A DNA stretch of 64,000 bases. Origin: Georgenia satyanarayanai. Its GTDB lineage: Bacteria; Actinomycetota; Actinomycetes; Actinomycetales; Actinomycetaceae. A program made the position numbers and the translations under genes. The DNA lies in NCBI RefSeq assembly GCF_900116375.1, contig NZ_UETB01000008.1:1-64000 (forward strand), written 5' to 3'. The notes under the pieces were generated by a model. That model was not told the DNA's origin, did no database searches, and saw only the letters and a list, made by a program, of their open reading frames with translations. Of this stretch, positions 1 to 64,000 are shown piece by piece; position 1 is the stretch's first letter; each line of letters opens with the position of its first letter.

Positions 1-110
1 CCACCCTCGAGGTGGGAAGGCCCCCAGCAGAACACTGGGTTGATAGGCCGGACGTGGAAGCGGGGACTAACGACCCGTGGAGCTGACCGGTACTAATTGG
101 CCAACAACTT
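1..110 (+). rRNA. rrl: 23S ribosomal RNA, 3' end only
   Basis: The window opens inside a 23S rRNA gene. The stretch around 80-103 (GACCGGTACTAATTGGCC) is the conserved extreme 3' end of actinobacterial 23S rRNA, and a 5S gene follows about 100 bp downstream, the normal order of an rRNA operon. The 3' boundary is approximate by about 10 nt. The 16S gene and most of the 23S lie outside the window. The 100-bp spacer to the 5S gene contains no tRNA. Confidence 0.93.
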
Positions 111-211
111 CACCACAACTATCAAGATCAAATGTTGACGCGTCCACTGTACGGTTCTGGAGCCACCCACCCCTCACACACGTGAGGGAAGCGGTCGGAC
201 AACTCCACAGA

Positions 212-330
212 GTTACGGCGGTCATAGCGAGGGGGAAACGCCCGGTCCCATTCCGAACCCGGAAGCTAAGCCCCTCAGCGCCGATGGTACTGCGTGGGAG
301 ACTACGTGGGAGAGTAGGACACCGCCGAAC
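212..330 (+). rRNA. rrf: 5S ribosomal RNA
   Basis: About 119 nt with the conserved core CGGTCCCATTCCGAACCCGG (about 242-261) and GAAGCTAAGCCCCTCAGCGC. Its ends, GTTACGGCGGT and ACACCGCCGAAC, pair to form the 5S terminal helix, and the sequence closely resembles actinobacterial 5S rRNA. It is the last RNA of the rRNA operon, followed at once by a strong hairpin. End positions are good to a few nucleotides. Confidence 0.96.
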
Positions 331-340
331 ACCCATTCCC

Positions 341-373
341 GTAAGGGCCGCAACGATGCGTTGCGGCCCTTAC
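341..373 (+). terminator. Hairpin terminator of the rRNA operon
   Basis: A perfect 13-bp inverted repeat, GTAAGGGCCGCAA (341-353) and TTGCGGCCCTTAC (361-373), separated by 7 nt and followed by the short T-rich run GTGTTTC. It lies 10 nt after the 5S rRNA. It is the only strong terminator-like structure before the next gene starts at 415. Confidence 0.85.
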
Positions 374-414
374 GTGTTTCTACCCGGGTGCAGCCCAGAC
401 GAAGAGAGAGATCG

Positions 415-2847
415 ATGGACGACCACAGGAACAGCTCATCACGTGGCGAGGATCGCTCCGGGCGGCCCGAGCGGGGGCAGCGCGGCGGAGCCGGCTCGTC
501 CCGCGGCGCAGGCCAGGGTGGACCGCGCCGCGACGGGGGGCCGCAGCGGCCTTACCGCAAGAACGAGGGGCCGCGGAGCTCGGCCCCTCGCCGCGATGGC
601 GACAACCGCGGTGCACGAGGCGACTGGACGCCCCGCTCCGGAGGCGAGGGCGGGCGCGCGGGCGACCGCGAGCGCCCCTACCAGCCGCGCCGCGACAGCG
701 ACGGCCCTCGTGGCGAGGGCGACCGACGGTCCGGCTCTGCCGACGGCGGCGCGCGGTCGCGCGGCGAGTGGGGCTCGCGCCCGGCGCGAGCGCCGTACAG
801 CCGTGACGGCGGCCCCCGCCGTGACTCCGACGACCGCCGCAGCGGCCCGCGCGACGACCGCAAGCCGCGTGGCGAGTGGGGCTCGCGTCCCACCAGCGAC
901 CGCGGTCCGCGCCGTGAGGGCGACGACCGGCGCAGCGGCCCGCGCGACGACCGCAAGCCGCGTGGCGAGTGGGGCTCGCGTCCCACCAGCGACCGCGGTC
1001 CGCGCCGTGAGGGCGACGACCGGCGCAGCGGCCCGCGCGACGACCGCAAGCCGCGTGGCGAGTGGGGCTCGCGTCCCACCAGCGACCGCGGTCCGCGCCG
1101 TGAGGGAGACGACCGGCGCTCCGGCCCCCGTGCCGACGACCGTCGTCCCCGCGGTGACTGGGACTCCAGGTCCTCGCGCCCCGGCGCCGACCGCGAGGGC
1201 GGGCGCGCAGCGGGAGACCGCGGCTTCGGCGCCCGGAGTGACGACCGCCGTGGCGGCGAGTTCCGTCGTGATGGTGACAGCCGTGGTGGTCGTGACTTCG
1301 GCGGGAGCCGTGGTGGCGATGAGCGTCGTGGCGGCCGCGAGTTCGGTCCTCGTCGTGATGGTGACAGCCGTGGTGGTCGTGACTTTGGCGGGAGCCGTGG
1401 TGGCGATGAGCGCCGCGGCGGCCGTGACTTCGGTGCGAGCCGTGGTGGCGACGAGCGACGCGGTCCCCGGGACTCCGGGCCCAGGGGCGAGGACCGTCGT
1501 ACCGGCGGCTCCGGCGACCGTCGCGACGAGCGCCGTGGAGACTGGAGCTCTCGCCCGCAGCGTGGGAGCGAGCAGGCGTCCGGAGGACGCGAGGAGCGGG
1601 GTTTCCGGCCCCGCGGTGACGACGACCGCCGTGGCGGACCCCGTCGCGACGCGCGTCGTGACGACCCGCGCGCTCCCCGGCGCTTCAGCCGGGACGGTGG
1701 CGATGCTGCGGCCACTGCACGCAGCGGTCGCCCCAGCCGCCCGGGTGAGCTCGACCCGCGCCGCGTCGAGCGCGAGCCGGAGCCCATCATCGACGAGGAC
1801 GTCACGCCCGACATGCTCGACCGCGCGGCGCGCGCCCGGTTGCGGACGCTGACGAAGTCGAACGCCGACCACGTCGCCTCCCACCTCGTCATGGCCGGCA
1901 GGCTCGTCGACACCGACCCCGAGCTTGCCTACGAGCACGCCCGGACGGCTGTGCGCAGCGCCGGCCGCGTCGACGTCGTCCGCGAGGCTCTCGCGCTCAC
2001 CGCCTACGCCACCGGGCGGTACGCGGAGGCACTGCGTGAGGTCCGCACCGTGCGCCGCCTGAGCGGCATGGACGCCCACCCGGCGATCGAGGCGGACTGC
2101 GAGCGTGGCCTGGGCCGCCCGGAGCGGGCGCTCAGCGTCATCGCCGAGGCCAAGAGCAGGAAGCTGCCCGTCGCCGAGGCCGTCGAGCTCACCCTCGTCG
2201 AGAGCGGCGCCCGCGCCGACCTCGGTGAGCACGAGGCCGCCCTGCTTGTCGTCGAGCGCCTGATCCCCGCCGTCAAGGAAGCGGAGCCCAAGCGCCGGCT
2301 GCAGCTCGTGCGCGCCGACCGTCTGGAGACGCTCGGCCGCCACGAGGAGGCAGCCGCCGTCCGCGAGGCCGCCGGGGAGATGCCGATTGAGGACGAGGAC
2401 CTCGTCGTCGTCGACCTCCTGGGTGACGAGGACGAGGACGACGACATCGCGACGAGCGCCGCGTTGGTACCGGAGCCGGAGCGCGAGGCCGAGCCCGAGC
2501 CGGAGTCCGAGCCGGAGCTGACGACCGAGCCGGAGCCGGAGCCGGAGCCGGAGCTGGAGACCGAGCCCGCGCCCGAGCCTGGGGCCGAGGCTGAGGCCCA
2601 GCTCGAGCAGGAGGCCGAGCCCGCGCCTGAGGCCGCGGTTGAGCCGGAGGCCGAGCCCGCGCCTGAGGCCGCGGTTGAGCCGGAGCGCGAGCCCGAGGCC
2701 GCGGTTGAGCCTGAGCCTGCCGCCGAGCCGGAGGCCGAGCCTGAGCCCGCCGCGGAGCCGGAGGCCACGGTCGAGAAGGACGAGGCCGACGAGTCCGGCC
2801 AGGTCCAGCTCGACCTGTTCGCCGACACCGAGGAGGAGCGCCCGTGA
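415..2847 (+). CDS. RG/RD-rich disordered protein with TPR-like domain and acidic tail (Rv1691-like)
   Basis: 810 aa in three parts. Residues 1 to about 460 are low-complexity Arg/Gly/Asp-rich sequence with repeats such as [16 protein letters not shown] and three near-identical 31-residue units. Residues about 465-655 form an alpha-helical TPR-like region ([16 protein letters not shown] onward). Residues about 657-792 are an acidic Glu/Pro tail ([14 protein letters not shown]). The helical part and position, just before the HAD phosphatase of a tlyA locus, match M. tuberculosis Rv1691, which is much shorter. The ATG at 415 follows GAAGAGAGAG; an in-frame TTG at 361 lies inside the rRNA terminator and is rejected. 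RG-rich regions often bind RNA, so an RNA or ribosome-related role is an inference. The stop overlaps the next start by 4 bp. Confidence 0.85.
838..1116 (+). repeat. Three tandem 93-bp coding repeats
   Basis: Near-identical units begin at 838, 931 and 1024 (each starts CGCAGCGGCCCGCGCGACGA), encoding a 31-residue unit containing [20 protein letters not shown] diverged partial copy follows. The near-identity at DNA level points to recent expansion or to slippage and recombination inside the disordered region. Copy number may vary between strains and may be collapsed in short-read assemblies. Confidence 0.92.
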
Positions 2848-3908
2848 CGGAAACCCTCACCGGGTCCGCAGTACCCGCCGACAGCTACGACGTCGCCCTC
2901 TACGACCTCGACGGCGTCGTCTACCTGGGCGACGAGCCCGTCACCCACGCGCCGGCCGCCATCCAGGCGGCCGCCGCGCGCGGCCTGCGTCCGCTGTACG
3001 TCACCAACAACTCCTCCCGTGAGCCGGAGGACATCGCCGCCCAGATCACCGGCTTCGGCATCCCGTGCGAGCCGCAGGAGATCGTCACCTCCGCCCAGTC
3101 CGTGGCTCTGCTCCTGCAGGACGAGCTCGAGCCCGGTGCCCGCGTGCTCCCGGTCGGTGGCCAGGGTCTGCGCACCGCGCTGAGCGCGGCGGGCTTCGAG
3201 CTCGTCACGAGCGCCGCGGACGCACCGGCGGCCGTCGTCCAGGGCTTCGCCCCCGATCTCGGGTGGCGGGACCTCGCCGAGGCCGCCTACGCCGTCGGCG
3301 CCGGGGCGCGCCACGTCGCGACGAACCTCGACGGCTCCATCCCCAAGGAGCGCGGCGTGGCACCCGGCAACGGGGCGCTCGTCCGCGCCGTCGTCGAGGC
3401 GACGGGCATCGAGCCCCTCGCCTCGGGCAAGCCGCTCCCGGCGATCTACCACCAGGCGGCGGACCGGCTCGGTGCCTCGTCCCCGATCGCCGTCGGTGAC
3501 CGGCTCGACACCGACCTCGAGGGCGCCCGCGCCGCCGGCATGCCCGGGCTCCTCGTCCTCACCGGTGTGACGACGGCGCGCGACGCCGTCCTCGCGCCCG
3601 CGCACCAGCGTCCGTCCCTCCTCGCCCTCGACCTGCGGGGGCTCTTCGTCCAGCACCCCGCGCCGCTCGAGGTGGAGGACGGCCGGTGGGGCTGCGGCGC
3701 GGCCGTCGCGCGCGTGCACGACGGCGCTCTCGAGCTCGTCGACGACCCCACCGGCCCGCTCGGCCCGTCGGACCCGCAGCGACTGAGTGGCGGGCGGGCA
3801 CGCGTCAGCCTCGACGGCTGGCGCGCGCTGTGCGTGGCCGCGTGGGACGCCGCCGACCGCGGCGCCCCGCTCGCTCCGGAGGTCGTCCCCGCCCTGGTGG
3901 TCGGCTGA
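2844..3908 (+). CDS. HAD-superfamily sugar/glycerol phosphatase (NagD/Rv1692-like)
   Basis: 354 aa. HAD motif I is DLDGVVYLG (about residue 16), motif II is YVTNNSS, the lysine region is GKPLPAIY, and motif IV is [12 protein letters not shown]. The cap placement fits the NagD/p-nitrophenylphosphatase (class IIA) group. The positional homologue in M. tuberculosis, Rv1692, dephosphorylates glycerol 3-phosphate, so a role in lipid glycerol recycling is likely but inferred. The C-terminal ~90 residues are an extra domain beyond the HAD core, as in Rv1692. The GTG start overlaps the upstream stop by 4 bp and has AGGAGGAG at 2831-2838. Cytoplasmic. Confidence 0.88.
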
Positions 3909-3919
3909 CCCCGGCTCCG

Positions 3920-4630
3920 ATGCGACGACCCACCGCCCACGAGGGACCCGGACGCCGCGCCGAGATCGGCGCCGGCGCCCGGGCCTCCCTGGCGGCCGGA
4001 CTGGGCATGTACCCGCTCGGGGTTGCCTTCGGCCTCCTCGTCGTCCAGGCCGGACTGCCGTGGTGGCTCGCCCCGGCGCTGTCCGTCGCGGCCTTCGCCG
4101 GGTCGCTCGAGCTCCTCCTCGTCGGCATGATCAGCGGGGGAGCCTCGATCGCGGCGATCGCCGTGACCACCCTCGTCGTCAACTTCCGGCACGTCTTCTA
4201 CGCGTTCTCCTTCCCCCTGCGCGTCGTGCGCCATCCCGTCGCGCGGGCGTACTCCGTCTACGCCCTCATCGACGAGGCCTACGCGATGACCGCCGTACGC
4301 CCGCACGGCTGGACGGCGTGGCGGCTGCTCTCGATGCAGCTGTGCTTCCAGGCCTACTGGGTGGGCGGTGGCCTCACCGGCGTCGCGGTCGCCTCCCTCC
4401 TGCCCGGACCGGTGCAGGGCCTGGAGTTCGCCCTGTGCGCCCTGTTCATCACCCTCACCCTCGACGCCGCCCGCAGCCGCCGGGAGGTTCCCTCGCTCCT
4501 GCTGGCCGGGCTCGCCTTCACCTGCGCCGTGGTCGTCGCCCCCGGCTCGGTGCTCCTCGTCGGTCTCGTCCTGCTCGTCGGCCTGCTCCTCGGCCGGTAC
4601 GTCCTCACGAGGGGAGGGGCGCGTGCCTGA
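3920..4630 (+). CDS. azlC: AzlC family branched-chain amino-acid exporter, large subunit
   Basis: 236 aa, several membrane segments, with the family pattern AAFAGSLELLLVGMISGG and VVNFRHVFYAFSF. AzlC pairs with a small AzlD subunit to export branched-chain amino acids across the plasma membrane; the substrate of this copy is not shown by sequence. The ATG at 3920 is chosen because the frame upstream encodes only Arg-rich sequence antisense to the HAD gene. It lies 11 bp after the phosphatase and overlaps azlD by 8 bp. AzlCD is not part of the conserved tlyA block, so it looks inserted here. Confidence 0.88.
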   Translation: MRRPTAHEGPGRRAEIGAGARASLAAGLGMYPLGVAFGLLVVQAGLPWWLAPALSVAAFAGSLELLLVGMISGGASIAAIAVTTLVVNFRHVFYAFSFPLRVVRHPVARAYSVYALIDEAYAMTAVRPHGWTAWRLLSMQLCFQAYWVGGGLTGVAVASLLPGPVQGLEFALCALFITLTLDAARSRREVPSLLLAGLAFTCAVVVAPGSVLLVGLVLLVGLLLGRYVLTRGGARA

Positions 4631-4943
4631 GCCGGGCTACGTCGTCGCCGCCCTCGCCACGGTCTTCGTCATCACACTCGCGCTGCGCGCGGTGCCCTTC
4701 GCGATCCTCGAGCCGCTGCGCGACTCCCGCCTCGTCATGACAATGGCGGCGTGGATGCCCGCCGGCATCCTCGCCGTCCTGGCGGCCGCCACCTTCCGGT
4801 CCTCCGCCACGGGCGGGCACCTGCTCCACGCCGCGCTGGCCGCCGCCGTCACCGTCGCCGTCCACCTCACCGGCGGACGGCGCACGCTGCTGAGCGTGGG
4901 CGCCGGCACCCTCACCTACGTCGCGCTCGTCAACCTCACCTGA
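4623..4943 (+). CDS. azlD: AzlD family small subunit
   Basis: 106 aa, four predicted hydrophobic segments, with the typical AzlD pattern TLALRAVPFAILEPLR near the N terminus and a final TYVALVNL segment. The GTG at 4623 lies inside the end of azlC (GGGAGGGGCGCGTG supplies the ribosome-binding site), an 8-bp overlap that implies translational coupling and a two-subunit permease. The next 180 bp are non-coding and carry a tandem repeat. Confidence 0.87.
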   Translation: MPEPGYVVAALATVFVITLALRAVPFAILEPLRDSRLVMTMAAWMPAGILAVLAAATFRSSATGGHLLHAALAAAVTVAVHLTGGRRTLLSVGAGTLTYVALVNLT

Positions 4944-4964
4944 GGGCGGGCCGCCGTCGGAAGC

Positions 4965-5036
4965 AAGTCGGCTGTCGGCGATAAGTGCGCTGTCGGCGGT
5001 AAGTCGGCTGTCGGCGACAAGTGCGCTGTCGGCGGG
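4965..5036 (+). repeat. Intergenic tandem array of four 18-bp units
   Basis: Units AAGTCGGCTGTCGGCGAT (4965), AAGTGCGCTGTCGGCGGT (4983), AAGTCGGCTGTCGGCGAC (5001) and AAGTGCGCTGTCGGCGGG (5019). CGG and GCG alternate at positions 5-7, so the true period is 36 bp. On the opposite strand each unit reads CGCCGACAGC followed by an A/C-rich tail, like the first copy of the larger array at 17009. No coding frame is evident, and it separates azlCD from the next gene's ribosome-binding site. Confidence 0.88.
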
Positions 5037-5128
5037 AGGTGGTGGGTGTCGATGCGGTGGGGCCGGGGGAGCGCGGCGGTACATTGGCGGGGAACCGACC
5101 CTGCAGGACGGACGCGAGAAGGAGACCC

Positions 5129-5317
5129 ATGCCGGACGTGACGCCAGCGCCAGCCCCTCGGCCCGCGCCGCCGCGCCCCGGCCCCTCCGCACCGCAGCCG
5201 GTCCCCGAGCTCGCGGAGCTCGAGACCCTCGCCGGGCGCCCCCTGAGCGAGCACGTCACCGTCCTCGACGCCGTCCACCGCGCCCTGGCAGCCCAGCTGT
5301 CGGCGGCTGAGTCCTGA
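5129..5317 (+). CDS. Small conserved protein preceding tlyA (Rv1693-like)
   Basis: 62 aa: a Pro/Ala-rich N-terminal half and a helical C-terminal half (LAELETLAGRPLSEHVTVLD, then VHRALAAQLSAAES). The ATG at 5129 follows GAGAAGGAGA. It matches the small hypothetical gene between the HAD phosphatase and tlyA in M. tuberculosis (Rv1693) in size and position. It ends 1 bp before tlyA, so it is probably co-transcribed and coupled. No function is known; too short for a confident domain call. Confidence 0.75.
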   Translation: MPDVTPAPAPRPAPPRPGPSAPQPVPELAELETLAGRPLSEHVTVLDAVHRALAAQLSAAES

Positions 5318-5318
5318 C

Positions 5319-6146
5319 GTGGCGCGTCTCGTCAGGGTCGACGCCGAGCTCGTCCGCCGCGGGCTGGCCCGCTCGCGCCAGCACGCCGCCGAGCTCATCG
5401 CCGAGGGCCACGTGCTCCTCGACGGCGCCGCCGTCACCAAGGCCGCCCGGCAGGTGGATCCCGCGCAGGCGCTGCGCGTCGTCGCCCCACCCACCGACGA
5501 CTACGCCTCCCGCGGCGCGCACAAGCTCGCCGGCGCCCTCGACGCCCTCGGGCCCGCCGCCCCCACGGTCGCCGGCCGCCGCGCTCTCGACGCCGGTGCC
5601 TCCACCGGCGGGTTCACCGACGTGCTCCTGCGCCGCGGCGCCGAGCACGTCGTCGCCGTCGACGTCGGCTACGGGCAGCTCGTGTGGTCCCTCCAGCAGG
5701 ACCCGCGCGTCACCGTCCTGGACCGCACGAACGTCCGCACCCTCGACCCCGCCGCCGTCGCCCCGGCGCCGGGACTCGTCGTCGGGGACCTGTCCTTCAT
5801 CTCCCTCACCCTCGTCCTGCCCGCCCTGGCCGCTGCCGCCGCGCCCGACGCCGACTTCCTCCTCATGGTCAAGCCGCAGTTCGAGGTGGGCAAGGAGCGC
5901 CTCGGCAGGGGCGGCGTCGTCCGTGACCCCGCCCTGCACGCCGAGTCCGTGCGGACCGTGGCCGACGCCGCCGCGACCCTGGGCCTGGGGACCTTCGCCG
6001 TCGTACCCAGCCCGCTGCCAGGTCCCAGCGGGAACGTCGAGTACTTCATAGGCTTGCGCCGTGACCCGAGCCGCGTCCACCCACCCGAGGAGCTCGACGC
6101 CGTGATCGCCGCCGCCATCGACCAGCGACCCACGGTGGCGCCGTGA
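5319..6146 (+). CDS. tlyA: TlyA-type rRNA 2'-O-methyltransferase (16S/23S)
   Basis: 275 aa. An S4 RNA-binding domain (residues about 1-60; RRGLARSRQHAAELIAEGHV) is followed by an FtsJ-like Rossmann methyltransferase with the SAM motif LDAGASTGGFTDVLL (about residue 90) and the downstream VGDLSFISLTLVLP. TlyA methylates 2'-hydroxyls in 16S and 23S rRNA (C1409 and C1920 in M. tuberculosis numbering), and its loss gives capreomycin/viomycin resistance in mycobacteria. The GTG start lies 1 bp after the upstream stop; the end overlaps nadK by 4 bp (GTGA). Confidence 0.93.
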   Translation: MARLVRVDAELVRRGLARSRQHAAELIAEGHVLLDGAAVTKAARQVDPAQALRVVAPPTDDYASRGAHKLAGALDALGPAAPTVAGRRALDAGASTGGFTDVLLRRGAEHVVAVDVGYGQLVWSLQQDPRVTVLDRTNVRTLDPAAVAPAPGLVVGDLSFISLTLVLPALAAAAAPDADFLLMVKPQFEVGKERLGRGGVVRDPALHAESVRTVADAAATLGLGTFAVVPSPLPGPSGNVEYFIGLRRDPSRVHPPEELDAVIAAAIDQRPTVAP

Positions 6147-6991
6147 GCCGCCGGGTGCTGCTCGTCAGCCACGAGTGGCGCGAGCAGGCGGTCACCGCGG
6201 CGCAGCAGGCGGAGGCCCGGCTGCGCGAGCTCGGCATCGAGCCGGTGCTCGAGCTCGACGACGACCCCGCCAACGACCCCGAGCTCGTCCTGGTCCTCGG
6301 TGGGGACGGCACGCTCCTGCGCGCCGCCGAGCTCGTCCGCGGCCGCGACATCCCGCTCATCGGCGTCAACCTCGGGCACGTCGGCTTCCTCGCCGAGGCC
6401 GACCCCGACAGCCTCGGGGAGGTGGTCCAGCGCATCGCCGACCGCGACTACACCGTCGAGGAGCGGATGACGATCGACGTCGAGGTCCAGACCCCCGCGG
6501 GTGACATCCACACCGGGTGGGCCATCAACGAGGCGACCATCGAGAAGGTCGACCGCTCCGGGGTCATCGAGCTCGCCCTCGGCGTCGACGGCCGGGGCCT
6601 GTCCTCCTTCGGCTGTGACGGCATCGTCATCGCCACCCCCACCGGTTCCACGGCCTACGCCTTCTCAGGCGGCGGGCCCGTCGTGTGGCCCGACGTCGAG
6701 GCGCTCCTCGTCGTCCCGATCGCCGCGCACGCGCTCTTCGCCCGCCCGCTCGTCGCCGGCCCCTCCTCGGTGCTCGCCGTCGAGGTCCTGGACCGTAACC
6801 TGTCCGGCGGCGACGTGTGGTGCGACGGACGCCGCCAGCTGCCCGCACCCGTCGGCTCGCACATCGACGTCCGGCGCGGCAGCGAGCCGGTGCGCCTGGC
6901 CCGCATCGAGCCCACGCCCTTCTCGGGCCGGCTCGTGGCGAAGTTCGCGCTCCCGGTCACCGGGTGGCGCGGGGGGAGGAAGGACCCGTGA
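6143..6991 (+). CDS. nadK: NAD kinase
   Basis: 282 aa. It carries the NAD kinase GGDG motif (LVLGGDGTLL, about residues 50-60), GVNLGHVGFLAE, and ATPTGSTAYAFSGGGPVV. The enzyme phosphorylates NAD to NADP in the cytoplasm and is the only route to NADP in most bacteria. The start and end both overlap neighbours by 4 bp (tlyA and recN), continuing the coupled chain. The order tlyA-nadK-recN is conserved across actinobacteria. Confidence 0.96.
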   Translation: MSRRVLLVSHEWREQAVTAAQQAEARLRELGIEPVLELDDDPANDPELVLVLGGDGTLLRAAELVRGRDIPLIGVNLGHVGFLAEADPDSLGEVVQRIADRDYTVEERMTIDVEVQTPAGDIHTGWAINEATIEKVDRSGVIELALGVDGRGLSSFGCDGIVIATPTGSTAYAFSGGGPVVWPDVEALLVVPIAAHALFARPLVAGPSSVLAVEVLDRNLSGGDVWCDGRRQLPAPVGSHIDVRRGSEPVRLARIEPTPFSGRLVAKFALPVTGWRGGRKDP

Positions 6992-8670
6992 TCGAGGAGA
7001 TCCGCATCGAGAACCTCGGTGTCATCGCCTCGGCCACCCTCGGCCTGGGCCCGGGCTTCACCGTCATCACCGGTGAGACCGGCGCCGGCAAGACGATGGT
7101 CCTCACCGGCCTCGACCTCCTCCTCGGCGGGCGGGGCGAGACCGCCATGGTCCGCGGCGGCGCCGACCGCGCCGTCGTCGAGGGCACCTTCGTCGTCGGG
7201 GACGACGTCGCCGCCCGGGTCACCGACGCAGGCGGCTCCCTCGACGACGACGCGCTCCTCCTCGCCCGGGCGTTGCCCGCCAAGGGCCGCTCCCGGTCCT
7301 TCGCCGGTGGACGCAGCGTCCCCCAGGCCTTCCTCGGTGAGCTCGCCGCCGACCTCGTCACCGTCCACGGCCAGTCCGACCAGCTGCGCCTGCGCTCGCC
7401 CGCCCGGCAGCGCGCCCTGCTCGACGCCTTCGCCGGCGCCTCCGCGCTCCTCGGGGAGTACCGCGCCACGTGGCAGCGGCTCACCGAGGTCCAGGCGCGC
7501 CTGGAGGAGTGGCAGGCCCGCGCGGACGAGCGAGCCGGGGAGGCGGTGCGCCTGCGCACGAACCTCGAGCTCCTCGAGACCCTCGACCCCCAGCCCGGCG
7601 AGGACGACGCCCTGCGCGCGGAGGCCGAGCGGCTCGGCAACGTCGAGGAGCTGCGACAGGCCGCCGGCCGCGCCCACGCCGCCCTCCTCGGGGCGGGGGA
7701 GGGCGGCGAGCAGGACGCGACCGTGCTCGTCGACGACGCCCGCCGCGCCCTCGAGGTGAGCGACCCCGAGCTCGCGGCGCTCTCCACCCGCCTCGCCGAG
7801 GTCTCCTACCTCCTGTCCGACATCGGCACCGAGCTGTCGGGCTTCCTCTCCTCCCTCGAGGCGGACCCCGACCGGCTCCAGACCGTCCACGAGCGCCGCG
7901 CGGCCCTGCGGGACGCCGCCCTGCGCCTGGGCCTGGAGAGCTCCGACGAGCTGGGGGAGTGGTCGCGCTCGGCCGCGGCCCGCCTGGCCGAGATCGACGG
8001 CCCCCAGGACGGTGGCGCCGCCCTCCGCGAGGAGCTCACCGCGCTCACCGCCACGCTCGGCGAGCTCGCCGAGCGGCTCACCGCCGCCCGCACCGACGCG
8101 GCCGCCCGGCTCTCCACCGCGGTCGATGCCGAGCTCGCCGGGCTGGCCATGCCCGGGGCCCACCTCGAGGTGGGCCTCGAGCCCCTGCCCGAGCCCGGTC
8201 CCTGGGGCGCGGAGACCGTGAGCCTCCTCCTGCAGCCCCGGCCCGACTCCCCGCCACGTCCGCTCGGGGAGGGAGCCTCCGGTGGTGAGCTGTCGCGCGT
8301 CATGCTCGCCCTCGAGGTCGCCGTCGCCGCGCCGGCCACGGACACGGCCGTGCGCCCCACCTTCGTCTTCGACGAGGTCGACGCGGGCGTGGGCGGCCGC
8401 GCCGCCATCGAGGTCGGGCGCCGGCTGGCCGGACTGGCTCGCGTCGCGCAGGTCGTCGTCGTCACCCACCTGCCCCAGGTGGCCGCCTTCGCCGACACCC
8501 ACCTGCTGGTGAGCAAGTCGACCGGGGAGACGACCATCACCGACGTGCGCGAGATCACCGGGCCCGAGCGGGAGCAGGAGCTGGCACGCATGCTGTCGGG
8601 ACAGGAGGACTCCGACGTGGCTCGCCGCCACGCCGCAGAGCTCCTGGACCGTGCCGTCGTGGCACGATGA
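6988..8670 (+). CDS. recN: DNA repair protein RecN
   Basis: 560 aa SMC-like ATPase. Walker A is GETGAGKT at residues 29-36, a coiled-coil arm spans about 150-370, the ABC signature is EGASGGELSRVM, and Walker B is FVFDEVDAGVGG. RecN binds DNA ends and promotes RecA-dependent double-strand break repair. The GTG at 6988 gives the canonical N terminus (IEEIRIENLGVI) and overlaps nadK by 4 bp; a longer in-frame start upstream reads through nadK and is rejected. No LexA-type box is visible upstream, as expected inside an operon. Confidence 0.96.
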   Translation: MIEEIRIENLGVIASATLGLGPGFTVITGETGAGKTMVLTGLDLLLGGRGETAMVRGGADRAVVEGTFVVGDDVAARVTDAGGSLDDDALLLARALPAKGRSRSFAGGRSVPQAFLGELAADLVTVHGQSDQLRLRSPARQRALLDAFAGASALLGEYRATWQRLTEVQARLEEWQARADERAGEAVRLRTNLELLETLDPQPGEDDALRAEAERLGNVEELRQAAGRAHAALLGAGEGGEQDATVLVDDARRALEVSDPELAALSTRLAEVSYLLSDIGTELSGFLSSLEADPDRLQTVHERRAALRDAALRLGLESSDELGEWSRSAAARLAEIDGPQDGGAALREELTALTATLGELAERLTAARTDAAARLSTAVDAELAGLAMPGAHLEVGLEPLPEPGPWGAETVSLLLQPRPDSPPRPLGEGASGGELSRVMLALEVAVAAPATDTAVRPTFVFDEVDAGVGGRAAIEVGRRLAGLARVAQVVVVTHLPQVAAFADTHLLVSKSTGETTITDVREITGPEREQELARMLSGQEDSDVARRHAAELLDRAVVAR

Positions 8671-9878
8671 CTCGCGTGAGTCCCCTCTTCCGTCGCCGCA
8701 CACCTCCCGACACCGGGCCCGGTGTGACCGGACCCGTGCGCGTGGACGCGCGCACGAAGAACCTCACCAAGCGCCTGCAGCCCGGTGACGTGGCCGTCAT
8801 CGACCACCTCGACCTCGACCGCGTCTCGGCCGAGGCGCTCGTCGCGTGCCGTCCGGCCGCCGTCCTCAACGCCGCCAAGTCCACCTCCGGGCGCTACCCC
8901 AACCTCGGCCCGGAGATCATCGTCGTCGAGGGGATCCCGCTCGTCGACGACCTCGGCGGCTCGGTCATGTCGCTGCGCGAGGGACGGCCCGTGCGCGTGG
9001 ACGGCAACGCCGTCTACTCGGGGACCGTCCTCATGGCCGAGGGCACCGAGCAGACCGAGGAGAGCGTCGCCGCCGCCATGGTGGAGGCTCGCGAGGGCCT
9101 GTCCGTCCAGCTCGAGGCCTTCGCCGGCAACACGATGGACTTCCTCAACCGGGAGCGCGACCTCCTTCTCGACGGCGTGGGCGTGCCCGACGTGCACACC
9201 GCCATCGAGGGCCGGCACGTCCTCATCGTCGTGCGCGGCTACCACTACAAGGAGGACCTGGCGATGCTGCGGTCCTACGTCCGCGAGTACCGTCCCGTCC
9301 TCATCGGCGTCGACGGCGGCGCGGACGCGATCATCGAGTCCGGCCTCACGCCGGACATGATCGTCGGGGACATGGACTCCGTCTCCGACGCCACCCTGCG
9401 CAGCGGCGCCGAGATCGTCGTCCACGCCTACCGCGACGGCCGCGCCCCCGGCATGGCGCGCGTCGAGCAGCTGGGCGTGGACCACGTCGTCTTCCCGGCC
9501 ACCGGCACGAGCGAGGACGTCGCCATGCTGCTGGCCGACGACAAGGGCGCCGAGCTGATCGTCGCCGTCGGTACCCACGCGACCCTCGTGGAGTTCCTCG
9601 ACAAGGGCCGCGCGGGCATGGCCTCGACCTTCCTCACGCGCCTGCGGGTGGGCTCCAAGCTCGTCGACGCCAAGGGCGTCTCCCAGCTCTACCGCACCCG
9701 GATCTCGACGCTGCAGATCGTCCTGCTCGCGCTCGCCGGGCTGCTGGCCATCGGGGTGGCCCTCGCGTCCACCGAGCTCGGCCAGGCGCTGTACCAGATC
9801 GTCATGGCGCGGCTCGACGGCCTGTTCGCCGCCATCAAGGACCTGCTGGGCATCGCCCCGCCCGCGCCCACCTCGTAG
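8667..9878 (+). CDS. steA: SteA-like cytokinesis/envelope protein
   Basis: 403 aa. A cytoplasmic region with a thiamine-pyrophosphokinase-like fold signature (GVDGGADAII and VGDMDSVSDAT) ends in one membrane segment (QIVLLALAGLLAIGVALAS). The homologue in Corynebacterium glutamicum, SteA, works with SteB in daughter-cell separation by recruiting a peptidoglycan hydrolase; M. tuberculosis has Rv1697 at this place. True kinase activity is not established for the family. The ATG overlaps the recN stop (ATGA). steB begins 7 bp downstream after a TAGGAG ribosome-binding site. Confidence 0.87.
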   Translation: MTRVSPLFRRRTPPDTGPGVTGPVRVDARTKNLTKRLQPGDVAVIDHLDLDRVSAEALVACRPAAVLNAAKSTSGRYPNLGPEIIVVEGIPLVDDLGGSVMSLREGRPVRVDGNAVYSGTVLMAEGTEQTEESVAAAMVEAREGLSVQLEAFAGNTMDFLNRERDLLLDGVGVPDVHTAIEGRHVLIVVRGYHYKEDLAMLRSYVREYRPVLIGVDGGADAIIESGLTPDMIVGDMDSVSDATLRSGAEIVVHAYRDGRAPGMARVEQLGVDHVVFPATGTSEDVAMLLADDKGAELIVAVGTHATLVEFLDKGRAGMASTFLTRLRVGSKLVDAKGVSQLYRTRISTLQIVLLALAGLLAIGVALASTELGQALYQIVMARLDGLFAAIKDLLGIAPPAPTS

Positions 9879-9885
9879 GAGCACG

Positions 9886-10917
9886 ATGATCGACTTCCGC
9901 TACCACCTCGTCTCACTCATCGCCGTCTTCCTCGCCCTGGCGCTGGGGATCCTCCTCGGTGCCGGTCCCCTCAACCAGCCCCTCGGTGACCAGCTCACCG
10001 GTCAGGTGGAGGAGCTGCGCGAGGACCGCGACCGGCTGCGGACGGAGCTCGAGGTCAGCGAGGCCGAGCGCGAGACGCGCGACCAGTTCCTCGACGAGGT
10101 CGCCCCCGCCACCCTCGGCTCGCGCCTCGAGGGCCGCTCGGTCGCCGTCGTCGTCCTGCCCGCCGCGAACGAGGACGACGTCGCCGACGTGCGCCTGCGC
10201 CTCGAGCAGGCCGGCGCCACCGTCACCGGGCAGGTCCAGGTCACCGAGGCGTGGACCGACCCGGGCACCGCGACGTTCCGCTCGAGCTTCGCGGGCCAGA
10301 TCCTCGGCTACCTCGACCCCGCCCCGCAGGACGGCGCGGACGCCGGCGTCATCCTCGGCACCGCCCTGGGCCAGGCCCTGACCCGGGGGGACGTCGACGG
10401 CACCCTCACGACCGACGCCGAGACGCTCCTCGAGCTGCTCGTCTCGGCCGAGGACCCGCTCGTCGAGCTCACCGAGGAGCCGGGCCAGGCCGCCAACGCG
10501 ACCGTCGTCGTCGCCCCGCGCAGCGAGGCCACCGGCCCCGAGGAGACGCCCGAGCCCGCCGACGTCGAGACCCGTGAGCAGCGGCTGGCCGAGGAGGTCG
10601 CCCTGGCCCGCGGCGTGGCCGCGACCGGTGAGGGCACCGTCGTCGTCGGCTCGGCGGCGACCGAGCTCGACCTCATCAGCGCCGTGCGCGCCGACGCGGA
10701 CGCAGCCCAGGCCGTGACGACGACCGACTCCATCGCCGAGCTCACCGGGCGTCTCAGCGTGCCGATGGCCCTCGCCGTCGACATCTCCGGCGAGGTGGGC
10801 CACTACGGGGTCGGGGCCGAGGCCACCGCCCTCGTCCCGCCCGCGGTCTACCTGCCCCCGCCCGCCGTGCCCGGCCCCGAGCAGGAGGAGGCCGCCGAGA
10901 CCGAGGACGCCGGCTGA
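9886..10917 (+). CDS. steB: SteB/MctB-like envelope protein
   Basis: 343 aa. An N-terminal membrane anchor (LVSLIAVFLALALGILLGAG) is followed by a coiled coil (EELREDRDRLRTELEVSEAERE, shortened here as about residues 35-65) and an extracytoplasmic alpha/beta domain. The C terminus is Pro/Glu-rich. This is the family of M. tuberculosis Rv1698 (MctB, described as a copper-handling channel protein) and C. glutamicum SteB, the SteA partner. The steA neighbour favours the cytokinesis role; copper transport is the alternative. The stop overlaps the next start by 1 bp. Confidence 0.84.
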   Translation: MIDFRYHLVSLIAVFLALALGILLGAGPLNQPLGDQLTGQVEELREDRDRLRTELEVSEAERETRDQFLDEVAPATLGSRLEGRSVAVVVLPAANEDDVADVRLRLEQAGATVTGQVQVTEAWTDPGTATFRSSFAGQILGYLDPAPQDGADAGVILGTALGQALTRGDVDGTLTTDAETLLELLVSAEDPLVELTEEPGQAANATVVVAPRSEATGPEETPEPADVETREQRLAEEVALARGVAATGEGTVVVGSAATELDLISAVRADADAAQAVTTTDSIAELTGRLSVPMALAVDISGEVGHYGVGAEATALVPPAVYLPPPAVPGPEQEEAAETEDAG

Positions 10918-11738
10918 TGGCGCGTCTGCGGGCCGCGCTGCTGGGCGTCGTGGCCACTGGTGCGGTGGCCACCGCGGTCGAGAGCGCGCCGCCCGGCGGG
11001 CCCGAGCGCTGGCAGCGCACGAACTACGCCGGGCGCAGCGTGAGCCTCCTCGGTGGCCTCGCGCAGGCCGGGGGCACGAGCCTCGCGCTGCTCGGCGCCG
11101 GCCGGACCGGCGCGGCGGCAGCCGTCGCCGCCGGGGCCGCGGGCGCGCTCGGCGCCGTCGACGACCTCACCGAGCGGGAGGCCGACCGCCACGTCAAGGG
11201 CCTGCGCGGCCACCTCGGCGCGCTGCGCGAGGGCCAGGTCACCACCGGTGCGCTGAAGATCGCCGGTATCGGCGGCGGCGCGCTGCTCGCCTCGCTCGTC
11301 CTGCCGGCACGCGGCTCGGGGCGCGTCGCGCGCCTCGCCCACCGTGGCACGAGCGCCGCGCTCATCGCCGGGACCGCGAACCTCCTCAACCTCTTCGACC
11401 TGCGCCCCGGCCGGGCGCTCAAGGTCACCTGCGTGGCGGCGGCCGCCACCACCCTCGCGGGCGGCCCGGGCGCGCCCGTCGCTGCCACCGCTCTCGGCTC
11501 CGCCGCCGCCGGCCTGCGCGACGACCTCTCCGAGCGCACCATGCTCGGCGACACCGGTGCCAACGCCCTGGGCGCCACTCTCGGCGCCGCCCTGGCCGCC
11601 CACCCCTCCCGTGTGCTGCGGGGCGGGGCGCTGGCCGCCGTCGTCGCCCTCACGCTGCTCAGCGAACGGGTGAGCTTCTCCCGCGTCATCGACCAGTCCC
11701 CGGTGCTGCACGCCCTGGACCAGTGGGGCCGGAGGTGA
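10917..11738 (+). CDS. MraY/WecA-like family 4 glycosyltransferase, short form
   Basis: 273 aa, rich in hydrophobic segments. It keeps recognisable polyprenyl-phosphate hexose-1-P transferase motifs: DDLTEREADRHVKG, NLLNLFDLRPGRAL and LRDDLSERTMLGDTGANAL. Enzymes of this family move a sugar phosphate from a nucleotide sugar to undecaprenyl phosphate. At 273 aa it is shorter than MraY or WecA (about 320-360), so the number of membrane helices is reduced and activity is uncertain. It sits directly before MurJ-like and GT4 genes, suggesting a lipid-linked glycan pathway. The ATG overlaps the steB stop by 1 bp. Confidence 0.68.
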   Translation: MARLRAALLGVVATGAVATAVESAPPGGPERWQRTNYAGRSVSLLGGLAQAGGTSLALLGAGRTGAAAAVAAGAAGALGAVDDLTEREADRHVKGLRGHLGALREGQVTTGALKIAGIGGGALLASLVLPARGSGRVARLAHRGTSAALIAGTANLLNLFDLRPGRALKVTCVAAAATTLAGGPGAPVAATALGSAAAGLRDDLSERTMLGDTGANALGATLGAALAAHPSRVLRGGALAAVVALTLLSERVSFSRVIDQSPVLHALDQWGRR

Positions 11739-11754
11739 CCCCGGTGGTCGGGAG

Positions 11755-13377
11755 GTGACCGACCCGGTCACCGGCCGCCGCCGCGTCCTCGCCGGGGTCG
11801 CCGGCGCCGCGGGCATGATGGCGGCCGTGACGGTGCTCTCGCGCGCCGTCGGCTTCGTGCGGTGGTTCGTCCAGTCGGCCACGCTGGGCGACTCCGCCAC
11901 CGCGAACGCCTACTCCACGGCCAACACGCTGCCCAACGTCCTGTTCGAGGTCGCGGCCGGCGGCGCCCTCGCCGGCGCCGTGGTCCCCCTCCTCGCCGCC
12001 CCGCTCGCCCGTTCCCTGCGCGGGGAGGTCGACCGGATCGCCTCGGCGCTGCTCACCTGGACGCTGGCCGTCCTCGTCCCGCTCGGACTCCTCGTCGCCC
12101 TCCTCGCCGGTCCCATCGTCGGGCTGCTGCCCGACTCGGTCGGCTCGGACGTCGAGACGCAGCGGCAGCTCGCCACGTTCTTCCTGCGCATCTTCGCGCT
12201 GCAGATCCCGCTGTACGGCGTGGGCGTGGTCCTCACGGGCGTGCTCCAGGCGCAGCGGCGCTTCCTCCTGCCGGCCATCGCCCCGCTCCTGTCCAGCGTC
12301 GTCGTCATCGGCGCCTACCTCGCCTTCGGGATGCTCTCCGGCGGGATGGCCGACGAGCCCGAGCGCCTGGCCCAGTCGGCGCTCGACTGGCTCGCCTGGG
12401 GCACCACCCTGGGCGTCGCGGCGATGAGCCTGCCGCTGCTCGTGCCGGTGGTGCGCAGCGGCGTGCGGCTGCGCCCCGTGCTGCGCTTCCCACCCGGCGT
12501 GGGCCGCCGTGCGGTCAACCTCGCCGCCGCGGGCATCGGCGCGCTGCTCGCCCAGCAGGTGAGCGTCGTCGTGTTCATCGTCCTGGCCCGCGCCGGCGGC
12601 GTGGAGGGCACGATCACGATCTGGGAGTACTCCCGCGCGGTGTACTTCCTGCCCTACGCCGTCCTCGCGGTGCCCGTCGCCACCGCCGTCTTCCCGCGGC
12701 TCGCCGAGCTCGCGGGAGGCCACGACCGCGCCGCCTTCGCGGCCATGGCCGTCGGCTCCACCCGCTCGGTCCTCGCCGCGTCCCTCGTCGGGGCGGGCAT
12801 CCTCACGGCCGTCGCGCCCGGTGTCACGACCGTCTTCTCCCTCAGCGGCACGATGGAGGGGATGACGACGGCGGTCACGTGGCTCGCCCCCGCCGTCGTC
12901 GGCTACGGGCTGGTCTTCCACGTGTCCCGCTGCCTGTACACCCTGGACCGCGGCCGCGCCGCGGTGATGGCGACGGCGGCGGGCTGGCTCGTCGTCAGCG
13001 TCGCCGCCGCCGTGCTCGTCCAGGTCACCGCGCCCGACGGCGGGAACGGGCCGGCCACGCTCTTCTCCCTGGCGCTGGCGACCTCGATCGGCATGACCGT
13101 CGCCGGCCTGGCGCTGCTGTGGGCGCTGCGGCACGCCCTCGGTGCTGACGCGCCGCTCGGCGCACTGGTGCGCACCGCGGCGGTGGGCACGGTGGGGGCG
13201 GCCGCCGGGGGACTGGCCGGCAGGCTCGTCACCGACGCCGTGCTCGACGCCGTGGACCCCCAGCTCCTCTCCGGTCTGCTCGCCTCCGTGGCCGGCGGGC
13301 TGTGCGCCGCCGCGCTCGGTGCCCTGGCCGTGGTGCTCGCCGACCGCACCGCCCTGCGTCCCGCGCGCTGGTCCTGA
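11755..13377 (+). CDS. MurJ/MviN-family lipid flippase
   Basis: 540 aa polytopic membrane protein (about 13-14 helices) of the MOP superfamily. The diagnostic N-terminal region reads VTVLSRAVGFVRWFVQSATL, followed by NAYSTANTLPNVLFEVAAGG. MurJ flips lipid II or related undecaprenyl-linked precursors. The mycobacterial MurJ orthologue lies elsewhere in its genome, so this copy beside a MraY-like enzyme and a GT4 could serve another envelope glycan. The GTG at 11755 keeps the full family N terminus; the GGGAG site abuts it closely, and ATGs at 11815/11818 would cut into helix 1. Confidence 0.85.
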   Translation: MTDPVTGRRRVLAGVAGAAGMMAAVTVLSRAVGFVRWFVQSATLGDSATANAYSTANTLPNVLFEVAAGGALAGAVVPLLAAPLARSLRGEVDRIASALLTWTLAVLVPLGLLVALLAGPIVGLLPDSVGSDVETQRQLATFFLRIFALQIPLYGVGVVLTGVLQAQRRFLLPAIAPLLSSVVVIGAYLAFGMLSGGMADEPERLAQSALDWLAWGTTLGVAAMSLPLLVPVVRSGVRLRPVLRFPPGVGRRAVNLAAAGIGALLAQQVSVVVFIVLARAGGVEGTITIWEYSRAVYFLPYAVLAVPVATAVFPRLAELAGGHDRAAFAAMAVGSTRSVLAASLVGAGILTAVAPGVTTVFSLSGTMEGMTTAVTWLAPAVVGYGLVFHVSRCLYTLDRGRAAVMATAAGWLVVSVAAAVLVQVTAPDGGNGPATLFSLALATSIGMTVAGLALLWALRHALGADAPLGALVRTAAVGTVGAAAGGLAGRLVTDAVLDAVDPQLLSGLLASVAGGLCAAALGALAVVLADRTALRPARWS

Positions 13378-13386
13378 GGCCGTGAC

Positions 13387-16990
<3,604 letters not shown>

Positions 16991-17008
16991 CCCCACCCCC
17001 CTCCTTCT

Positions 17009-17313
17009 CGCCGACAGCTGAGTTGTTCCTGGCCACCCCCTTCTCGCCGAGCGCTGAGTTGTTCCTCGCCGGCCTCGTCGCCGAGCGCTGAGTTGTTCCT
17101 CGCCGCCTCGCCGCCTCGCCGCCGAGCGCTGAGTTGTTCCGAGCGCGAGCCGCTGCGGGGCCATGAGTCGACGTCGCACGCTGCGCTCGGGTAACAACTC
17201 AGCGGTCGGCGCGTGGGGGTGCGGGTAATAACTCAGCGGTCGGCGCGTGGGGGTGCGGGTAATAACTCAGCGGTCGGCGCGTGGGGGTGCGGGTAACAAC
17301 TCAGCGCTCGGCG
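17009..17313. repeat. Array of eight ~21-bp units, four in each orientation
   Basis: The 340-bp gap 16991-17330 holds no gene. Four copies read CGCCGAGCGCTGAGTTGTTCC (17045, 17079, 17120; variant CGCCGACAGC at 17009). Four copies read the reverse complement type GTAACAACTCAGCGCTCGGCG (17293; variants at 17191, 17225, 17259). Opposing copies can pair into long hairpins between the convergent NUDIX and ctaA genes. A bidirectional terminator role, or a mobile miniature repeat family, are inferences. Confidence 0.9.
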
Positions 17314-17326
17314 AGGGGGTGGGGAG
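17191..17326 (+). repeat. Four 34-bp tandem units
   Basis: The right half of the array has an exact 34-bp period: copies begin at 17191, 17225, 17259 and 17293, each containing GT(A/A)A(C/T)AACTCAGCG followed by (G/C)TCGGCG and then a G-rich CGTGGGGGTGCGG linker. The last linker differs. The unit in the left half is spaced irregularly, so the two halves grew by different events. Confidence 0.88.
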
Positions 17327-17330
17327 TGGG

Positions 17331-18314
17331 TCAGCTGCCGGTGGTGACGCGGCTGTCGCGCGTCACCAGGGCGCCGACGGCGTAGACGAGCGCGACGACC
17401 GTGAGCGCCGAGCCGAGCATGTGCAGGCCCACGAGCACCTCGGGCAGGCCGGTGAAGTACTGGACGTAGCCGATGAGGCCCTGCGCCAGCGTGACACCGA
17501 GCAGCCAGCGCCACGTCCGCTGCGCTGCGGCGTTGCCCTCACGGCGCGCGAGCACCAGGCCCACGACGACGAGGACGACGAAGGCCCAGACGGCCAGCGC
17601 GTGGAAGCGCGAGACGAGCGCGGGGTCGAGCGCCCAGCGGTAGGGCTCCGTCGCGTCACCGGAGTGCGGCCCGGCGCCTGTCGTCACCACTCCGAGGGCG
17701 AGGAGCACGACGCCGACGGCGACGACCAGTCCGCCGACGGTGCGGAAGCGGCCGGAGGAGGCGGCCCGGGCGGGCGCGTCGGGGGAGGCCAGGCGCAGCA
17801 GGAGGTAGGTCGAGACGGCGACGAGCGCGAGCGAGATGAGCATGTGCGAGCCGACGATCGCGGGGTGCAGGTCCACCCACACCGTGACGCCACCGACGAA
17901 CGCCTGGAGAGCGATCCCGGCGAGCGGCAGCAGGGCGAGCCGCTTGAGCGACGCGGGCCGCGAGGCGGTGGGCTGACGCCGGTACACCGCCCACACGAGC
18001 GCGAGCGCGATGATCCCGAGGACGCCGGTGAGCGTCCGGTTCCCGAACTCGATCGCCTGGTGCAGGTCGCTCTCCCCGTGGAACGTCGGGGTGAAGGAGC
18101 CCGGCTCGCACAGCGGCCACTCCGAGCACCCGAGCCCCGAGCCGGAGAGCCGCACGGCCCCGCCGGTGACGATGATCCCGATCTGCGCGACGAGGTTGGC
18201 GATGGCCAGACCCCAGGTGAGGCGGTCGACGAGGCCGTCGCGGGAGCGGGAAGGTCCGGGAGAGGCGGGGGCCGGGGGTGTGGCCGACGCGGGCAGGGGA
18301 CTGGTCGAGGTCAC
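17331..18314 (-). CDS. ctaA: Heme A synthase (COX15/CtaA)
   Basis: 327 aa, about eight membrane helices. Family motifs include TGGAVRLSGSGLGCSEWPLC near helix 1 (the conserved cysteine pair region), FGNRTLTGVLG with the heme-ligand His/Asn environment of HQAIEFGNR, and a later FHALAVW and GLHMLGSAL. The enzyme oxidises heme O to heme A for cytochrome c oxidase. The GTG start at 18314 lies 6 nt after a TACCCT element, so the mRNA is probably leaderless. It is divergent from proA and convergent with the NUDIX gene. Confidence 0.92.
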   Translation of the reverse strand: MTSTSPLPASATPPAPASPGPSRSRDGLVDRLTWGLAIANLVAQIGIIVTGGAVRLSGSGLGCSEWPLCEPGSFTPTFHGESDLHQAIEFGNRTLTGVLGIIALALVWAVYRRQPTASRPASLKRLALLPLAGIALQAFVGGVTVWVDLHPAIVGSHMLISLALVAVSTYLLLRLASPDAPARAASSGRFRTVGGLVVAVGVVLLALGVVTTGAGPHSGDATEPYRWALDPALVSRFHALAVWAFVVLVVVGLVLARREGNAAAQRTWRWLLGVTLAQGLIGYVQYFTGLPEVLVGLHMLGSALTVVALVYAVGALVTRDSRVTTGS

Positions 18315-18320
18315 CCCACC

Positions 18321-18326
18321 AGGGTA
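18321..18326 (-). promoter_or_regulatory. -10 element of a leaderless ctaA promoter
   Basis: Reading the minus strand, TACCCT is followed by GGTGGG and then the GTG start. TANNNT at 6-8 nt before the start codon is the hallmark of leaderless actinobacterial transcripts. No convincing -35 hexamer is visible. Confidence 0.55.
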
Positions 18327-18434
18327 CGTCGCCGACGTGTGACGCCGGCTGGGACGGGCGTCACTGCCGGGCGCGCCACGGCGGCGGCGTGACTGCTCCG
18401 GGAGACGCGCCTACCGGCTGTCGGCGGTCCGGCA

Positions 18435-18440
18435 TACCCT
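18435..18440 (+). promoter_or_regulatory. -10 element of a leaderless proA promoter
   Basis: TACCCT, then GGTGGGC, then ATG at 18448. This is the same 12-bp stretch (TACCCTGGTGGG) that precedes ctaA on the other strand, 110 bp away. It supports ATG 18448 rather than the in-frame GTG at 18442 as the proA start. Confidence 0.55.
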
Positions 18441-18447
18441 GGTGGGC

Positions 18448-19782
18448 ATGACGGACACGCCTGTGCTCGAGCCCGCCCACCTCGTCGCCGACCCCGGCCC
18501 CACCGCGCCGGTGACCGTCGACGTCCGCGCCGCCGTGGAGGCCACCGCACGAGCGGCCAAGACCGCCTCCCGGGTGCTGGCCACCGCCACCCGCGCGACC
18601 AAGGACGCCGCCCTGCACGCCATGGCGGACGCCCTCGTCGCCTCCTCGGCGCGGATCGTCACCGCCAACGCCGAGGACCTCGACCGCGGCCGGGCGGGCG
18701 GCATGAAGGAGTCCCTCCTCGACCGTCTCGCCCTCACCGACGAGCGCATCGCCGCCATCGCCGACGCCCTGCGCGAGCTCGCCGCCCTGCCCGACCCCGT
18801 CGGGGAGGTGGTGCGCGGCTCCACCCTGCCCAACGGCCTCACGCTCCGACAGGTCCGCGTCCCCATGGGCGTCGTCGGGATGATCTACGAGGCCAGGCCC
18901 AACGTCACCGTCGACGCCGCCGGCCTGGCCCTGAAGTCCGGTAACGCCGTCATCCTGCGCGGCGGATCGGCCGCGGCCTCCTCCAACGCCGTCATCGTCG
19001 AGGTGCTCGGCGAGGCTCTCGAGGCCCAGGGGCTGCCGGCGGACCTCGTCCAGTCCATCGACGCGCACGGTCGCGCCGGCGCCGTCGAGCTCATGCGCGC
19101 TCGCGGGCTCGTCGACGTCCTCGTCCCGCGCGGCGGCGCGGACCTGATCCGGACCGTGGTCCGGGAGTCCCTCGTGCCGGTCATCGAGACCGGTGTGGGC
19201 AACTGCCACGTCTACGTCGACGCGGAGGTCGACGTCGCGCAGGCCGTCGCGATCGTGCTCAACTCCAAGACCCAGCGCACCGGGGTGTGCAACGCGGCCG
19301 AGACGCTCCTCGTCCACCGCGCCGCCGCCGAGCGGTTCCTCCCCGTCGCGCTCGCCGCGCTCGGGGAGGCCGGTGTCCGCATCCACGCCGACGACGACGC
19401 CGCCGCCCTCGCCCCGCAGGGCGTGGACGTGGTCCCCGCCACCGACGAGGACTGGGCCACCGAGTACCTCAGCCTCGACCTCGCGGTGCGCGTCGTCGAC
19501 GACCTCGACGCCGCCATCGACCACATCGGGCGCTGGTCCAGCGGCCACACCGAGGCGATCTGCACCACGAGCCTGCGTGCCTCGGAGCGCTTCACCCGCG
19601 AGGTCGACTCCGCCGCGGTCATCGTCAACGCCTCCACCCGTTTCACCGACGGCGGGCAGTTCGGCCTGGGTGCGGAGATCGGTATCTCGACCCAGAAGCT
19701 GCACGCTCGCGGCCCGATGGGTCTGGGGGAGCTCACCACCACCCAGTGGGTCGTGGTCGGCGACGGCCACGTGCGCGAGTAA
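18448..19782 (+). CDS. proA: Gamma-glutamyl phosphate reductase (glutamate-5-semialdehyde dehydrogenase)
   Basis: 444 aa, aldehyde-dehydrogenase fold. The catalytic cysteine is in [14 protein letters not shown]. Other ProA signatures are [36 protein letters not shown] and [11 protein letters not shown] near the middle. It reduces gamma-glutamyl phosphate with NADPH in the second step of proline synthesis. The partner proB is not in the window. The N terminus has about 25 extra residues before the conserved region. The order proA, small membrane protein, nadD, rsfS is usual in actinobacteria. Confidence 0.95.
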
Positions 19783-19854
19783 GGTCCCTACGGTCCCTCC
19801 TCCCCGGCCGTGGGAGACTGGACCGCACGTCCCGACGGAAGGAAGCCGACCACC

Positions 19855-20013
19855 ATGACGAGCTCGCTCGTGAACCTCGCCCAGCAGACGGAGGAGCACG
19901 CTAACCACCTCCCGATGCCGGCGATCATGTACGGGATCATCGCCTTCGCGATCCTCATGCTCCTGCTGCTGGTGACGCTGGCCTACCGCAACGTGCACAC
20001 GCGCCGCCGCTGA
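19855..20013 (+). CDS. Small single-pass membrane protein between proA and nadD
   Basis: 52 aa. A polar N terminus ([20 protein letters not shown]) is followed by one membrane helix ([18 protein letters not shown]) and a basic end (HTRRR), predicting an N-out, C-in topology. The ATG at 19855 has CGGAAGGAAG upstream. nadD begins 2 bp after its stop, so the two are co-transcribed. Short proteins like this are common at this position in actinobacteria; no function is known. Confidence 0.78.
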
Positions 20014-20015
20014 GC

Positions 20016-20672
20016 ATGACCGAGCACCAGGCGCGGCGGATCGGCGTCATGGGAGGCACCTTCGACCCGATCCACCACGGACACCTGGTGGCCGCGAGCG
20101 AGGTCGCCGACGTGTTCTCGCTCGACGAGGTCCTGTTCGTCCCCACCGGCGAGCCGGTGTTCAAGCAGGACCGCACGGTCACCCCCGCCGAGCACCGCTA
20201 CCTCATGACGGTGGTCGCGACCGCGTCCAACCCGCGGTTCACCGTCTCGCGGGTGGACATCGACAGGCCCGGCCTGACCTACACGATCGACACGCTGCGT
20301 GACCTCAAGGGCTCCTTCCCCGACGCCGAGCTCTACTTCATCACCGGAGCGGACGTGCTCCCGGAGATCCTGTCGTGGAAGGACGTCGACGAGCTGTGGT
20401 CCCTGGCCCACTTCGTCGGCGTCGACCGCCCGGGGCACCACCTCGACGACACCGGCCTGCCGAGCAGCGGCGTCTCGCTCCTGGAGGTGCCCGCGATGGC
20501 GATCTCCTCGACCGACTGCCGCCGCCGCGTCCAGGAGGGCATGCCCGTGTGGTACCTCGTGCCCGACGGCGTGGTCCAGTACATCCACAAGCACGGCCTG
20601 TACCGGTCGCCGGCTCCGTCCGGCGCCGGCATGACGCCGCCCAGCCGCGAGGGAGGACGAGCCGATGAGTGA
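20016..20672 (+). CDS. nadD: Nicotinate-nucleotide adenylyltransferase
   Basis: 218 aa. The nucleotidyltransferase HxGH motif is in [15 protein letters not shown] (about residues 10-24), and the second signature is [13 protein letters not shown] near the C terminus. It adenylates nicotinate mononucleotide to deamido-NAD in NAD synthesis, which links functionally to nadK in this window. The C-terminal tail after HKHGLY is a short low-complexity extension. It overlaps the next gene by 8 bp. Confidence 0.95.
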
Positions 20673-21765
20673 GGGGACGGACCGTCCCACGGGGGAGCGC
20701 CGGCGCCGTCGTGAGGCTGAGCGCGCCGCCGCCCGCGCCGCCGAGCAGGCCGGGGCCACCCGGCCGCTGACCCGCCGCGAGCTGCGCTGGCAGCAGGCCG
20801 AGGAGGCCGCGCGCCTGGAGGCCATCGCCACCGGCGAGCTCCCGCTGGGTCAGCACCACGAGCGGCCCGTCCCGCCGCCCATGACGACCCCCGGGTCGGC
20901 GCCGTCGGCCCCCTCCGCGCCGTCGACGTCCGCCGCCCCGACGCCGGAGCGCGGCTCCGCGCCGAGTGCTCCGTCCGCGCCGGCGAGCGCACCGACCCCG
21001 GCCTCCGCGCCGGCGAGCGCACCGACCCCGGCCTCCGCGCCGCCGAGCGAGGCGCCCAGCGCGCCGCCGCGGATCCCGAGCCGCCGGTCCCTGCGGGAGC
21101 GCGACCCGGGGCCGGCCAGCGCCGAGCAGCCGCAGGAGCGGACCGCCACCGGCCGGCGACCGGTCGTCCGCACGCCCAGCACCGCTCGGGGCGTCCGGGC
21201 GCTGGACTCCACCGGTCAGCTGACCGGGATCCAGCCCGTCGTCCGTCCGGACGCCCCGGACGCCCCGGAGGCGCAGCCCACCGCCGCGCCGGTCGAGCCC
21301 GAGGCGAGCCCGGGGCCGGCGGTGTGGTCCGAGCGCGCCACCTTCTCCCTCGACCTCGACGGCCCGGCGCGCGCCGCGCGCGCGGCGCTCCCGGAGCCGG
21401 CCACGGGGCAGAGCGCCGAGGAACCCGAGGACGACGACCTTCCGCTGCGCCCCCGGTGGGTGGCCATCGACGCCGTCTCCGGCGCCAGCCCGGACGCCGC
21501 GCCCTCGCGCCGCTCACTGCGGGCCGAGGACCCGGCCCCCGAGCCCGAGCCCGAGGCCGACGTCGCGCCCGCGCCCGCACCGCAGACGGCCGAGGAGCCC
21601 AACCCCGCCGTGGCGGCCGTCAAGATCGCCGTGCTCGTGCTCGTCGCCGCCATCCTCGGTGCGCTCATCTGGCTGCTCGCCACCGGCGCCTTCGCCGGCT
21701 CGCCCACCGCCTTGCCCACCACCACCATCACCACGACCCACCCCGAGGAGACCAGTGCCAGCTGA
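20665..21765 (+). CDS. Proline/alanine-rich single-pass membrane protein
   Basis: 366 aa. It begins with a highly charged helix ([18 protein letters not shown]) and the motif [20 protein letters not shown], continues through about 250 residues of Ala/Pro/Ser-rich disordered sequence, and ends with one membrane helix ([20 protein letters not shown]) and a short Thr-rich external tail. Proteins of this architecture recur between nadD and rsfS in actinobacteria without a known function. It may be a cytoplasmic tether, an inference from topology only. The ATG lies inside the end of nadD and its stop lies inside rsfS (11-bp overlap). Confidence 0.75.
20974..21033 (+). repeat. Two 30-bp coding repeats
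   Basis: Two copies of a unit beginning TCCGCGCCGGCGAGCGCACC (20974 and 21004), encoding [10 protein letters not shown], with diverged partial copies on both sides. It lies in the disordered region of the nadD-rsfS membrane protein and is typical of low-complexity expansion. Confidence 0.8.
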
Positions 21766-22156
21766 CGAGAGAGCCCGCCACCTTGCCGTCGTCGCCGCCC
21801 GCGCGGCCGCAGAGAAGAAGGCCGAGGAGATCGTCGCGCTCGACGTGAGCGAGCGTCTCGTCCTCACCGACGCGTTCGTCGTCGCGTCGGGCGGCACCGA
21901 CCGTCAGGTCCGTGCCATCGTCGACGGCGTCGAGGAGGCTCTCCACGGCGAGGGCGCCAAGGCGATGCGCAAGGAGGGGGTGACCGAGGCGCACTGGGTG
22001 CTCCTCGACTACGGCGACATCATCGTCCACGTCCAGCAGACCGAGGACCGCGAGTTCTACGCCCTCGAGCGCCTCTGGAAGGACTGCCCCGTCATCGAGC
22101 TGCCCGCCGACCTGCACGGGCCGGCCGACGAGGACGACGCCGGCACGTTCTCGTGA
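21755..22156 (+). CDS. rsfS: Ribosomal silencing factor RsfS
   Basis: 133 aa with the family core KKAEEIVALDVSERLVLTDA followed by FVVASGGTDRQVRAI and HWVLLDYGDIIVHV. RsfS binds ribosomal protein uL14 on the large subunit and blocks subunit joining in poor growth conditions. The GTG at 21755 lies 11 bp inside the upstream gene. The C-terminal ELPADLHGPADEDD tail is acidic. It overlaps the following phosphatase gene by 4 bp. Confidence 0.93.
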   Translation: MPADERARHLAVVAARAAAEKKAEEIVALDVSERLVLTDAFVVASGGTDRQVRAIVDGVEEALHGEGAKAMRKEGVTEAHWVLLDYGDIIVHVQQTEDREFYALERLWKDCPVIELPADLHGPADEDDAGTFS

Positions 22157-22767
22157 CCGCCGGCACCATCCTCCTGTGGCGCCACGGCCAGACCGACTTC
22201 AACGCCGCCGGGCGGCTGCAGGGCCAGTCCGACATCGCCCTCAACGCGACCGGGATCTCCCAGGCCGAGGCGGCCGCGGCCCGGATCGCCGAGCTGGGTC
22301 CCGCTCGCATCATCAGCTCCGACCTCCAGCGCGCGCTGCGGACGGCGGCGGCCCTCGGTGAGCTCACCGGCGTGCCCGTCGAGCCCGAGCCGAGGCTGCG
22401 TGAGCGCTCCTTCGGGCACTGGGAGGGCCTGACGCAGGCCGAGATCGAGGCCGGCTGGCCCGCCGCCTACCGCGCCTGGCGGCAGGGGGAGGAGCCGGAG
22501 GGCATCGAGGCGGACACCCGCGTGGACGTCGGGCGCCGTGTCGCGGCCGCCCTGCTCGAGGCGGCGGGCGAGGTGGACGACGACGGCGTGCTCGTCGCCG
22601 TCGCCCACGGTGCGGCCATCACCCTGGGCCTGACCCACCTGCTCGACCTCGACGCCGGGGCGTGGTTCGGGCTCGGCGGCCTGGACAACTGCGCCTGGGC
22701 GCTCGTCGCTCCCAACCCGGGGCGGCGTCCCGGCTGGCGGCTCACCGCGCACAACCTCACCGCCTGA
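22153..22767 (+). CDS. Histidine phosphatase family protein (GpmB-like)
   Basis: 204 aa. The catalytic RHG motif is in LLWRHGQTDFNAAGRLQGQ (His about residue 10). The second-half signature is VLVAVAHGAAITLGL, and the proton donor region is ERSFGHWEG. These enzymes remove phosphate from small molecules or act as cofactor-dependent mutases; adjacency to rsfS is common in actinobacteria, but the substrate is not known. The GTG start overlaps the rsfS stop. It is the last gene before the tRNA. Confidence 0.87.
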   Translation: MTAGTILLWRHGQTDFNAAGRLQGQSDIALNATGISQAEAAAARIAELGPARIISSDLQRALRTAAALGELTGVPVEPEPRLRERSFGHWEGLTQAEIEAGWPAAYRAWRQGEEPEGIEADTRVDVGRRVAAALLEAAGEVDDDGVLVAVAHGAAITLGLTHLLDLDAGAWFGLGGLDNCAWALVAPNPGRRPGWRLTAHNLTA

Positions 22768-22796
22768 GCAGTGTGGTGCGCACCACGGCCCGCGAA

Positions 22797-22827
22797 TTGG
22801 TCAGCGAGGTCCGCCGTCGTCTAGACT
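22797..22827 (+). promoter_or_regulatory. Probable promoter of the tRNA-Ala gene
   Basis: TTGGTC at 22797-22802 and TAGACT at 22822-22827, 19 bp apart, with the tRNA starting 14 nt downstream. The -10 is good; the -35 and spacing are only fair. Confidence 0.4.
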
Positions 22828-22841
22828 CGGTGACGCAGCAA

Positions 22842-22914
22842 GGGGCTATGGCGCAGTTGGTAGCGCGCTTCCATGGCATGGAAGAGGTCGGGGGTTCGAA
22901 TCCCCCTAGCTCCA
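22842..22914 (+). tRNA. tRNA-Ala (anticodon GGC)
   Basis: A 73-nt cloverleaf. The acceptor arm is GGGGCTA (22842-22848) with TAGCTCC (22907-22913) and discriminator A. The D arm is GCGCAGTTGGTAGCGC. The anticodon stem CTTCC/GGAAG encloses the 7-nt loop ATGGCAT with GGC at its centre. The T arm is GGGGGTTCGAATCCCCC. The 3' CCA is not encoded. GGC reads GCC and GCU alanine codons. Confidence 0.96.
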
Positions 22915-22920
22915 CAGCTC

Positions 22921-22959
22921 GTCAGAGGCGCGGCACCCACCGGGTGTCGCGCCTCTGAC
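22921..22959 (+). terminator. Hairpin terminator after tRNA-Ala
   Basis: An 18-bp stem, GTCAGAGGCGCGGCACCC (22921-22938) and GGGTGTCGCGCCTCTGAC (22942-22959), with one G-U pair and a 3-nt loop. It begins 6 nt after the tRNA. There is no long T tract, which is usual in high-G+C genomes. Confidence 0.82.
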
Positions 22960-23045
22960 GTCTCCGCATCGGAAAACGGCTACGCAAGCTGCCCGTCCTC
23001 GGCACACTCGTCCTCGACAGTGTCCGCCGTGACGAGGAGCCCGTG

Positions 23046-23384
23046 ATGACCGCACAGACCGAGCTCGTCGACCGCATGCGCGCGCTGCTGTCCGGTGAGG
23101 CGCCGGTCCGGGAGGAGACCATGTTCGGCACGCGCTCCTTCCTCGTGAGGGAGAAGCTCGTCGCCAGCGCGCTCAAGGACGGCGGGCTGCTCGTGCGCGT
23201 CGACGCCGACCGTCACGAGGAGCTCCTCGACCGACCCGGTGCGGCGCAGGCGGTCATGGGACCGGACAGGGACATGGGCCCGGGCTGGGTCGAGGTGGCG
23301 GCGACCGCCCTCGTCGGGGAGGGCCTCGCGTCCTGGCTCGAGGTCGCGCTCGAGCACAACCGGACCGTCACCGCGGGAGGGTAG
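23046..23384 (+). CDS. TfoX N-terminal-domain protein
   Basis: 112 aa. A single TfoX_N-like domain: VREETMFGTRSFLVREKLVA, then KDGGLLVRVDADRHEELL and a C-terminal GPGWVEVAA. The MFG motif is typical of the family. In gamma-proteobacteria TfoX regulates competence, but stand-alone actinobacterial domains have no established role. The ATG at 23046 has GAGGAG 6 nt upstream; the GTG at 23043 is too close to it. The 102 bp to the convergent lipase gene hold no clear terminator. Confidence 0.78.
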   Translation: MTAQTELVDRMRALLSGEAPVREETMFGTRSFLVREKLVASALKDGGLLVRVDADRHEELLDRPGAAQAVMGPDRDMGPGWVEVAATALVGEGLASWLEVALEHNRTVTAGG

Positions 23385-23486
23385 GTGCCGCGGTGACGGT
23401 CCGCGCAGGCGGCGCGGGCGAGGAGTGGTTCGCGGTCCCGGTGCGGCGCCGCCGCAGCGTGCCCCTGCCGGTTGACGACGGTGTGC

Positions 23487-25265
23487 TCATGGGGGTGGTG
23501 GCGGCGCCTCGGGCCCTGCGTCGCGGACCGTACGGCAGTCCCGCGAGACGGGAGCAGCACGGAGCCGCTCGGCCGTCCACGCGAGGAGATCAGGGACGAG
23601 CGGGGAGTCGGCCGCGACGAGCGAGAGGTGGTCCCGGCCGGTGTAGGTGCGGTGGTCCACGGTGGCGCCCCGCGCGCACAGCCGCTCGACGTAGGCGTCC
23701 TGGACCGCCGGCGTGATGAGCGTGTCCGCCCCGCCCTGCGCGAGGAGGACCGGGAGCGCCGAGGGCGGGGGCTCGTTCTGCGTCAGGCGCGCGCCGAAAG
23801 CGCCGGAGGCCGGGTCCGCGGCGAACAGGGTGGGCTCGGCCGACAGGGCCAGCGCCGTGAGGACCGAGGCGAGCACGCCCGGCGGCTCGAGGCACCGTTC
23901 GGCCATCTGCCGCAGCACGACCTCGGCGCCCGGCCGGACGTACTGCCGCCACGTGACGTCGTCGTACTCGGCGGCGTAGGCCGCGGCGACGTAGGACGCG
24001 AGCACGCTGCCCCCGGTGACGTCCTCGAGGCCCGCGACGAGACCCCGCAGGTCGCTCGCCGGGGCGAGGGCGGCGACGCCCGCCAGCTCGACGTCCGGCG
24101 CGTACTCCGGCTGGAGCGCACCACTCCACAGGGCGGCGCCGCCACCCTGGGAGTGGCCCCACGCGACGGTGCGGTCGTCGAGGTCGACGAGCTCGCGCGC
24201 CGCGCGGACCGCGTCGAGGGCGGCGTGCGCGCTGTCCGGTCCGACGAGGTAGGGGTGCGGCCCGCCGGTGCCCAGCCCGATGTAGTCGGTGGCGACCAGC
24301 GCCCACCCGGAGTCGAGGACCTCGGGAAGGACGAGCAGGGCGCCGGACGCGAAGGGCTCGCGCGACAGCGACGGCGCACAGTGCTCGGCGACGCCGGTGG
24401 TGCCGTGGTGCCAGTCGACCACCGGCCACGGGCCCTCGCCCTCCGGGACGACGACGAGGCCGCTCGCCACAGCCGGGGTGCCGTCGCCCCTGGTCGTCGT
24501 GTAGAGCACCCGCCAGCCTCGGCCGCCCTCCGGCACCCCGCGGGTGAGGTCCTCGGCGCGCACGAGCCGGCCCGGCTCGGCGGGGACGTCGCGCGGTGCG
24601 GCGTAGAAGTCGTCGGTCACCGTCGAGCCCTCGCGGAGCGTGCCGCTGAGGACCGCCGCGCCCGCCGCGACCGCCACGGCGGTGAGTGCCGCGACCGCGC
24701 GCCTGCGGGGCCGGTGGCGGGGCGAGCGGCGGGTGCCCGCCGTCGTCCACGCCAGGGCGACACCGCTCATGACGAGCCGAGCGCCGACGGCGACGGCCGT
24801 CGCCAGCGAGGTGATGTCCGGCCAGGCGAGGGCGAGCAGGCCGAGGAGGACACCGGCGACGCCGAAGGCGGCGTCGGCGAGCCGGTCGGCGCCCGCCCGG
24901 CCGCGGCGCAGGGCGGAGACGAGGAGGAGGGCACCGTGGACGAGGAGCGCGACCGCGACGACGACGGCGAGCACGCGGACGGTGAGCCCCGGCAGGAGGA
25001 GGACGAGACCGCCCGCGAGGACCCAGCCGGCGGCGGCTGCGGTGGCGCGCCCCCTCGCACCGGGGGTGGCGCCGACGACCTCGACCACGCCCTGGAGGAC
25101 GAGGCCGGCGCCGAGCAGGAGCGCGAGCGCCCCGAGGGAGGAGGTCGGCCGCAGCACCGTGAGCACGCCGAGGGCGACGACGCCCGCCGCGAGGAGGAGC
25201 CGCGCCCACCGCGGGACCCGGTCGAGAGCTCGGAAGGCACGTCCCAGGACGTGACGGAGGTTCAC
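23487..25265 (-). CDS. HdeD-like membrane domain fused to secretory-lipase-type alpha/beta hydrolase
   Basis: 592 aa. Residues about 20-175 form six hydrophobic helices resembling the HdeD/DUF308 family; about 195-210 is a further anchor. Residues about 220-580 are an alpha/beta hydrolase of the secretory lipase (LIP) type with nucleophile elbow GHSQGG (Ser372), acid in GGADTLITP (Asp514) and base in GRDHLSL (His546). The catalytic domain is probably displayed outside the membrane and hydrolyses lipid or ester substrates. The GTG start at 25265 lies 53 bp from the divergent sirtuin start. The C terminus ends in a short proline run. Confidence 0.82.
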   Translation of the reverse strand: MNLRHVLGRAFRALDRVPRWARLLLAAGVVALGVLTVLRPTSSLGALALLLGAGLVLQGVVEVVGATPGARGRATAAAAGWVLAGGLVLLLPGLTVRVLAVVVAVALLVHGALLLVSALRRGRAGADRLADAAFGVAGVLLGLLALAWPDITSLATAVAVGARLVMSGVALAWTTAGTRRSPRHRPRRRAVAALTAVAVAAGAAVLSGTLREGSTVTDDFYAAPRDVPAEPGRLVRAEDLTRGVPEGGRGWRVLYTTTRGDGTPAVASGLVVVPEGEGPWPVVDWHHGTTGVAEHCAPSLSREPFASGALLVLPEVLDSGWALVATDYIGLGTGGPHPYLVGPDSAHAALDAVRAARELVDLDDRTVAWGHSQGGGAALWSGALQPEYAPDVELAGVAALAPASDLRGLVAGLEDVTGGSVLASYVAAAYAAEYDDVTWRQYVRPGAEVVLRQMAERCLEPPGVLASVLTALALSAEPTLFAADPASGAFGARLTQNEPPPSALPVLLAQGGADTLITPAVQDAYVERLCARGATVDHRTYTGRDHLSLVAADSPLVPDLLAWTAERLRAAPVSRDCRTVRDAGPEAPPPPP

Positions 25266-25306
25266 CGCCTCACCGTAGCGGTGGGCGGGACGGCGCCCGG
25301 TGCCCC

Positions 25307-25312
25307 GACAAT
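25307..25312 (+). promoter_or_regulatory. -10 element of a leaderless sirtuin promoter
   Basis: GACAAT, 6 nt before the ATG at 25319, in the 53-bp divergent gap. It differs from TANNNT only at the first base. No purine-rich ribosome-binding site lies in those 6 nt. Confidence 0.4.
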
Positions 25313-25318
25313 GGCCTC

Positions 25319-26005
25319 ATGCGCGTCGTCGTCCTCACCGGTGCCGGCATCTCCGCGGAGTCGGGGGTGGCCACCTTTCGCGACTCCGGTGGGCTGTGGG
25401 AGGGGCACGACGTCGAGGACGTCGCCACCCCCGAGGGCTTCGCCCGGGACCCCGACCTCGTCCACCGCTTCTACGACGCCCGCCGCCGCGGCCTCGCGCT
25501 CGTCGCGCCCAACCCGGCCCACGCGGCGCTCGCCGCCCTGGAGGAGACGCTGGGGGAGGACCTGCTCGTCGTCACGCAGAACGTCGACGACCTCCACGAG
25601 CGTGCCGGCCTGCGTCGGGTGGTCCACATGCACGGCGAGCTGCGCCGTGCCCGGTGCCAGGCCTGCGGCGCCCGCCCCGCCTGGGACACCGACCTGCAGG
25701 GTGCCCCGCCCTGCCCGGTGTGCGGGCGGGCGGAGCTGCGCCCCGACGTCGTCTGGTTCGGGGAGGTGCCCTACGCGCTGGAGGTCATCGACCGGGCTCT
25801 CACCGGGTGCGAGCTCTTCGTCGCCGTCGGCACGTCCGGGGCCGTGTACCCGGCGGCGGGCTACGTCGCGCTGGCGGCGCACAGCGGGGCACGCACGGTC
25901 GAGCTCAACCTCGAGCCCAGCGCGGTGTCCCGCTACTTCGACGAGGTCCGCACCGGACCGGCCGTGCAGCTCGTGCCGCAGTGGGTCGCCGAGGTGCTCG
26001 GCTGA
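25319..26005 (+). CDS. cobB: NAD-dependent protein deacylase (class III sirtuin)
   Basis: 228 aa. The NAD-binding motif is LTGAGISAESGVATFRDSGG (residues about 6-25), followed by TQNVDDLHERAG and the catalytic His105 in HMHGEL. Two Cys pairs (CQAC and CPVC) bind the structural zinc. Tyr52 and Arg55 (FYDARR) match the YxxR pair that, in SIRT5-type class III sirtuins, recognises succinyl- and malonyl-lysine, so desuccinylation as well as deacetylation is likely. It removes acyl groups from lysines in the cytoplasm. It is followed by a 137-bp gap. Confidence 0.9.
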   Translation: MRVVVLTGAGISAESGVATFRDSGGLWEGHDVEDVATPEGFARDPDLVHRFYDARRRGLALVAPNPAHAALAALEETLGEDLLVVTQNVDDLHERAGLRRVVHMHGELRRARCQACGARPAWDTDLQGAPPCPVCGRAELRPDVVWFGEVPYALEVIDRALTGCELFVAVGTSGAVYPAAGYVALAAHSGARTVELNLEPSAVSRYFDEVRTGPAVQLVPQWVAEVLG

Positions 26006-26130
26006 GGCGCGGTGCCACCGGGCCCAGCCCGACGACCGCCACGACGGGCGACGCCTGGACGAGAACGTCACCCACCACGCCTCCGGTCCGGCTGCCGCGT
26101 GCCGCCCGCGCCACCCTCCGCCGAGCACCA

Positions 26131-26136
26131 TAGGCT
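26131..26136 (+). promoter_or_regulatory. -10 element of a leaderless histidine-kinase promoter
   Basis: TAGGCT lies 6 nt before the GTG at 26143 (CCAGAC between). The rest of the 137-bp upstream gap shows no obvious operator or hairpin. Confidence 0.5.
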
Positions 26137-26142
26137 CCAGAC

Positions 26143-27783
26143 GTGCCCCGCCAGCCAGCCTCGCTCCCTGCCGAGACCACGCAACGCCGGTTCGCCGTGC
26201 TCGGACGCCAGCTGCCCTTCTTCGCCGTCTTCGGTGTCATGACCGTGGCGCTGACGGCCTGGCAGGAGTACGGCCCGGGACTGCCGGACCCCGTGCTCGT
26301 CGGCGCGGCGGTCAACCTCCTCGCGACCGCGCTCGCCGCCGCCGTCCCGTGGCCGGCGCTGCCCCGGTGGGCCGAGACCGTGGTCCCGCTGCTCGACATG
26401 GTCGCTGTCGTCTGTGTCCTCACCGTGGGGGCGCGCGCGTCGGTGCTCATCATCCTGCCGGTCGTGTGGTTGGCCGCGATGGGCCGGACGGCGACGATCG
26501 TCGCCGTCACCGCCGGGGTGGCCTCGTCGATGGGCGTGGACATCGTCCGCGCGGTCGAGGCGGGCGCGCTCGCGATCACCCCCGACAACGCGGCCCGGAT
26601 GTTCGTCGTGCCCGCCGCCGTCATCGCCGTCGCCACCTCGCTGCACCTGTCCGAGAAACGCTCCACCGCGCGCCGCGAGCTGCTCGCGGGCCAGAGCGCC
26701 CTCGTCGAGGAGCTCCTCGAGGACACCGCCCAGGACCGCGCCCGCCTCGAGGGTGTGCTCAACACGATCGACGCGGGCGTCGCCGTCCTCGACCCCCGCG
26801 GTGCTGTCGTCGTCGCCAACCGGGCGCTGCGTGAGGCGAGCAGAGGCGTCCTCACCGTCGGCGCGCGTCTCACCGACGCGCTGCCGCGGCTCCTCACCGC
26901 CGACGGCGTCACGCCGGTGGACCCGGCGCGGCTGGCCGGCGTGGTGGACGGCGAGCGTGTGTCACGGCGCGTCGTGTGGTGGGAGTACGGGCCGGCGGAC
27001 CGTGCCGCCTTCCGGATCTCCAGCGCGCCGCTCCCGCACGACGGCGCGGGCAGCGAGGGCACCGTCGTCGCCCTCCACGACGTCACGGACGAGCTCCTCG
27101 CCCTGTCCCAGCGCGACGACTTCGTCTCCTCCGTCTCCCACGAGCTGCGCACGCCGCTCACCTCGGTGACCGGCTACCTCGACCTCGCGGTCGACGACCC
27201 CGACGTGCCGCCGCACGTCGCCGGCTACCTCGAGGTCGCCGAGCGCAACGCCGGCCGCCTGCGCATCCTCATCGACAACCTCCTCAGCGCGGCGCGCACG
27301 GCCTCGGACGTGGGGTCCCGGGAGGACGTGGACCTGCACGCCGTCATCGCGGACGTCGTCGAGTCCCAGACCCCCCGCGCCGTCGACCGCGACATCGAGA
27401 TCGCGACCACCGCGGAGGGCTCGGGCATCGTCTGCGCCGACGTCGGACGCCTCACGCAGGTCGTCGACAACGTCGTCTCCAACGCGGTCAAGTACTCCCA
27501 CCCCGGCGGGCACGTGAGCATCGAGCTGCGGGACGAGGGCAGCAAGGTGCGGCTCGTCGTGGCCGACGACGGGCCGGGCATCCCCGAGGCCGACCAGCGT
27601 CAGCTCTTCACCCGGTTCTACCGCGCGCCCGAGGTGCGTCACACCGCCGTCCAGGGCACCGGCCTGGGTCTGCACATCAGCCGGCAGATCGTCGAGGCGC
27701 TCGGCGGGTCCATCGCGCTGTCCTCCGAGCCCGGCCGCGGCACGCGGGTCGAGATCGTCCTGCCGGCGGGGGTGGGACGCTGA
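26143..27783 (+). CDS. Membrane sensor histidine kinase with PAS-like domain
   Basis: 546 aa. Residues about 25-170 form five or six membrane helices without a large external loop. A linker helix and a PAS-like domain (about 195-310; GVLNTIDAGVAVLDPRGAVV) follow. HisKA contains the phospho-His333 in SSVSHELRTPL. HATPase_c has the N box NVVSNAVKYSH, G1 DDGPGIPE and G2 GTGLGLHISR. It autophosphorylates and should pass phosphate to a response regulator; the nearest candidate is encoded at 31430-32206 on the other strand. It overlaps the next gene by 1 bp. Confidence 0.92.
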   Translation: MPRQPASLPAETTQRRFAVLGRQLPFFAVFGVMTVALTAWQEYGPGLPDPVLVGAAVNLLATALAAAVPWPALPRWAETVVPLLDMVAVVCVLTVGARASVLIILPVVWLAAMGRTATIVAVTAGVASSMGVDIVRAVEAGALAITPDNAARMFVVPAAVIAVATSLHLSEKRSTARRELLAGQSALVEELLEDTAQDRARLEGVLNTIDAGVAVLDPRGAVVVANRALREASRGVLTVGARLTDALPRLLTADGVTPVDPARLAGVVDGERVSRRVVWWEYGPADRAAFRISSAPLPHDGAGSEGTVVALHDVTDELLALSQRDDFVSSVSHELRTPLTSVTGYLDLAVDDPDVPPHVAGYLEVAERNAGRLRILIDNLLSAARTASDVGSREDVDLHAVIADVVESQTPRAVDRDIEIATTAEGSGIVCADVGRLTQVVDNVVSNAVKYSHPGGHVSIELRDEGSKVRLVVADDGPGIPEADQRQLFTRFYRAPEVRHTAVQGTGLGLHISRQIVEALGGSIALSSEPGRGTRVEIVLPAGVGR

Positions 27784-28943
27784 TGCTCGACCCCACCACC
27801 CTGTACGTCGTCTCGATCGTCGTCATCGCGATCGTCGCGACGAGCTTCGTCATCGAGGTCGCCAGCCGCGGGCGCTCGCCCGTCGACCTGCTGTGGACCC
27901 TCGCCCTCAGCAGTGCCGTCACCACCGCGCTCTTCTACCTCGCCGCCTCCACGAGCGACTCGCTGTGGTGGTTCGTCGCGCTCGGCAACGCCTCGTCGGT
28001 CGTGACGACGCTGGCGATGTGGAACGGCGTGCGCGCCGACGACGGGCGTCGCCCGCTGCTCGGTGTCACCCTCGGGGCCGCCGTGGTCACCGCCCTCGCG
28101 GCCCTTCTCGCGGGACCTGACGCCGGCGCGTGGGGCGGGGGCTGGGCGGTGCTGCTCGGCACCGCCGCCGGCGGGGTGCTCGGTGGTGTCGCCGCGCTGC
28201 GGGGCCGGGTGTACCGGCACCGCCTGGGGAGGGTGCTGGGCGGAGTCCTCCTCCTCGTCGGCGGCTACTACCTCCTGCGCCTGGCCGTCTACCTCGTGGC
28301 CGGGCCCGGTGCCGCCATGTTCACCGGGCCGCTCGGGACGTCGACGACGACGCTCGTGGTCCTCGTCCTCATCACCACCGCCGGCTACAGCATGGTCGTC
28401 ATCCGCACCGACGAGGTCCACGCCCTCGAGGCCCGCAGCGGTGCCTTCGACCCGCGGACCGGCCTGCGCACCCCGACGACCTTCGTGCCGCGCGCCCGGG
28501 AGGCGGTGCGTGAGGCGCAGCGGGCCGGGGACCCGCTCACGTTCGTGTCCGTCACCGTCGAGGGCCACGAGCACCTGTCCACCGCCTTCCACCCGGCGGT
28601 CGCCGAGAGTGCGCTCGTCTCCGTCGTCGACAGCGCCCGCCTGCTGGCCCCGCCGTCCGCGTCACTCGCCGGGCAGGTGGACGACGCGGGCGACGCCTTC
28701 GAGGTGCTCCTGCGTGGCTTCACGGGGGCCGAGGGCCAGGTGTGGGCGGAGAACCTCCGCCGCCGGGTCATCGCCACGCCACTCACCATCGAGGGCGGCG
28801 CCCGGCTGCGGCTGCGGGTCAGCCTCGGGGTCGCCAGCGACGCCGAGACCGGCTACGACCTCGACGCCCTGCGCGCGCTGGCCACGCAGCGCGCGAACCG
28901 CGCCGCGGTCGAGGGCGGCAACCGGGTGCTGGGCTGGTACTGA
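27783..28943 (+). CDS. Membrane protein with degenerate GGDEF domain
   Basis: 386 aa. Residues 1 to about 210 are about seven membrane helices. Residues about 220-385 have the layout of a GGDEF domain (FDPRTGLRTPTTFVPRARE at its start; LRLRVSLGVASDAETGYDL near its end), but the signature loop reads AGDAF (residues 302-306) instead of GGDEF/GGEEF. The second Gly and the first Asp are kept while the metal/GTP-binding Glu is lost, so it is probably not an active diguanylate cyclase. It may sense GTP or c-di-GMP, or act as a partner of the kinase whose gene it overlaps by 1 bp (ATG 27783). Confidence 0.78.
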   Translation: MLDPTTLYVVSIVVIAIVATSFVIEVASRGRSPVDLLWTLALSSAVTTALFYLAASTSDSLWWFVALGNASSVVTTLAMWNGVRADDGRRPLLGVTLGAAVVTALAALLAGPDAGAWGGGWAVLLGTAAGGVLGGVAALRGRVYRHRLGRVLGGVLLLVGGYYLLRLAVYLVAGPGAAMFTGPLGTSTTTLVVLVLITTAGYSMVVIRTDEVHALEARSGAFDPRTGLRTPTTFVPRAREAVREAQRAGDPLTFVSVTVEGHEHLSTAFHPAVAESALVSVVDSARLLAPPSASLAGQVDDAGDAFEVLLRGFTGAEGQVWAENLRRRVIATPLTIEGGARLRLRVSLGVASDAETGYDLDALRALATQRANRAAVEGGNRVLGWY

Positions 28944-28999
28944 GGAAACCTGAGGCAGTCCTGAGGTGGGGCTGAGGTGAGGGGCAGGACCGGCTGAGG
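28940..28999 (+). promoter_or_regulatory. Five phased CTGAGG direct repeats (candidate response-regulator site)
   Basis: CTGAGG occurs at 28940, 28950, 28961, 28972 and 28994. The first four are 10-11 bp apart and the fifth is 22 bp further, so all lie on one face of the helix. Direct repeats at about 11 bp are how OmpR/PhoB-type regulators bind. The array starts over the stop codon of the GGDEF-like gene and lies 60-120 bp before the first exported-protein gene. The OmpR-type regulator encoded nearby is the natural candidate; no clear -10 box is visible downstream. Confidence 0.62.
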
Positions 29000-29061
29000 T
29001 CGGCGGCCGACAGTGGGTGCAGCGCCGGACAGACCGGCTTCCCGCACCGAGAGGCACGACC

Positions 29062-29640
29062 ATGGCACGCTCCACCACCTCCCGCTCCACCGGCACCACG
29101 TGGAAGGCCGTCGCGGCCACCGCCGTGGGCGTCGTCGTCCTCGGCGCCGGCGGCGCCACCTTCGCCGAGTGGTCCGACTCCGAGGCCGCCGCGACCGACA
29201 CCGCGATCACTGCCGGTGTCCTCGACCTCGCCGCCGGCCAGGGCACCTGGACGAACGCCGCCGGCGCGGACGTCACCACCGCCGTCGCGGACGGCTCCTA
29301 CCTCGTCGTCCCGGGCGACGCCCTCACCTACCGCGAGACCATGACGATCGACGCGCAGGGTGACCTGCTCCGCGCGACCGTCGCCCACAACCTCGAGGGC
29401 CTCACCGGCGACGCCGAGCTCCTCACCCAGCTGCGCGAGAACGCGACGATGTCCCTCAACGGCCAGGCCGTCACCGGCACCTCCGCCGCCGTCGTCGCCG
29501 AGGACGAGAAGCAGACGCTCGACGTCGCCGTCACGGTCGCCTTCGACGCCCGCACCGCCGGTCTCGTCGGCCAGGGCCAGGCCGTCTCCCTCGGTGGCCT
29601 GGACATCACCCTGACGCAGGACACCGTCCCCGCCGCCTGA
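29062..29640 (+). CDS. Exported protein with alternate (SipW-type) signal peptide, paralogue 1
   Basis: 192 aa. A hydrophobic segment (VAATAVGVVVLGAGGATFA) is followed directly by EWSDSEAAATDTAITAG. This is the alternate-type signal peptide of TasA/CalY-like proteins, in which cleavage by a SipW-type peptidase falls around TFA-EW. The mature part is a Thr/Ala/Asp-rich beta domain (about 155 aa) without cysteines. Such proteins form extracellular fibres in some Firmicutes; in actinobacteria their role is open. ATG 29062 follows GAGAGGCACGACC. It is the first of three related genes in a row. Confidence 0.83.
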   Translation: MARSTTSRSTGTTWKAVAATAVGVVVLGAGGATFAEWSDSEAAATDTAITAGVLDLAAGQGTWTNAAGADVTTAVADGSYLVVPGDALTYRETMTIDAQGDLLRATVAHNLEGLTGDAELLTQLRENATMSLNGQAVTGTSAAVVAEDEKQTLDVAVTVAFDARTAGLVGQGQAVSLGGLDITLTQDTVPAA

Positions 29641-29684
29641 CCAGCACCCACCACCCGCACCACCCACCGGAGAGGAGGACCATC

Positions 29685-30191
29685 GTGCCGAACCGCCTGA
29701 CCCGCGCCGCACTCGCCGCAGTCGTGGCGGCGGTCCTCCTCTCCGGCAGCGGCACCACCCTCGCCGGGTGGAACGACGCCGAGCTCCGCGAGGCACAGGT
29801 CGTCTCCGCCGGAGAGCTCAGCGTGGAGCCGCTGGGCGCGAGCACCGTCGTCCTGCGGCCCGGCACCTCCCAGCCGCTGCCCGCGAGCACCCCGCTCGTC
29901 CCGGGCGACGTCGTGCGCCTCACCTCCACGGTGCGCGTGAGCGCCGCGGGCGAGCTCCTCACCGCCACCCTCGGTCTCGAGGTCACCGGCCTGCAGGGCC
30001 TGACCCGCTCCACGCCGCAGGTGACGACGACCCTCCCCGCCGCCGGCACGCGCGGCTGGACCGTCACGCCGGCGAACGACGGCGCCTCCGTCACCGCCGT
30101 CGTCGACCTCACGGTCCCGACGACGGTCGCCCAGCACACCACCCTCGACGCCGGCGCGATCCGCTGGACCCTCACCCAGGAGATGCCATGA
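29685..30191 (+). CDS. Exported protein with alternate signal peptide, paralogue 2
   Basis: 168 aa. The signal region is AVVAAVLLSGSGTTLAGWND, with the same T-L-A-x-W-N-D junction as its neighbours. The mature beta-rich domain (ELSVEPLGASTVVLRPG onward) contains VPGDVVRLTSTVRV, matching VVPGDALTYRETMTI in paralogue 1, so the two share a fold. The GTG at 29685 has GAGAGGAGG upstream. It overlaps the third gene by 4 bp, implying coupled production, perhaps of interacting subunits. Confidence 0.8.
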   Translation: MPNRLTRAALAAVVAAVLLSGSGTTLAGWNDAELREAQVVSAGELSVEPLGASTVVLRPGTSQPLPASTPLVPGDVVRLTSTVRVSAAGELLTATLGLEVTGLQGLTRSTPQVTTTLPAAGTRGWTVTPANDGASVTAVVDLTVPTTVAQHTTLDAGAIRWTLTQEMP

Positions 30192-31084
30192 CCACGCGGC
30201 TCACTGCCTGCCTCCTCGCCCTCGCCGTCGTGCTGGGCGGGGTGCTTCTCCTGGGCCCGAGCGAGTCGACCCTCGCCGCGTGGAGCGACGAGACCACCAC
30301 GACCGTGCCCCAGCTGCGCACCGGCGGCGTCCAGGTCGACGTCACCACCGCCGGCGCCGGCACCACCGCCACCCTCGGCATGTCCGGTGACACGAGCGGC
30401 ACGTGGCGCCCGGGCGCCGTCACCGTCACCTCCGGTGGACGCGCCCTCACCGGCGCCGAGCTCGACGGCTCCCGCGTCGACTACCGCCTCGCCGGCACGA
30501 ACGGCACCTGCGCCGCGACCGACCCGGTCGCCTACACCGCCAGCCTCACCGGTCCCCGCACCTCCTTCGCCGTCACCGGCGGGGAGCGCCTGAGCGGCGC
30601 CCGCACCGTGTGCCTCGCCTTCGTGCCCTCCGACCAGGTCCGCGTCCAGCTCGGCGGCCGTACCCTCGCGCTCGCCACGACCGTCGACGGCGCCGCCACC
30701 GCGGGCGCGTGGACCGCCGCGAGCACGTGGACCGCGACCCACCAGCTGCCGGCCGCCCCGAGCGTCTCCGCCATGCGCTGCACGTCCGGCTGGCTCAACC
30801 AGTGGGTCACCCTGGGCTGGGACTGGGACGCCGGTGGCCTCAACCAGGCCGTGGCCCGGTGGAGCCTCCAGCTCGAGGACCGGGGAACCTGGCGCGAGGT
30901 CGGCACCGTCCCGGCCCGTCAGCGCACGACGACGGTCAGCCCCTACCAGTTCGACTTCGTCAACTTCGACAGCTACACCCTGCGCGTGGCCGCGGTGCTC
31001 GCCGACGGCACGACCGTCCCGGCGCCCTCGAGCACCCGGGTCCGGGTCGAGCGCATCGGTCTCGGTGCGGCGTACTGCTCCTGA
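30188..31084 (+). CDS. Exported protein with alternate signal peptide, paralogue 3 (larger)
   Basis: 298 aa. The signal region LLALAVVLGGVLLLGPSEST ends in LAAWSDETTTT, the same junction pattern as paralogues 1 and 2. The mature protein has a beta-rich first half with cysteines (GTCAATD and RTVCLAF) and a fibronectin-III-like second half (PSVSAMRCTSGWLNQWVTL onward, ending AAYCS). The two cysteine pairs could form disulphides outside the cell. The larger size and extra domain suggest a capping, anchoring or adhesive subunit, an inference. ATG 30188 overlaps paralogue 2 by 4 bp. Confidence 0.78.
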   Translation: MTTRLTACLLALAVVLGGVLLLGPSESTLAAWSDETTTTVPQLRTGGVQVDVTTAGAGTTATLGMSGDTSGTWRPGAVTVTSGGRALTGAELDGSRVDYRLAGTNGTCAATDPVAYTASLTGPRTSFAVTGGERLSGARTVCLAFVPSDQVRVQLGGRTLALATTVDGAATAGAWTAASTWTATHQLPAAPSVSAMRCTSGWLNQWVTLGWDWDAGGLNQAVARWSLQLEDRGTWREVGTVPARQRTTTVSPYQFDFVNFDSYTLRVAAVLADGTTVPAPSSTRVRVERIGLGAAYCS

Positions 31085-31101
31085 GCGCGGGGGACGACAC
31101 C

Positions 31102-31443
31102 GTGAACGAGGGGGCGCTGGACCGGTCGCAGCTGTCCGGGCTGGTCGAGCAGGTGGGGGTGCAGGCCACGGCGGGGATGGTCGACCGCTTCATCGAGATG
31201 GTGCCCGCCCGGCTCTCCCGGCTCCGCCTCGCGGTGGTCACCGGGGAGGACCTGCGGGACGTCTCCCTCAGCCTGGGCTGCTCGGCGCAGATGCTCGGGG
31301 CGCACGCCCTCGCGGACGCGGCCACCCGCTGCCGCACCGAGCACGGCGCAGCCGCCGAGCGGGCGCTGGCCGAGGTCGAGGCCCTGGCCGGGCCCACGTG
31401 CCACGCGCTGCGCGGGGCACGGGCCGCGCTCAGCGGGCGCTGA
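31102..31443 (+). CDS. Hpt-like domain protein lacking the phospho-histidine
   Basis: 113 aa, all helical. The pattern DLRDVSLSLGCSAQMLGAHA (residues 51-70) aligns with the Hpt motif AHTLKGSAxxLGA, but Leu56 replaces the phosphorylated histidine and Gly59 the lysine. The surrounding layout (FIEMVPARLSRLRLAVVTGE before; LADAATRC after) fits a four-helix Hpt bundle. It probably cannot transfer phosphate and may bind a response regulator or kinase as an inhibitor or scaffold. The GTG at 31102 lies 17 bp after the third exported-protein gene. Its end overlaps the convergent response-regulator gene by 14 bp. Confidence 0.66.
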   Translation: MNEGALDRSQLSGLVEQVGVQATAGMVDRFIEMVPARLSRLRLAVVTGEDLRDVSLSLGCSAQMLGAHALADAATRCRTEHGAAAERALAEVEALAGPTCHALRGARAALSGR

Positions 31444-32206
31444 GCGCCAGCCGGTAGCCCACCCCGCGGACCGTCTCGACGTACCGCGGGCTGCTGGCGT
31501 CCTCGCCGAGCTTGCGCCGCAGGTTGGCGACGTGGACCTCCACCGAGCGGCGGTCCGCGTCGGTCGCCTCCAGGCCGGTGTCGTAGCCCTCGGACCACAG
31601 GACGCCGGCGAGCTGGGACTTGGACAGCACCCGGCGCGGGTTGGACAGCAGGGCGGTGAGGATGTCGAACTCGCTGCGCGTCAGCTCCAGCGGCTTCCCG
31701 CCCAGCTCGACGACGCGGGCGTCGCGGTCCAGGCGCAGGTCGCCGTGGACGAGGAGGGCCTCGTCCTGCGCCTCGGGCGCCTGCGGTGGCGCCGGCGACC
31801 CGACCGGCGGCGCCTCGGCGGCCACCGCGCGCGGGCGGCGCAGGAGGGCCTCGATGCGCGCCCGGATCTCCCGGGGCCGGAAGGGCTTGGTCACGTAGTC
31901 GTCGGCCCCGGCCTCCAGACCGAGGAGGGTGTCGATCTCCTCCGCCCGGCCGGTGAGCATGAGGATGTAGGTGTCGGAGAACGCACGGATGCGCCGCGCC
32001 ACCTCGAAGCCGTCGAAGTCGGGCAGGGAGATGTCGAGGGTGGTGATGACGGGCTGCAGCTCGCGCACCGCGTCGACGCCGGCCTGGCCGGTCGGCGCCG
32101 TCGTCACGGTGAAGCCGGCCTGCCCCAGGGTGACCTCGAGGAGGAACCTGATGTCGGCGTCGTCCTCGATCACCACTGCCGTGCCACGCGCGCCCGTTTC
32201 ACTCAC
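31430..32206 (-). CDS. OmpR/PhoB-type response regulator
   Basis: 258 aa. The receiver domain has the acidic pair in VVIEDDADIR (residues 11-20), the phospho-acceptor Asp58 in TTLDISLPDFDG, and Lys107 in YVTKPFRP. A linker rich in Ala/Pro precedes a winged-helix DNA-binding domain (LTRSEFDILTALLSNPRRVL, then SVEVHVANLRRKLGED and VRGVGYRL). Its likely partner is the kinase at 26143-27783, separated by the exported-protein genes. The GTG start lies 7 nt after a TACAGT element, so the transcript is probably leaderless. Confidence 0.93.
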   Translation of the reverse strand: MSETGARGTAVVIEDDADIRFLLEVTLGQAGFTVTTAPTGQAGVDAVRELQPVITTLDISLPDFDGFEVARRIRAFSDTYILMLTGRAEEIDTLLGLEAGADDYVTKPFRPREIRARIEALLRRPRAVAAEAPPVGSPAPPQAPEAQDEALLVHGDLRLDRDARVVELGGKPLELTRSEFDILTALLSNPRRVLSKSQLAGVLWSEGYDTGLEATDADRRSVEVHVANLRRKLGEDASSPRYVETVRGVGYRLALSAR

Positions 32207-32213
32207 GGGGACG

Positions 32214-32219
32214 ACTGTA
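32214..32219 (-). promoter_or_regulatory. -10 element of a leaderless response-regulator promoter
   Basis: On the minus strand TACAGT is followed by CGTCCCC and the GTG start at 32206. The 65-bp gap is shared with the divergent fructosamine-kinase-like gene. Confidence 0.5.
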
Positions 32220-32271
32220 GCGAACCGGGGTCGCCCTCGCCGGGCGGCCACCGCCTTGCCACGATGGTCCG

Positions 32272-33072
32272 ATGAGCACCTTCCGCAAGACCGACGAGCC
32301 GGTGACGCTGCGCTTCGAGGCGGCCGGCCTCCGCTGGCTGACCGAGGCCGTGGACGAGGGGGGCGCACCCGTCGTCGAGATCCTCGCGGAGGGGGAGGGG
32401 TGGATGGACCTGGTCCACCTGCCCGCGGCCGAGCCGACGGCGGGGGCCGCCGCCGCTCTCGGGCGCGGCCTGGCCCGTACCCACGCCGCGGGTGCCCCCT
32501 CCCTGGGGTGCACGCCGCCCGGCTGGCGGGGGGAGGTGCCGCGCAGCTCCGGGCCGATGCCGCTGCACGGTCACGACGCCGAGGCACCGTTCAGCCGGTG
32601 GGGCGAGTTCTACGCCGAGTACCAGCTGCGCCCCTACGTGGCCCGCGCGCTCGCGAAGGGCTCCGTCGACGACGACGGCGCCCGCGTCCTCGAGCGCGTC
32701 GCCGACCGGCTCTCGGCCGGCGACCTCGACCACGACCAGCCCGCGCTCGTCGGGGAGGGGGCCGCGCGCCTGCACGGCGACCTGTGGGGAGGCAACGTCG
32801 TGTGGACGCGTCGGGACGGCGTCGTCGAGGGCGTGCTCATCGACCCGGCCGCCCACGGCGGGCACGCCGAGACCGACCTCGCGGCGCTCGCGCTCTTCGG
32901 CGTCGACCGGCTGCCCGACATCCTCGCCGGCTACCAGGAGGTCTCCCCGCTGGCCGACGGCTGGCGCGAGCGGGTGGGCCTGCACCAGCTGACGATGCTC
33001 GTCATGCACGCGGTGATCTTCGGAGGCCACTACGGCCCGCGGACGGTGGAGGTCGCCCGTCAGTACGTCTGA
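32272..33072 (+). CDS. Fructosamine-3-kinase/APH-family kinase
   Basis: 266 aa. The phosphotransferase loop is ARLHGDLWGGNVVW and the metal-binding motif is VLIDPAAHGGHAETDLA, both diagnostic of the fructosamine kinase family within the aminoglycoside phosphotransferase fold. Family members phosphorylate ketosamines on glycated proteins or free amines, which promotes deglycation. The C-terminal helical part (YQEVSPLADGWRERVGLHQL) is also conserved. ATG 32272 has no clear ribosome-binding site; CACGAT 6 nt upstream could be a weak leaderless -10. Confidence 0.88.
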   Translation: MSTFRKTDEPVTLRFEAAGLRWLTEAVDEGGAPVVEILAEGEGWMDLVHLPAAEPTAGAAAALGRGLARTHAAGAPSLGCTPPGWRGEVPRSSGPMPLHGHDAEAPFSRWGEFYAEYQLRPYVARALAKGSVDDDGARVLERVADRLSAGDLDHDQPALVGEGAARLHGDLWGGNVVWTRRDGVVEGVLIDPAAHGGHAETDLAALALFGVDRLPDILAGYQEVSPLADGWRERVGLHQLTMLVMHAVIFGGHYGPRTVEVARQYV

Positions 33073-33081
33073 CCGAGGGGG

Positions 33082-33128
33082 TTGACGGCCCGGCGCCACG
33101 TCACTAACGTACAACCACATGGTTGTAC
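33082..33128 (+). promoter_or_regulatory. Promoter and palindromic operator over a leaderless start
   Basis: The -35 TTGACG (33082-33087), a 17-bp spacer and the -10 TAACGT (33105-33110) form a near-ideal promoter. The ATG at 33119 lies 8 nt after the -10, so transcription should start at or next to it. A perfect 9-bp inverted repeat, GTACAACCA (33109-33117) and TGGTTGTAC (33120-33128), covers the -10 end, the start point and the first codons. It is the obvious operator for autorepression by the ArsR-type protein. Confidence 0.78.
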
Positions 33129-33457
33129 TTGACGTGCTGGACGACGCCGCGACGGACCGGGTGTTCCGGGCCCTCGCCGACGCCACCCGGCGCGACATCG
33201 TCCGGCGCACCCTCGTGGGGGAGGCGACCGTGACGGAGCTGGCAGGCGACTACGACATGTCGTTCGCGGCCGTGCAGAAGCACGTCGCCGTCCTGGAGGG
33301 AGCCGGTCTGGTGACCAAGCACCGGCAGGGCCGCGAACGCCTCGTGCGCGGCAACCCCGACACGATCCGCCGCGCCCAGCTCCTGCTCGACCAGTACGAG
33401 CAGCTCTGGCGCGGACGGGTCACCCGGCTCGACGCGCTCCTCACCGAAGACGAGTGA
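33119..33457 (+). CDS. ArsR-family transcriptional repressor
   Basis: 112 aa winged helix-turn-helix protein. The start region DRVFRALADATRRDIVRRTL and the recognition helix region TELAGDYDMSFAAVQKHVAVLEGAGLV are typical of the ArsR subgroup found next to AHSA1/SRPBCC genes. There is no cysteine-rich metal-binding site, so it is probably not a metal sensor. It should repress itself and the following gene through the palindrome at 33109-33128. The next gene starts 19 bp downstream after CCGCCAGAAAGGCACC. Confidence 0.9.
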   Translation: MVVLDVLDDAATDRVFRALADATRRDIVRRTLVGEATVTELAGDYDMSFAAVQKHVAVLEGAGLVTKHRQGRERLVRGNPDTIRRAQLLLDQYEQLWRGRVTRLDALLTEDE

Positions 33458-33476
33458 CCGCCAGAAAGGCACCACC

Positions 33477-34454
33477 ATGCCCGTCACCTCCGTCGAGAAG
33501 GACCTCGACGCCCTCACGATGACCGTCGTCGCCGACTTCCCCGTGCCGGTCCACCGGCTGTGGGACGCCTACGCCGACCCCCGCCAGATCGAGAAGTTCT
33601 GGGGCCCGCCCGGCTGGCCCGCCACCTTCACGCGTCACGACCTCGCCGTCGGCGGACGCTCCGAGTACGTCATGACCGGCCCCCAGGGCGAGCGGTCGGG
33701 CGGGTACTGGGAGTTCCTCGCCGTCGAGCCCGGCCGGTCCTTCGAGGTGCGCGACGGCTTCACGACGCCCGACGGCGCCCCCGACGCCGAGCTGCCGTCC
33801 ATGCGGATGGTCTACGACTTCGAGCCGACCGACACCGGCTCCCGCCTGACGACCCGCACCTACTTCCCCTCCCTCGGCGAGCTCGAGCAGCTGCTCTCGA
33901 TGGGCATGGAGGAGGGTCTGACCGCCGCCATGGGCCAGGTCGACGCCGTCGTCGCCGACCTCGCCTCCTTCGCCGCGGACCTGCCCGCCGCGGCCCAGCT
34001 CCTGGGCGACACCCAGGTGCGGGTCAGCCGCGTCATCCGGGGCCCGGTCCAGACGGTGTGGGACGCTCACCACGAGCCCGCGCTGCTGCGCCGCTGGATG
34101 CTCGGGCCCGACGGGTGGAGCATGCCGGTGTGCGAGGTGGCGACGTCCGTCGGGGACTCCTTCCGCAACGAGTGGGAGCGGGACGGTGGGGGCGGGCGCT
34201 TCGGGTTCACCGGTGAGCTCCTCGAGTCGGCGCCGCCCCGCCGCGAGGTGACGACCGAGCGCATGATCGGCACCGAGGGCCCGGCCGCCGTCAACGAGCT
34301 CACCCTCACGCCCGTCGACGGCGGCACGCTCCTCACGCTCGTCGTCACCTACCCCGACACCGAGACGCGTGACGCCGTCCTCGCCACCGGGATGGTCGAC
34401 GGCATGGAGACGAGCTACGCCCGGCTCGAGGCGGAGGTCCTCACCCCGGCCTGA
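33477..34454 (+). CDS. Tandem-duplicated AHSA1/SRPBCC domain protein
   Basis: 325 aa made of two AHSA1-type domains. Domain 1 (about 15-160) has VPVHRLWDAYADPRQIEKFW and GPPGWPATFTRHDLAVGG. Domain 2 (about 180-325) has GPVQTVWDAHHEPALLRRWM and LGPDGWSMPVCEVATSVG. Both end in an equivalent helix (MGMEEGLTAAMGQVDAVVAD and TGMVDGMETSYARLEAEVL). The fold binds hydrophobic ligands; the ligand is unknown. Single-domain members of about 150 aa are the norm, so this is a fused duplication. It is co-transcribed with the ArsR gene. Confidence 0.87.
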   Translation: MPVTSVEKDLDALTMTVVADFPVPVHRLWDAYADPRQIEKFWGPPGWPATFTRHDLAVGGRSEYVMTGPQGERSGGYWEFLAVEPGRSFEVRDGFTTPDGAPDAELPSMRMVYDFEPTDTGSRLTTRTYFPSLGELEQLLSMGMEEGLTAAMGQVDAVVADLASFAADLPAAAQLLGDTQVRVSRVIRGPVQTVWDAHHEPALLRRWMLGPDGWSMPVCEVATSVGDSFRNEWERDGGGGRFGFTGELLESAPPRREVTTERMIGTEGPAAVNELTLTPVDGGTLLTLVVTYPDTETRDAVLATGMVDGMETSYARLEAEVLTPA

Positions 34455-34512
34455 CAGGAGGCCTTGGCTGTCGGCGCCGTGCGCCCGCCTGAGCCGGTCC
34501 GCTCCTCGACTG

Positions 34513-34572
34513 TGCGCCCGCTGATCCACTGTGCGCCTGGCCGACCGGGCGCACAGTGGATCAGCGGGCGCA
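34513..34572. repeat. Perfect 25-bp inverted repeat (long hairpin)
   Basis: The arms TGCGCCCGCTGATCCACTGT plus GCGCC (34513-34537) and their exact complement (34548-34572) are separated by a 10-nt loop. There is no T tract. It lies in the 171-bp gap between the AHSA1 gene and the metal transporter and may terminate the first or be a mobile palindromic repeat. The unit TGTGCGCC occurs again at its edges, suggesting it was built from a shorter repeated element. Confidence 0.85.
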
Positions 34573-34602
34573 TGGTGCGAGGGGTGGGGTGGGACGCCGG
34601 GC

Positions 34603-34621
34603 GCAAGTTCGGCTAACCTCT
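34603..34621 (+). promoter_or_regulatory. DtxR/MntR-like box overlapping the -10 of the metal transporter
   Basis: GCAAGTTCGGCTAACCTCT matches 13 of 19 positions of the DtxR/IdeR-type consensus, with a perfect right half GGCTAACCT. TAACCT inside it is 6 nt before the ATG, so it doubles as the -10 of a leaderless promoter. A metal-loaded DtxR-family repressor bound here would block transcription. A perfect 14-bp palindrome, TTCGGGTACCCGAA (34631-34644), lies just inside the coding region and may be a second operator. Confidence 0.5.
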
Positions 34622-34625
34622 CCCT

Positions 34626-35558
34626 ATGAGTTCGGGTACCCGAAACCGTGTGGCGCTCGCGGCGGGTCTCGTGCTGCTCGCGGCGTGCACGGGGCCGGCG
34701 GGCGGCGCGGACGACGGGCGCGTGCGCGTCACCGTGACGACGACGCACGCGGCCGACCTTGTCCGTGCGGTCGGGGGTGCGCACGTCGAGGTCACCGCGC
34801 TCATGGGGCCGGGCGTGGACCCGCACCTGTACCGCGCCGGCCAGGGCGACGTGCGCGCCCTCGTCGACGCCGACCTCGTCGTCTACCACGGCCTGTTCCT
34901 CGAGGGCCGGATGGAGGAGGTGCTCGAGGCCGGCGCGCTCGAGCGGGTGCTCGCGCTCACCGACGCGCTGCCCCCCGACGCGCTGCTCGCCTCCGCCGAC
35001 CACCCCGACCAGTACGACCCCCACGTGTGGTTCGACCCCGAGCTGTGGGTACAGGTCGTGGACCCCCTCGTCGAGGAGCTCACCGAGATCGCCCCCGAGC
35101 ACGCCGAGACCTTCGCGGCCGGCGGCCGTGAGTACGTCGAGGACGCGCTGGACGCCCACGCCGAGGCCGCCGAGCTCCTCGGCGCCGTCCCCGAGCAGCG
35201 CCGCGTCCTCGTCACCTCCCACGACGCCTTCGGCTACCTCGGCCGCGCCTACGGCCTGGAGGTCCGGGGCGTGCAGGGCCTGTCCACCGAGGACGAGGCC
35301 GGCGTCGCGGACGTCCGCCGCCTCGTCGACCTCCTCGTCGAGCGGCAGGTGCCCGCCCTGTTCACCGAGTCGAGCGTCTCCCCGGCGAGCATCGAGGCCG
35401 TCCGCGCGGCCGCGGCCGACCGCGGCTGGGACGTGCACGTGCCCGAGCAGGGCCTGTACTCCGACGCCCTCGGTGAGCCCGGCACCCCCACCGGCAGCTA
35501 CGCGGGGATGCTCCGTGCCAACGCCGAGACCGTCGCCACCGCCCTGGGAGGGTCATGA
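34626..35558 (+). CDS. TroA-like Mn/Zn ABC transporter substrate-binding lipoprotein
   Basis: 310 aa. The signal peptide ends in a lipobox with lipid-anchored Cys21 (VLLAAC). The metal-ligand positions are His66 ([10 protein letters not shown]), His132 (YDPHVWFDP), His198 (VTSHDAFGY) and Asp279 (LYSDALG). These residues and their spacing match the His-His-His-Asp set of Treponema TroA, which binds Zn and Mn; Mn-only proteins such as PsaA have Glu at the third site. It lacks the long His-rich loop of ZnuA. It captures the metal outside the membrane for the ABC transporter encoded by the next three genes. Confidence 0.92.
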
Positions 35559-36298
35559 CCGCGCCGCTGTCCGTCCACGGGCTCACCGCCGCCTACCGCG
35601 ACGAGCCCGTCCTGTGGGACGTGTCCTTCTCCGTGCCCGAGGGTCGGCTCGTCGGCGTGGTCGGCCCCAACGGCGCGGGCAAGACGACGCTGCTCAAGGC
35701 CGCCATGGGCCTGGTGCGCCCCGTCGCAGGCGCCGTCGAGATCTTCGGCCAGCCCCTGGAGCGGGTGCGCCGCGAGGTCGGCTACGTCCCCCAGCGGGGG
35801 AGCGTGGACTGGGACTTCCCCACCGACGCGCGCGACGTCGTCGAGATGGGCACCTACGGGCGGCTCGGCTGGCTGCGGCGGCCCGGCGCGGAGGAGCGGC
35901 GCACCGCCGAGCGCTGCCTCGAGCGGGTGGGCATGCTCGACCTCGCCGGCCGGCAGATCGGGGAGCTGTCCGGTGGGCAGCAGCAGCGCGTCTTCCTCGC
36001 CCGGGCCCTGGCCCAGGACGCGCGGCTCTACCTCGCCGACGAGCCCTTCGTCGGCGTGGACTACCTCACCGAGCGGGTCGTCGTCGACCTCCTGCGTGAG
36101 CTGCGCGACGAGGGCCGCACCGTCGTCGTCGTCCACCACGACCTCTCCACCGTCGCCGACTACTTCGACACCGTCGTCCTGCTCAACCGCGAGCTCGTCG
36201 CCGCGGGCCCGACGGCGGAGGTCTTCACCGCCGAGAACATCGCCCGCACCTACGGCGGGGCGGCGCGCCGTGCGGAGGAGATGGGTCGCGATGGGTGA
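35555..36298 (+). CDS. Mn/Zn ABC transporter ATP-binding protein
   Basis: 247 aa. Walker A is [11 protein letters not shown], the signature is [14 protein letters not shown], Walker B is [12 protein letters not shown], and the switch His is in [10 protein letters not shown]. It hydrolyses ATP to drive metal import through the two following permeases. The aromatic-rich [20 protein letters not shown] after Walker A is typical of the TroB/MntA group. ATG 35555 overlaps the lipoprotein stop (ATGA); its own end overlaps the next gene by 8 bp. Confidence 0.95.
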
Positions 36299-37172
36299 CC
36301 TCGCCGCGCTCGCGGGTGACTACACGCTGCGGACCGTCGCGCTCGGCGCGGCCGTCCTCGGGCTGCTCGGCGGCACGCTGGGCACCTTCGCGGTGCTGCG
36401 CCGCCAGAGCCTGCTCAGCGACGCGCTCGCGCACGCGACGCTGCCCGGGGTCGTCCTCGGCTTCCTCCTCACCGGCACCACGTCCGGCTCCGGTCCCATG
36501 CTGGGCGCGGGCGCGACGGCGGCGCTCGCCGCGGGGCTCGTCCTCGTCGTCGTCCAGCGCACGCGCGTCAAGCAGGACGCCGCCCTCGCGCTGGTCCTGT
36601 CGGTGTTCTTCGGTGCCGGCACGGTGCTGCTCACCTACGTCGCGGGCACCGGCGCCTCCGGGCAGTCCGGCCTGGACCGCTTCGTCCTCGGGCAGGCCGC
36701 GAGCCTCGTCGCCGCTGACGTGCGCGCCATGGCGGCGCTGACGGGGGTGGCGCTCGCCGTCGTCGCCGTGGCGTACAAGGAGCTCAAGCTCGTCGCCTTC
36801 GACCCGGCCTTCGCGCGGGCCGTGGGCTACCCGGTGCGGCGCGTGGAGGCTCTGCTCACCGTCCTGCTCGTCGTCGCGATCGTCGTGGGGATCCAGACGG
36901 TGGGCGTCGTGCTCGTCGCCGCGCTCCTCATCACCCCGGCGGCCGCGGCGCGGCAGTGGACCGACCGGCTCCCGGTGATGATCGTGCTCGCCGCGCTCAT
37001 CGGGGCGCTCAGCGGCGTGACCGGGGCGGTGCTCAGCGCGACGGCGACCGACCTGCCCACCGGTCCGCTCGTCGTCCTCGTCGCGACCGCGCTCCTCGTC
37101 CTGTCCCTGCCCGCGCGCCGCGTCCGCGGCCGGCGGGGCGCCCGGCGCGCACCGGTGGGGGAGCGGGCATGA
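36291..37172 (+). CDS. Mn/Zn ABC transporter permease, subunit 1
   Basis: 293 aa ABC-3 family permease with about eight helices. Family features are [20 protein letters not shown] near the N terminus and the conserved [18 protein letters not shown] coupling region. ATG 36291 is chosen because it gives the standard N terminus and overlaps the ATPase gene by 8 bp; two ATGs lie 9 bp apart here. It forms the membrane channel with the next gene's product, with which it overlaps by 4 bp. Confidence 0.92.
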
Positions 37173-38173
37173 ACGTCGACCTCGTCATCATCGTCACCGC
37201 CCTGCTCGTCGTCGCCCCGTGCGCACTGCTCGGCTGCTTCCTCCTGCTGCGCCGCAGCGTCATGGTGGGGGACGCGATCTCCCACGCCGCCCTGCCCGGG
37301 ATCGTCCTCGCCTTCTTCCTCACCGGGTCCCTCGGGCCGCTCGCCGCGGTCGCCGGGGCCGCCGTGTTCGGGCTGCTCACCGTCGTCCTCGTCGACCTCC
37401 TCGAACGGAGCGGGACGGTGAGGGGCGACGCCGCCACCGGCATCGTCTTCACCGGGCTCTTCGCCCTCGGTGTCCTCCTCGTGGCCCGCTACGGCGGCAA
37501 CGTCCACCTCGACCTCGAGCACGTCCTCTTCGGTGAGATCGCCTTCGCGCCCCTGCACCTGCTCACGGTCGACGGGGTGAGTCTCGGACCGCGCTCCTGG
37601 TGGACCACCGGGACCGTCGCGGTCCTCGCCGTCGCCGTCGTCACGCTGCTCCACAAGGAGCTCAAGGTGACGACCTTCGACCCGGCGCTCGCCGCCGTCG
37701 TCGGCCTCTCCCCGGTGCTGGTCCACCACGTCCTCATGGCGCTCGTGTCCGTCACGGTCGTCGGTGCCTTCGACTCCGTGGGCGCGATCCTCGTCGTCGC
37801 CCTCCTCGCCGGGCCCGCGGCCACCGCGTACCTCCTCACCGACCGGCTCGGCCTCATGCTCGCGACGGCGCTCGCGGTCGGGGCCGTCGCCGTGCTCGTC
37901 GGGTACGGGCTCGCCGTCGTCGGGGACCTGTCGATCGCGGGGATGGTCGCGAGCGTCGTCGGCGTCCTCTTCCTCCTCGCGCTCCTCGCCGCGCCCCGCC
38001 ACGGGCTCGTCGGCGCCGCGGTGCTGCGCCGCCGGCGCCGCACGGTCCTGCGCCGTCGCCTCGTCGCCCACGCGCAGCGCGCCCTCGGCGGGGACGCGAC
38101 GACGGCGGAGCTCGCCGCCCGGCTGCAGTGGCCTGTCTCGCAGGTCGAGCGGGTGCGCGCTCGGCTAGACTGA
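37169..38173 (+). CDS. Mn/Zn ABC transporter permease, subunit 2, with C-terminal helical extension
   Basis: 334 aa ABC-3 family permease (RRSVMVGDAISHAALPGIVL and KELKVTTFDPALAAVVGL). After the last helix there is a cytoplasmic tail of about 55 residues (RRRLVAHAQRALGGDATTAE, then LAARLQWPVSQVERVRARLD) that reads as a helix-turn-helix-like winged fragment, as in TroD-type permeases. The tail might couple transport to regulation. ATG 37169 overlaps subunit 1 by 4 bp. This is the last gene of the transporter operon. Confidence 0.9.
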   Translation: MNVDLVIIVTALLVVAPCALLGCFLLLRRSVMVGDAISHAALPGIVLAFFLTGSLGPLAAVAGAAVFGLLTVVLVDLLERSGTVRGDAATGIVFTGLFALGVLLVARYGGNVHLDLEHVLFGEIAFAPLHLLTVDGVSLGPRSWWTTGTVAVLAVAVVTLLHKELKVTTFDPALAAVVGLSPVLVHHVLMALVSVTVVGAFDSVGAILVVALLAGPAATAYLLTDRLGLMLATALAVGAVAVLVGYGLAVVGDLSIAGMVASVVGVLFLLALLAAPRHGLVGAAVLRRRRRTVLRRRLVAHAQRALGGDATTAELAARLQWPVSQVERVRARLD

Positions 38174-38240
38174 GGTCCTCACAGGGTTCGCAGCGCTTCC
38201 GGGGTGGGAGGAGCGCGGTCCGATCCTCCGTGGAGACCGA

Positions 38241-39482
38241 TTGTCCGCCCTGTCCTCCTACCGCAGCCTTTTCTCGCTGACCGGTCCGCTCTACGTCGTC
38301 GTCGCGCTCGTCGCACGACTGCCCCTCGCCATGGCGCAGATGGGCACGCTCCTCCTCGTCGCCGAGGTGAGCGGCAGCTACGGCGGCGGTGGTGCCGCTG
38401 CCGGTGCCTTCGCCATCGTCAACGCGGTCGCCTCACCCGTCGCCGGCGCCCTCACCGACCGGATCGGGCAGCGACCCGTCCTCCTCGTCCAGTCGGCGGG
38501 TGGGGCGCTGACGCTCGTCGCGCTCGTCGTCCTCTCGGGACAGGACGTGCCGTGGCAGCTGCTCGCCGTGGTCAGCGGTGTCGCGGGCGTGTTTGTGCCG
38601 CAGATCGGGACGATGGCGCGGGTGCGCTGGCGTGAGCTGGCCAAGACCCGCGGCAAGGAGCGCTTCACGCTCCTGTCGACCGCCTTCTCCTACGAGGGCG
38701 CGGCCGACGAGGCCGGCTTCGTCCTGGGCCCCGCGATCGTCGGGACCATGGCTGCGCTCGTCTCCCCGGCCGGCGCGCTGCTCGTCGCCGCCGGCGGCCT
38801 GGCCGTCTTCGCGACGTGGTTCGCCGTCCACCCCACCGTCGAGCTCGTGCGCGGGCACCGCGGCGAGGGCGGGGCGAGCGGTCCCCGGGTGAGCCCGCTC
38901 CTCGTCGGCCTGGGCGCCGGGCAGCTCATCGTCGGCACGATCTTCGGCTCCGTCCAGGCGGGGACGACGGCGATGGCCACCGAGGCCGGCGAGCCCGGTC
39001 TCGCCGGGCTGCTCCACGCCGTCCTCGGCGTCGGCAGCGTCGTCGCCGGGCTCGCGATCGTCGTCCTGCCCGTGCGCTTCCGGCTCGCCGACCGGCTGCC
39101 GGTCTTCGCGGCGGGTCTGGCCGTGCTCACCCTGCCGCTGCTCGTCGTCGGCTCGCTGGGGGTGCTGGCTCCCGTGCTGGGCATCCTCGGTCTGGCCGTG
39201 GCGCCCTACATGATCACGCTGTACTCCGCGTGCGAGCGCGTCGTCGACCCGTCGCGGCTGGGTGCGGCGATGATGATCCTCGCCGCGGCCACGTCCCTGG
39301 GCTACGCGCTCGGCTCGAGCACGGCGGGCCGGCTGGCCGACGTCGCCGGCTACACGGGCGCCTACCGGGTCACCGTGGTCGCCGGCACCGTGGCACTGCT
39401 GCTGTCCCTCGTCCTGCGCGTCGCCCTGCACCGCGAGCGCCGCGCGCTGGAGGCGGCCGCGCCGAGCCTGCCGGTCGTCTAG
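38241..39482 (+). CDS. Major facilitator superfamily transporter
   Basis: 413 aa, 12 predicted helices. The MFS loop 2-3 motif is seen as SPVAGALTDRIGQRPVLLVQ, and a second-half equivalent is AGRLADVAGYTG. The substrate is unknown; it resembles drug or metabolite efflux proteins. The start is a TTG at 38241 with GGAG at 38232-38235; no ATG or GTG gives a full first helix. A TAGACT at 38166-38171, over the stop of the metal permease gene, may be its -10, leaving a leader of about 60 nt. Its end overlaps the convergent next gene by 4 bp. Confidence 0.85.
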   Translation: MSALSSYRSLFSLTGPLYVVVALVARLPLAMAQMGTLLLVAEVSGSYGGGGAAAGAFAIVNAVASPVAGALTDRIGQRPVLLVQSAGGALTLVALVVLSGQDVPWQLLAVVSGVAGVFVPQIGTMARVRWRELAKTRGKERFTLLSTAFSYEGAADEAGFVLGPAIVGTMAALVSPAGALLVAAGGLAVFATWFAVHPTVELVRGHRGEGGASGPRVSPLLVGLGAGQLIVGTIFGSVQAGTTAMATEAGEPGLAGLLHAVLGVGSVVAGLAIVVLPVRFRLADRLPVFAAGLAVLTLPLLVVGSLGVLAPVLGILGLAVAPYMITLYSACERVVDPSRLGAAMMILAAATSLGYALGSSTAGRLADVAGYTGAYRVTVVAGTVALLLSLVLRVALHRERRALEAAAPSLPVV

Positions 39483-40156
39483 CGCAGGGGCGCCGGGGTG
39501 ACCACCTCGCGCCACTGCTCCGCCGCCAGCGGCTCGTGCTGCTGCTCCTCGCGGCCGGCGAGGTGCTCGCACAGCGTGATCGCGTCGGCGAGCAGCTCGC
39601 GGAGCATCCCCGAGGGGTCGGGGACGCAGGCCGTGGCCAGTCCCACCGTCGCGATCTCGACGACGGCGGAGCCCGGGTGGTGCGCGCCCACCCCACCGAC
39701 CTGCTCGACGAAGGCGCGTGCCCACGTCTCCGCGAGCGGCACGGCGTCGAGCGCGCGGCGGCTCGCCGGGTGCAGGCCCGCCTCGCCCGTCCGCTCGGCG
39801 CGCCGGCGCTCGCAGCTGAGGATGCCCACCGCGAGGGCGCGCTGGTGGTGCTCGCTCACCACGGGCAGCGCCCGTGAGGCGGCGAGGAGCGTGAGCTCGT
39901 CGTCCCACCGCGGGTCCTCGCTGCGCAGCCCGATGACCGCCGGGATGAGCGTCGCCAGCCGTGGCCGCTCGGCGTCCTCGGTGAGGTCGTTGACGAGCCG
40001 TGCCAGGTGGGCGAGCAACGGATGGGTGCAGGCAGGCTTGTCGCTCCACCGCTCACCGGCCAGGTAGGAGGCCAGCTCCATGAAGCAGGCACCCCTGCGC
40101 GGACTGCGGTGCTTTCCCCGCGACAGCATGGGCAGGATCTCGATGTCGGCGTCCAC
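39479..40156 (-). CDS. Conserved actinobacterial protein of unknown function
   Basis: 225 aa, soluble, mostly helical. The N-terminal stretch SPRRGACFMELASYLAGERW followed by SDKPACTHPLLAHLARLVND is a pattern I associate with actinobacterial hypothetical proteins, but I can assign no function. Conserved-looking Cys24 and a later Cys-His pair (PACTHP) could bind metal; that is speculation. The GTG at 40156 has GAGGTGACGTC upstream. It overlaps the MFS gene by 4 bp tail to tail. Confidence 0.7.
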   Translation of the reverse strand: MDADIEILPMLSRGKHRSPRRGACFMELASYLAGERWSDKPACTHPLLAHLARLVNDLTEDAERPRLATLIPAVIGLRSEDPRWDDELTLLAASRALPVVSEHHQRALAVGILSCERRRAERTGEAGLHPASRRALDAVPLAETWARAFVEQVGGVGAHHPGSAVVEIATVGLATACVPDPSGMLRELLADAITLCEHLAGREEQQHEPLAAEQWREVVTPAPLR

Positions 40157-40199
40157 GACGTCACCTCACACTCTCGGCACCCGCTAAGTGTGGCCCCAG

Positions 40200-42233
40200 T
40201 CACACGGCGTCCGCAATCGCTACGGGGACCGGCGCGAGGAGGTCGAGGGTGAGGACCGCCTGGCCGCGCAGCTCGGACCGCGCGTCCGGCCGCAGGGTGT
40301 CCGGCCGGCGCGGGTTGTCCAGGTGCCGCAGCACGCGCTCCAGGACTCGGGCGGCGGCGTCCTCGCGGCCGCGGTCGAGCCGGTCCTGCGCCTGGTGCAG
40401 GGCGGTGGCGAGCTGGTGGGCGATCGGCCCGGCGACACCGCCGGAGGCGAGGTGTCGTTCCAGCGCGGCGTCCAGGCCCGCGAGCGCGTCCGCCGGCGCG
40501 GTGGGGACGGCGGAGCCGTCGGCGGTGACCCGCGTCCAGCCGTCCGTGACGACCGTCGCCCGGTCGGCGGGGTCCCAGTCGTCGACGACCGGGCCACCGT
40601 CGTCGACCACCCGCAGGTGCTCGACGTAGACGCCGCGGCCGGAGTAGAAGGTGTCGGTGGCGTAGCGCAGCCGCAGCAGGACGTCGCCGGTGAGGCCCGC
40701 GAGCTCGAAGCGGCCCTCCCACCAGCGGTCCTCGCCGTCACCGGACACGCCGTCCGTCGCGTCGCGGACCGCGTCCCCGGCGGCGACGGTGCCCGTCAGC
40801 GGCTGCCACGTGGCGCCGTCGTCCGTGGAGGCCTCGACGTGGAGGACGTCGGTCGGCTCGGTGTGGAACCACAGGTCGAGGAGGAGCTCGCCGTCGCCGG
40901 AGAGCGTGGCCGGCACGGTGAGACTGCGGTCGAGGAGGTCACCGATGCCCGAGTACCACGCGGCGCCGCGGGCGAAGCCGGTCATCGGGCGGGCCAGGCC
41001 GGCGGCACGGGCGACCGCGCGGCGCACGGGGTTGATGTTGCCCCAGTCGCGGCTCGGGTGGACCCGGTTGGTCATGAGGATCGCGATGGTCTCGGTGTGC
41101 GGGTCGATGACGAGGGACGTGCCGGTGTACCCGGTGTGCCCGGCCGACTCCGCGCTCGTGAGGACGTCGTGGTAGAACCACGCCTCCAGCTCGGGGCCGA
41201 GGCCGCGGTGCGAGGAGGAGAGCTGCCCGGTGTAGTCCCGCATCATCGTCTCGACCGTCGCGGCCTCCAGGACGCGCGACCCGTCGTAGCTGCCGCCGTT
41301 CAGCAGCATCTGCGCGAAGACCGCGACGTCGTCGGCGGTGGAGAAGACGCCGGCGTGCCCGGCGACACCGTTCAGGCGCCACGCGGCCTCGTCGTGGACG
41401 ACGCCGTGGACGAGCCCCCGCGCCGGAGTCGCCTGGTACTCCGTGGCCGCGATGCGCGGCAGCAGCTCGGCCGGCGGGTTGTACATCGTGTCGCCCATGC
41501 CCAGCGGGCCGGTGATGTGCTCGGCGACGTAGCTGTCGAGGCCCTGGCCGGAGACCCGCTCGACGATCTCACCCAGCGTGATGAGCCCGAGGTCGCTGTA
41601 GAGGTACCCCGTCCCGGGCGTGCTCGTCGGCGTGACGTCCCAGACCCGCTGGAGCGCGGCGGTCTCGTCCGGTGCGCTCCACAGGTTGATCCACGCCGGC
41701 AGGCCGGCGGTGTGGGTGAGGAGCTGCTGGACGGTGATGGCCTCCTTGCCGTTCGCGGCGAACGCGGGGACGTAGGAGGCGGCGGTGTCGGCGAGGTCCA
41801 CCTCGCCGGCCTCGACGAGCTGCATGACGGCGACGGCGGTGAAGAGCTTGGACAGTGAGGCGAGGTCGAAGATCGTGTCGGTGCGCATCTCGACCTGCTC
41901 CTCGGCGGGCAGCTCGGTGGTCGCGTCCGCCCACCGCACCGCGTGACCGACCGCGGTGCGCTCGACGACGACGCCCTCGGCGGCGACGAGCGCCACCGCA
42001 CCGGGGTAGAACGGCGTCGGCTCGCGGGTGAGCCCGTCGCGGAGTGCGGGCTCGATCTGCTCGAGCTCGCGGGCGACGAGCCCGACCTCCTCCGCGGTGC
42101 CGTCCCGCAGCACCCGCTCGGGCGCCCCCGCCCGGTCCCACCCCATCCGGTCGTCCTGTGCGCCGGCGGCGGGGAGCACCGCCCCGGCGACCATGACGCT
42201 CAACGTCGCACCGACAGCAAGCAACCTGCGCAT
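40200..42233 (-). CDS. Secreted beta-lactamase-family serine hydrolase with C-terminal FIMAH-like domain
   Basis: 677 aa. A Sec signal peptide (RRLLAVGATLSVMVAGAVLP, ending AAGA) precedes a class C beta-lactamase/esterase fold (about 45-400): S126-L-S-K129 in DLASLSKLFTA, Tyr212 in LYSDLG, and a later HTGYTGTS. A beta-rich region (about 440-580; VEASTDDGATWQPL) follows. The last ~80 residues (GGVAGPIAHQLATALHQAQD, then RHLDNPRRPD) look like a FIMAH domain. It probably cleaves peptides, esters or peptidoglycan-type substrates outside the cell; true beta-lactamase activity is not implied. ATG 42233 has GGGAGGGG upstream. Confidence 0.85.
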   Translation of the reverse strand: MRRLLAVGATLSVMVAGAVLPAAGAQDDRMGWDRAGAPERVLRDGTAEEVGLVARELEQIEPALRDGLTREPTPFYPGAVALVAAEGVVVERTAVGHAVRWADATTELPAEEQVEMRTDTIFDLASLSKLFTAVAVMQLVEAGEVDLADTAASYVPAFAANGKEAITVQQLLTHTAGLPAWINLWSAPDETAALQRVWDVTPTSTPGTGYLYSDLGLITLGEIVERVSGQGLDSYVAEHITGPLGMGDTMYNPPAELLPRIAATEYQATPARGLVHGVVHDEAAWRLNGVAGHAGVFSTADDVAVFAQMLLNGGSYDGSRVLEAATVETMMRDYTGQLSSSHRGLGPELEAWFYHDVLTSAESAGHTGYTGTSLVIDPHTETIAILMTNRVHPSRDWGNINPVRRAVARAAGLARPMTGFARGAAWYSGIGDLLDRSLTVPATLSGDGELLLDLWFHTEPTDVLHVEASTDDGATWQPLTGTVAAGDAVRDATDGVSGDGEDRWWEGRFELAGLTGDVLLRLRYATDTFYSGRGVYVEHLRVVDDGGPVVDDWDPADRATVVTDGWTRVTADGSAVPTAPADALAGLDAALERHLASGGVAGPIAHQLATALHQAQDRLDRGREDAAARVLERVLRHLDNPRRPDTLRPDARSELRGQAVLTLDLLAPVPVAIADAV

Positions 42234-42342
42234 GACGTACCCCTCCCGTAGGTCCCGGCGTCCTCGCCGGCACCGCCCACTGTGACGAACCGACGAGGGC
42301 TGCGTCAAGGGTTGACGTGTGGTGCGCCGTCCTGCAAAGGAG

Positions 42343-44082
42343 TTACGGGCGGGGAACGTTGCGGAGGTTGGAGCGTGCCATCGCCATGACCTCACCGGAG
42401 CCGCCACCGAAGATCTGCTTGGTCATCGACGTCGCGAAGCCGCGCACCTGGCCCGCCGAGATGCTCGGGGGGATCGACAGGGCGTTCGGGTCGGTCATCA
42501 CCTCCACGAGCACCGGTCCACGCCGGTCGAAGGCATCCCGGAAGGCGCCGGACAGCTCGCGCGGGTCCTCGACGCGCAGGGAGGGGATGTCCAGCGCCTG
42601 CGCCAGACGGCTGTAGTCGACGGCGGGGGACTCGGTCGCGTGGTGGGGCAGGCCCTCGACGAGCATCTCGAGCTTGACCATCCCGAGGGAGGCGTTGTTG
42701 AAGACGACGACGGTGACCGGCAGGTCGTAGTGCCGCAGCGTGACGAGCTCGCCCAGGAGCATCGACAGCCCGCCGTCACCGGCCAGGGCCACGACCTGGC
42801 GGCCGGGGTCGGCGAAGGCGGCCCCGATCGCGTGCGGCAGCGCGTTGGCCATCGAGCCGTGGATGAAGGAGCCGATGACCCGCCGTCGCCCGTTCGGCGT
42901 GAGGTAGCGCGCCGCCCACACGTTGTTCATCCCGGTGTCCACCGTGAAGACGGTGTCCGGGCCGGCGGCCTCGTCCAGCCGCACGGCCGCGTACTCGGGG
43001 TGGATGGGCCGGTGCTTGTCGACCTTGCGGGTGTACGCGCCGACGACCTTCGTCATGACCTTCTCGTGGCGCTTGCGCATGTCCTTGAGGAAGGCACGCG
43101 ACTTCTTGCGTCGCACGAGCGGCAGCAGCATGCGCAGTGTGGCGCCGACGTCGCCGTGGACGGGCACGTCCAGGCGGGTGCGCCGCCCCAGGTGGGTGAC
43201 GTCGACGTCGATCTGGGCGGTGCGCACGTCGGCCGGCAGGAAGTCGGTGTACGGGAAGTCGGTGCCGACGAGGACGAGCAGGTCGGCCCCCTCCATCGCG
43301 TCCTGGCAGGCGCCGTAGCCGAGCAGGCCCGACATCCCGACGTCGTATGGGTTGTCGTACTGGATGACCTCCTTGCCGCGCAGCGAGTGGCCCACCGGTG
43401 CACCCACCTGCTCCGCCAGGGCGAGGACCTCCGCGCGCGCCCCCCTGGCCCCGGCGCCGACGAAGAGTGTCACCTTGCGCGCAGCGTTGACCGCCTCGGC
43501 GAGGGCGGCGACGTCCGCCTCGGCCGGCACGAGGGTGGCCGCCCCGGTGGCCGGCACGAGGTGCTGACCGTCGTCGTCGATCTCGGCGTCGGCGACGTCG
43601 CCGGGCAACGTGAGGACGGCGACGCCGGGCGTGCCGACGGCGTGCTGGATCGCGCTGCGCGTGACGCGCGGGAGCTGGGCGGGGGTGGTGATCAGCTCGG
43701 AGAAGACCGAGGCCTCCGTGAAGAGGCGGTCGGGGTGGGTCTCCTGGAAGAACTGCGTCCCGATCTCGCTGCTCTGGATGTGCGAGGCGATCGCGAGCAC
43801 GGGCAGGCGCGAGCGGTTGGCGTCGTACAGCCCGTTGATGAGGTGGAGGTTGCCCGGCCCGGCGGACCCGGCGCAGACGGCGAGCCGGCCGGTCACCTCG
43901 GCCTCGCCGGCCGCGGCGAAGGCCGCCGCCTCCTCGTGGCGGACGTGGACCCACTCGATGCCCTCGGTGCGGCGCACGGCGTCGACGACCGGGTTGAGGG
44001 AGTCCCCGACGATGCCGTAGATGCGCTCGACGCCGGCGGCGGCGAGCTGGCGGACGAGGTGCTCGGCGATGCTCGTGGCCAT
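42343..44082 (-). CDS. poxB: Pyruvate oxidase / pyruvate:quinone dehydrogenase-type ThDP enzyme
   Basis: 579 aa in three parts typical of ThDP enzymes. The PYR domain has GIVGDSLNPVVDAVRR and the glutamate in VRHEEAAAFAAAGEAE. A central FAD-binding domain follows. The PP domain has the ThDP motif LAGDGGLSMLLGELVTLRHY, ending with VFNNASLGMVK. It oxidises pyruvate to acetate and CO2, passing electrons to quinone. The short C-terminal tail carries basic residues (KQIFGGGSGEVMAMARSNLR), and membrane association via this end, as in E. coli PoxB, is possible. ATG 44082 follows GAAGGAGCC. Acetolactate synthase is excluded by the PoxB-like PYR start. Confidence 0.88.
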   Translation of the reverse strand: MATSIAEHLVRQLAAAGVERIYGIVGDSLNPVVDAVRRTEGIEWVHVRHEEAAAFAAAGEAEVTGRLAVCAGSAGPGNLHLINGLYDANRSRLPVLAIASHIQSSEIGTQFFQETHPDRLFTEASVFSELITTPAQLPRVTRSAIQHAVGTPGVAVLTLPGDVADAEIDDDGQHLVPATGAATLVPAEADVAALAEAVNAARKVTLFVGAGARGARAEVLALAEQVGAPVGHSLRGKEVIQYDNPYDVGMSGLLGYGACQDAMEGADLLVLVGTDFPYTDFLPADVRTAQIDVDVTHLGRRTRLDVPVHGDVGATLRMLLPLVRRKKSRAFLKDMRKRHEKVMTKVVGAYTRKVDKHRPIHPEYAAVRLDEAAGPDTVFTVDTGMNNVWAARYLTPNGRRRVIGSFIHGSMANALPHAIGAAFADPGRQVVALAGDGGLSMLLGELVTLRHYDLPVTVVVFNNASLGMVKLEMLVEGLPHHATESPAVDYSRLAQALDIPSLRVEDPRELSGAFRDAFDRRGPVLVEVMTDPNALSIPPSISAGQVRGFATSMTKQIFGGGSGEVMAMARSNLRNVPRP

Positions 44083-44271
44083 GGGGGCTCCTTCGGCAGG
44101 GGGCGGGAACCTCGATGGTCGCCTGCGTGCGCCCGTCTCGCAGGTCGAGGGACGCCGCGGCCCGCGCGCCACTGTCGCGGCCGGTGAGCTGCCGACGCTC
44201 TCGACCCCGCGAGCGTGGGTGGCCGACCACGTGCTTCGGTGCTGGACCGGGGGGCAGCGTCGAGGAACGGA

Positions 44272-44589
44272 TCAGCCGCCGATGATGACCGTCGGGCAGC
44301 CGGGGCCTGGCGCGATCGGCGTGCCGTGCATCGACAGGTCGCCCAGGCGCGCGGCGGGGAAGTTGCCGATGAGGACGGTCATGCTGCCCATCGCGATCCC
44401 GTTGGGGGCGGGGGAGACGCACGCGATGCCGCCGGGCATCGAGTTCGCGACCGCCGCGGGCATCCCGCCGATGAGCACGGTGAGTACCGCCGCCGCCGGC
44501 GTGACCGGCCCGCCCACGTGCGGCTTGGGGCCGTCGAACAGCGGGCACAGCGCGCTGTCGCCCGCGCGGAGGGCCGGTCCTACGGGCAC
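44272..44589 (-). CDS. PAAR-domain spike-tip protein
   Basis: 105 aa. Gly/Pro-rich repeats VTPAAAVLTVLIGGMPAAVA and SMTVLIGNFPAARLGDLSMH, with the metal-binding His/Cys set in the family positions (ALCP, HVGG, IACV, MHGT, GCPT). PAAR proteins form the sharpened tip of the spike in contractile injection systems. Its gene lies 3 bp after the membrane-protein gene on the same strand, divergent from the rest of the eCIS locus. GTG start at 44589 with GAGGAC upstream. No toxin extension is fused. Confidence 0.9.
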   Translation of the reverse strand: MPVGPALRAGDSALCPLFDGPKPHVGGPVTPAAAVLTVLIGGMPAAVANSMPGGIACVSPAPNGIAMGSMTVLIGNFPAARLGDLSMHGTPIAPGPGCPTVIIGG

Positions 44590-44592
44590 CGC

Positions 44593-45909
44593 TCAGTCCT
44601 CGACGGGCTGGAGGAGGGTGCCGCCGTAGAGCACCGAGGTGTCGCAGGTGGTGGGCGGCGGGTCCTGGGCCGGAGGGACTCCGACCTCGTCGCAACGGAC
44701 CGTCATCACCAGCTCGGCGCCCTCTCCGGCGACGATCGGCTCCTGGAAGTGGTAGTCGACGCTGCGGAAGTTCTCCAGCGCGAGGTCCAGGAGCGTGCGT
44801 CCCTCCAGGGTCACCTCGACGCGCCCGAAGTCGCCCTGCGGGTTGCTCAGCACGAAGTCGGTGAGGCGGACCGTCCCCTCGGCGGGGACGACGAAGGACT
44901 CCGGTGACTGGGTGGCCCCCGGGGGCGTGTTGACCTGGAAGCGGTCGGCGACCGGGACGACGAGGTCGTCCAGGGTCGGGGAGCCCACCAGCTCGTTCGC
45001 CTCGACGGCGGCGGTGCCGGCCTCGGTCGCCGCGCCCTGCGCGGCCTGCGCGGCGTTGGACGCCTGCGCGGCCTCCTCGCCGGCCTGCTGCGCCGCGACG
45101 GCGGCCTCCTGGGCGGCCTCGTTCGCCGCGGCGACGTCCTCCTCGACGGCTCGCTCCGCCGTCGACACGATGGTGGGGCGCAGGACGAGGAACCACAGCG
45201 CGGCGAGGAGGAGCAGCAGGCCGAGGAGAGCGAGCAGCGCCTTGAGGAACCACGGCGGCAGGAGCGCCTCCTGCAGGTGGGTGCCCTCGAGCGTGACCGG
45301 CGTCGTCTCCTCGGTGTGGACGGTGAGGGAGAAGGGGTGCGTGACGGAGGCCCCGCGCCAGATGCGGGTACGCGGGCTCACCCGCAGGTCGGCGAAGGCC
45401 GCCTCTCCGGGCGGGACGGTGAGTGCCGGGGGTCGCGCCTCCACCTTGAGGGCGTCCTGGTCGGGGGCGTCCAGGCGGACGGTGACCGGGACGTTGCCCC
45501 GGTTGTCCACGGCCACGTGGTGCGTGGCCCCGCGCCGGCCGCGGGAGGTGCGGGGAACCAGCTCGGCGGTGGTCTCGAGGAACGGCAGGACCTCGACCAT
45601 TCCCTCGGGGACGACGGCCTGGTCGGGGTGCTCGGTGGGCACCACCCGCACGCCGAAGCTCAGCTGTCCCGCCGGCACGGACGCGGATCGGGGGGGCGCG
45701 AAGGAGATCGTCGCCGTCGTCTCCGTGCCGGGGAACAGGCCGGTGATCTCGGCGGGCTCCACGGAGGTCCACGCGCCCGGCACCCCGAGCACCTCGATCC
45801 GGTAGCCCTCGACGATCTCGCCGTCGTTGCGGATCTGGAGGGGCACCTGCTCCACGGCGCCGGCCGTCAGCTGGACGGAGGGGCGCTCCAGGCGCGCGGT
45901 CGTGGTCAT
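44593..45909 (-). CDS. eCIS-associated single-pass membrane protein with Ig-like N-terminal domains
   Basis: 438 aa. Residues 1 to about 205 hold two immunoglobulin-like beta domains (VPLQIRNDGEIVEGYRIEVL; VAVDNRGNVPVTVRLDAPDQ). One membrane helix follows (about 218-242; LKALLALLGLLLLLAALWFL). A long Ala/Glu coiled coil (EEDVAAANEAAQEAAVAAQQ) then leads to a C-terminal beta domain with cysteines. Absence of a signal peptide suggests the N-terminal Ig domains face the cytoplasm and the coiled coil is outside, or the reverse. Operonic with PAAR, it could dock the injection particle at the membrane, an inference. The ATG lies 7 nt after TACCGT, so it is probably leaderless. Confidence 0.75.
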   Translation of the reverse strand: MTTTARLERPSVQLTAGAVEQVPLQIRNDGEIVEGYRIEVLGVPGAWTSVEPAEITGLFPGTETTATISFAPPRSASVPAGQLSFGVRVVPTEHPDQAVVPEGMVEVLPFLETTAELVPRTSRGRRGATHHVAVDNRGNVPVTVRLDAPDQDALKVEARPPALTVPPGEAAFADLRVSPRTRIWRGASVTHPFSLTVHTEETTPVTLEGTHLQEALLPPWFLKALLALLGLLLLLAALWFLVLRPTIVSTAERAVEEDVAAANEAAQEAAVAAQQAGEEAAQASNAAQAAQGAATEAGTAAVEANELVGSPTLDDLVVPVADRFQVNTPPGATQSPESFVVPAEGTVRLTDFVLSNPQGDFGRVEVTLEGRTLLDLALENFRSVDYHFQEPIVAGEGAELVMTVRCDEVGVPPAQDPPPTTCDTSVLYGGTLLQPVED

Positions 45910-45916
45910 GGCCCAG

Positions 45917-46038
45917 ACGGTACGACCGGCGAAGACGCGTCCCTGAGGGCGAAACGGCGGCTCGCGGGGCAGCGGTTCTGCCCGTTGAGTCCGCGTTGAG
46001 TGCACGAAGAGTCCTCAGCGGGACAGTGTCCCGGACAC
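45917..46038. promoter_or_regulatory. Divergent eCIS control region with two overlapping palindromes
   Basis: The 161-bp gap between the membrane-protein and LuxR genes contains a minus-strand -10 TACCGT (45917-45922), two GTTGAGT direct repeats 11 bp apart (45984 and 45995), and two overlapping perfect palindromes, GGGACAGTGTCCC (46020-46032) and GTGTCCCGGACAC (46026-46038). The palindromes lie 33-51 bp before the LuxR start and are likely binding sites for a dimeric regulator, possibly the LuxR protein itself. Confidence 0.55.
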
Positions 46039-46070
46039 GGCGGCGCGGCCGTGCTGGGGTGGAGGAGGAC

Positions 46071-46700
46071 ATGATGATGGAACGAGTGCCGGTCTGGGTC
46101 AGTGCCCGGGACCCGATCTCGGAGGCCGGCGTGGTGAGCCAGCTGCGCCCACGCCCGGAGGTGCGGATCGTCGGACGCGACGAGGACGACGACGCGCTCG
46201 TCGCCGTCGTCATCAGCGACAGTCTCGACGGCGACACGCTGCGGATGCTCCGCGCGGTGCAGCGCAAGGGTTTCACCCGCACGGTGCTCGTCGTGGGGCA
46301 GCTCGAGGACAGCGACCTCGTCACCGCGATCGAGGCGGGCGTGGTCGGGCTGGTGCGACGCGGGGAGGCGACCTCGGACCGGCTCGTCGCCGTCATCCGT
46401 GCCGCCGCGACGGGGGACGGCACCGTCCCGCCGGACCTCCTGGGCCGTCTCATGGACCAGGTGGGCAAGCTGCAGCGGCAGGTCCTCGGGCCCCGTGGTC
46501 TCACCTTCACCGGACTGGCGTCCCGCGAGATCGAGGTGCTGCGTCTCATCGCGGACGGCTACGACACCGGTGAGGTCGCCCGGCAGCTGTCCTACTCCGA
46601 GCGCACCGTGAAGAACGTGCTGCACGACGTGACGAGCCGGCTGCAGCTGCGCAACCGGTCCCACGCCGTCGCCTACGCGCTGCGGGAGGGGCTCATCTGA
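46071..46700 (+). CDS. LuxR/NarL-type regulator with degenerate receiver domain
   Basis: 209 aa. The N-terminal ~125 residues have the outline of a NarL receiver, but the acidic pocket is lost: it begins VPVWVSARDPISEAGVVSQL instead of a DD pair, and the acceptor strand reads VAVVISDSLDGDTLRM. It is therefore probably not controlled by phosphorylation. The C-terminal HTH (about 145-209) is canonical: FTGLASREIEVLRLIADGYD, then YSERTVKNVLHDV. ATG 46071 (first of three in a row) follows GGAGGAGG. LuxR regulators accompany actinobacterial eCIS loci, so control of this cluster is likely. Confidence 0.85.
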   Translation: MMMERVPVWVSARDPISEAGVVSQLRPRPEVRIVGRDEDDDALVAVVISDSLDGDTLRMLRAVQRKGFTRTVLVVGQLEDSDLVTAIEAGVVGLVRRGEATSDRLVAVIRAAATGDGTVPPDLLGRLMDQVGKLQRQVLGPRGLTFTGLASREIEVLRLIADGYDTGEVARQLSYSERTVKNVLHDVTSRLQLRNRSHAVAYALREGLI

Positions 46701-46789
46701 GCGATCCACCGGTCTCGGTGCCGAATGTCAGACCCCCCTGGGACGATGTGACCAGCAGCACATCGAGGGTGTTGGAGGGGGTGGGGACC

Positions 46790-48313
46790 GTGGCCGAGGA
46801 GAACACCGGCGGCGTGGGTTCCGCTCCTGGGCGCGGGCCGGGCGCGGGTGTGGTGGCCGATGCGAGGAGCGAGCTGGACACGATCCTGGAGTGTCTGACG
46901 CGGCTGGAGGCGGTGGACTGGCACGAGATGGACGGCCACCGCCTCCACGAGGTCTTCGGGATCGGGGAGCAGCTGGAACGGCGGCTGGCCGGGGTGCGGG
47001 CGGCGATGCTGGCCACGATCGAGGCGAACGGGCTGTGGGCGCTGGACGGTCAGCGGACCTTCACCGCGTGGCTGCGTACCCGGACCGATGCCACCGCCCA
47101 GAGCGCCTCACGGCAGGTACGCCACGCCCGGGCCCTGCGTGACCTGCTGCCCCTGGCACGGGAGGCGCTGGCGCAGGGACGGATCAGCGAGGAGCACGTG
47201 GGCGTCCTGGTGCGCCGCGCGACCACCACCAACCGGTTGCGGGCCCAGCTGGCCGACGAGGACCTGGGTGAGGCGTTCCTGGTGGCCCAGGCCCAGCGGA
47301 TGGATGCCGGGTCCTTCGCCAGGCTCGTGGAGACCTGGGCCATCGCCACCGACCCCGAGGCCGCCGACCGCGCGTGGCGCGAGGACGGCACCAAGGAGCA
47401 GCTGACCCTGTCGCGCACCCTGGACGGCTACCACCTCAACGGGTGGCTGGACGAGCTGTCGGGCCAGAGCGTGGACACCGCACTACGCGCGCACATGGGC
47501 CGCAAGGCCAAGGGCGATGAGCGCACCCCGGCCCAGCGCCGGGCGGCGGCACTGACGTCGCTGGCGCGGCAGTCCCTGGACGCGGGTGAGCAGGGCAAGG
47601 GCGCCCGCATCCGCCCCCACCTCACCGTCACCGCCGACATCGAGACCCTGCGGGCGCTGGCCGCCGCGACCGGCTCCCCCAAGCCGCCGGTCACCGCCAG
47701 CGGCCGGGAGCACGAGCCGGGCGCCGAGCTGGGGTTCTGGGAAGAGGCCACCTTCAGTGCTCCCGGCGGTCCCCGCGACCCCGACCACACCACTGACGAT
47801 CCGTTCCGGCTCTCCCCGGAGGCGCAGGCCTGGATGGACACCTGGCAGCCGGGTGACACCCACGTCATCGCTGCCGCGATCGACCCCCGTGCGATGACCG
47901 GGGTGCAGCCGGCGACCATGGAGGACGGGACACCGGTCCCGCCGGCGATGCTCGCCCGCCTGGTGTGCGAGTCGAGCCTCTCCCGGGTGGTGTTCGGACC
48001 AGAGTCCACGGTGCTGGACGTGGGTAGGGAGCAGCGGATCTTCCCCGCCCACATGGTGCGGGCCATCATCGCCCGCGACAAGAAGTGCCAGGTCCCCGAC
48101 TGCGACGAACCACCCGGGGCCGGGGAGATCCACCACTCGATCCAGTGGTACCGCGACGGCGGGGCCACCTGTGTGGAGCACGGCATCCTGCTGTGCTGGC
48201 ACCACCACGACTGGGTCCACGCCTACGGCATCACCATCGTCAGAGCCGCCGGCCGCTGGTACTTCTACACCCGCCACGGCCAGCTCATCACCGCCAAGCA
48301 CGAACAGACCTAG
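46790..48313 (+). CDS. DUF222/HNH endonuclease domain protein (13E12 repeat family)
   Basis: 507 aa. The N-terminal and central helical part matches DUF222 (GQRTFTAWLRTRTDATAQSA; HARALRDLLPLAREALAQGR). The C terminus is an HNH nuclease: CQVPDCDEPPGAGEIHHSIQ and LLCWHHHDWVHAYGI, with the zinc-type Cys pair. The family is highly repeated in actinobacteria and behaves like a mobile or selfish gene; its function is unproven. GTG 46790 is chosen for the strong GGAGGGGG site 8 nt upstream; a GTG at 46718 is possible. It separates the eCIS regulator from the eCIS structural genes. A 7-bp inverted repeat (CGATGTG/CACATCG, 46744-46765) lies upstream. Confidence 0.85.
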   Translation: MAEENTGGVGSAPGRGPGAGVVADARSELDTILECLTRLEAVDWHEMDGHRLHEVFGIGEQLERRLAGVRAAMLATIEANGLWALDGQRTFTAWLRTRTDATAQSASRQVRHARALRDLLPLAREALAQGRISEEHVGVLVRRATTTNRLRAQLADEDLGEAFLVAQAQRMDAGSFARLVETWAIATDPEAADRAWREDGTKEQLTLSRTLDGYHLNGWLDELSGQSVDTALRAHMGRKAKGDERTPAQRRAAALTSLARQSLDAGEQGKGARIRPHLTVTADIETLRALAAATGSPKPPVTASGREHEPGAELGFWEEATFSAPGGPRDPDHTTDDPFRLSPEAQAWMDTWQPGDTHVIAAAIDPRAMTGVQPATMEDGTPVPPAMLARLVCESSLSRVVFGPESTVLDVGREQRIFPAHMVRAIIARDKKCQVPDCDEPPGAGEIHHSIQWYRDGGATCVEHGILLCWHHHDWVHAYGITIVRAAGRWYFYTRHGQLITAKHEQT

Positions 48314-48334
48314 CAGCCCCAGGGGACAGGTCTG

Positions 48335-48359
48335 CCCACCACCCGGCACGGGCGGTGGG
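48335..48359 (+). terminator. Hairpin after the HNH gene
   Basis: CCCACCACCCG (48335-48345) pairs with CGGGCGGTGGG (48349-48359) with one mismatch and a 3-nt loop, 22 nt after the stop codon. No T tract follows. It would separate the HNH gene from the next operon. Confidence 0.45.
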
Positions 48360-48473
48360 GGTGGCGTGGGCGCGCGGTGCCCCTTCGTGCGGGAGGGACT
48401 GCCCGAAGTGCTGTCCGCCGCCCGCTGACCGGGCCGGGCGCCGCTGCCACCGTGGACGCGTGGAGGCTCAGAG

Positions 48474-51400
48474 GTGAGACGCGCAGTGGTGGCCTCGGTC
48501 GCCGGGTTCGGGGTGGTCGGGAGCCTGCTGGCGCCCAGCGCGCTACCGGGGGCCACGCCGGTCCAGGCTGTCAGTACGGCTCTCCCCGCGCCAGACCCGG
48601 CGCAACCACGCCTCTTGTTCGCCGGCATCCCAGTTGCGGACACACCCGACAGCGCGCCGGACGTGTGGGACGTCATCGCCGAGAGCGCCACGGACCAGCG
48701 CAAGCGGGTCGACTCCGCCCAGGACGGCAGCTACGGCTTCCGGTCGCCGTCCTACTCCCCGGATGGCTCACGAGCGGTGTTCAGCCGCGAGGTCGACGAC
48801 GAGGGCGCGGAGGGTCGGCAGCTGGTCACCGCGGACCTCACCGCGGGGCTCTCGGCCACGACCGAGACGCTCGACTCGGGATGGACCGACGGTACGCGCG
48901 ACGACGAGCCGGACTGGTCCGCGGGCGGCCTGATCGCATTCACCCGGGAGGTCGTCGACGAGTTGACCGAGGGCATCAGCACGCAGTTGCGCGTCGTCGA
49001 CGAGGGAAGCGGTGCCGTCACCGACCCTCTCGCCGTCGTCGGAACCACGCATGAGGAGGCCTTCGGCGACGCGGACGTGCACCGGCCGGTGTGGTCGCCC
49101 GACGGGACGCGGATCGCCTTCGAGGTCGTGGGTGGTGACGGTGACAACTTCGGTGAGCTGTGGGTCGTCGATCTCGAGGAGGAGCAGCTGCTCGGCCTCG
49201 TCGACGCCGACGGCGAGCAGGTCACCGGCCGGGGGCCGGCCTGGTCCCCGGACGGCTCTCAGCTCGCCTTTTCGGCGGGCGACGCCCAGGTCCTGGTCAC
49301 CCTCGTGGCAGGCGTTCTTGAGGAGCCGGACGCCGGCGCGATCGAGATCGATGCCGATACCGTCTACGTCCCGGCGGACAACGACCCGAGGGTCGGGCTG
49401 TGGGGCATCCGCGAACCCTCGTGGTCACCGGACGGGACGGAGATCGCCGTCGTCGCCGATGACTACGCCGGCAGCGCTGCCACGCACGGGGTGTACGCGA
49501 TCTCCGTCGCAGACGGGACCTACCGCACCATCAGCAGTGCGTCTCCCGCCGCAGGACCGTGGGAGGAGGTCTCGGGCCTTGACCACCAGCCTTTCAGCGA
49601 CCTCGCCGTCGCCATCGAGGCCTCCCGGACCGGCGGGATCGAGCTGGGGGAGCTCGTCGAGCTCACCGCCACCGTGACCAACCCCGGACCTTCCGCCGCC
49701 TGGGACGTGACCGTGCAGTACGAGCTCCCGGGGGCTCCGGACGGCATGGACACGGTCGTCGGCTGGCCGCCAGAGTGCGAGGGCGACGGCGGCGTCCTCA
49801 GCTGCGTCCTCGACGAGCCGCTCGCTGCGGGGGAGACGGCCGAGCTCACCGTCACCGTCGCCCTCCCCGAGCCCGGCACGTACCGCACCGACGTCCGCGT
49901 CGACGCCGTGACGCCCGACCCCGCCACCACCGACAACGTCGCCACCGTCGCGCTCGACGGGCCCTTCCCACCCGCGGTCGGCACCGAGCCGCGGCTCGCC
50001 TTCTCCTACCGCCACGGCACGGCGGACGACCGCCGCGCCGACATCGCCGACGTGCTCGCCGCCGACGCCTCGGACTTCCGCATCCTCGTCGACGAGCTCG
50101 TCGACGACGGCGCGAGCGTGGCGCGACCCGTCGAGGAGCACCCCTCCTACTCCCCGGACGGCCGCCGCCTCGTCCTCAGCAGCGAGCGCCACGAGCTCGA
50201 CGACGGCGAGCTGCCGGACGAGCCCACGCTCTTCGTCGCGGACGTCGGGCCGGACGGGGCCCGCGACCTCACGCTGCTCGCGGCCGCGTACGAGGAGGAC
50301 GCCTCCGCGACCTCGCCTGTCTGGTCGCCGGACGACACCCGGATCGCCTTCCTGCGCCACCGGGGCGAGGGCCGCACCCTGTCCGTCGTCGAGCTGGCGA
50401 CGGGAGCCGTGCAGGACTGGCCGGTACCGGCCGCAGACGTCGGGTGGTCCCCGGACGGCGAGCACCTGGTGATCGCGGACCCGGACACGCAGCCGGGACC
50501 CGAGCTGGCCGTCGTCGATGCCGACGACGGCACCGTCCACAGGATGGTCACCGAGGTGCCCGGGTGCACAGGGGCGCCAGAGACGTGTGTGGAGCCCGTC
50601 GTCGGCGAGGGTCCGGCCTGGTCGCCAGGCGGTGACCGCATCGCCTACACGGCACTGGCGGGCGACGACGTCGACGGCCTGTTCACCGTGACGATGGGGG
50701 AGCCGACGACGACGAGCTGGGGCGAGGTGGTCCACCTCGTCCCCCCACCCCGGCTCGTCTCCGAGCCCGACCCCGAGGACCACCCCCTGCTCCGGGAGCC
50801 GACGTGGGCGCTGGACGGCGGCTCGGTCACCGTCGTCGGCCAGGACGGGGATGGCCTCGGCAGCCTCCTGTCGGTCCCCGCCGAGGGCGGTCCCGCGACG
50901 CTCGTGCGCGAGCTTCCGGGCATCGCCCCGGACGTCGGGGACCCGGTCTACCAGCCGTGGGCCGACGTCGCCGTCGAGCTCACCGGCTCCGGCCCGGTGG
51001 ACGCCGGGCAGCCGGCCACGGTGACGGCGACGGTCACCAACCTCGGCCCGTCGCCCGCGTGGGACGTGGGTGTCACCGTCGAGGTCCCGGCCGTCGCCGC
51101 CGGTGATGCCGTGCTCGAGGGCTGGCCCGCCCAGTGCACGCCCAGCGCCGCGGGCCTGGAGTGCACCCTCCCCAACGTGCTCCCGGCCGGGCAGGCGGTC
51201 GGGCTGACGGTCGAGCTGAGGACCACCGCTCCCGGCGGGCACCCGGTCCGGGCCGCGGCGTCCTCGGCCTCCGTCGACCCCGTGCCCGGCAACGACGCCG
51301 CCGTCGTCACCCTCGAGGTGAGCGATCCTCCGCCACCGGTGCTCGAGCCCCACCTCGCGTTCACCCGCTGGGCCGACCGCCCGGGCGGGGACGACAGCCG

Positions 51401-54400
51401 CGACCTCGCCGACGTTCCTTCCGAGGGGGCCGAGCACGCCAGGCTCCTCGCCCACCGGGTCGTCACGACCGACGAAGGCCCGCCGCTCTACCTGGACGAG
51501 CGCCACCCCTCCTACTCCCCGGACGGCACCCGGCTCGCCCTCAGCGCCGCCCAGGTCATCGACGGTGCCGTCTCGCTCGACCTGCGTCTCGCCGTGGGTG
51601 ACCTCACCGGCGAGCCCGTGGCGGTGGGCGAGCCGCCCCTCACCGACCTCCGCCTCCTCAGCTACGCGACCGAACCGGGGCAGAGCGACGTCGCCCCGGT
51701 GTGGTCACCGGACGGCACCCGGATCGCCTTCACCCGCCGGGACAGCCTGTACGGGAGCAGCCCGCGGCTCCTCGTCCTCGACGTGGCCACGGGCGCCACC
51801 CGGGAGCTCGACCTGCCCGAGCAGGCCGGCTCGGGGAGCGCCGACCCCAGCTGGGCGCCGGACGGGCAGCGCCTCGTCGTCGCGGTCGACGGGTACCGCA
51901 CCGAGGGCGAGGAGCTGTGGGTCGTCCACCTCGACGACGGCACCTGGTACCCGGCCGGCACCCCGGCCGCGGGCTGCTCGGGCACCGCGCTCGAGTGCCT
52001 CGACCCGGTCCGGGCGGTGGCCCCCGCGTGGTCACCGGACGGTGGGCAGGTCGCGGCCGGGGACGCGACCGTCTTCGGCGACGCTCCCGAGTACTCGGCC
52101 GTGCTCGTCCACGACCTCGCCCCGGAGCCGGTCGACGGGTTCTACGCCGTCACCGACTCCCGCGTGCTCGCCGGCCGGCCGGCCGACGCCGAGGGCGAGC
52201 AGCCACCGGGAACGCTCGAGGCCGCCTGGCACCCGGCGTGGTCCCCGGACGGCACGGAGGTCGCCTTCGTCGGGCGGACGACGGGGGAGTCGTGGCCGGC
52301 CCTGCACGCCGTCCCGGCAGGTGGCGGCGCGCCCGAGGTGCGGGTGGCCGAGTGGGGCGAGGACACCCCCGGCGGCTACGGCGACCCGGCCTACCAGCCG
52401 TGGAGCGACGTCGGGATCACCCTGCGCCCGCCGGCCGGCACCGTCGTCGCCGGCGCGCCCGCCGACATGACCGTCGTCGTCACCAGTGCCGGCCCCTCCC
52501 CGGCGTGGGGGCTGACCGTGACCCTCACCCTGCCGCCCGGGCAGCGCGTCCTCGACGCGCCCGCCGGCTGCTCCGTCTCGGGCACCTCCGCGACGTGCAC
52601 GGAGCCGGGGCCGCTCGGGCCGGGCGAGGACCTCGAGCTGACCTTCACCGTGGTCCTCGACGAGCCGGGGGAGCACGAGGTGACAGGTGCGGTCACGGCG
52701 AGCACGCTGGACCCGGTGCCGGGCAACGACGCCGCGAGCACCGTGGTCGTCGTCGACCCGCGGGTGCCGGGGACGGGGGTCGAGCCGCGTCTCGCCTTCG
52801 GCTACGTCCCCGACCTCGACGCCGAGCTCCCCTCCGACGTCGCCGACGTCTTCTGGGCCGACGGCGAGGAGTTCCGCGTCCTCGCCGACGAGCGGCCCAC
52901 CGACCTGCTCGGGCGACGTCACCGTGCCCACGAGACCCACCCGACCTACTCCCCGGACGGGCGGCAGCTCGTCCTCGCCGCCGACCGCGAGCTCGTCGGC
53001 GCCCCGACCGGGGGCCCGCCCTCGCTCGGGGGACGCCAGCAGCTCATGGTCGGCACCACCCGGCCCGGGACGACCGGGCTCGTCGACGTGGTCCCGCTCG
53101 ACTACGACCGGGACCCGGAGGCCAGCGACGAGGAGCCGGCGTGGTCCCCGGACGGGACCCGCCTCGCCTTCGTCCGGTCCGCCGGCACGGGGCGCAGCCT
53201 CGGGATCGTCGACCTCGCCACGGGCGACGTGCGTCTGCTCGACGCCGCGCTGCCGGTCCGGGCCAACGCCCCCACGTGGTCACCCGACGGCCGACGGCTC
53301 GCCGTCGAGGCCGGCGGGCAGCTGTGGGTGGTCGACGTCGACGGCGAGGAGGCCGGCCCCGTCGTCGTCGTGCCGGACACGTGCGCCGGGCCGCCGGGGT
53401 CCTGCGACCAGCCACTGGCGGGGCGCACGCCGGCGTGGTCACCGGACGGCTCACGCGTGGCCTTCGTCGCTCCCGACGACATCTACTGGGAGGCGCTGTA
53501 CACCGTCGCCGTGGCGGGGGCGCCCGAGGCCGGCGCCTACCGCGTCGCGGCGCCCCTGCGGGTGGCCGGCGCCGGCGACGGGTCCTGGTCCCCGGCCGAC
53601 CCGGACTGGTCCCTGGACGGCGCGTCGATCGCCGTCGTCGCCCACGGAGCGGGAGCCTCCGGCGGCGACGCCCTGCTCCGCGTCCCGGCGACGGGCGGCG
53701 AGCCGGTGGTCCTGCGCGAGGAGGTCGTCCCGGGTCTGCGCCACGGCTTCGCCGACCTCGACCACCAGCCCTGGGCCGACCTCGGCGTGGCGGTCACCGC
53801 CTCCGAGGCCGAGGTCGAGGTGGGGGAGCGGGTGGACCTCACGGTCACCGCGACCAACCACGGCCCCTCACCGGCCTGGGGCGTGGTCCTGGACATCGCG
53901 CTGCCCGGCGGGGGTGAGCACCTCGTCGGCGTCCCGGCCGGCTGCACGGCCACCGCCACCGGGCTGCGCTGCGAGGCGCCGCAGGCCGTCCCCGTGGGCG
54001 CGGCGCACAGCGTCACGGTGCCACTGGAGATCGGTGTCGCGGGCAGCCACGTCACCCGGGGAACGGTCACCTCGCGGATGATCGACCCGCTGGCCGAGAA
54101 CGACACCGCCCAGGCCGCCGTCGAGGTCCTCGCCGCACCACCGGTCACGCTGGTGTCCGACGTCGCCGTGCGGGTGGAGCTCGAACGACCGACCGCGTGG
54201 GTCGGCGGCGACCCGGTCGGCGTGCGTCTCGTCGTCACCAACGACGCCGCCGGCCCGGCCACGGGGGTGGTCCTCACGCTGGCCCACCCGGACGTCGTCA
54301 CGGCCGGCCCGGACGCCTGCCTCGCGGCGGCGCCCTGCGCGCTGGGCACGCTCCCGCCCGGCGGGAGCCGCACCGTCGCCGTCGCCCTGGACCCGGTGAG

Positions 54401-54809
54401 GGCGGGCGCCGGTCCGGTCACGGCCACGGTGAGCACGACGGCACTGGACCTGGACCCCGCCAACGACTCCGGCGCCGCCGAGCTCACCGTCATCCAGCCG
54501 GAGCTGCGGCTGCTGCCGTCCGTCGGGGAGCCGGGGGAGGCGACCCTCGCCTACGGCACCGACTTCCCGCCCGGCGCCCGGCTCACCCTGTCGTGGGCGC
54601 CGGGCCTGACGGCGTGGGTGCGGCCGGTCACCGTCGCCGCGGACGGCACGGTGCGCTCGCCGCTGCTCGTGCTGCCCGGCGACGTGCTCGGTGAGCGGGT
54701 CGCGACCGCCACCTGGGCGTCCGGTCCCGGCTTCGCTGACGTCCCGGCCCTGCCGATGCTCGTGGTCCCGGAGACCTCCGCCCCGCCCGACTTCCTCACC
54801 CGGGGGTGA
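48474..54809 (+). CDS. Giant secreted protein of four propeller-plus-Ig blocks, at the head of the eCIS operon
   Basis: 2,111 aa. A Sec signal peptide (VVASVAGFGVVGSLLAPSAL) is followed by four homologous blocks, about residues 40-500, 504-955, 957-1435 and 1437-1890. Each block has about five PD40/TolB-like propeller blades marked by YSPDG or WSPDG (e.g. PSYSPDGRRLVLSSE), then a DUF11/CARDB-like Ig domain (VTATVTNLGPSPAWDVGVTV). A further Ig-like pair ends the protein at about 1895-2111. No membrane anchor or sortase motif is visible. The GTG at 48474 follows GGAGG at 48462. It ends 3 bp before DUF4255, so it seems co-transcribed with the injection-system genes. A fibre, receptor or surface role is possible; nothing proves it. 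Confidence 0.8.
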   Translation: MRRAVVASVAGFGVVGSLLAPSALPGATPVQAVSTALPAPDPAQPRLLFAGIPVADTPDSAPDVWDVIAESATDQRKRVDSAQDGSYGFRSPSYSPDGSRAVFSREVDDEGAEGRQLVTADLTAGLSATTETLDSGWTDGTRDDEPDWSAGGLIAFTREVVDELTEGISTQLRVVDEGSGAVTDPLAVVGTTHEEAFGDADVHRPVWSPDGTRIAFEVVGGDGDNFGELWVVDLEEEQLLGLVDADGEQVTGRGPAWSPDGSQLAFSAGDAQVLVTLVAGVLEEPDAGAIEIDADTVYVPADNDPRVGLWGIREPSWSPDGTEIAVVADDYAGSAATHGVYAISVADGTYRTISSASPAAGPWEEVSGLDHQPFSDLAVAIEASRTGGIELGELVELTATVTNPGPSAAWDVTVQYELPGAPDGMDTVVGWPPECEGDGGVLSCVLDEPLAAGETAELTVTVALPEPGTYRTDVRVDAVTPDPATTDNVATVALDGPFPPAVGTEPRLAFSYRHGTADDRRADIADVLAADASDFRILVDELVDDGASVARPVEEHPSYSPDGRRLVLSSERHELDDGELPDEPTLFVADVGPDGARDLTLLAAAYEEDASATSPVWSPDDTRIAFLRHRGEGRTLSVVELATGAVQDWPVPAADVGWSPDGEHLVIADPDTQPGPELAVVDADDGTVHRMVTEVPGCTGAPETCVEPVVGEGPAWSPGGDRIAYTALAGDDVDGLFTVTMGEPTTTSWGEVVHLVPPPRLVSEPDPEDHPLLREPTWALDGGSVTVVGQDGDGLGSLLSVPAEGGPATLVRELPGIAPDVGDPVYQPWADVAVELTGSGPVDAGQPATVTATVTNLGPSPAWDVGVTVEVPAVAAGDAVLEGWPAQCTPSAAGLECTLPNVLPAGQAVGLTVELRTTAPGGHPVRAAASSASVDPVPGNDAAVVTLEVSDPPPPVLEPHLAFTRWADRPGGDDSRDLADVPSEGAEHARLLAHRVVTTDEGPPLYLDERHPSYSPDGTRLALSAAQVIDGAVSLDLRLAVGDLTGEPVAVGEPPLTDLRLLSYATEPGQSDVAPVWSPDGTRIAFTRRDSLYGSSPRLLVLDVATGATRELDLPEQAGSGSADPSWAPDGQRLVVAVDGYRTEGEELWVVHLDDGTWYPAGTPAAGCSGTALECLDPVRAVAPAWSPDGGQVAAGDATVFGDAPEYSAVLVHDLAPEPVDGFYAVTDSRVLAGRPADAEGEQPPGTLEAAWHPAWSPDGTEVAFVGRTTGESWPALHAVPAGGGAPEVRVAEWGEDTPGGYGDPAYQPWSDVGITLRPPAGTVVAGAPADMTVVVTSAGPSPAWGLTVTLTLPPGQRVLDAPAGCSVSGTSATCTEPGPLGPGEDLELTFTVVLDEPGEHEVTGAVTASTLDPVPGNDAASTVVVVDPRVPGTGVEPRLAFGYVPDLDAELPSDVADVFWADGEEFRVLADERPTDLLGRRHRAHETHPTYSPDGRQLVLAADRELVGAPTGGPPSLGGRQQLMVGTTRPGTTGLVDVVPLDYDRDPEASDEEPAWSPDGTRLAFVRSAGTGRSLGIVDLATGDVRLLDAALPVRANAPTWSPDGRRLAVEAGGQLWVVDVDGEEAGPVVVVPDTCAGPPGSCDQPLAGRTPAWSPDGSRVAFVAPDDIYWEALYTVAVAGAPEAGAYRVAAPLRVAGAGDGSWSPADPDWSLDGASIAVVAHGAGASGGDALLRVPATGGEPVVLREEVVPGLRHGFADLDHQPWADLGVAVTASEAEVEVGERVDLTVTATNHGPSPAWGVVLDIALPGGGEHLVGVPAGCTATATGLRCEAPQAVPVGAAHSVTVPLEIGVAGSHVTRGTVTSRMIDPLAENDTAQAAVEVLAAPPVTLVSDVAVRVELERPTAWVGGDPVGVRLVVTNDAAGPATGVVLTLAHPDVVTAGPDACLAAAPCALGTLPPGGSRTVAVALDPVRAGAGPVTATVSTTALDLDPANDSGAAELTVIQPELRLLPSVGEPGEATLAYGTDFPPGARLTLSWAPGLTAWVRPVTVAADGTVRSPLLVLPGDVLGERVATATWASGPGFADVPALPMLVVPETSAPPDFLTRG

Positions 54810-54812
54810 GCC

Positions 54813-55493
54813 GTGATCCGTGAGATGGACGAGGCCCTGCGCGAGCTCGTACGCACCCACGCGCTGGACGGCTCCGACGTCGAGGTGGTCCTCGACGCGC
54901 CGACCACGGACTGGGCCGCGCGCCGCAACGCCCCCACCGTCAACCTCTACCTCTACGACCTGCGCGAGGACACCCGCTGGCGCGAGCGCGGCTGGGCGCC
55001 CCGCACGGGTGCCGACGGCACGGTGACGGGCCGGGTGCCCGCCCCCCGGCTGTTCAAGCTCTCCTACCTCGTCACCGCGTGGACGGCGCGGCCGGAGGAC
55101 GAGCACCGGCTGCTCGACGCGCTCCTCCACGCGCTCCTCGCGGTCGAGGTGCTGCCCGCCGAGCTGCTCAGCAGCGAGCTCGAGGGCGTCCGGGTGCCGC
55201 TGACCGTGGGCCTGCCCCCGCCGGAGGACCGCGGCTTCGCCGACGTCTGGTCCTCCCTCGGTGGCCAGCTCAAGCCCTCGATCGACGTCGTCCTCACCGC
55301 GCCCTTCAGCGCCGGCGCTGACGTCCCGGTCGGCCCGCCGGTGGCCGAGCCGGCCGTCGTGAACATCTCCGACCTGCGCGGCCCGGCCCAGGAGCGTGCC
55401 GGTGGGCGCCGCGCCCGTCCCGAGGAGCCCGGCACGCCGCCCGAGCCCTCCGCACCCGCCCGACGCGCACGCAAACCGAGGAAGCGCACGTGA
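54813..55493 (+). CDS. DUF4255 eCIS tail-completion protein (Pvc16-like)
   Basis: 226 aa. The DUF4255 core reads IREMDEALRELVRTHALDGS at the start, then NLYLYDLREDTRWRERGW and a PRLFKLSYLVTAWT strand. In Photorhabdus virulence cassettes the homologue (Pvc16) caps the tube-sheath end of the particle. The last ~45 residues are a basic, Pro-rich tail (RRARPEEPGTPPEPSAPARR). GTG 54813 begins 3 bp after the giant secreted protein gene; the end overlaps the AAA+ gene by 4 bp. Confidence 0.88.
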   Translation: MIREMDEALRELVRTHALDGSDVEVVLDAPTTDWAARRNAPTVNLYLYDLREDTRWRERGWAPRTGADGTVTGRVPAPRLFKLSYLVTAWTARPEDEHRLLDALLHALLAVEVLPAELLSSELEGVRVPLTVGLPPPEDRGFADVWSSLGGQLKPSIDVVLTAPFSAGADVPVGPPVAEPAVVNISDLRGPAQERAGGRRARPEEPGTPPEPSAPARRARKPRKRT

Positions 55494-57517
55494 TCGGCCA
55501 CCTCCTCGCCCGGCTCGGCGTCGTCGAGCAGCGGGTGCGCGACCTCGTCGCCGAGCGTCGCGCCACCGACCCGCAGCCCGACGACCCCTTCCGCGGGCTC
55601 TACTTCAGCGAGGAGATGGTCACCCGACTGCTCGAGTCGGGACCGCCCGTCCCTCGCCCGCCCACGGACCCGAGCGGGTTCGCCGCAGCGGAGGCCCTCG
55701 CCGACGCCGCCGAGGCGCGTGGGGAACGCGTGCGGCTGCGCGAGCTCAGCCGCCACTTCGGCCTCACGCCGCTCGACGAGGAGCTCCTGCTCGTCGCTCT
55801 CGCCGGGGACCTCGACGTCCGCTTCGAGGCGCTCTACGGCTACCTCAACGACGACGTCACGCGCCGCCGGCCCAGCGTCGAGGTGGCCCTGGCGCTGTGC
55901 GGGGTGCCGCTGGCCGCCGCCGAGGTCCGAGCCCGCCTCCTCCACGGCCCGCTGACGACGGCGCGGCTGCTCACCGTCGAGGACGGCGAGCGTGCCTTCG
56001 CCGGGCGCTCGCTGCGGGTGCCGGACCGCGTCGTCGGGCACCTCCTCGGTGACGACACGCCCGACCCCGCCGTTGCCCCCCTCCTGCGTGAGCTCCCCGA
56101 CGTCGCGTGGGGCGAGCCCGCGCCGCTCGCCCGCGCCCTGGAGGAGGGCACGTGCCTGGTCTACCTGCGCGAGCCGGCCACCGGGTCGGGCCGGGCCCTG
56201 GCGGTGCGGGCCCTCCACGGGAGCGGACGGGGCGCCGTCCACGTCGACCTCACGGTGCTCGCGGCCCAGCCCGAGCCGGTCGAGCTGACCCGGCTGGTGC
56301 TGCGCGAGGCCCGCCTGCGGGGCGCCGGGCTCGTCGTCGGGCCGGTCGAGACGCCCCCGGCGGGGGTGCTCGACGTCCTCACCGCCGGGGAGGCACCCGT
56401 GCTGCTCGTCGGGGACCGCAGCTGGGACCCGGCGTGGTCGGCGCAGGTGCCGCTCCTCGTCGAGGTGCCCGAGAGCACCGTCGGCGAGCGCAGCGCGCTG
56501 TGGCTGACCGAGCTCGCGGCCGACGGCGTGGGCCCGGACCAGGTGGCGGCCACCTCCCAGCTGCGGCTGCGTCCCGAGCAGGTCGTGCGCGCCGCCCAGG
56601 CCGCCCGCGTGCAGGCGCGCCTGGCCGGGGAGCGTGTCGTCGGGGTCGAGCACCTCCTCGCCGGCGCCCGCGCCGAGAACGGCACGGCCCTGGAGCGGCT
56701 GGCCCGCCGGGTGCGCCCCGCGGTGGGTTGGGCCGACCTCGTGCTGCCCGAGCCCGCCCTCACCGGCCTGCAGGAGATCGCGCTGCGGGCCCGGCACCGC
56801 GAGCAGGTCCTCGGTGACTGGCGGATGCGCCCCGGCGGCGCTCGCGGGCGCGGCGTCGTCGCCCTCTTCGCGGGCGACTCGGGCACCGGCAAGACGATGT
56901 CGGCGGAGGTCGTCGCCCAGGACCTGGGACTGGACCTGTACGTCGTCGACCTCGCGACCGTCGTCGACAAGTACGTGGGGGAGACGGAGAAGAACCTCGA
57001 GCGGATCTTCGCCGCCGCGCAGGGCGTCAACGCGGTCCTCCTCTTCGACGAGGCCGACGCCGTCTTCGGCAAACGCTCGGAGGTCAAGGACGCGCACGAC
57101 CGCTACGCCAACATCGAGAGCGCCTACCTCCTCCAGCGGCTGGAGAGCTTCGACGGCCTCGCCGTGCTCGCCACCAACCTGCGCGCCAACATCGACGACG
57201 CCTTCACCCGCCGGCTCGACGTCGTCGTCGACTTCCCCGTGCCCGACGTCGTCCAGCGGCGGCGGCTGTGGGACCGCTGCCTGGGCACGACGCTGCCCCG
57301 CGCCGCGGACCTCGACCTCGGCTTCTGCGCCGACACCTTCGAGCTGGCCGGGGGCGCCATCCGGTCCGCCGCCGTCACCGCCGCGTACTTCGCGGCCGAC
57401 GACGGCGGCACGGTGACGATGGGCCACGTCGTCACCGCGGTGCAGCGCGAGTACCGCAAGCTCGGGCGGCTCACCGTGCCCAGCGAGTTCGGCGGGTACT
57501 GGTCCCTCGTGCGGTGA
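55490..57517 (+). CDS. eCIS AAA+ ATPase (Pvc15-like)
   Basis: 675 aa. An N-terminal helical region (about 1-250) and a degenerate first ATPase-like part precede a full AAA+ module: Walker A GDSGTGKT (residues 462-469), Walker B VLLFDEADAVFGKRSE, and a sensor-type LAVLATNLRANIDDAF with the arginine-finger region TRRLDVVVDFP. Such ATPases are a hallmark of extracellular contractile injection systems and are thought to remodel or assemble the particle or load cargo. GTG 55490 overlaps DUF4255 by 4 bp. The N-terminal part lacks a usable Walker A. Confidence 0.92.
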   Translation: MIGHLLARLGVVEQRVRDLVAERRATDPQPDDPFRGLYFSEEMVTRLLESGPPVPRPPTDPSGFAAAEALADAAEARGERVRLRELSRHFGLTPLDEELLLVALAGDLDVRFEALYGYLNDDVTRRRPSVEVALALCGVPLAAAEVRARLLHGPLTTARLLTVEDGERAFAGRSLRVPDRVVGHLLGDDTPDPAVAPLLRELPDVAWGEPAPLARALEEGTCLVYLREPATGSGRALAVRALHGSGRGAVHVDLTVLAAQPEPVELTRLVLREARLRGAGLVVGPVETPPAGVLDVLTAGEAPVLLVGDRSWDPAWSAQVPLLVEVPESTVGERSALWLTELAADGVGPDQVAATSQLRLRPEQVVRAAQAARVQARLAGERVVGVEHLLAGARAENGTALERLARRVRPAVGWADLVLPEPALTGLQEIALRARHREQVLGDWRMRPGGARGRGVVALFAGDSGTGKTMSAEVVAQDLGLDLYVVDLATVVDKYVGETEKNLERIFAAAQGVNAVLLFDEADAVFGKRSEVKDAHDRYANIESAYLLQRLESFDGLAVLATNLRANIDDAFTRRLDVVVDFPVPDVVQRRRLWDRCLGTTLPRAADLDLGFCADTFELAGGAIRSAAVTAAYFAADDGGTVTMGHVVTAVQREYRKLGRLTVPSEFGGYWSLVR

Positions 57518-57622
57518 GCCGCCCCTTCGGGCACGTGCTGCTTCCCCTTGGGACGGACCGCGGACCCTTCAGCGGCGCGGCACCCGCTGGGACCGTGGTT
57601 CCCAGTCGACGAAGGGGTGACG

Positions 57623-58303
57623 ATGCGCGAGCACGACCAGCGGGACCCGGCCGGGGGACGGTCGACGCGGACCTCCCGGCCGGCCGCACCAGAGCCGCAC
57701 CTGCTGCGCGCCGCGACCGCCCACCGCCCGGACGTCCTCGGGGCGGAGGGCCTGCTCGAGCTGCAGCGGCTGGTGGGCAACGAGGCGACGGCTGAGGCGC
57801 TCGCGCCCGAACGGTCCCCGGTCCTCGACGTCGTCGGGTCCGGCGGCGGGCAGGCGCTTGAGCCCGAGGTCCGGCAGGACATGGAGGCCCGCCTCGGCGC
57901 CGACTTCACCGACGTCCGCGTCCACACCGGCGGTGCCGCGAGCGACTCGGCCCGCGCCGTCGGCGCCCACGCCTACACGGTGGGCTCCGACGTCGTCTTC
58001 CAGCGCTACGACCCCTCGTCGACGACGGGACGCACCATGCTCGCCCACGAGCTCACCCACGTGGTCCAGCAGCGCAGCGGGCCCGTGGACGGGACGGACA
58101 CCGGCACCGGTGTGCGGGTCTCCGACCCCGGTGACCGCTTCGAGCGGGAGGCGGCCGCCACCGCCGAGACCGCCATGTCGGCTCCGGCACAGGCGCCGGC
58201 ACAGGCGCCGCTCCAGCGGCAGGAGGACGAGGAGGAGCTGCAGGGCGCGTTCGTCCAGCGGGACGCGGCCGAGGAGGAGGAGCTGGGCGCCGATCCGGGC
58301 TGA
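57623..58303 (+). CDS. DUF4157 eCIS protein with HExxH motif
   Basis: 226 aa. The DUF4157 core is GADFTDVRVHTGGAASDSAR, followed by AHAYTVGSDVVFQ and the zinc-metallopeptidase-like H142-E-L-T-H146 in LAHELTHVVQQRSG. DUF4157 is enriched in eCIS loci, often as the N-terminal part of toxins. Here no toxin domain is fused; the C terminus is an acidic tail with repeated QR motifs (APLQRQEDEEELQGAFVQRD). It may be a stand-alone peptidase, a cargo adaptor or an orphan leader. The ATG at 57623 follows GAAGGGG; a GTG at 57617 is too close to that site. Confidence 0.88.
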   Translation: MREHDQRDPAGGRSTRTSRPAAPEPHLLRAATAHRPDVLGAEGLLELQRLVGNEATAEALAPERSPVLDVVGSGGGQALEPEVRQDMEARLGADFTDVRVHTGGAASDSARAVGAHAYTVGSDVVFQRYDPSSTTGRTMLAHELTHVVQQRSGPVDGTDTGTGVRVSDPGDRFEREAAATAETAMSAPAQAPAQAPLQRQEDEEELQGAFVQRDAAEEEELGADPG

Positions 58304-58433
58304 GCCTGCCCTCCGGGCGTGCCCCATCGTGCAGCCCGGCCTACCCGCGACGGCGGCCCGGTGTACTACGGGCGGCCGGCGCACCCACCGCACTGTTGCA
58401 CCCACACGCTTGCCGGTACCTGGAGGAACGATC

Positions 58434-59984
58434 ATGCCGACCTATCTGTCACCAGGTGTGTACGTCGAGGAGGTCGAGGCAGGGTCTCGACCGATCGAGG
58501 GCGTAGGCACCGCTGTCGCGGCCTTTGTCGGGCTCGCGGCCAAGGGACCCGTCAACGAGCCCACGCTCGTGTCCAACTGGACCCAGTTCGCCGAGACCTT
58601 CGGCGACTTCGTCCCTGGCTCCTACCTCGCCCACAGCGTCTACGGCTACTTCCTCAACGGCGGTGGCAACTGCTACGTCGTGCGGGTCGGAGCCGACGGC
58701 GGTCGCAACGGGCAGTCCGGCGCCGGCCGCAAGCAGGTCACGGGGAAGCCCGAGGCCCTCGTCGGTGGCTACCGGGTGGTGGCCAAGTCGGCCGGGACGA
58801 AGAAGATCACCGTCTCGGTCGCCGCGCCGGAGGACGACAAGGCGCCGGACGACCGCTTCCGCCTCGTCGTCAACGTCGACGGCAAGCCGGCCGAGACCTT
58901 CGACGGCCTCACCACGAAGAAGGGCGGGGACAACCTCGCCACCAAGGTGAGTGCCGAGTCCAAGGTCGTGCTCATCGAGGAGGTCGCCCAGGGCAGTGCC
59001 CTGATGAAGCCGGACAAGGGGGAGACCGAGCTCGTCGCCCCCGCCCCGGAGCCCGCACCGGTCACGACCGAGCGGCTGGGCGCCGACGACTACGTCGGGG
59101 ACGCCGCCGAGCGCACCGGCTTCGCCGGCCTCGAGGCGGTCGACGAGGTGACGATGCTCGCGGTGCCCGACCTCATGGCGGCCTACGAGCAGGGCGCGAT
59201 CGACCTGGAGACGGTCCAGGCGGTGCAGCTGGCGATGATCGCCCACTGCGAGCTCATGGGCGACCGCCTGGCGATCCTCGACCCGCCGCCCAACCTCTCC
59301 CCGCAGCAGATCAAGGACTGGCGGGTGGACGGCGCCGGCTACGACTCGAAGTACGCGGCCCTCTACTGGCCGTACATCAAGGTCTTCGACCCGGCGACGG
59401 GCAGCAACCGCTTCGTCCCGCCGTCGGGGCACGTCGCGGGCGTGTGGGCGCGCAACGACGACTCGCGCGGAGTCCACAAGGCGCCGGCCAACGAGGTCAT
59501 CCGCGGCGCGATCGCGCTGCAGACCAACCTCACCAAGGCCGAGCACGACCTCCTCAACCCCGTGGGGATCAACTGCGTGCGCAGCTTCCCCGGCCGGGGC
59601 ATCCGGATCTGGGGTGCGCGCACCCTGTCGAGCGACCCCGCGTGGCGCTACCTCAACGTGCGGCGGCTGTTCAACTACCTCGAGGAGTCCATCCTCATGG
59701 GCACGCAGTGGGTGGTCTTCGAGCCCAACGACGACGCCCTGTGGTCGCGCATCGAGCGGACGATCTCGGCGTTCCTCGTCAACGAGTGGCGCAAGGGAGC
59801 CCTGTTCGGGCTTACGCCCGACGAGGCGTTCTACGTCAAGTGCGACCGCGAGACGAACCCGGCAGAGGGGATCGACGCCGGCCAGGTCACCTGCCAGATC
59901 GGGGTCGCCCCCGTGAAGCCGGCCGAGTTCGTCATCTTCCAGCTCGCGCAGTTCTCCGGCGGCACGAGCCTCGTCTCCGAGTGA
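58434..59984 (+). CDS. Contractile tail sheath protein
   Basis: 516 aa. It starts with the classical sheath N terminus PTYLSPGVYVEEVEAGSRPI and ends with the conserved C-terminal domain NVRRLFNYLEESILMGTQWV then FEPNDDALWSRIERTISAFL and FVIFQLAQFSGG. The middle (about 95-210) is a Lys/Glu/Ala-rich insertion domain that probably decorates the outer surface. The sheath contracts to drive the inner tube through a membrane. ATG 58434 has GGAGGA upstream. A 130-bp gap before it separates it from DUF4157 and may contain a promoter, but no clear hexamers are visible. Only one sheath gene is in view. Confidence 0.96.
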   Translation: MPTYLSPGVYVEEVEAGSRPIEGVGTAVAAFVGLAAKGPVNEPTLVSNWTQFAETFGDFVPGSYLAHSVYGYFLNGGGNCYVVRVGADGGRNGQSGAGRKQVTGKPEALVGGYRVVAKSAGTKKITVSVAAPEDDKAPDDRFRLVVNVDGKPAETFDGLTTKKGGDNLATKVSAESKVVLIEEVAQGSALMKPDKGETELVAPAPEPAPVTTERLGADDYVGDAAERTGFAGLEAVDEVTMLAVPDLMAAYEQGAIDLETVQAVQLAMIAHCELMGDRLAILDPPPNLSPQQIKDWRVDGAGYDSKYAALYWPYIKVFDPATGSNRFVPPSGHVAGVWARNDDSRGVHKAPANEVIRGAIALQTNLTKAEHDLLNPVGINCVRSFPGRGIRIWGARTLSSDPAWRYLNVRRLFNYLEESILMGTQWVVFEPNDDALWSRIERTISAFLVNEWRKGALFGLTPDEAFYVKCDRETNPAEGIDAGQVTCQIGVAPVKPAEFVIFQLAQFSGGTSLVSE

Positions 59985-60017
59985 TCCAGAACCGACTGAG
60001 AAGGAAGTGAAGACGCC

Positions 60018-60467
60018 ATGCCTCTCCCAGACGCCATGGACCTCGCCCCGGCGTACTCGTTCAGCGTGACGATCGACGGGGTGCAGGTGCCCTACGTGAT
60101 GGAGGTCAGCGGGCTGAAGTCGGAGGTCGACAAGATCTCCTACCAGCACCAGGACCAGAGCGGGAAGTTCATCACCCGCCAGATGATGGGCCGGCAGAAG
60201 CCGGGGGAGTTCAAGGTCAAGCGCGGCCTGACCGACTCCAAGACCATCACCGACTGGCTCAAGAAGATCATGCAGGGCGACCTCGCCGGCGCCCGCAAGA
60301 CGGCCGCGGTGAAGATCATGTCCTCCGACGGCACGCCGGTGACGACGCTGAACTACCGCAACTGCTGGATCAAGGACGTCGAGGTCGGGGGGACGCTGAA
60401 GGCGGGGTCCACCGAGCCGATGACCGAGACGTTCACGGTCTGCTGGGACGAGATGGAGTTCGCCTGA
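60018..60467 (+). CDS. Inner tube protein (Hcp/gp19-like)
   Basis: 149 aa, the length typical of eCIS and T4-gp19-type tube proteins. It starts LPDAMDLAPAYSFSVTIDGV and contains the core EVSGLKSEVDKISYQHQDQ, FKVKRGLTDSKTITDWLKK and the last strands GGTLKAGSTEPMTETFTVCW. Hexamers stack to form the channel inside the sheath. ATG 60018 follows AAGGAAG. It ends overlapping the next start by 1 bp. eCIS loci often carry two or three tube paralogues; further copies may lie beyond the window. Confidence 0.95.
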   Translation: MPLPDAMDLAPAYSFSVTIDGVQVPYVMEVSGLKSEVDKISYQHQDQSGKFITRQMMGRQKPGEFKVKRGLTDSKTITDWLKKIMQGDLAGARKTAAVKIMSSDGTPVTTLNYRNCWIKDVEVGGTLKAGSTEPMTETFTVCWDEMEFA

Positions 60468-60913
60468 TGCGACGAGGATCCCCCGGCCTCGTGCTGCCCG
60501 AGGCGGCCGTCGAGGAGACGGCCGCCCCGGGTGGGCGCGAGACGCTGCGGACCGAGTTCGACTTCGAGCTGCCCCGCGGCTACCTCGACGCCGACGGCGT
60601 GCTCCACCGGTCCGGCACCATGCGCCTGGCCACGGCCCGCGACGAGCTGCTGCCGCTGTACGACGCGCGGGTGCAGGAGAACGCCGCCTACACCACCGTC
60701 GTCCTCCTCGGGCGGGTCATCACCCGGCTCGGCACGCTCACCACGGTGGACGGGTCGGTCGTGGAGAACATGTTCGCCTCCGACGTCGCCTTCCTCCAGG
60801 ACCTGTACCGCCGGGTCAACGCCGAGGGGCACACCCGCGCCGCGGTGACCTGCCCCGAGTGCTCCCACCGCTTCACCCTCGACCTCGCCGGTGGCCGCCT
60901 GGGGGAATCGTGA
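60467..60913 (+). CDS. eCIS tail-assembly-like protein with CxxC...H motif
   Basis: 148 aa. The core ETLRTEFDFELPRGYLDADG, then HRSGTMRLATARDELLPLYD and TVVLLGRVITRLGTLTTVD, resembles phage tail-assembly chaperone proteins. The end carries a half zinc ribbon, TCPECSHRFTLDL. It is expected at this position after the tube gene in eCIS loci and probably helps tube or tape-measure assembly, by analogy only. ATG 60467 shares one base with the tube stop. The end overlaps the next gene by 4 bp. Confidence 0.75.
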   Translation: MRRGSPGLVLPEAAVEETAAPGGRETLRTEFDFELPRGYLDADGVLHRSGTMRLATARDELLPLYDARVQENAAYTTVVLLGRVITRLGTLTTVDGSVVENMFASDVAFLQDLYRRVNAEGHTRAAVTCPECSHRFTLDLAGGRLGES

Positions 60914-61068
60914 CGTACGCGCCCGACAGCATCTACGAGGAGGTCGCGTACGTCGCCTACCACTTCCACTGGCCGCTCGACGACATCCTCGACCTCGAGC
61001 ACGCCCAGCGGCTGCGGTACGTCCGGGAGATCGCGCAGATCAACACGCGACTGTCCGAGGAGCGGTGA
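60910..61068 (+). CDS. Small eCIS protein (DUF6760-like)
   Basis: 52 aa: TYAPDSIYEEVAYVAYHFHW, then PLDDILDLEHAQRLRYVREI. It matches the short proteins that follow the tail-assembly gene in many eCIS and phage tail operons (DUF6760 type, also like the C-terminal frame-shifted product of phage tail-assembly genes). GTG 60910 overlaps the preceding stop by 4 bp, so the two may act as a pair. The next gene starts 3 bp downstream. Confidence 0.8.
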   Translation: MTYAPDSIYEEVAYVAYHFHWPLDDILDLEHAQRLRYVREIAQINTRLSEER

Positions 61069-61071
61069 GCG

Positions 61072-64000
61072 ATGCGGTGGCCCTGGGAGCGGCGCGCGGC
61101 GGAGCCCGCCGGCGCTGAGGCGGCGGCCCGGGCCGCCGGGACCGGGGTGGCTCCCGCCCAGCCGGCCCCGAGCCCGAGCGGCTGGGCCTTCCACCCGCCG
61201 CTGCAACGGACGATCACGCCCCTGCCGAGCGTCCACGAGGGCACCGCGGCGGGCTGGACGGCCACCGGGCGCGACATCGGCCTCACCGGGCGGATGTCGC
61301 ACCTGGTCAGTGCGTCGTCGTGGTCAGGGGTGGTGGACGGCGACGGCGGGGGCCTCGTCCTCGCCGCACGCGCCACGTCCGACGGGCTGCCGTCCGCCGG
61401 ACCGACGGCGGCACCGACGGGCGGTACCGCCGGTGGTTCCCTGACGCGCGCGGCGACGGCGCCGGGCGTGCCCGTGGTGCAATACGCGCCGGCGCCCGGA
61501 CCGCTGCGGCCACCGCCACCGGCGCAGAGGCCGCAGGTTCAGCGGCGGGAGGAGACGCACGTCGACGCGGACGTCACCGAGGAGCCGCCGGCCGACTGGA
61601 CCAACCCCGAAGTGGCGCTCGGTGACGGCACGGTCGTCGAGATCCCGCTCAGCGCCGGCCGCCCGCTCGACGCGCCGCCGGTCCAGCGCAGCACCGGGGA
61701 GACGGCTCCACCCGCCGCCGGCGGCACCCGGCCGCCGGTGCAGCGCAGCGGCGACCGGCGCCTGGGCCTCGGCGCCCCGCTCAGCAGCACACCTGCCCTG
61801 CCCGTGCGGCACCCGGCCGGCGACGCCTCGCGTGCCGGACGGGCCGGCGGGACCGATGCCGGCCCCGGCCCTGCTGCCTCTGCCGGTGACGGTGGCGCAC
61901 CTCCCGACGCCTCGTCGCCCGGAGGGGGCGCTGGGGCCGCGTCCTCCGGCGAGGCCGCCGCACGTCCTGGCGCCGCGGTACCCGGCGGCGACGCTCTGCG
62001 GTCGCACGCGGTGCAGCGGGCCGCGGAGCCGCCCGGGGCCGCGGCCGCGCCGAGTGACGACGGGGAGACCGGTCCGGCGGCGGCGACCGGCGCGGTGCGC
62101 GAACCGTCCCCGCCTTCCACCGCGGGAGCCGCGCCGCACGACGGCGCGACGACGGACACCGTCGGCACCCTCGGTGCGGCGGAGCAGCCTCCCGGTGCAG
62201 GCGCACCGGCCGGGGGGAACGGTGGCAGCACCGTGCCCCCGCCCGTCAGCAGCGCGGCTGTGCCGCCGCACGGGACTGGACGCGCCGCACCGTCGCTCCC
62301 CGTGAGCCGCTCCGCCGCACTCCCGCCGCCGACGGTGAGCCGGACGGCCGCACCGGCGGCTCGGTCCGGTGCTGACAGCTTCCCGACGCCACACGCGGCG
62401 CCACCCGGTCCGTCGGGCCCGACCGCGCCGCTGCCGACCGTCGGTCGTGCCGCGCAGGCGCCAGCGCCACCACAGTCGTCTGGCGCGACCACCGCGCCGG
62501 CACCCACGGTGGGTCGTGAGCCGCCACTGCCCTCCGGTGCGTCCGGCACCACGGGAGCGAGCACGACGGTCCCCCTCCAGCGCGCCGACGGAGACGGGTC
62601 CGGGACGACCGGACCGGGGTCGTCGCCGCAGACGCCGCTCGAGGGCACGGCAGCGGCACCTGGCAGCACCGCCCCGCCACCGGACGACGCCCCGTCGAGC
62701 GACCTGCCGGACGAGACACCGACCGCCTCGCCGCCGGACGACGCCCCGTCGAGCGACCTGCCGGACGAGACACCGACCGCTGCACCCGTGGACGACGCCC
62801 GCTCGACCGGTCTGCTGGGCGCGACGCCGACCGCCGCGGTGAGGGACGGTGGCAGCGCAGCGCCGGGCCCTGACGCCGTTGCCCAGCGCGTCGAGGCGAG
62901 CATGCCCGTCGTGCCGGTCCCGCGCGGCCGGGACGCCGACGCCCCACCGCAGCCCGTCGCCGCCACCCGCGCCGACACCCAGGAGGACGTCGCTCCGGCC
63001 GACCAGCGCACCGTCGCTCCGGCCGAGCCGAGCGCGGCCGCGGCCGCCGCGGACCACCCGGCGGCCGGGGTGGGTGTGGCGCGCGCGGACGTCGGCCAAC
63101 TCTCGCCGGACCAGGCGGAGTCCGGACGGGCGCTGCACCCGACTCTCGCGGAGCCGACCGGGCAGGCGAGGGGTGCTGAGCGCTCGACGACCACGAGCAG
63201 TGGCGACCTCGCGCCGTCCGGGCAGCCCGGCCACCACGGGAGGCCACCGGGACCTCTCGTCGCCCGGGTGGCCGGCGACGGTGGGGCCCTCCCGCTGCCG
63301 TGGCGCACCCCGGCGCGTCCGACGGTGGACACGCGGGCCGACGACGGTTCCGTTGCGCTCGCGGCGCAGCGATCGACCACCCCCCGCTCACTCGGTGACC
63401 GCACCGGCCCGGTGCTCCCAGGAGCTCCGCCGACCACTGCGAGCGCTCCCGGGGCGCGGCCGGCCCTCGGCGGCGCGACGGCCGGTTCCCTGCCGTCGGG
63501 CGACGTGCCGGCGCTCTCCCTCTCGGGCCCGCCCCTGACGAGCCGGCCCGGCAGCGCGTCGCCCCCTGCCCGGACCGTCGACGCCGTGGCCAGGCCCGTC
63601 GCCCTCCCGGCCGTGGCTCGATCCGCCGCCGGCCCGGCGGTGACCGGCCCCTCGGACGACTCACCGGTTGTCCGCCCCGTCGACGACGCACCGACCTCTC
63701 GGTCCGTCGACCCGCTGTCGGTGGGCGGGCCCGTGGGAACGCTGTCGGGGGACGGGCCGATCGGTGCTCCGGTCACGGGCGAGGCTGCCGACACGCTCAT
63801 AGACCGAGCCGTCGGACCGCTGTCGGCGAGCCGGGCCGCCGGGAGGCCGTTCGCGGGCCAGGGCGCCGGGACACCGTTCGTGAGTCGCGCCGTTGCGACG
63901 CCGTTCGCGGAGCGGACCGCTGGGACGCCGTTCGCGGAGCGGGCCGTCGGGACGCCGTTCGCGGAGCGGGCCGTCGGGACGCCGTTCGCGGAGCGGGCCG
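61072..64000 (+). CDS. Giant Pro/Ala/Thr-rich eCIS-linked protein, 3' end outside the window
   Basis: At least 976 aa, open to the last base. It begins RWPWERRAAEPAGAEAAARA and has a short ordered stretch (about 38-95; GWAFHPPLQRTITPLPSVHE then DIGLTGRMSHLVS). Almost all the rest is low complexity, with recurring QR motifs (PPVQRS twice, HAVQRA, VPLQRAD, LAAQRST) like those in the DUF4157 protein's tail. Two repeat blocks lie inside it. No signal peptide, membrane helix or catalytic motif is seen. ATG 61072 is 3 bp after the DUF6760-like gene, so it is in the same operon. The function is unknown. Confidence 0.78.
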   Translation, partial: MRWPWERRAAEPAGAEAAARAAGTGVAPAQPAPSPSGWAFHPPLQRTITPLPSVHEGTAAGWTATGRDIGLTGRMSHLVSASSWSGVVDGDGGGLVLAARATSDGLPSAGPTAAPTGGTAGGSLTRAATAPGVPVVQYAPAPGPLRPPPPAQRPQVQRREETHVDADVTEEPPADWTNPEVALGDGTVVEIPLSAGRPLDAPPVQRSTGETAPPAAGGTRPPVQRSGDRRLGLGAPLSSTPALPVRHPAGDASRAGRAGGTDAGPGPAASAGDGGAPPDASSPGGGAGAASSGEAAARPGAAVPGGDALRSHAVQRAAEPPGAAAAPSDDGETGPAAATGAVREPSPPSTAGAAPHDGATTDTVGTLGAAEQPPGAGAPAGGNGGSTVPPPVSSAAVPPHGTGRAAPSLPVSRSAALPPPTVSRTAAPAARSGADSFPTPHAAPPGPSGPTAPLPTVGRAAQAPAPPQSSGATTAPAPTVGREPPLPSGASGTTGASTTVPLQRADGDGSGTTGPGSSPQTPLEGTAAAPGSTAPPPDDAPSSDLPDETPTASPPDDAPSSDLPDETPTAAPVDDARSTGLLGATPTAAVRDGGSAAPGPDAVAQRVEASMPVVPVPRGRDADAPPQPVAATRADTQEDVAPADQRTVAPAEPSAAAAAADHPAAGVGVARADVGQLSPDQAESGRALHPTLAEPTGQARGAERSTTTSSGDLAPSGQPGHHGRPPGPLVARVAGDGGALPLPWRTPARPTVDTRADDGSVALAAQRSTTPRSLGDRTGPVLPGAPPTTASAPGARPALGGATAGSLPSGDVPALSLSGPPLTSRPGSASPPARTVDAVARPVALPAVARSAAGPAVTGPSDDSPVVRPVDDAPTSRSVDPLSVGGPVGTLSGDGPIGAPVTGEAADTLIDRAVGPLSASRAAGRPFAGQGAGTPFVSRAVATPFAERTAGTPFAERAVGTPFAERAVGTPFAERA
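62677..62838 (+). repeat. 54-bp coding tandem repeat, three copies
   Basis: Units begin at 62677, 62731 and 62785. The first two are almost identical and encode PPDDAPSSDLPDETPTA; the third is diverged (PVDDARSTGLLGATPTA). The repeat adds acidic, flexible linker sequence to the giant eCIS-linked protein. Confidence 0.85.
63784..64000 (+). repeat. 27-bp coding tandem repeat running off the window
   Basis: Eight 9-codon units start at 63784, 63811, 63838, 63865, 63892, 63919, 63946 and 63973. The consensus peptide is VGTPFAERA; the last three units are nearly identical, the first five are progressively diverged (AADTLIDRA, VGPLSASRA, AGRPFAGQG, AGTPFVSRA, VATPFAERT). The array continues past position 64000, with the youngest copies at the window edge. 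Confidence 0.9.

Follow-up and report, generated by a model that had tools for sequence, protein, structure and literature searches.

A type IId contractile injection system locus of Georgenia satyanarayanai carrying a PAAR gene and a secreted modular protein

The first 64,000 nucleotides of contig NZ_UETB01000008.1 of Georgenia satyanarayanai (the window, meaning this whole analysed stretch) end within a gene cluster that continues to about 72.3 kb (position 72295) of the 163,087-bp contig. Within the window, the cluster comprises the following features:

44272..44589, minus strand: PAAR spike-tip protein, second gene of a divergent operon (Pfam PAAR_motif, E 5.3e-16)
44593..45909, minus strand: membrane protein, candidate effector of the Sco4256-4258 type (alignments A1, 11 sequences, and A3, 45 sequences; hydropathy)
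46059..46700, plus strand: LuxR-type regulator with a degenerate receiver (GerE, E 1.4e-12)
46790..48313, plus strand: DUF222/HNH protein, incidental (DUF222, E 1.7e-28)
48474..54809, plus strand: secreted modular protein of 2,111 aa (Pfam PD40, E 3.8e-60; DUF11, E 3.9e-56)
54813..55493, plus strand: cap/terminator, Pvc16_N/DUF4255, Cis16 (Pfam E 1e-40; top-scoring PDB entry 9gts, from the S. coelicolor CIS, E 2.2e-53)
55490..57517, plus strand: AAA+ ATPase (Pfam AAA, E 1.5e-21; WHD, E 1.2e-23)
57617..58303, plus strand: small eCIS_core (DUF4157) protein, resembling Sle2 in location and domain (Pfam E 7.9e-31; VQR/LQR motifs counted)
58434..59984, plus strand: contractile sheath, Cis2 (Pfam; top-scoring PDB entry 8bky, from the S. 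coelicolor CIS, E 4e-218)
60018..60467, plus strand: inner tube, Cis1a (Phage_T4_gp19, E 1e-25)
60467..60913, plus strand: tail-assembly-chaperone-like protein of 148 aa with a possible Zn ribbon (PHROG 508 match)
60910..61068, plus strand: conserved 52-aa protein, presumably DUF6760, its start overlapping the previous stop (71-100% identity in G002, G004, G007 and G072)
61072..64000, plus strand, ORF continuing to 64713: giant disordered protein (DIS) of 1,213 aa, candidate tape measure (from gene place, the helix at its C-terminus, VQR motifs and lengths compared)

Past the window, up to 72295, lie genes for a second tube protein, a CIS_tube/LysM-type hub, a VgrG-like spike, gp25, Baseplate_J, Tail_P2_I and a Zn-ribbon/transmembrane/discoidin protein, so that the set includes cap, AAA+ ATPase, sheath, two tubes, hub, spike, PAAR, wedge and CisA-like genes. 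The sheath gene starts with ATG, preceded by GGAGG. The AAA+ ATPase and Pvc16_N terminator genes adjoin those for sheath, tube and baseplate, the arrangement that marks the eCIS lineage, and the order of the shared genes is the same in two other genomes of the genus, one of the family and three of the order. The first-pass annotation, made from the window, had read sheath, tube, AAA+ ATPase, DUF4255, DUF4157 and PAAR as an eCIS signature, and had pointed to a divergent PAAR/membrane-protein operon, a LuxR regulator with degenerate receiver, an HNH gene in the middle and two giant proteins; all of these genes are present and open, the baseplate and spike genes that it proposed to look for beyond position 64,000 are in place, and the second giant protein is complete at 1,213 aa.

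Among solved structures, sheath, cap and baseplate are closest to the CIS of Streptomyces coelicolor (Baseplate_J, E 3.2e-229 in the PDB search), and the AFP and PVC parts match far less, with sheath E values of 2.3e-50 for Pvc2 and 2.8e-43 for Afp3. The general tail-like plan is shared with these type I eCIS, although the sequence matches are weaker, and scans of Pfam, PHROG and NCBIfam gave no match to a fibre or tape-measure family. Judged by sequence, the locus is an intact, real type IId (S. coelicolor-like) CIS and no unknown system.

The divergent membrane protein has an N-terminal half that looks Ig-like by eye and in the published descriptions, one transmembrane helix near residue 225 (hydropathy), an Ala-rich coil, and a C-terminal domain with a LENFRxxDxH motif that is seen in alignments A1 and A3. 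This layout agrees with that described for Sco4256-4258 in the accounts of PMC10066040 and PMC10020575, whose published locus places these genes between AAA and sheath; the same family occupies that position in all 17 S. coelicolor-type loci examined (7 + 10). Similar N-termini, a single transmembrane segment and variable C-termini characterise the Sco4256-4258 effectors. By described layout and position, the protein is thus a candidate CIS effector of the Sco4256-4258 type, a resemblance that the earlier remark of no free toxin domain in view had passed over. A profile of the family found nothing in the PDB below E 0.04, all matches lying in the coil or transmembrane part, and among 20 listed plasmid homologues 12 are annotated as 'hydrolase' and one as 'hydrolytic protein'. 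The regulator gave no Response_reg match at E <= 0.01 in Pfam, and scanning the divergent region for promoters returned nothing.

The last gene, after Tail_P2_I, encodes a CisA-like protein with two Zn-ribbon elements, a linker, a transmembrane segment near residue 368 and a 161-aa C-terminal part (NCBIfam NADase_discoid, E 5.4e-18). A disordered cytosolic part with Zn ribbons, a single transmembrane segment and an outer domain of about 160 aa are the described features of CisA, and the agreement with the account in PMC12237407 is one of layout and position.

Taken together, it is probable that the locus encodes a complete type IId CIS of the Streptomyces kind, built in the cytoplasm, docked by the CisA-like protein and firing a Sco4256-type effector. 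The particle, comprising a Pvc16_N cap, sheath, tube, tube initiator, hub and wedges (gp25, Baseplate_J and Tail_P2_I) with no fibre gene, would assemble in the cytoplasm, its spike being a VgrG protein with a PAAR tip. The CisA-like protein would dock it at the cell's own membrane, the small DUF4157 protein may link cargo to the tube initiator, and the membrane-active effector, whose gene is paired with that of the PAAR tip, would be fired. We infer a functional pairing of PAAR and effector, and likewise that the secreted modular protein works outside the membrane, perhaps as a surface partner of the PAAR-tipped spike. Gene content, families and conserved order were obtained here, while cytoplasmic assembly, CisA-dependent firing, effector loading and the contact between DUF4157 protein and initiator are taken from what the S. 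coelicolor and S. lividans papers describe. A point against this reading is that Georgenia is not known to be mycelial; equally, finding the full set in this genus questions the tie of the role to mycelial development. That is the role published for Streptomyces-type CIS, and the relatives of Sco4256 reported in PMC10020575 come from filamentous genera with one exception.

The DIS gene follows the chaperone-like gene, with the 52-aa gene between them, and adjoins the tube-initiator and hub genes, a placement expected of a tape measure gene. The chaperone call is a modest PHROG match: all six members of alignment A2 match PHROG 508 (tail assembly chaperone), at best with E 2.6e-5 and with 0.0076 for the Georgenia member, and tblastn found no relative in named phages, leaving PHROG 508 as the basis of the chaperone link. 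The 52-aa protein has no PHROG or NCBIfam match and no relative in named phages. DIS itself differs from helical tape measures in being rich in Pro and Ala; it has a conserved helix at its C-terminal end and matches no known tape measure family in Pfam, PHROG or NCBIfam; a DNA search of its own genome with the ORF returned itself, its own repeats and short matches only. By eye, its length seems less variable than that of the CisA linker, which partly follows from DIS being longer.

Particle length is described as uniform and a tape-measure gene as absent in the accounts of PMC12237407 and PMC10066040, the latter absence being reported also in PMC10286715. DIS may be that gene. In three lineages, the sizes of the giant DIS-like proteins seem to follow published particle lengths, with roughly 0.2 nm of particle for each residue. 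The comparison used relatives in place of the measured species R. castenholzii, C. chliarophilus, D. aquatilis, S. coelicolor and S. lividans, and D. grandis was left out since its frame runs from the tube gene into the giant ORF. Particles are about 217, 238 and 365 nm long in R. castenholzii, C. chliarophilus and D. aquatilis, respectively, and DIS occurs in short (538-692 aa), middle (about 1,020 aa) and long (1,506-1,973 aa) versions. We propose tentatively, at somewhat under an even chance, that the type IId tape measure is a giant, mostly disordered protein. Its conserved C-terminal helix would anchor it at the hub, its body would span the tube in stretched form (about 0.2 nm per residue), and the repeated V-Q-R motifs that it has in common with the DUF4157 cargo adaptor in many branches would serve for docking. 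A tape measure of this disordered, motif-bearing sort would add a new class of molecular ruler, and DIS is a testable candidate for the gene reported absent.

Close to evenly balanced is the alternative that DIS is no tape measure, being instead a cargo carrier or a scaffold that gathers DUF4157 proteins through the shared motifs. The [VLI]QR motif occurs 275 times in 35 DIS proteins (9.8 expected from shuffles) and 68 times in 25 eCIS_core proteins (3.6 expected), all other labelled families being enriched at most 5.1-fold, and the giant ORF of Deinococcus even carries an eCIS_core match. Selection on length found no support in a test for compensating indels: net change relative to a random walk had a median ratio of 1.78, 0.90 and 1.61 in three clades, where 0.67 would be expected. 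The DIS of G130 has 183 aa only, and the unknown proteins that PMC10020575 names in its particle proteome do not include SCO4249, by gene count probably the S. coelicolor DIS. On the other hand, VQR is not enriched in some branches (the wider VxR motif, too, is enriched in some only), yet the C-terminal helix and the place beside the initiator and hub genes persist, and DIS lengths seem to track the few known particle lengths.

The secreted protein has a signal peptide and four propeller/DUF11 modules (both by eye) and a conserved C-terminal domain ending in PPDFLTRG, and is the only match in its own genome; the tail pattern recurs in 68 of 85 called relatives, while the N-terminal modules vary. 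Variable modules on a constant domain, together with the PAAR tip and the many fibre genes reported for actinobacterial eCIS in PMC12923769, could suggest a true extracellular injector that acts on other cells, with the propeller/DUF11 protein as a detached, fibre-like receptor-binding part. We consider this unlikely: the protein carries, by eye, a Sec-type signal and has no phage-fibre family match, no conventional tail fibre gene, after the wedge genes or elsewhere, appears in the gene table or among the 20 proteins, up to 75 kb, scanned with Pfam, as expected of type IId, and the closest solved relatives are described as cytoplasmic machines (PMC10066040).

Around the probable cytoplasmic machine, the accessory genes had been regarded as unusual, a view that the comparison with other loci for the most part does not bear out. 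In the 80 named loci, a sample located through the effector, the regulator is directly divergent from the effector gene in 65, a gene of the secreted-protein family lies in the stretch in 66, and PAAR directly follows the effector gene in 21, joining the effector operon in Georgenia, Cellulomonas and kin. Of 55 places located in a separate search, 39 were taken in, leaving out G314, G367 and G277 (strong) and 13 weaker ones. The accessory set is thus mostly conserved, with a candidate-effector membrane protein, a CisA-like last gene and recurring regulators.

The same set had been suggested to define an undescribed eCIS subtype. Its gene order does differ from that of the S. coelicolor type, and in a test fixed in advance the secreted protein and PAAR were each present in 10 of 10 loci of the present architecture and in 0 of 10 S. 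coelicolor-type loci; a distinct architecture therefore stands. A new subtype is nonetheless improbable, as the locus groups with type IId by sequence of sheath, cap and baseplate. In the tree, the S. coelicolor type forms a clade nested inside a grade with secreted protein and PAAR, and the locus is consequently a wider form of a known type. Gene content and tree thus place two architectures within type IId, one with divergent effector, regulator, secreted modular protein and PAAR, and the nested S. coelicolor type lacking the last two. The well-studied machine has the look of a reduced branch: PAAR tip and secreted modular protein occur in its closest relatives in the tree but not in its own clade.

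Sheath, cap and baseplate resemble by sequence those of CIS-Sc (SCO4242-4260, type IId), and by position the S. coelicolor-like clade shares with the present locus the effector family, the chaperone-like gene, the DIS-type ORF and CisA. Two features set the present locus apart from CIS-Sc: its effector is divergent and paired with PAAR, and the stretch from regulator to cap contains the gene of the secreted modular protein. Neither PAAR nor that protein occurs in the S. coelicolor-type loci examined, in line with the absence of PAAR from S. coelicolor in the account of PMC10066040. In the SLP of S. lividans, as described with Sle1/Sle2 in PMC13277306, a small DUF4157 protein is likewise encoded immediately upstream of the sheath, whereas here a 130-bp gap without any Sle1-type gene separates the two. 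The Roseiflexus/Deinococcota IId CIS described in PMC12998442 share with the present locus a tube, a chaperone-like gene, a second tube and a giant ORF with a similar end helix, often preceded there by a stand-alone helix gene. In 13 of the 15 Chloroflexota loci where it was found, as on the Deinococcus plasmids, the giant ORF comes after the second tube gene, unlike here; in G572 and G574 it precedes that gene.

That the cluster is decaying or silent, as the HNH gene between the regulator and secreted-protein genes might suggest, is hardly credible, since ORFs are open throughout with codon use of coding type and the core structural proteins are 85-100% identical to those of G002 and G004. 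Loci with the HNH gene at this spot are those of the window, G002, G004 and L064, Georgenia-like throughout, whereas G007, G072, G079 and G209 lack it there. It is incidental to the locus, and its product belongs to a dispersed family with three other near-full-length copies in the genome, at 90, 83 and 62% identity.

By sequence, the window's system is a type IId contractile injection system (CIS), and the main value of its cluster lies in a tape-measure candidate and an overlooked secreted modular protein. The contig is 163,087 bp long, in a genome of 3.9 Mb, and the window is its opening 64 kb; the cluster extends from 44,272 to 72,295 and holds these genes:

44593..45909, minus strand, 438-aa membrane protein (candidate effector)
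minus strand, PAAR protein
plus strand, LuxR-type regulator
46790-48313, plus strand, DUF222/HNH protein
48474..54809, plus strand, 2,111-aa secreted protein
plus strand, Pvc16_N cap
plus strand, AAA+ ATPase
plus strand, small eCIS_core protein
plus strand, sheath
plus strand, tube
60467..60913, plus strand, 148-aa protein (chaperone-like)
60910..61068, plus strand, 52-aa protein
61072 to 64713, plus strand, 1,213-aa disordered protein (DIS)
plus strand, second tube
plus strand, CIS_tube hub
plus strand, VgrG-like spike
plus strand, gp25
plus strand, Baseplate_J
plus strand, Tail_P2_I
plus strand, Zn-ribbon/TM/discoidin protein (CisA-like)
facing the cluster end, SARP regulator

The baseplate and spike genes sought beyond position 64000 are thus both present, while no tape measure was recognised in the cluster, nor was a fibre gene found there. 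Regulators with GerE or BTAD domains have already been described next to eCIS loci (PMC8213781). Close copies of the DUF222/HNH gene occur elsewhere in the genome at 90, 83 and 62% identity, indicating a dispersed family that is located inside the cluster in Georgenia-like genomes.

Assignment to type IId follows from the best PDB matches of sheath, cap and Baseplate_J, all of them S. coelicolor CIS entries (8BKY/8BL4 and 9GTP/9GTS, given in PMC10066040 and PMC12237407). For the sheath, the E value is 4e-218 against that of S. coelicolor, 7.9e-116 against 9ezm as the next different entry, 2.3e-50 against Pvc2 and at best 2.8e-43 against Afp2-4; the cap matches 9gts at 2.2e-53 and Baseplate_J matches 9gtp at 3.2e-229. 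The first-pass annotation had suggested that an unusual accessory set may define an undescribed eCIS subtype. The type is a known one and the set is conserved among relatives, since the regulator is directly divergent from the effector in 65/80 named loci and the secreted-protein family lies within the stretch in 66/80; what stands out is the PAAR-effector operon. These 80 loci, out of 155 qualifying in a single scan of genome contigs, were selected by the effector, with no effector gene called in four and some stretches short. PAAR is the next gene after the effector in 21 of them, namely all loci of Georgenia, Oceanitalea, Occultella, Cellulomonas, Cellulosimicrobium and Miniimonas and one Promicromonosporaceae MAG, and in none of the remaining 59; where Streptomyces relatives carry PAAR, it lies between VgrG and gp25. 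The operon therefore looks like an innovation of the branch of Georgenia and Cellulomonas kin, and is the unusual feature of a full IId system of probably ancestral type.

Evidence on ancestry comes from a sheath tree of 38 rows from 42 loci (G467, G368, G476 and G331 have no full sheath call), in which a single clade with support 100/100 unites the 8 rows of the S. coelicolor-like loci, 7 of them labelled, and is sister (98/93) to 6 rows inside a grade carrying the secreted protein, 19 rows in all; some deeper forks are weaker (90/89). Searched against the sheath of S. coelicolor, G204, a member of that clade, scores 1,049 bits and the window 729. A prediction fixed beforehand concerned 20 Streptomyces loci not yet read, picked from search matches for long contigs: ten whose sheaths are 66-69% identical to that of G204 should carry PAAR and the secreted protein, and ten at 79-89% should carry neither. 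Each was present in 10/10 of the former set versus 0/10 of the latter, PAAR being counted in completed stretches and both being scored in clusters, not whole genomes. Nesting of the S. coelicolor type within the carrier grade suggests that both genes were lost on the way to it.

Aligned twice, with 11 and then 45 sequences, the candidate effector family shows a TM helix, a coil rich in Ala and, at the C-terminus, a domain marked by an LENFRxxDxH motif. It lies between AAA and sheath in 17/17 S. coelicolor-type loci having that region (7 + 10), in one or two called copies. At this same place are the effectors Sco4256-4258, which have one TM, similar N-termini and different C-termini, and whose triple deletion leaves about 85% of tube lumens empty (PMC10066040). 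PMC2000904 gives SCO4256 the label 'possible hydrolytic protein'; among the 20 plasmid homologues listed, 12 bear the annotation 'hydrolase' and one 'hydrolytic protein'. The last cluster gene has the CisA layout, with a post-TM part of 161 aa, against 154-165 aa in 23 members with a clear TM (42 loci surveyed, 17 without a candidate and 2 without a TM).

The secreted protein has, by eye, four propeller + DUF11 modules, and its only match in its own genome is itself. No description of it was found in the available text of the CIS literature on WD40, propeller, TolB or PD40. Called relatives outside the genus measure 547 to 1,560 aa (fragments excluded); among seven scanned, PD40 occurs in four, DUF11 in five, VWA + HYR in one and nothing recognised in two. 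Common to the relatives is a domain of some 100 aa at the C-terminus: when the window's protein is compared with G079, G209 or the Streptomyces G323, E values are 4e-14 to 4e-25 for the final 115 aa and no better than 0.02 for the remainder. The tail pattern is found in 68/85 sequences, the misses being in several cases cut at contig ends or miscalled and in others looser variants. Compared with the Georgenia-like G002, the secreted protein is 74% identical, the sheath 96%, DIS 51% and the CisA-like protein 67% (BLAST). Cellulomonas chitinilytica (L073) carries a tandem pair of secreted-protein genes (1,125 and 1,147 aa), which would allow outer-module swapping.

In phages, the tape measure gene comes after the chaperone genes. 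Six of six members of the 148-aa family hit PHROG 508 (tail assembly chaperone; best E 2.6e-5). In 53/62 actinobacterial loci DIS, a long, mostly Pro/Ala-rich ORF ending in an RERxG-type helix, follows the chaperone-like and 52-aa genes and precedes the second tube gene, with the reading frame selected by that ending. Among the nine misses, G174 has the ORF, but its ending is a variant; G290, G425 and G272 stop short of the second tube; the chaperone-like gene was not called in G467; and DIS was not seen in G476, G193, G331 and G362. Under a longest-ORF criterion the ending occurs in 33/35 ORFs over 150 aa, and in 23/903 called proteins, DIS fragments among these. Streptomyces clusters are stated to be without a tape measure gene (PMC12237407, PMC10066040, PMC10286715).

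DIS of the S. coelicolor type averages 1,202 aa (CV 0.083, 17 loci). Scaled from 1,202 aa for 230-268 nm, the particle lengths of D. aquatilis (365 nm) and R. castenholzii (217 nm; PMC12998442) gave expected lengths, fixed in advance, of about 1,640-1,920 aa in Deinococcus and 970-1,150 aa in Roseiflexus. Giant ORFs of 1,831, 1,770, 1,506 and 1,973 aa (mean 1,770; four of five plasmids, likeliest starts) and of 975, 909 and 872 aa in the Roseiflexus genus were found, 2/4 and 1/3 within range. This corresponds to about 0.21 (0.19-0.24) nm per residue in Deinococcus, 0.19-0.22 in the S. coelicolor type and 0.22-0.25 in Roseiflexus; negative-stain particles of S. coelicolor and S. lividans of about 295-300 nm (PMC10020575, PMC13277306) would lift the S. 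coelicolor-type figure to about 0.25. DIS and particle lengths agree in rank order, across just three lineages and with relatives substituting for the measured species.

The case for homology of the Chloroflexota and Deinococcus giant ORFs to DIS comes from the C-terminal helix. When a profile built from 53 actinobacterial C-termini was run against 2,313 ORFs, alignments ended at most 12 residues from the C-terminus in 11/15 Chloroflexota and 5/5 Deinococcus giant ORFs, only 5 and 1 of these at E <= 0.01. On a Deinococcus grandis plasmid (L236:15675-19454), the tube gene continues in frame into the end of the giant ORF, which may reflect a real deletion or a sequence error.

DIS also shares a motif with the eCIS_core proteins of the same loci: [VLI]QR is enriched over shuffles 28-fold and 19-fold, respectively, against at most 5.1-fold in every other labelled family, and the two sets of values correlate across loci (Spearman 0.51, p 0.024, 19 loci, uncorrected for relatedness). 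The tube initiator may be where the motif docks, since contact with it has been reported for the eCIS_core protein Sle2 (PMC13277306). Some Chloroflexota raw counts, taken without shuffle comparison, are high (G791 17, G977 11). The Deinococcus giant ORF contains a weak eCIS_core match, is located after the second tube gene and shows no VQR enrichment.

In 11/23 loci examined, a similar helix is encoded by a stand-alone gene of 51-91 aa ahead of the second tube, at E <= 0.01 in 3. Those of Chloroflexota with 51-58 aa comprise little beyond the giant protein's C-terminal helix and lie between the chaperone-like and second tube genes:

L248:10724-10879, stand-alone helix gene
L254:11338-11502, stand-alone helix gene
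L255 (reverse complement) 11339-11494, stand-alone helix gene
L247 (reverse complement) 10640-10816, stand-alone helix gene

Within the window's DIS, a 27-bp tandem repeat array of about 12.7 copies (contig 63831-64172, L009:3831-4172) codes for GTPFAERAV-like units and offers an easy route to length change. In the genome G130 (L164/L165), DIS has just 183 aa and retains the C-terminal ending, which offers a natural experiment on length control.
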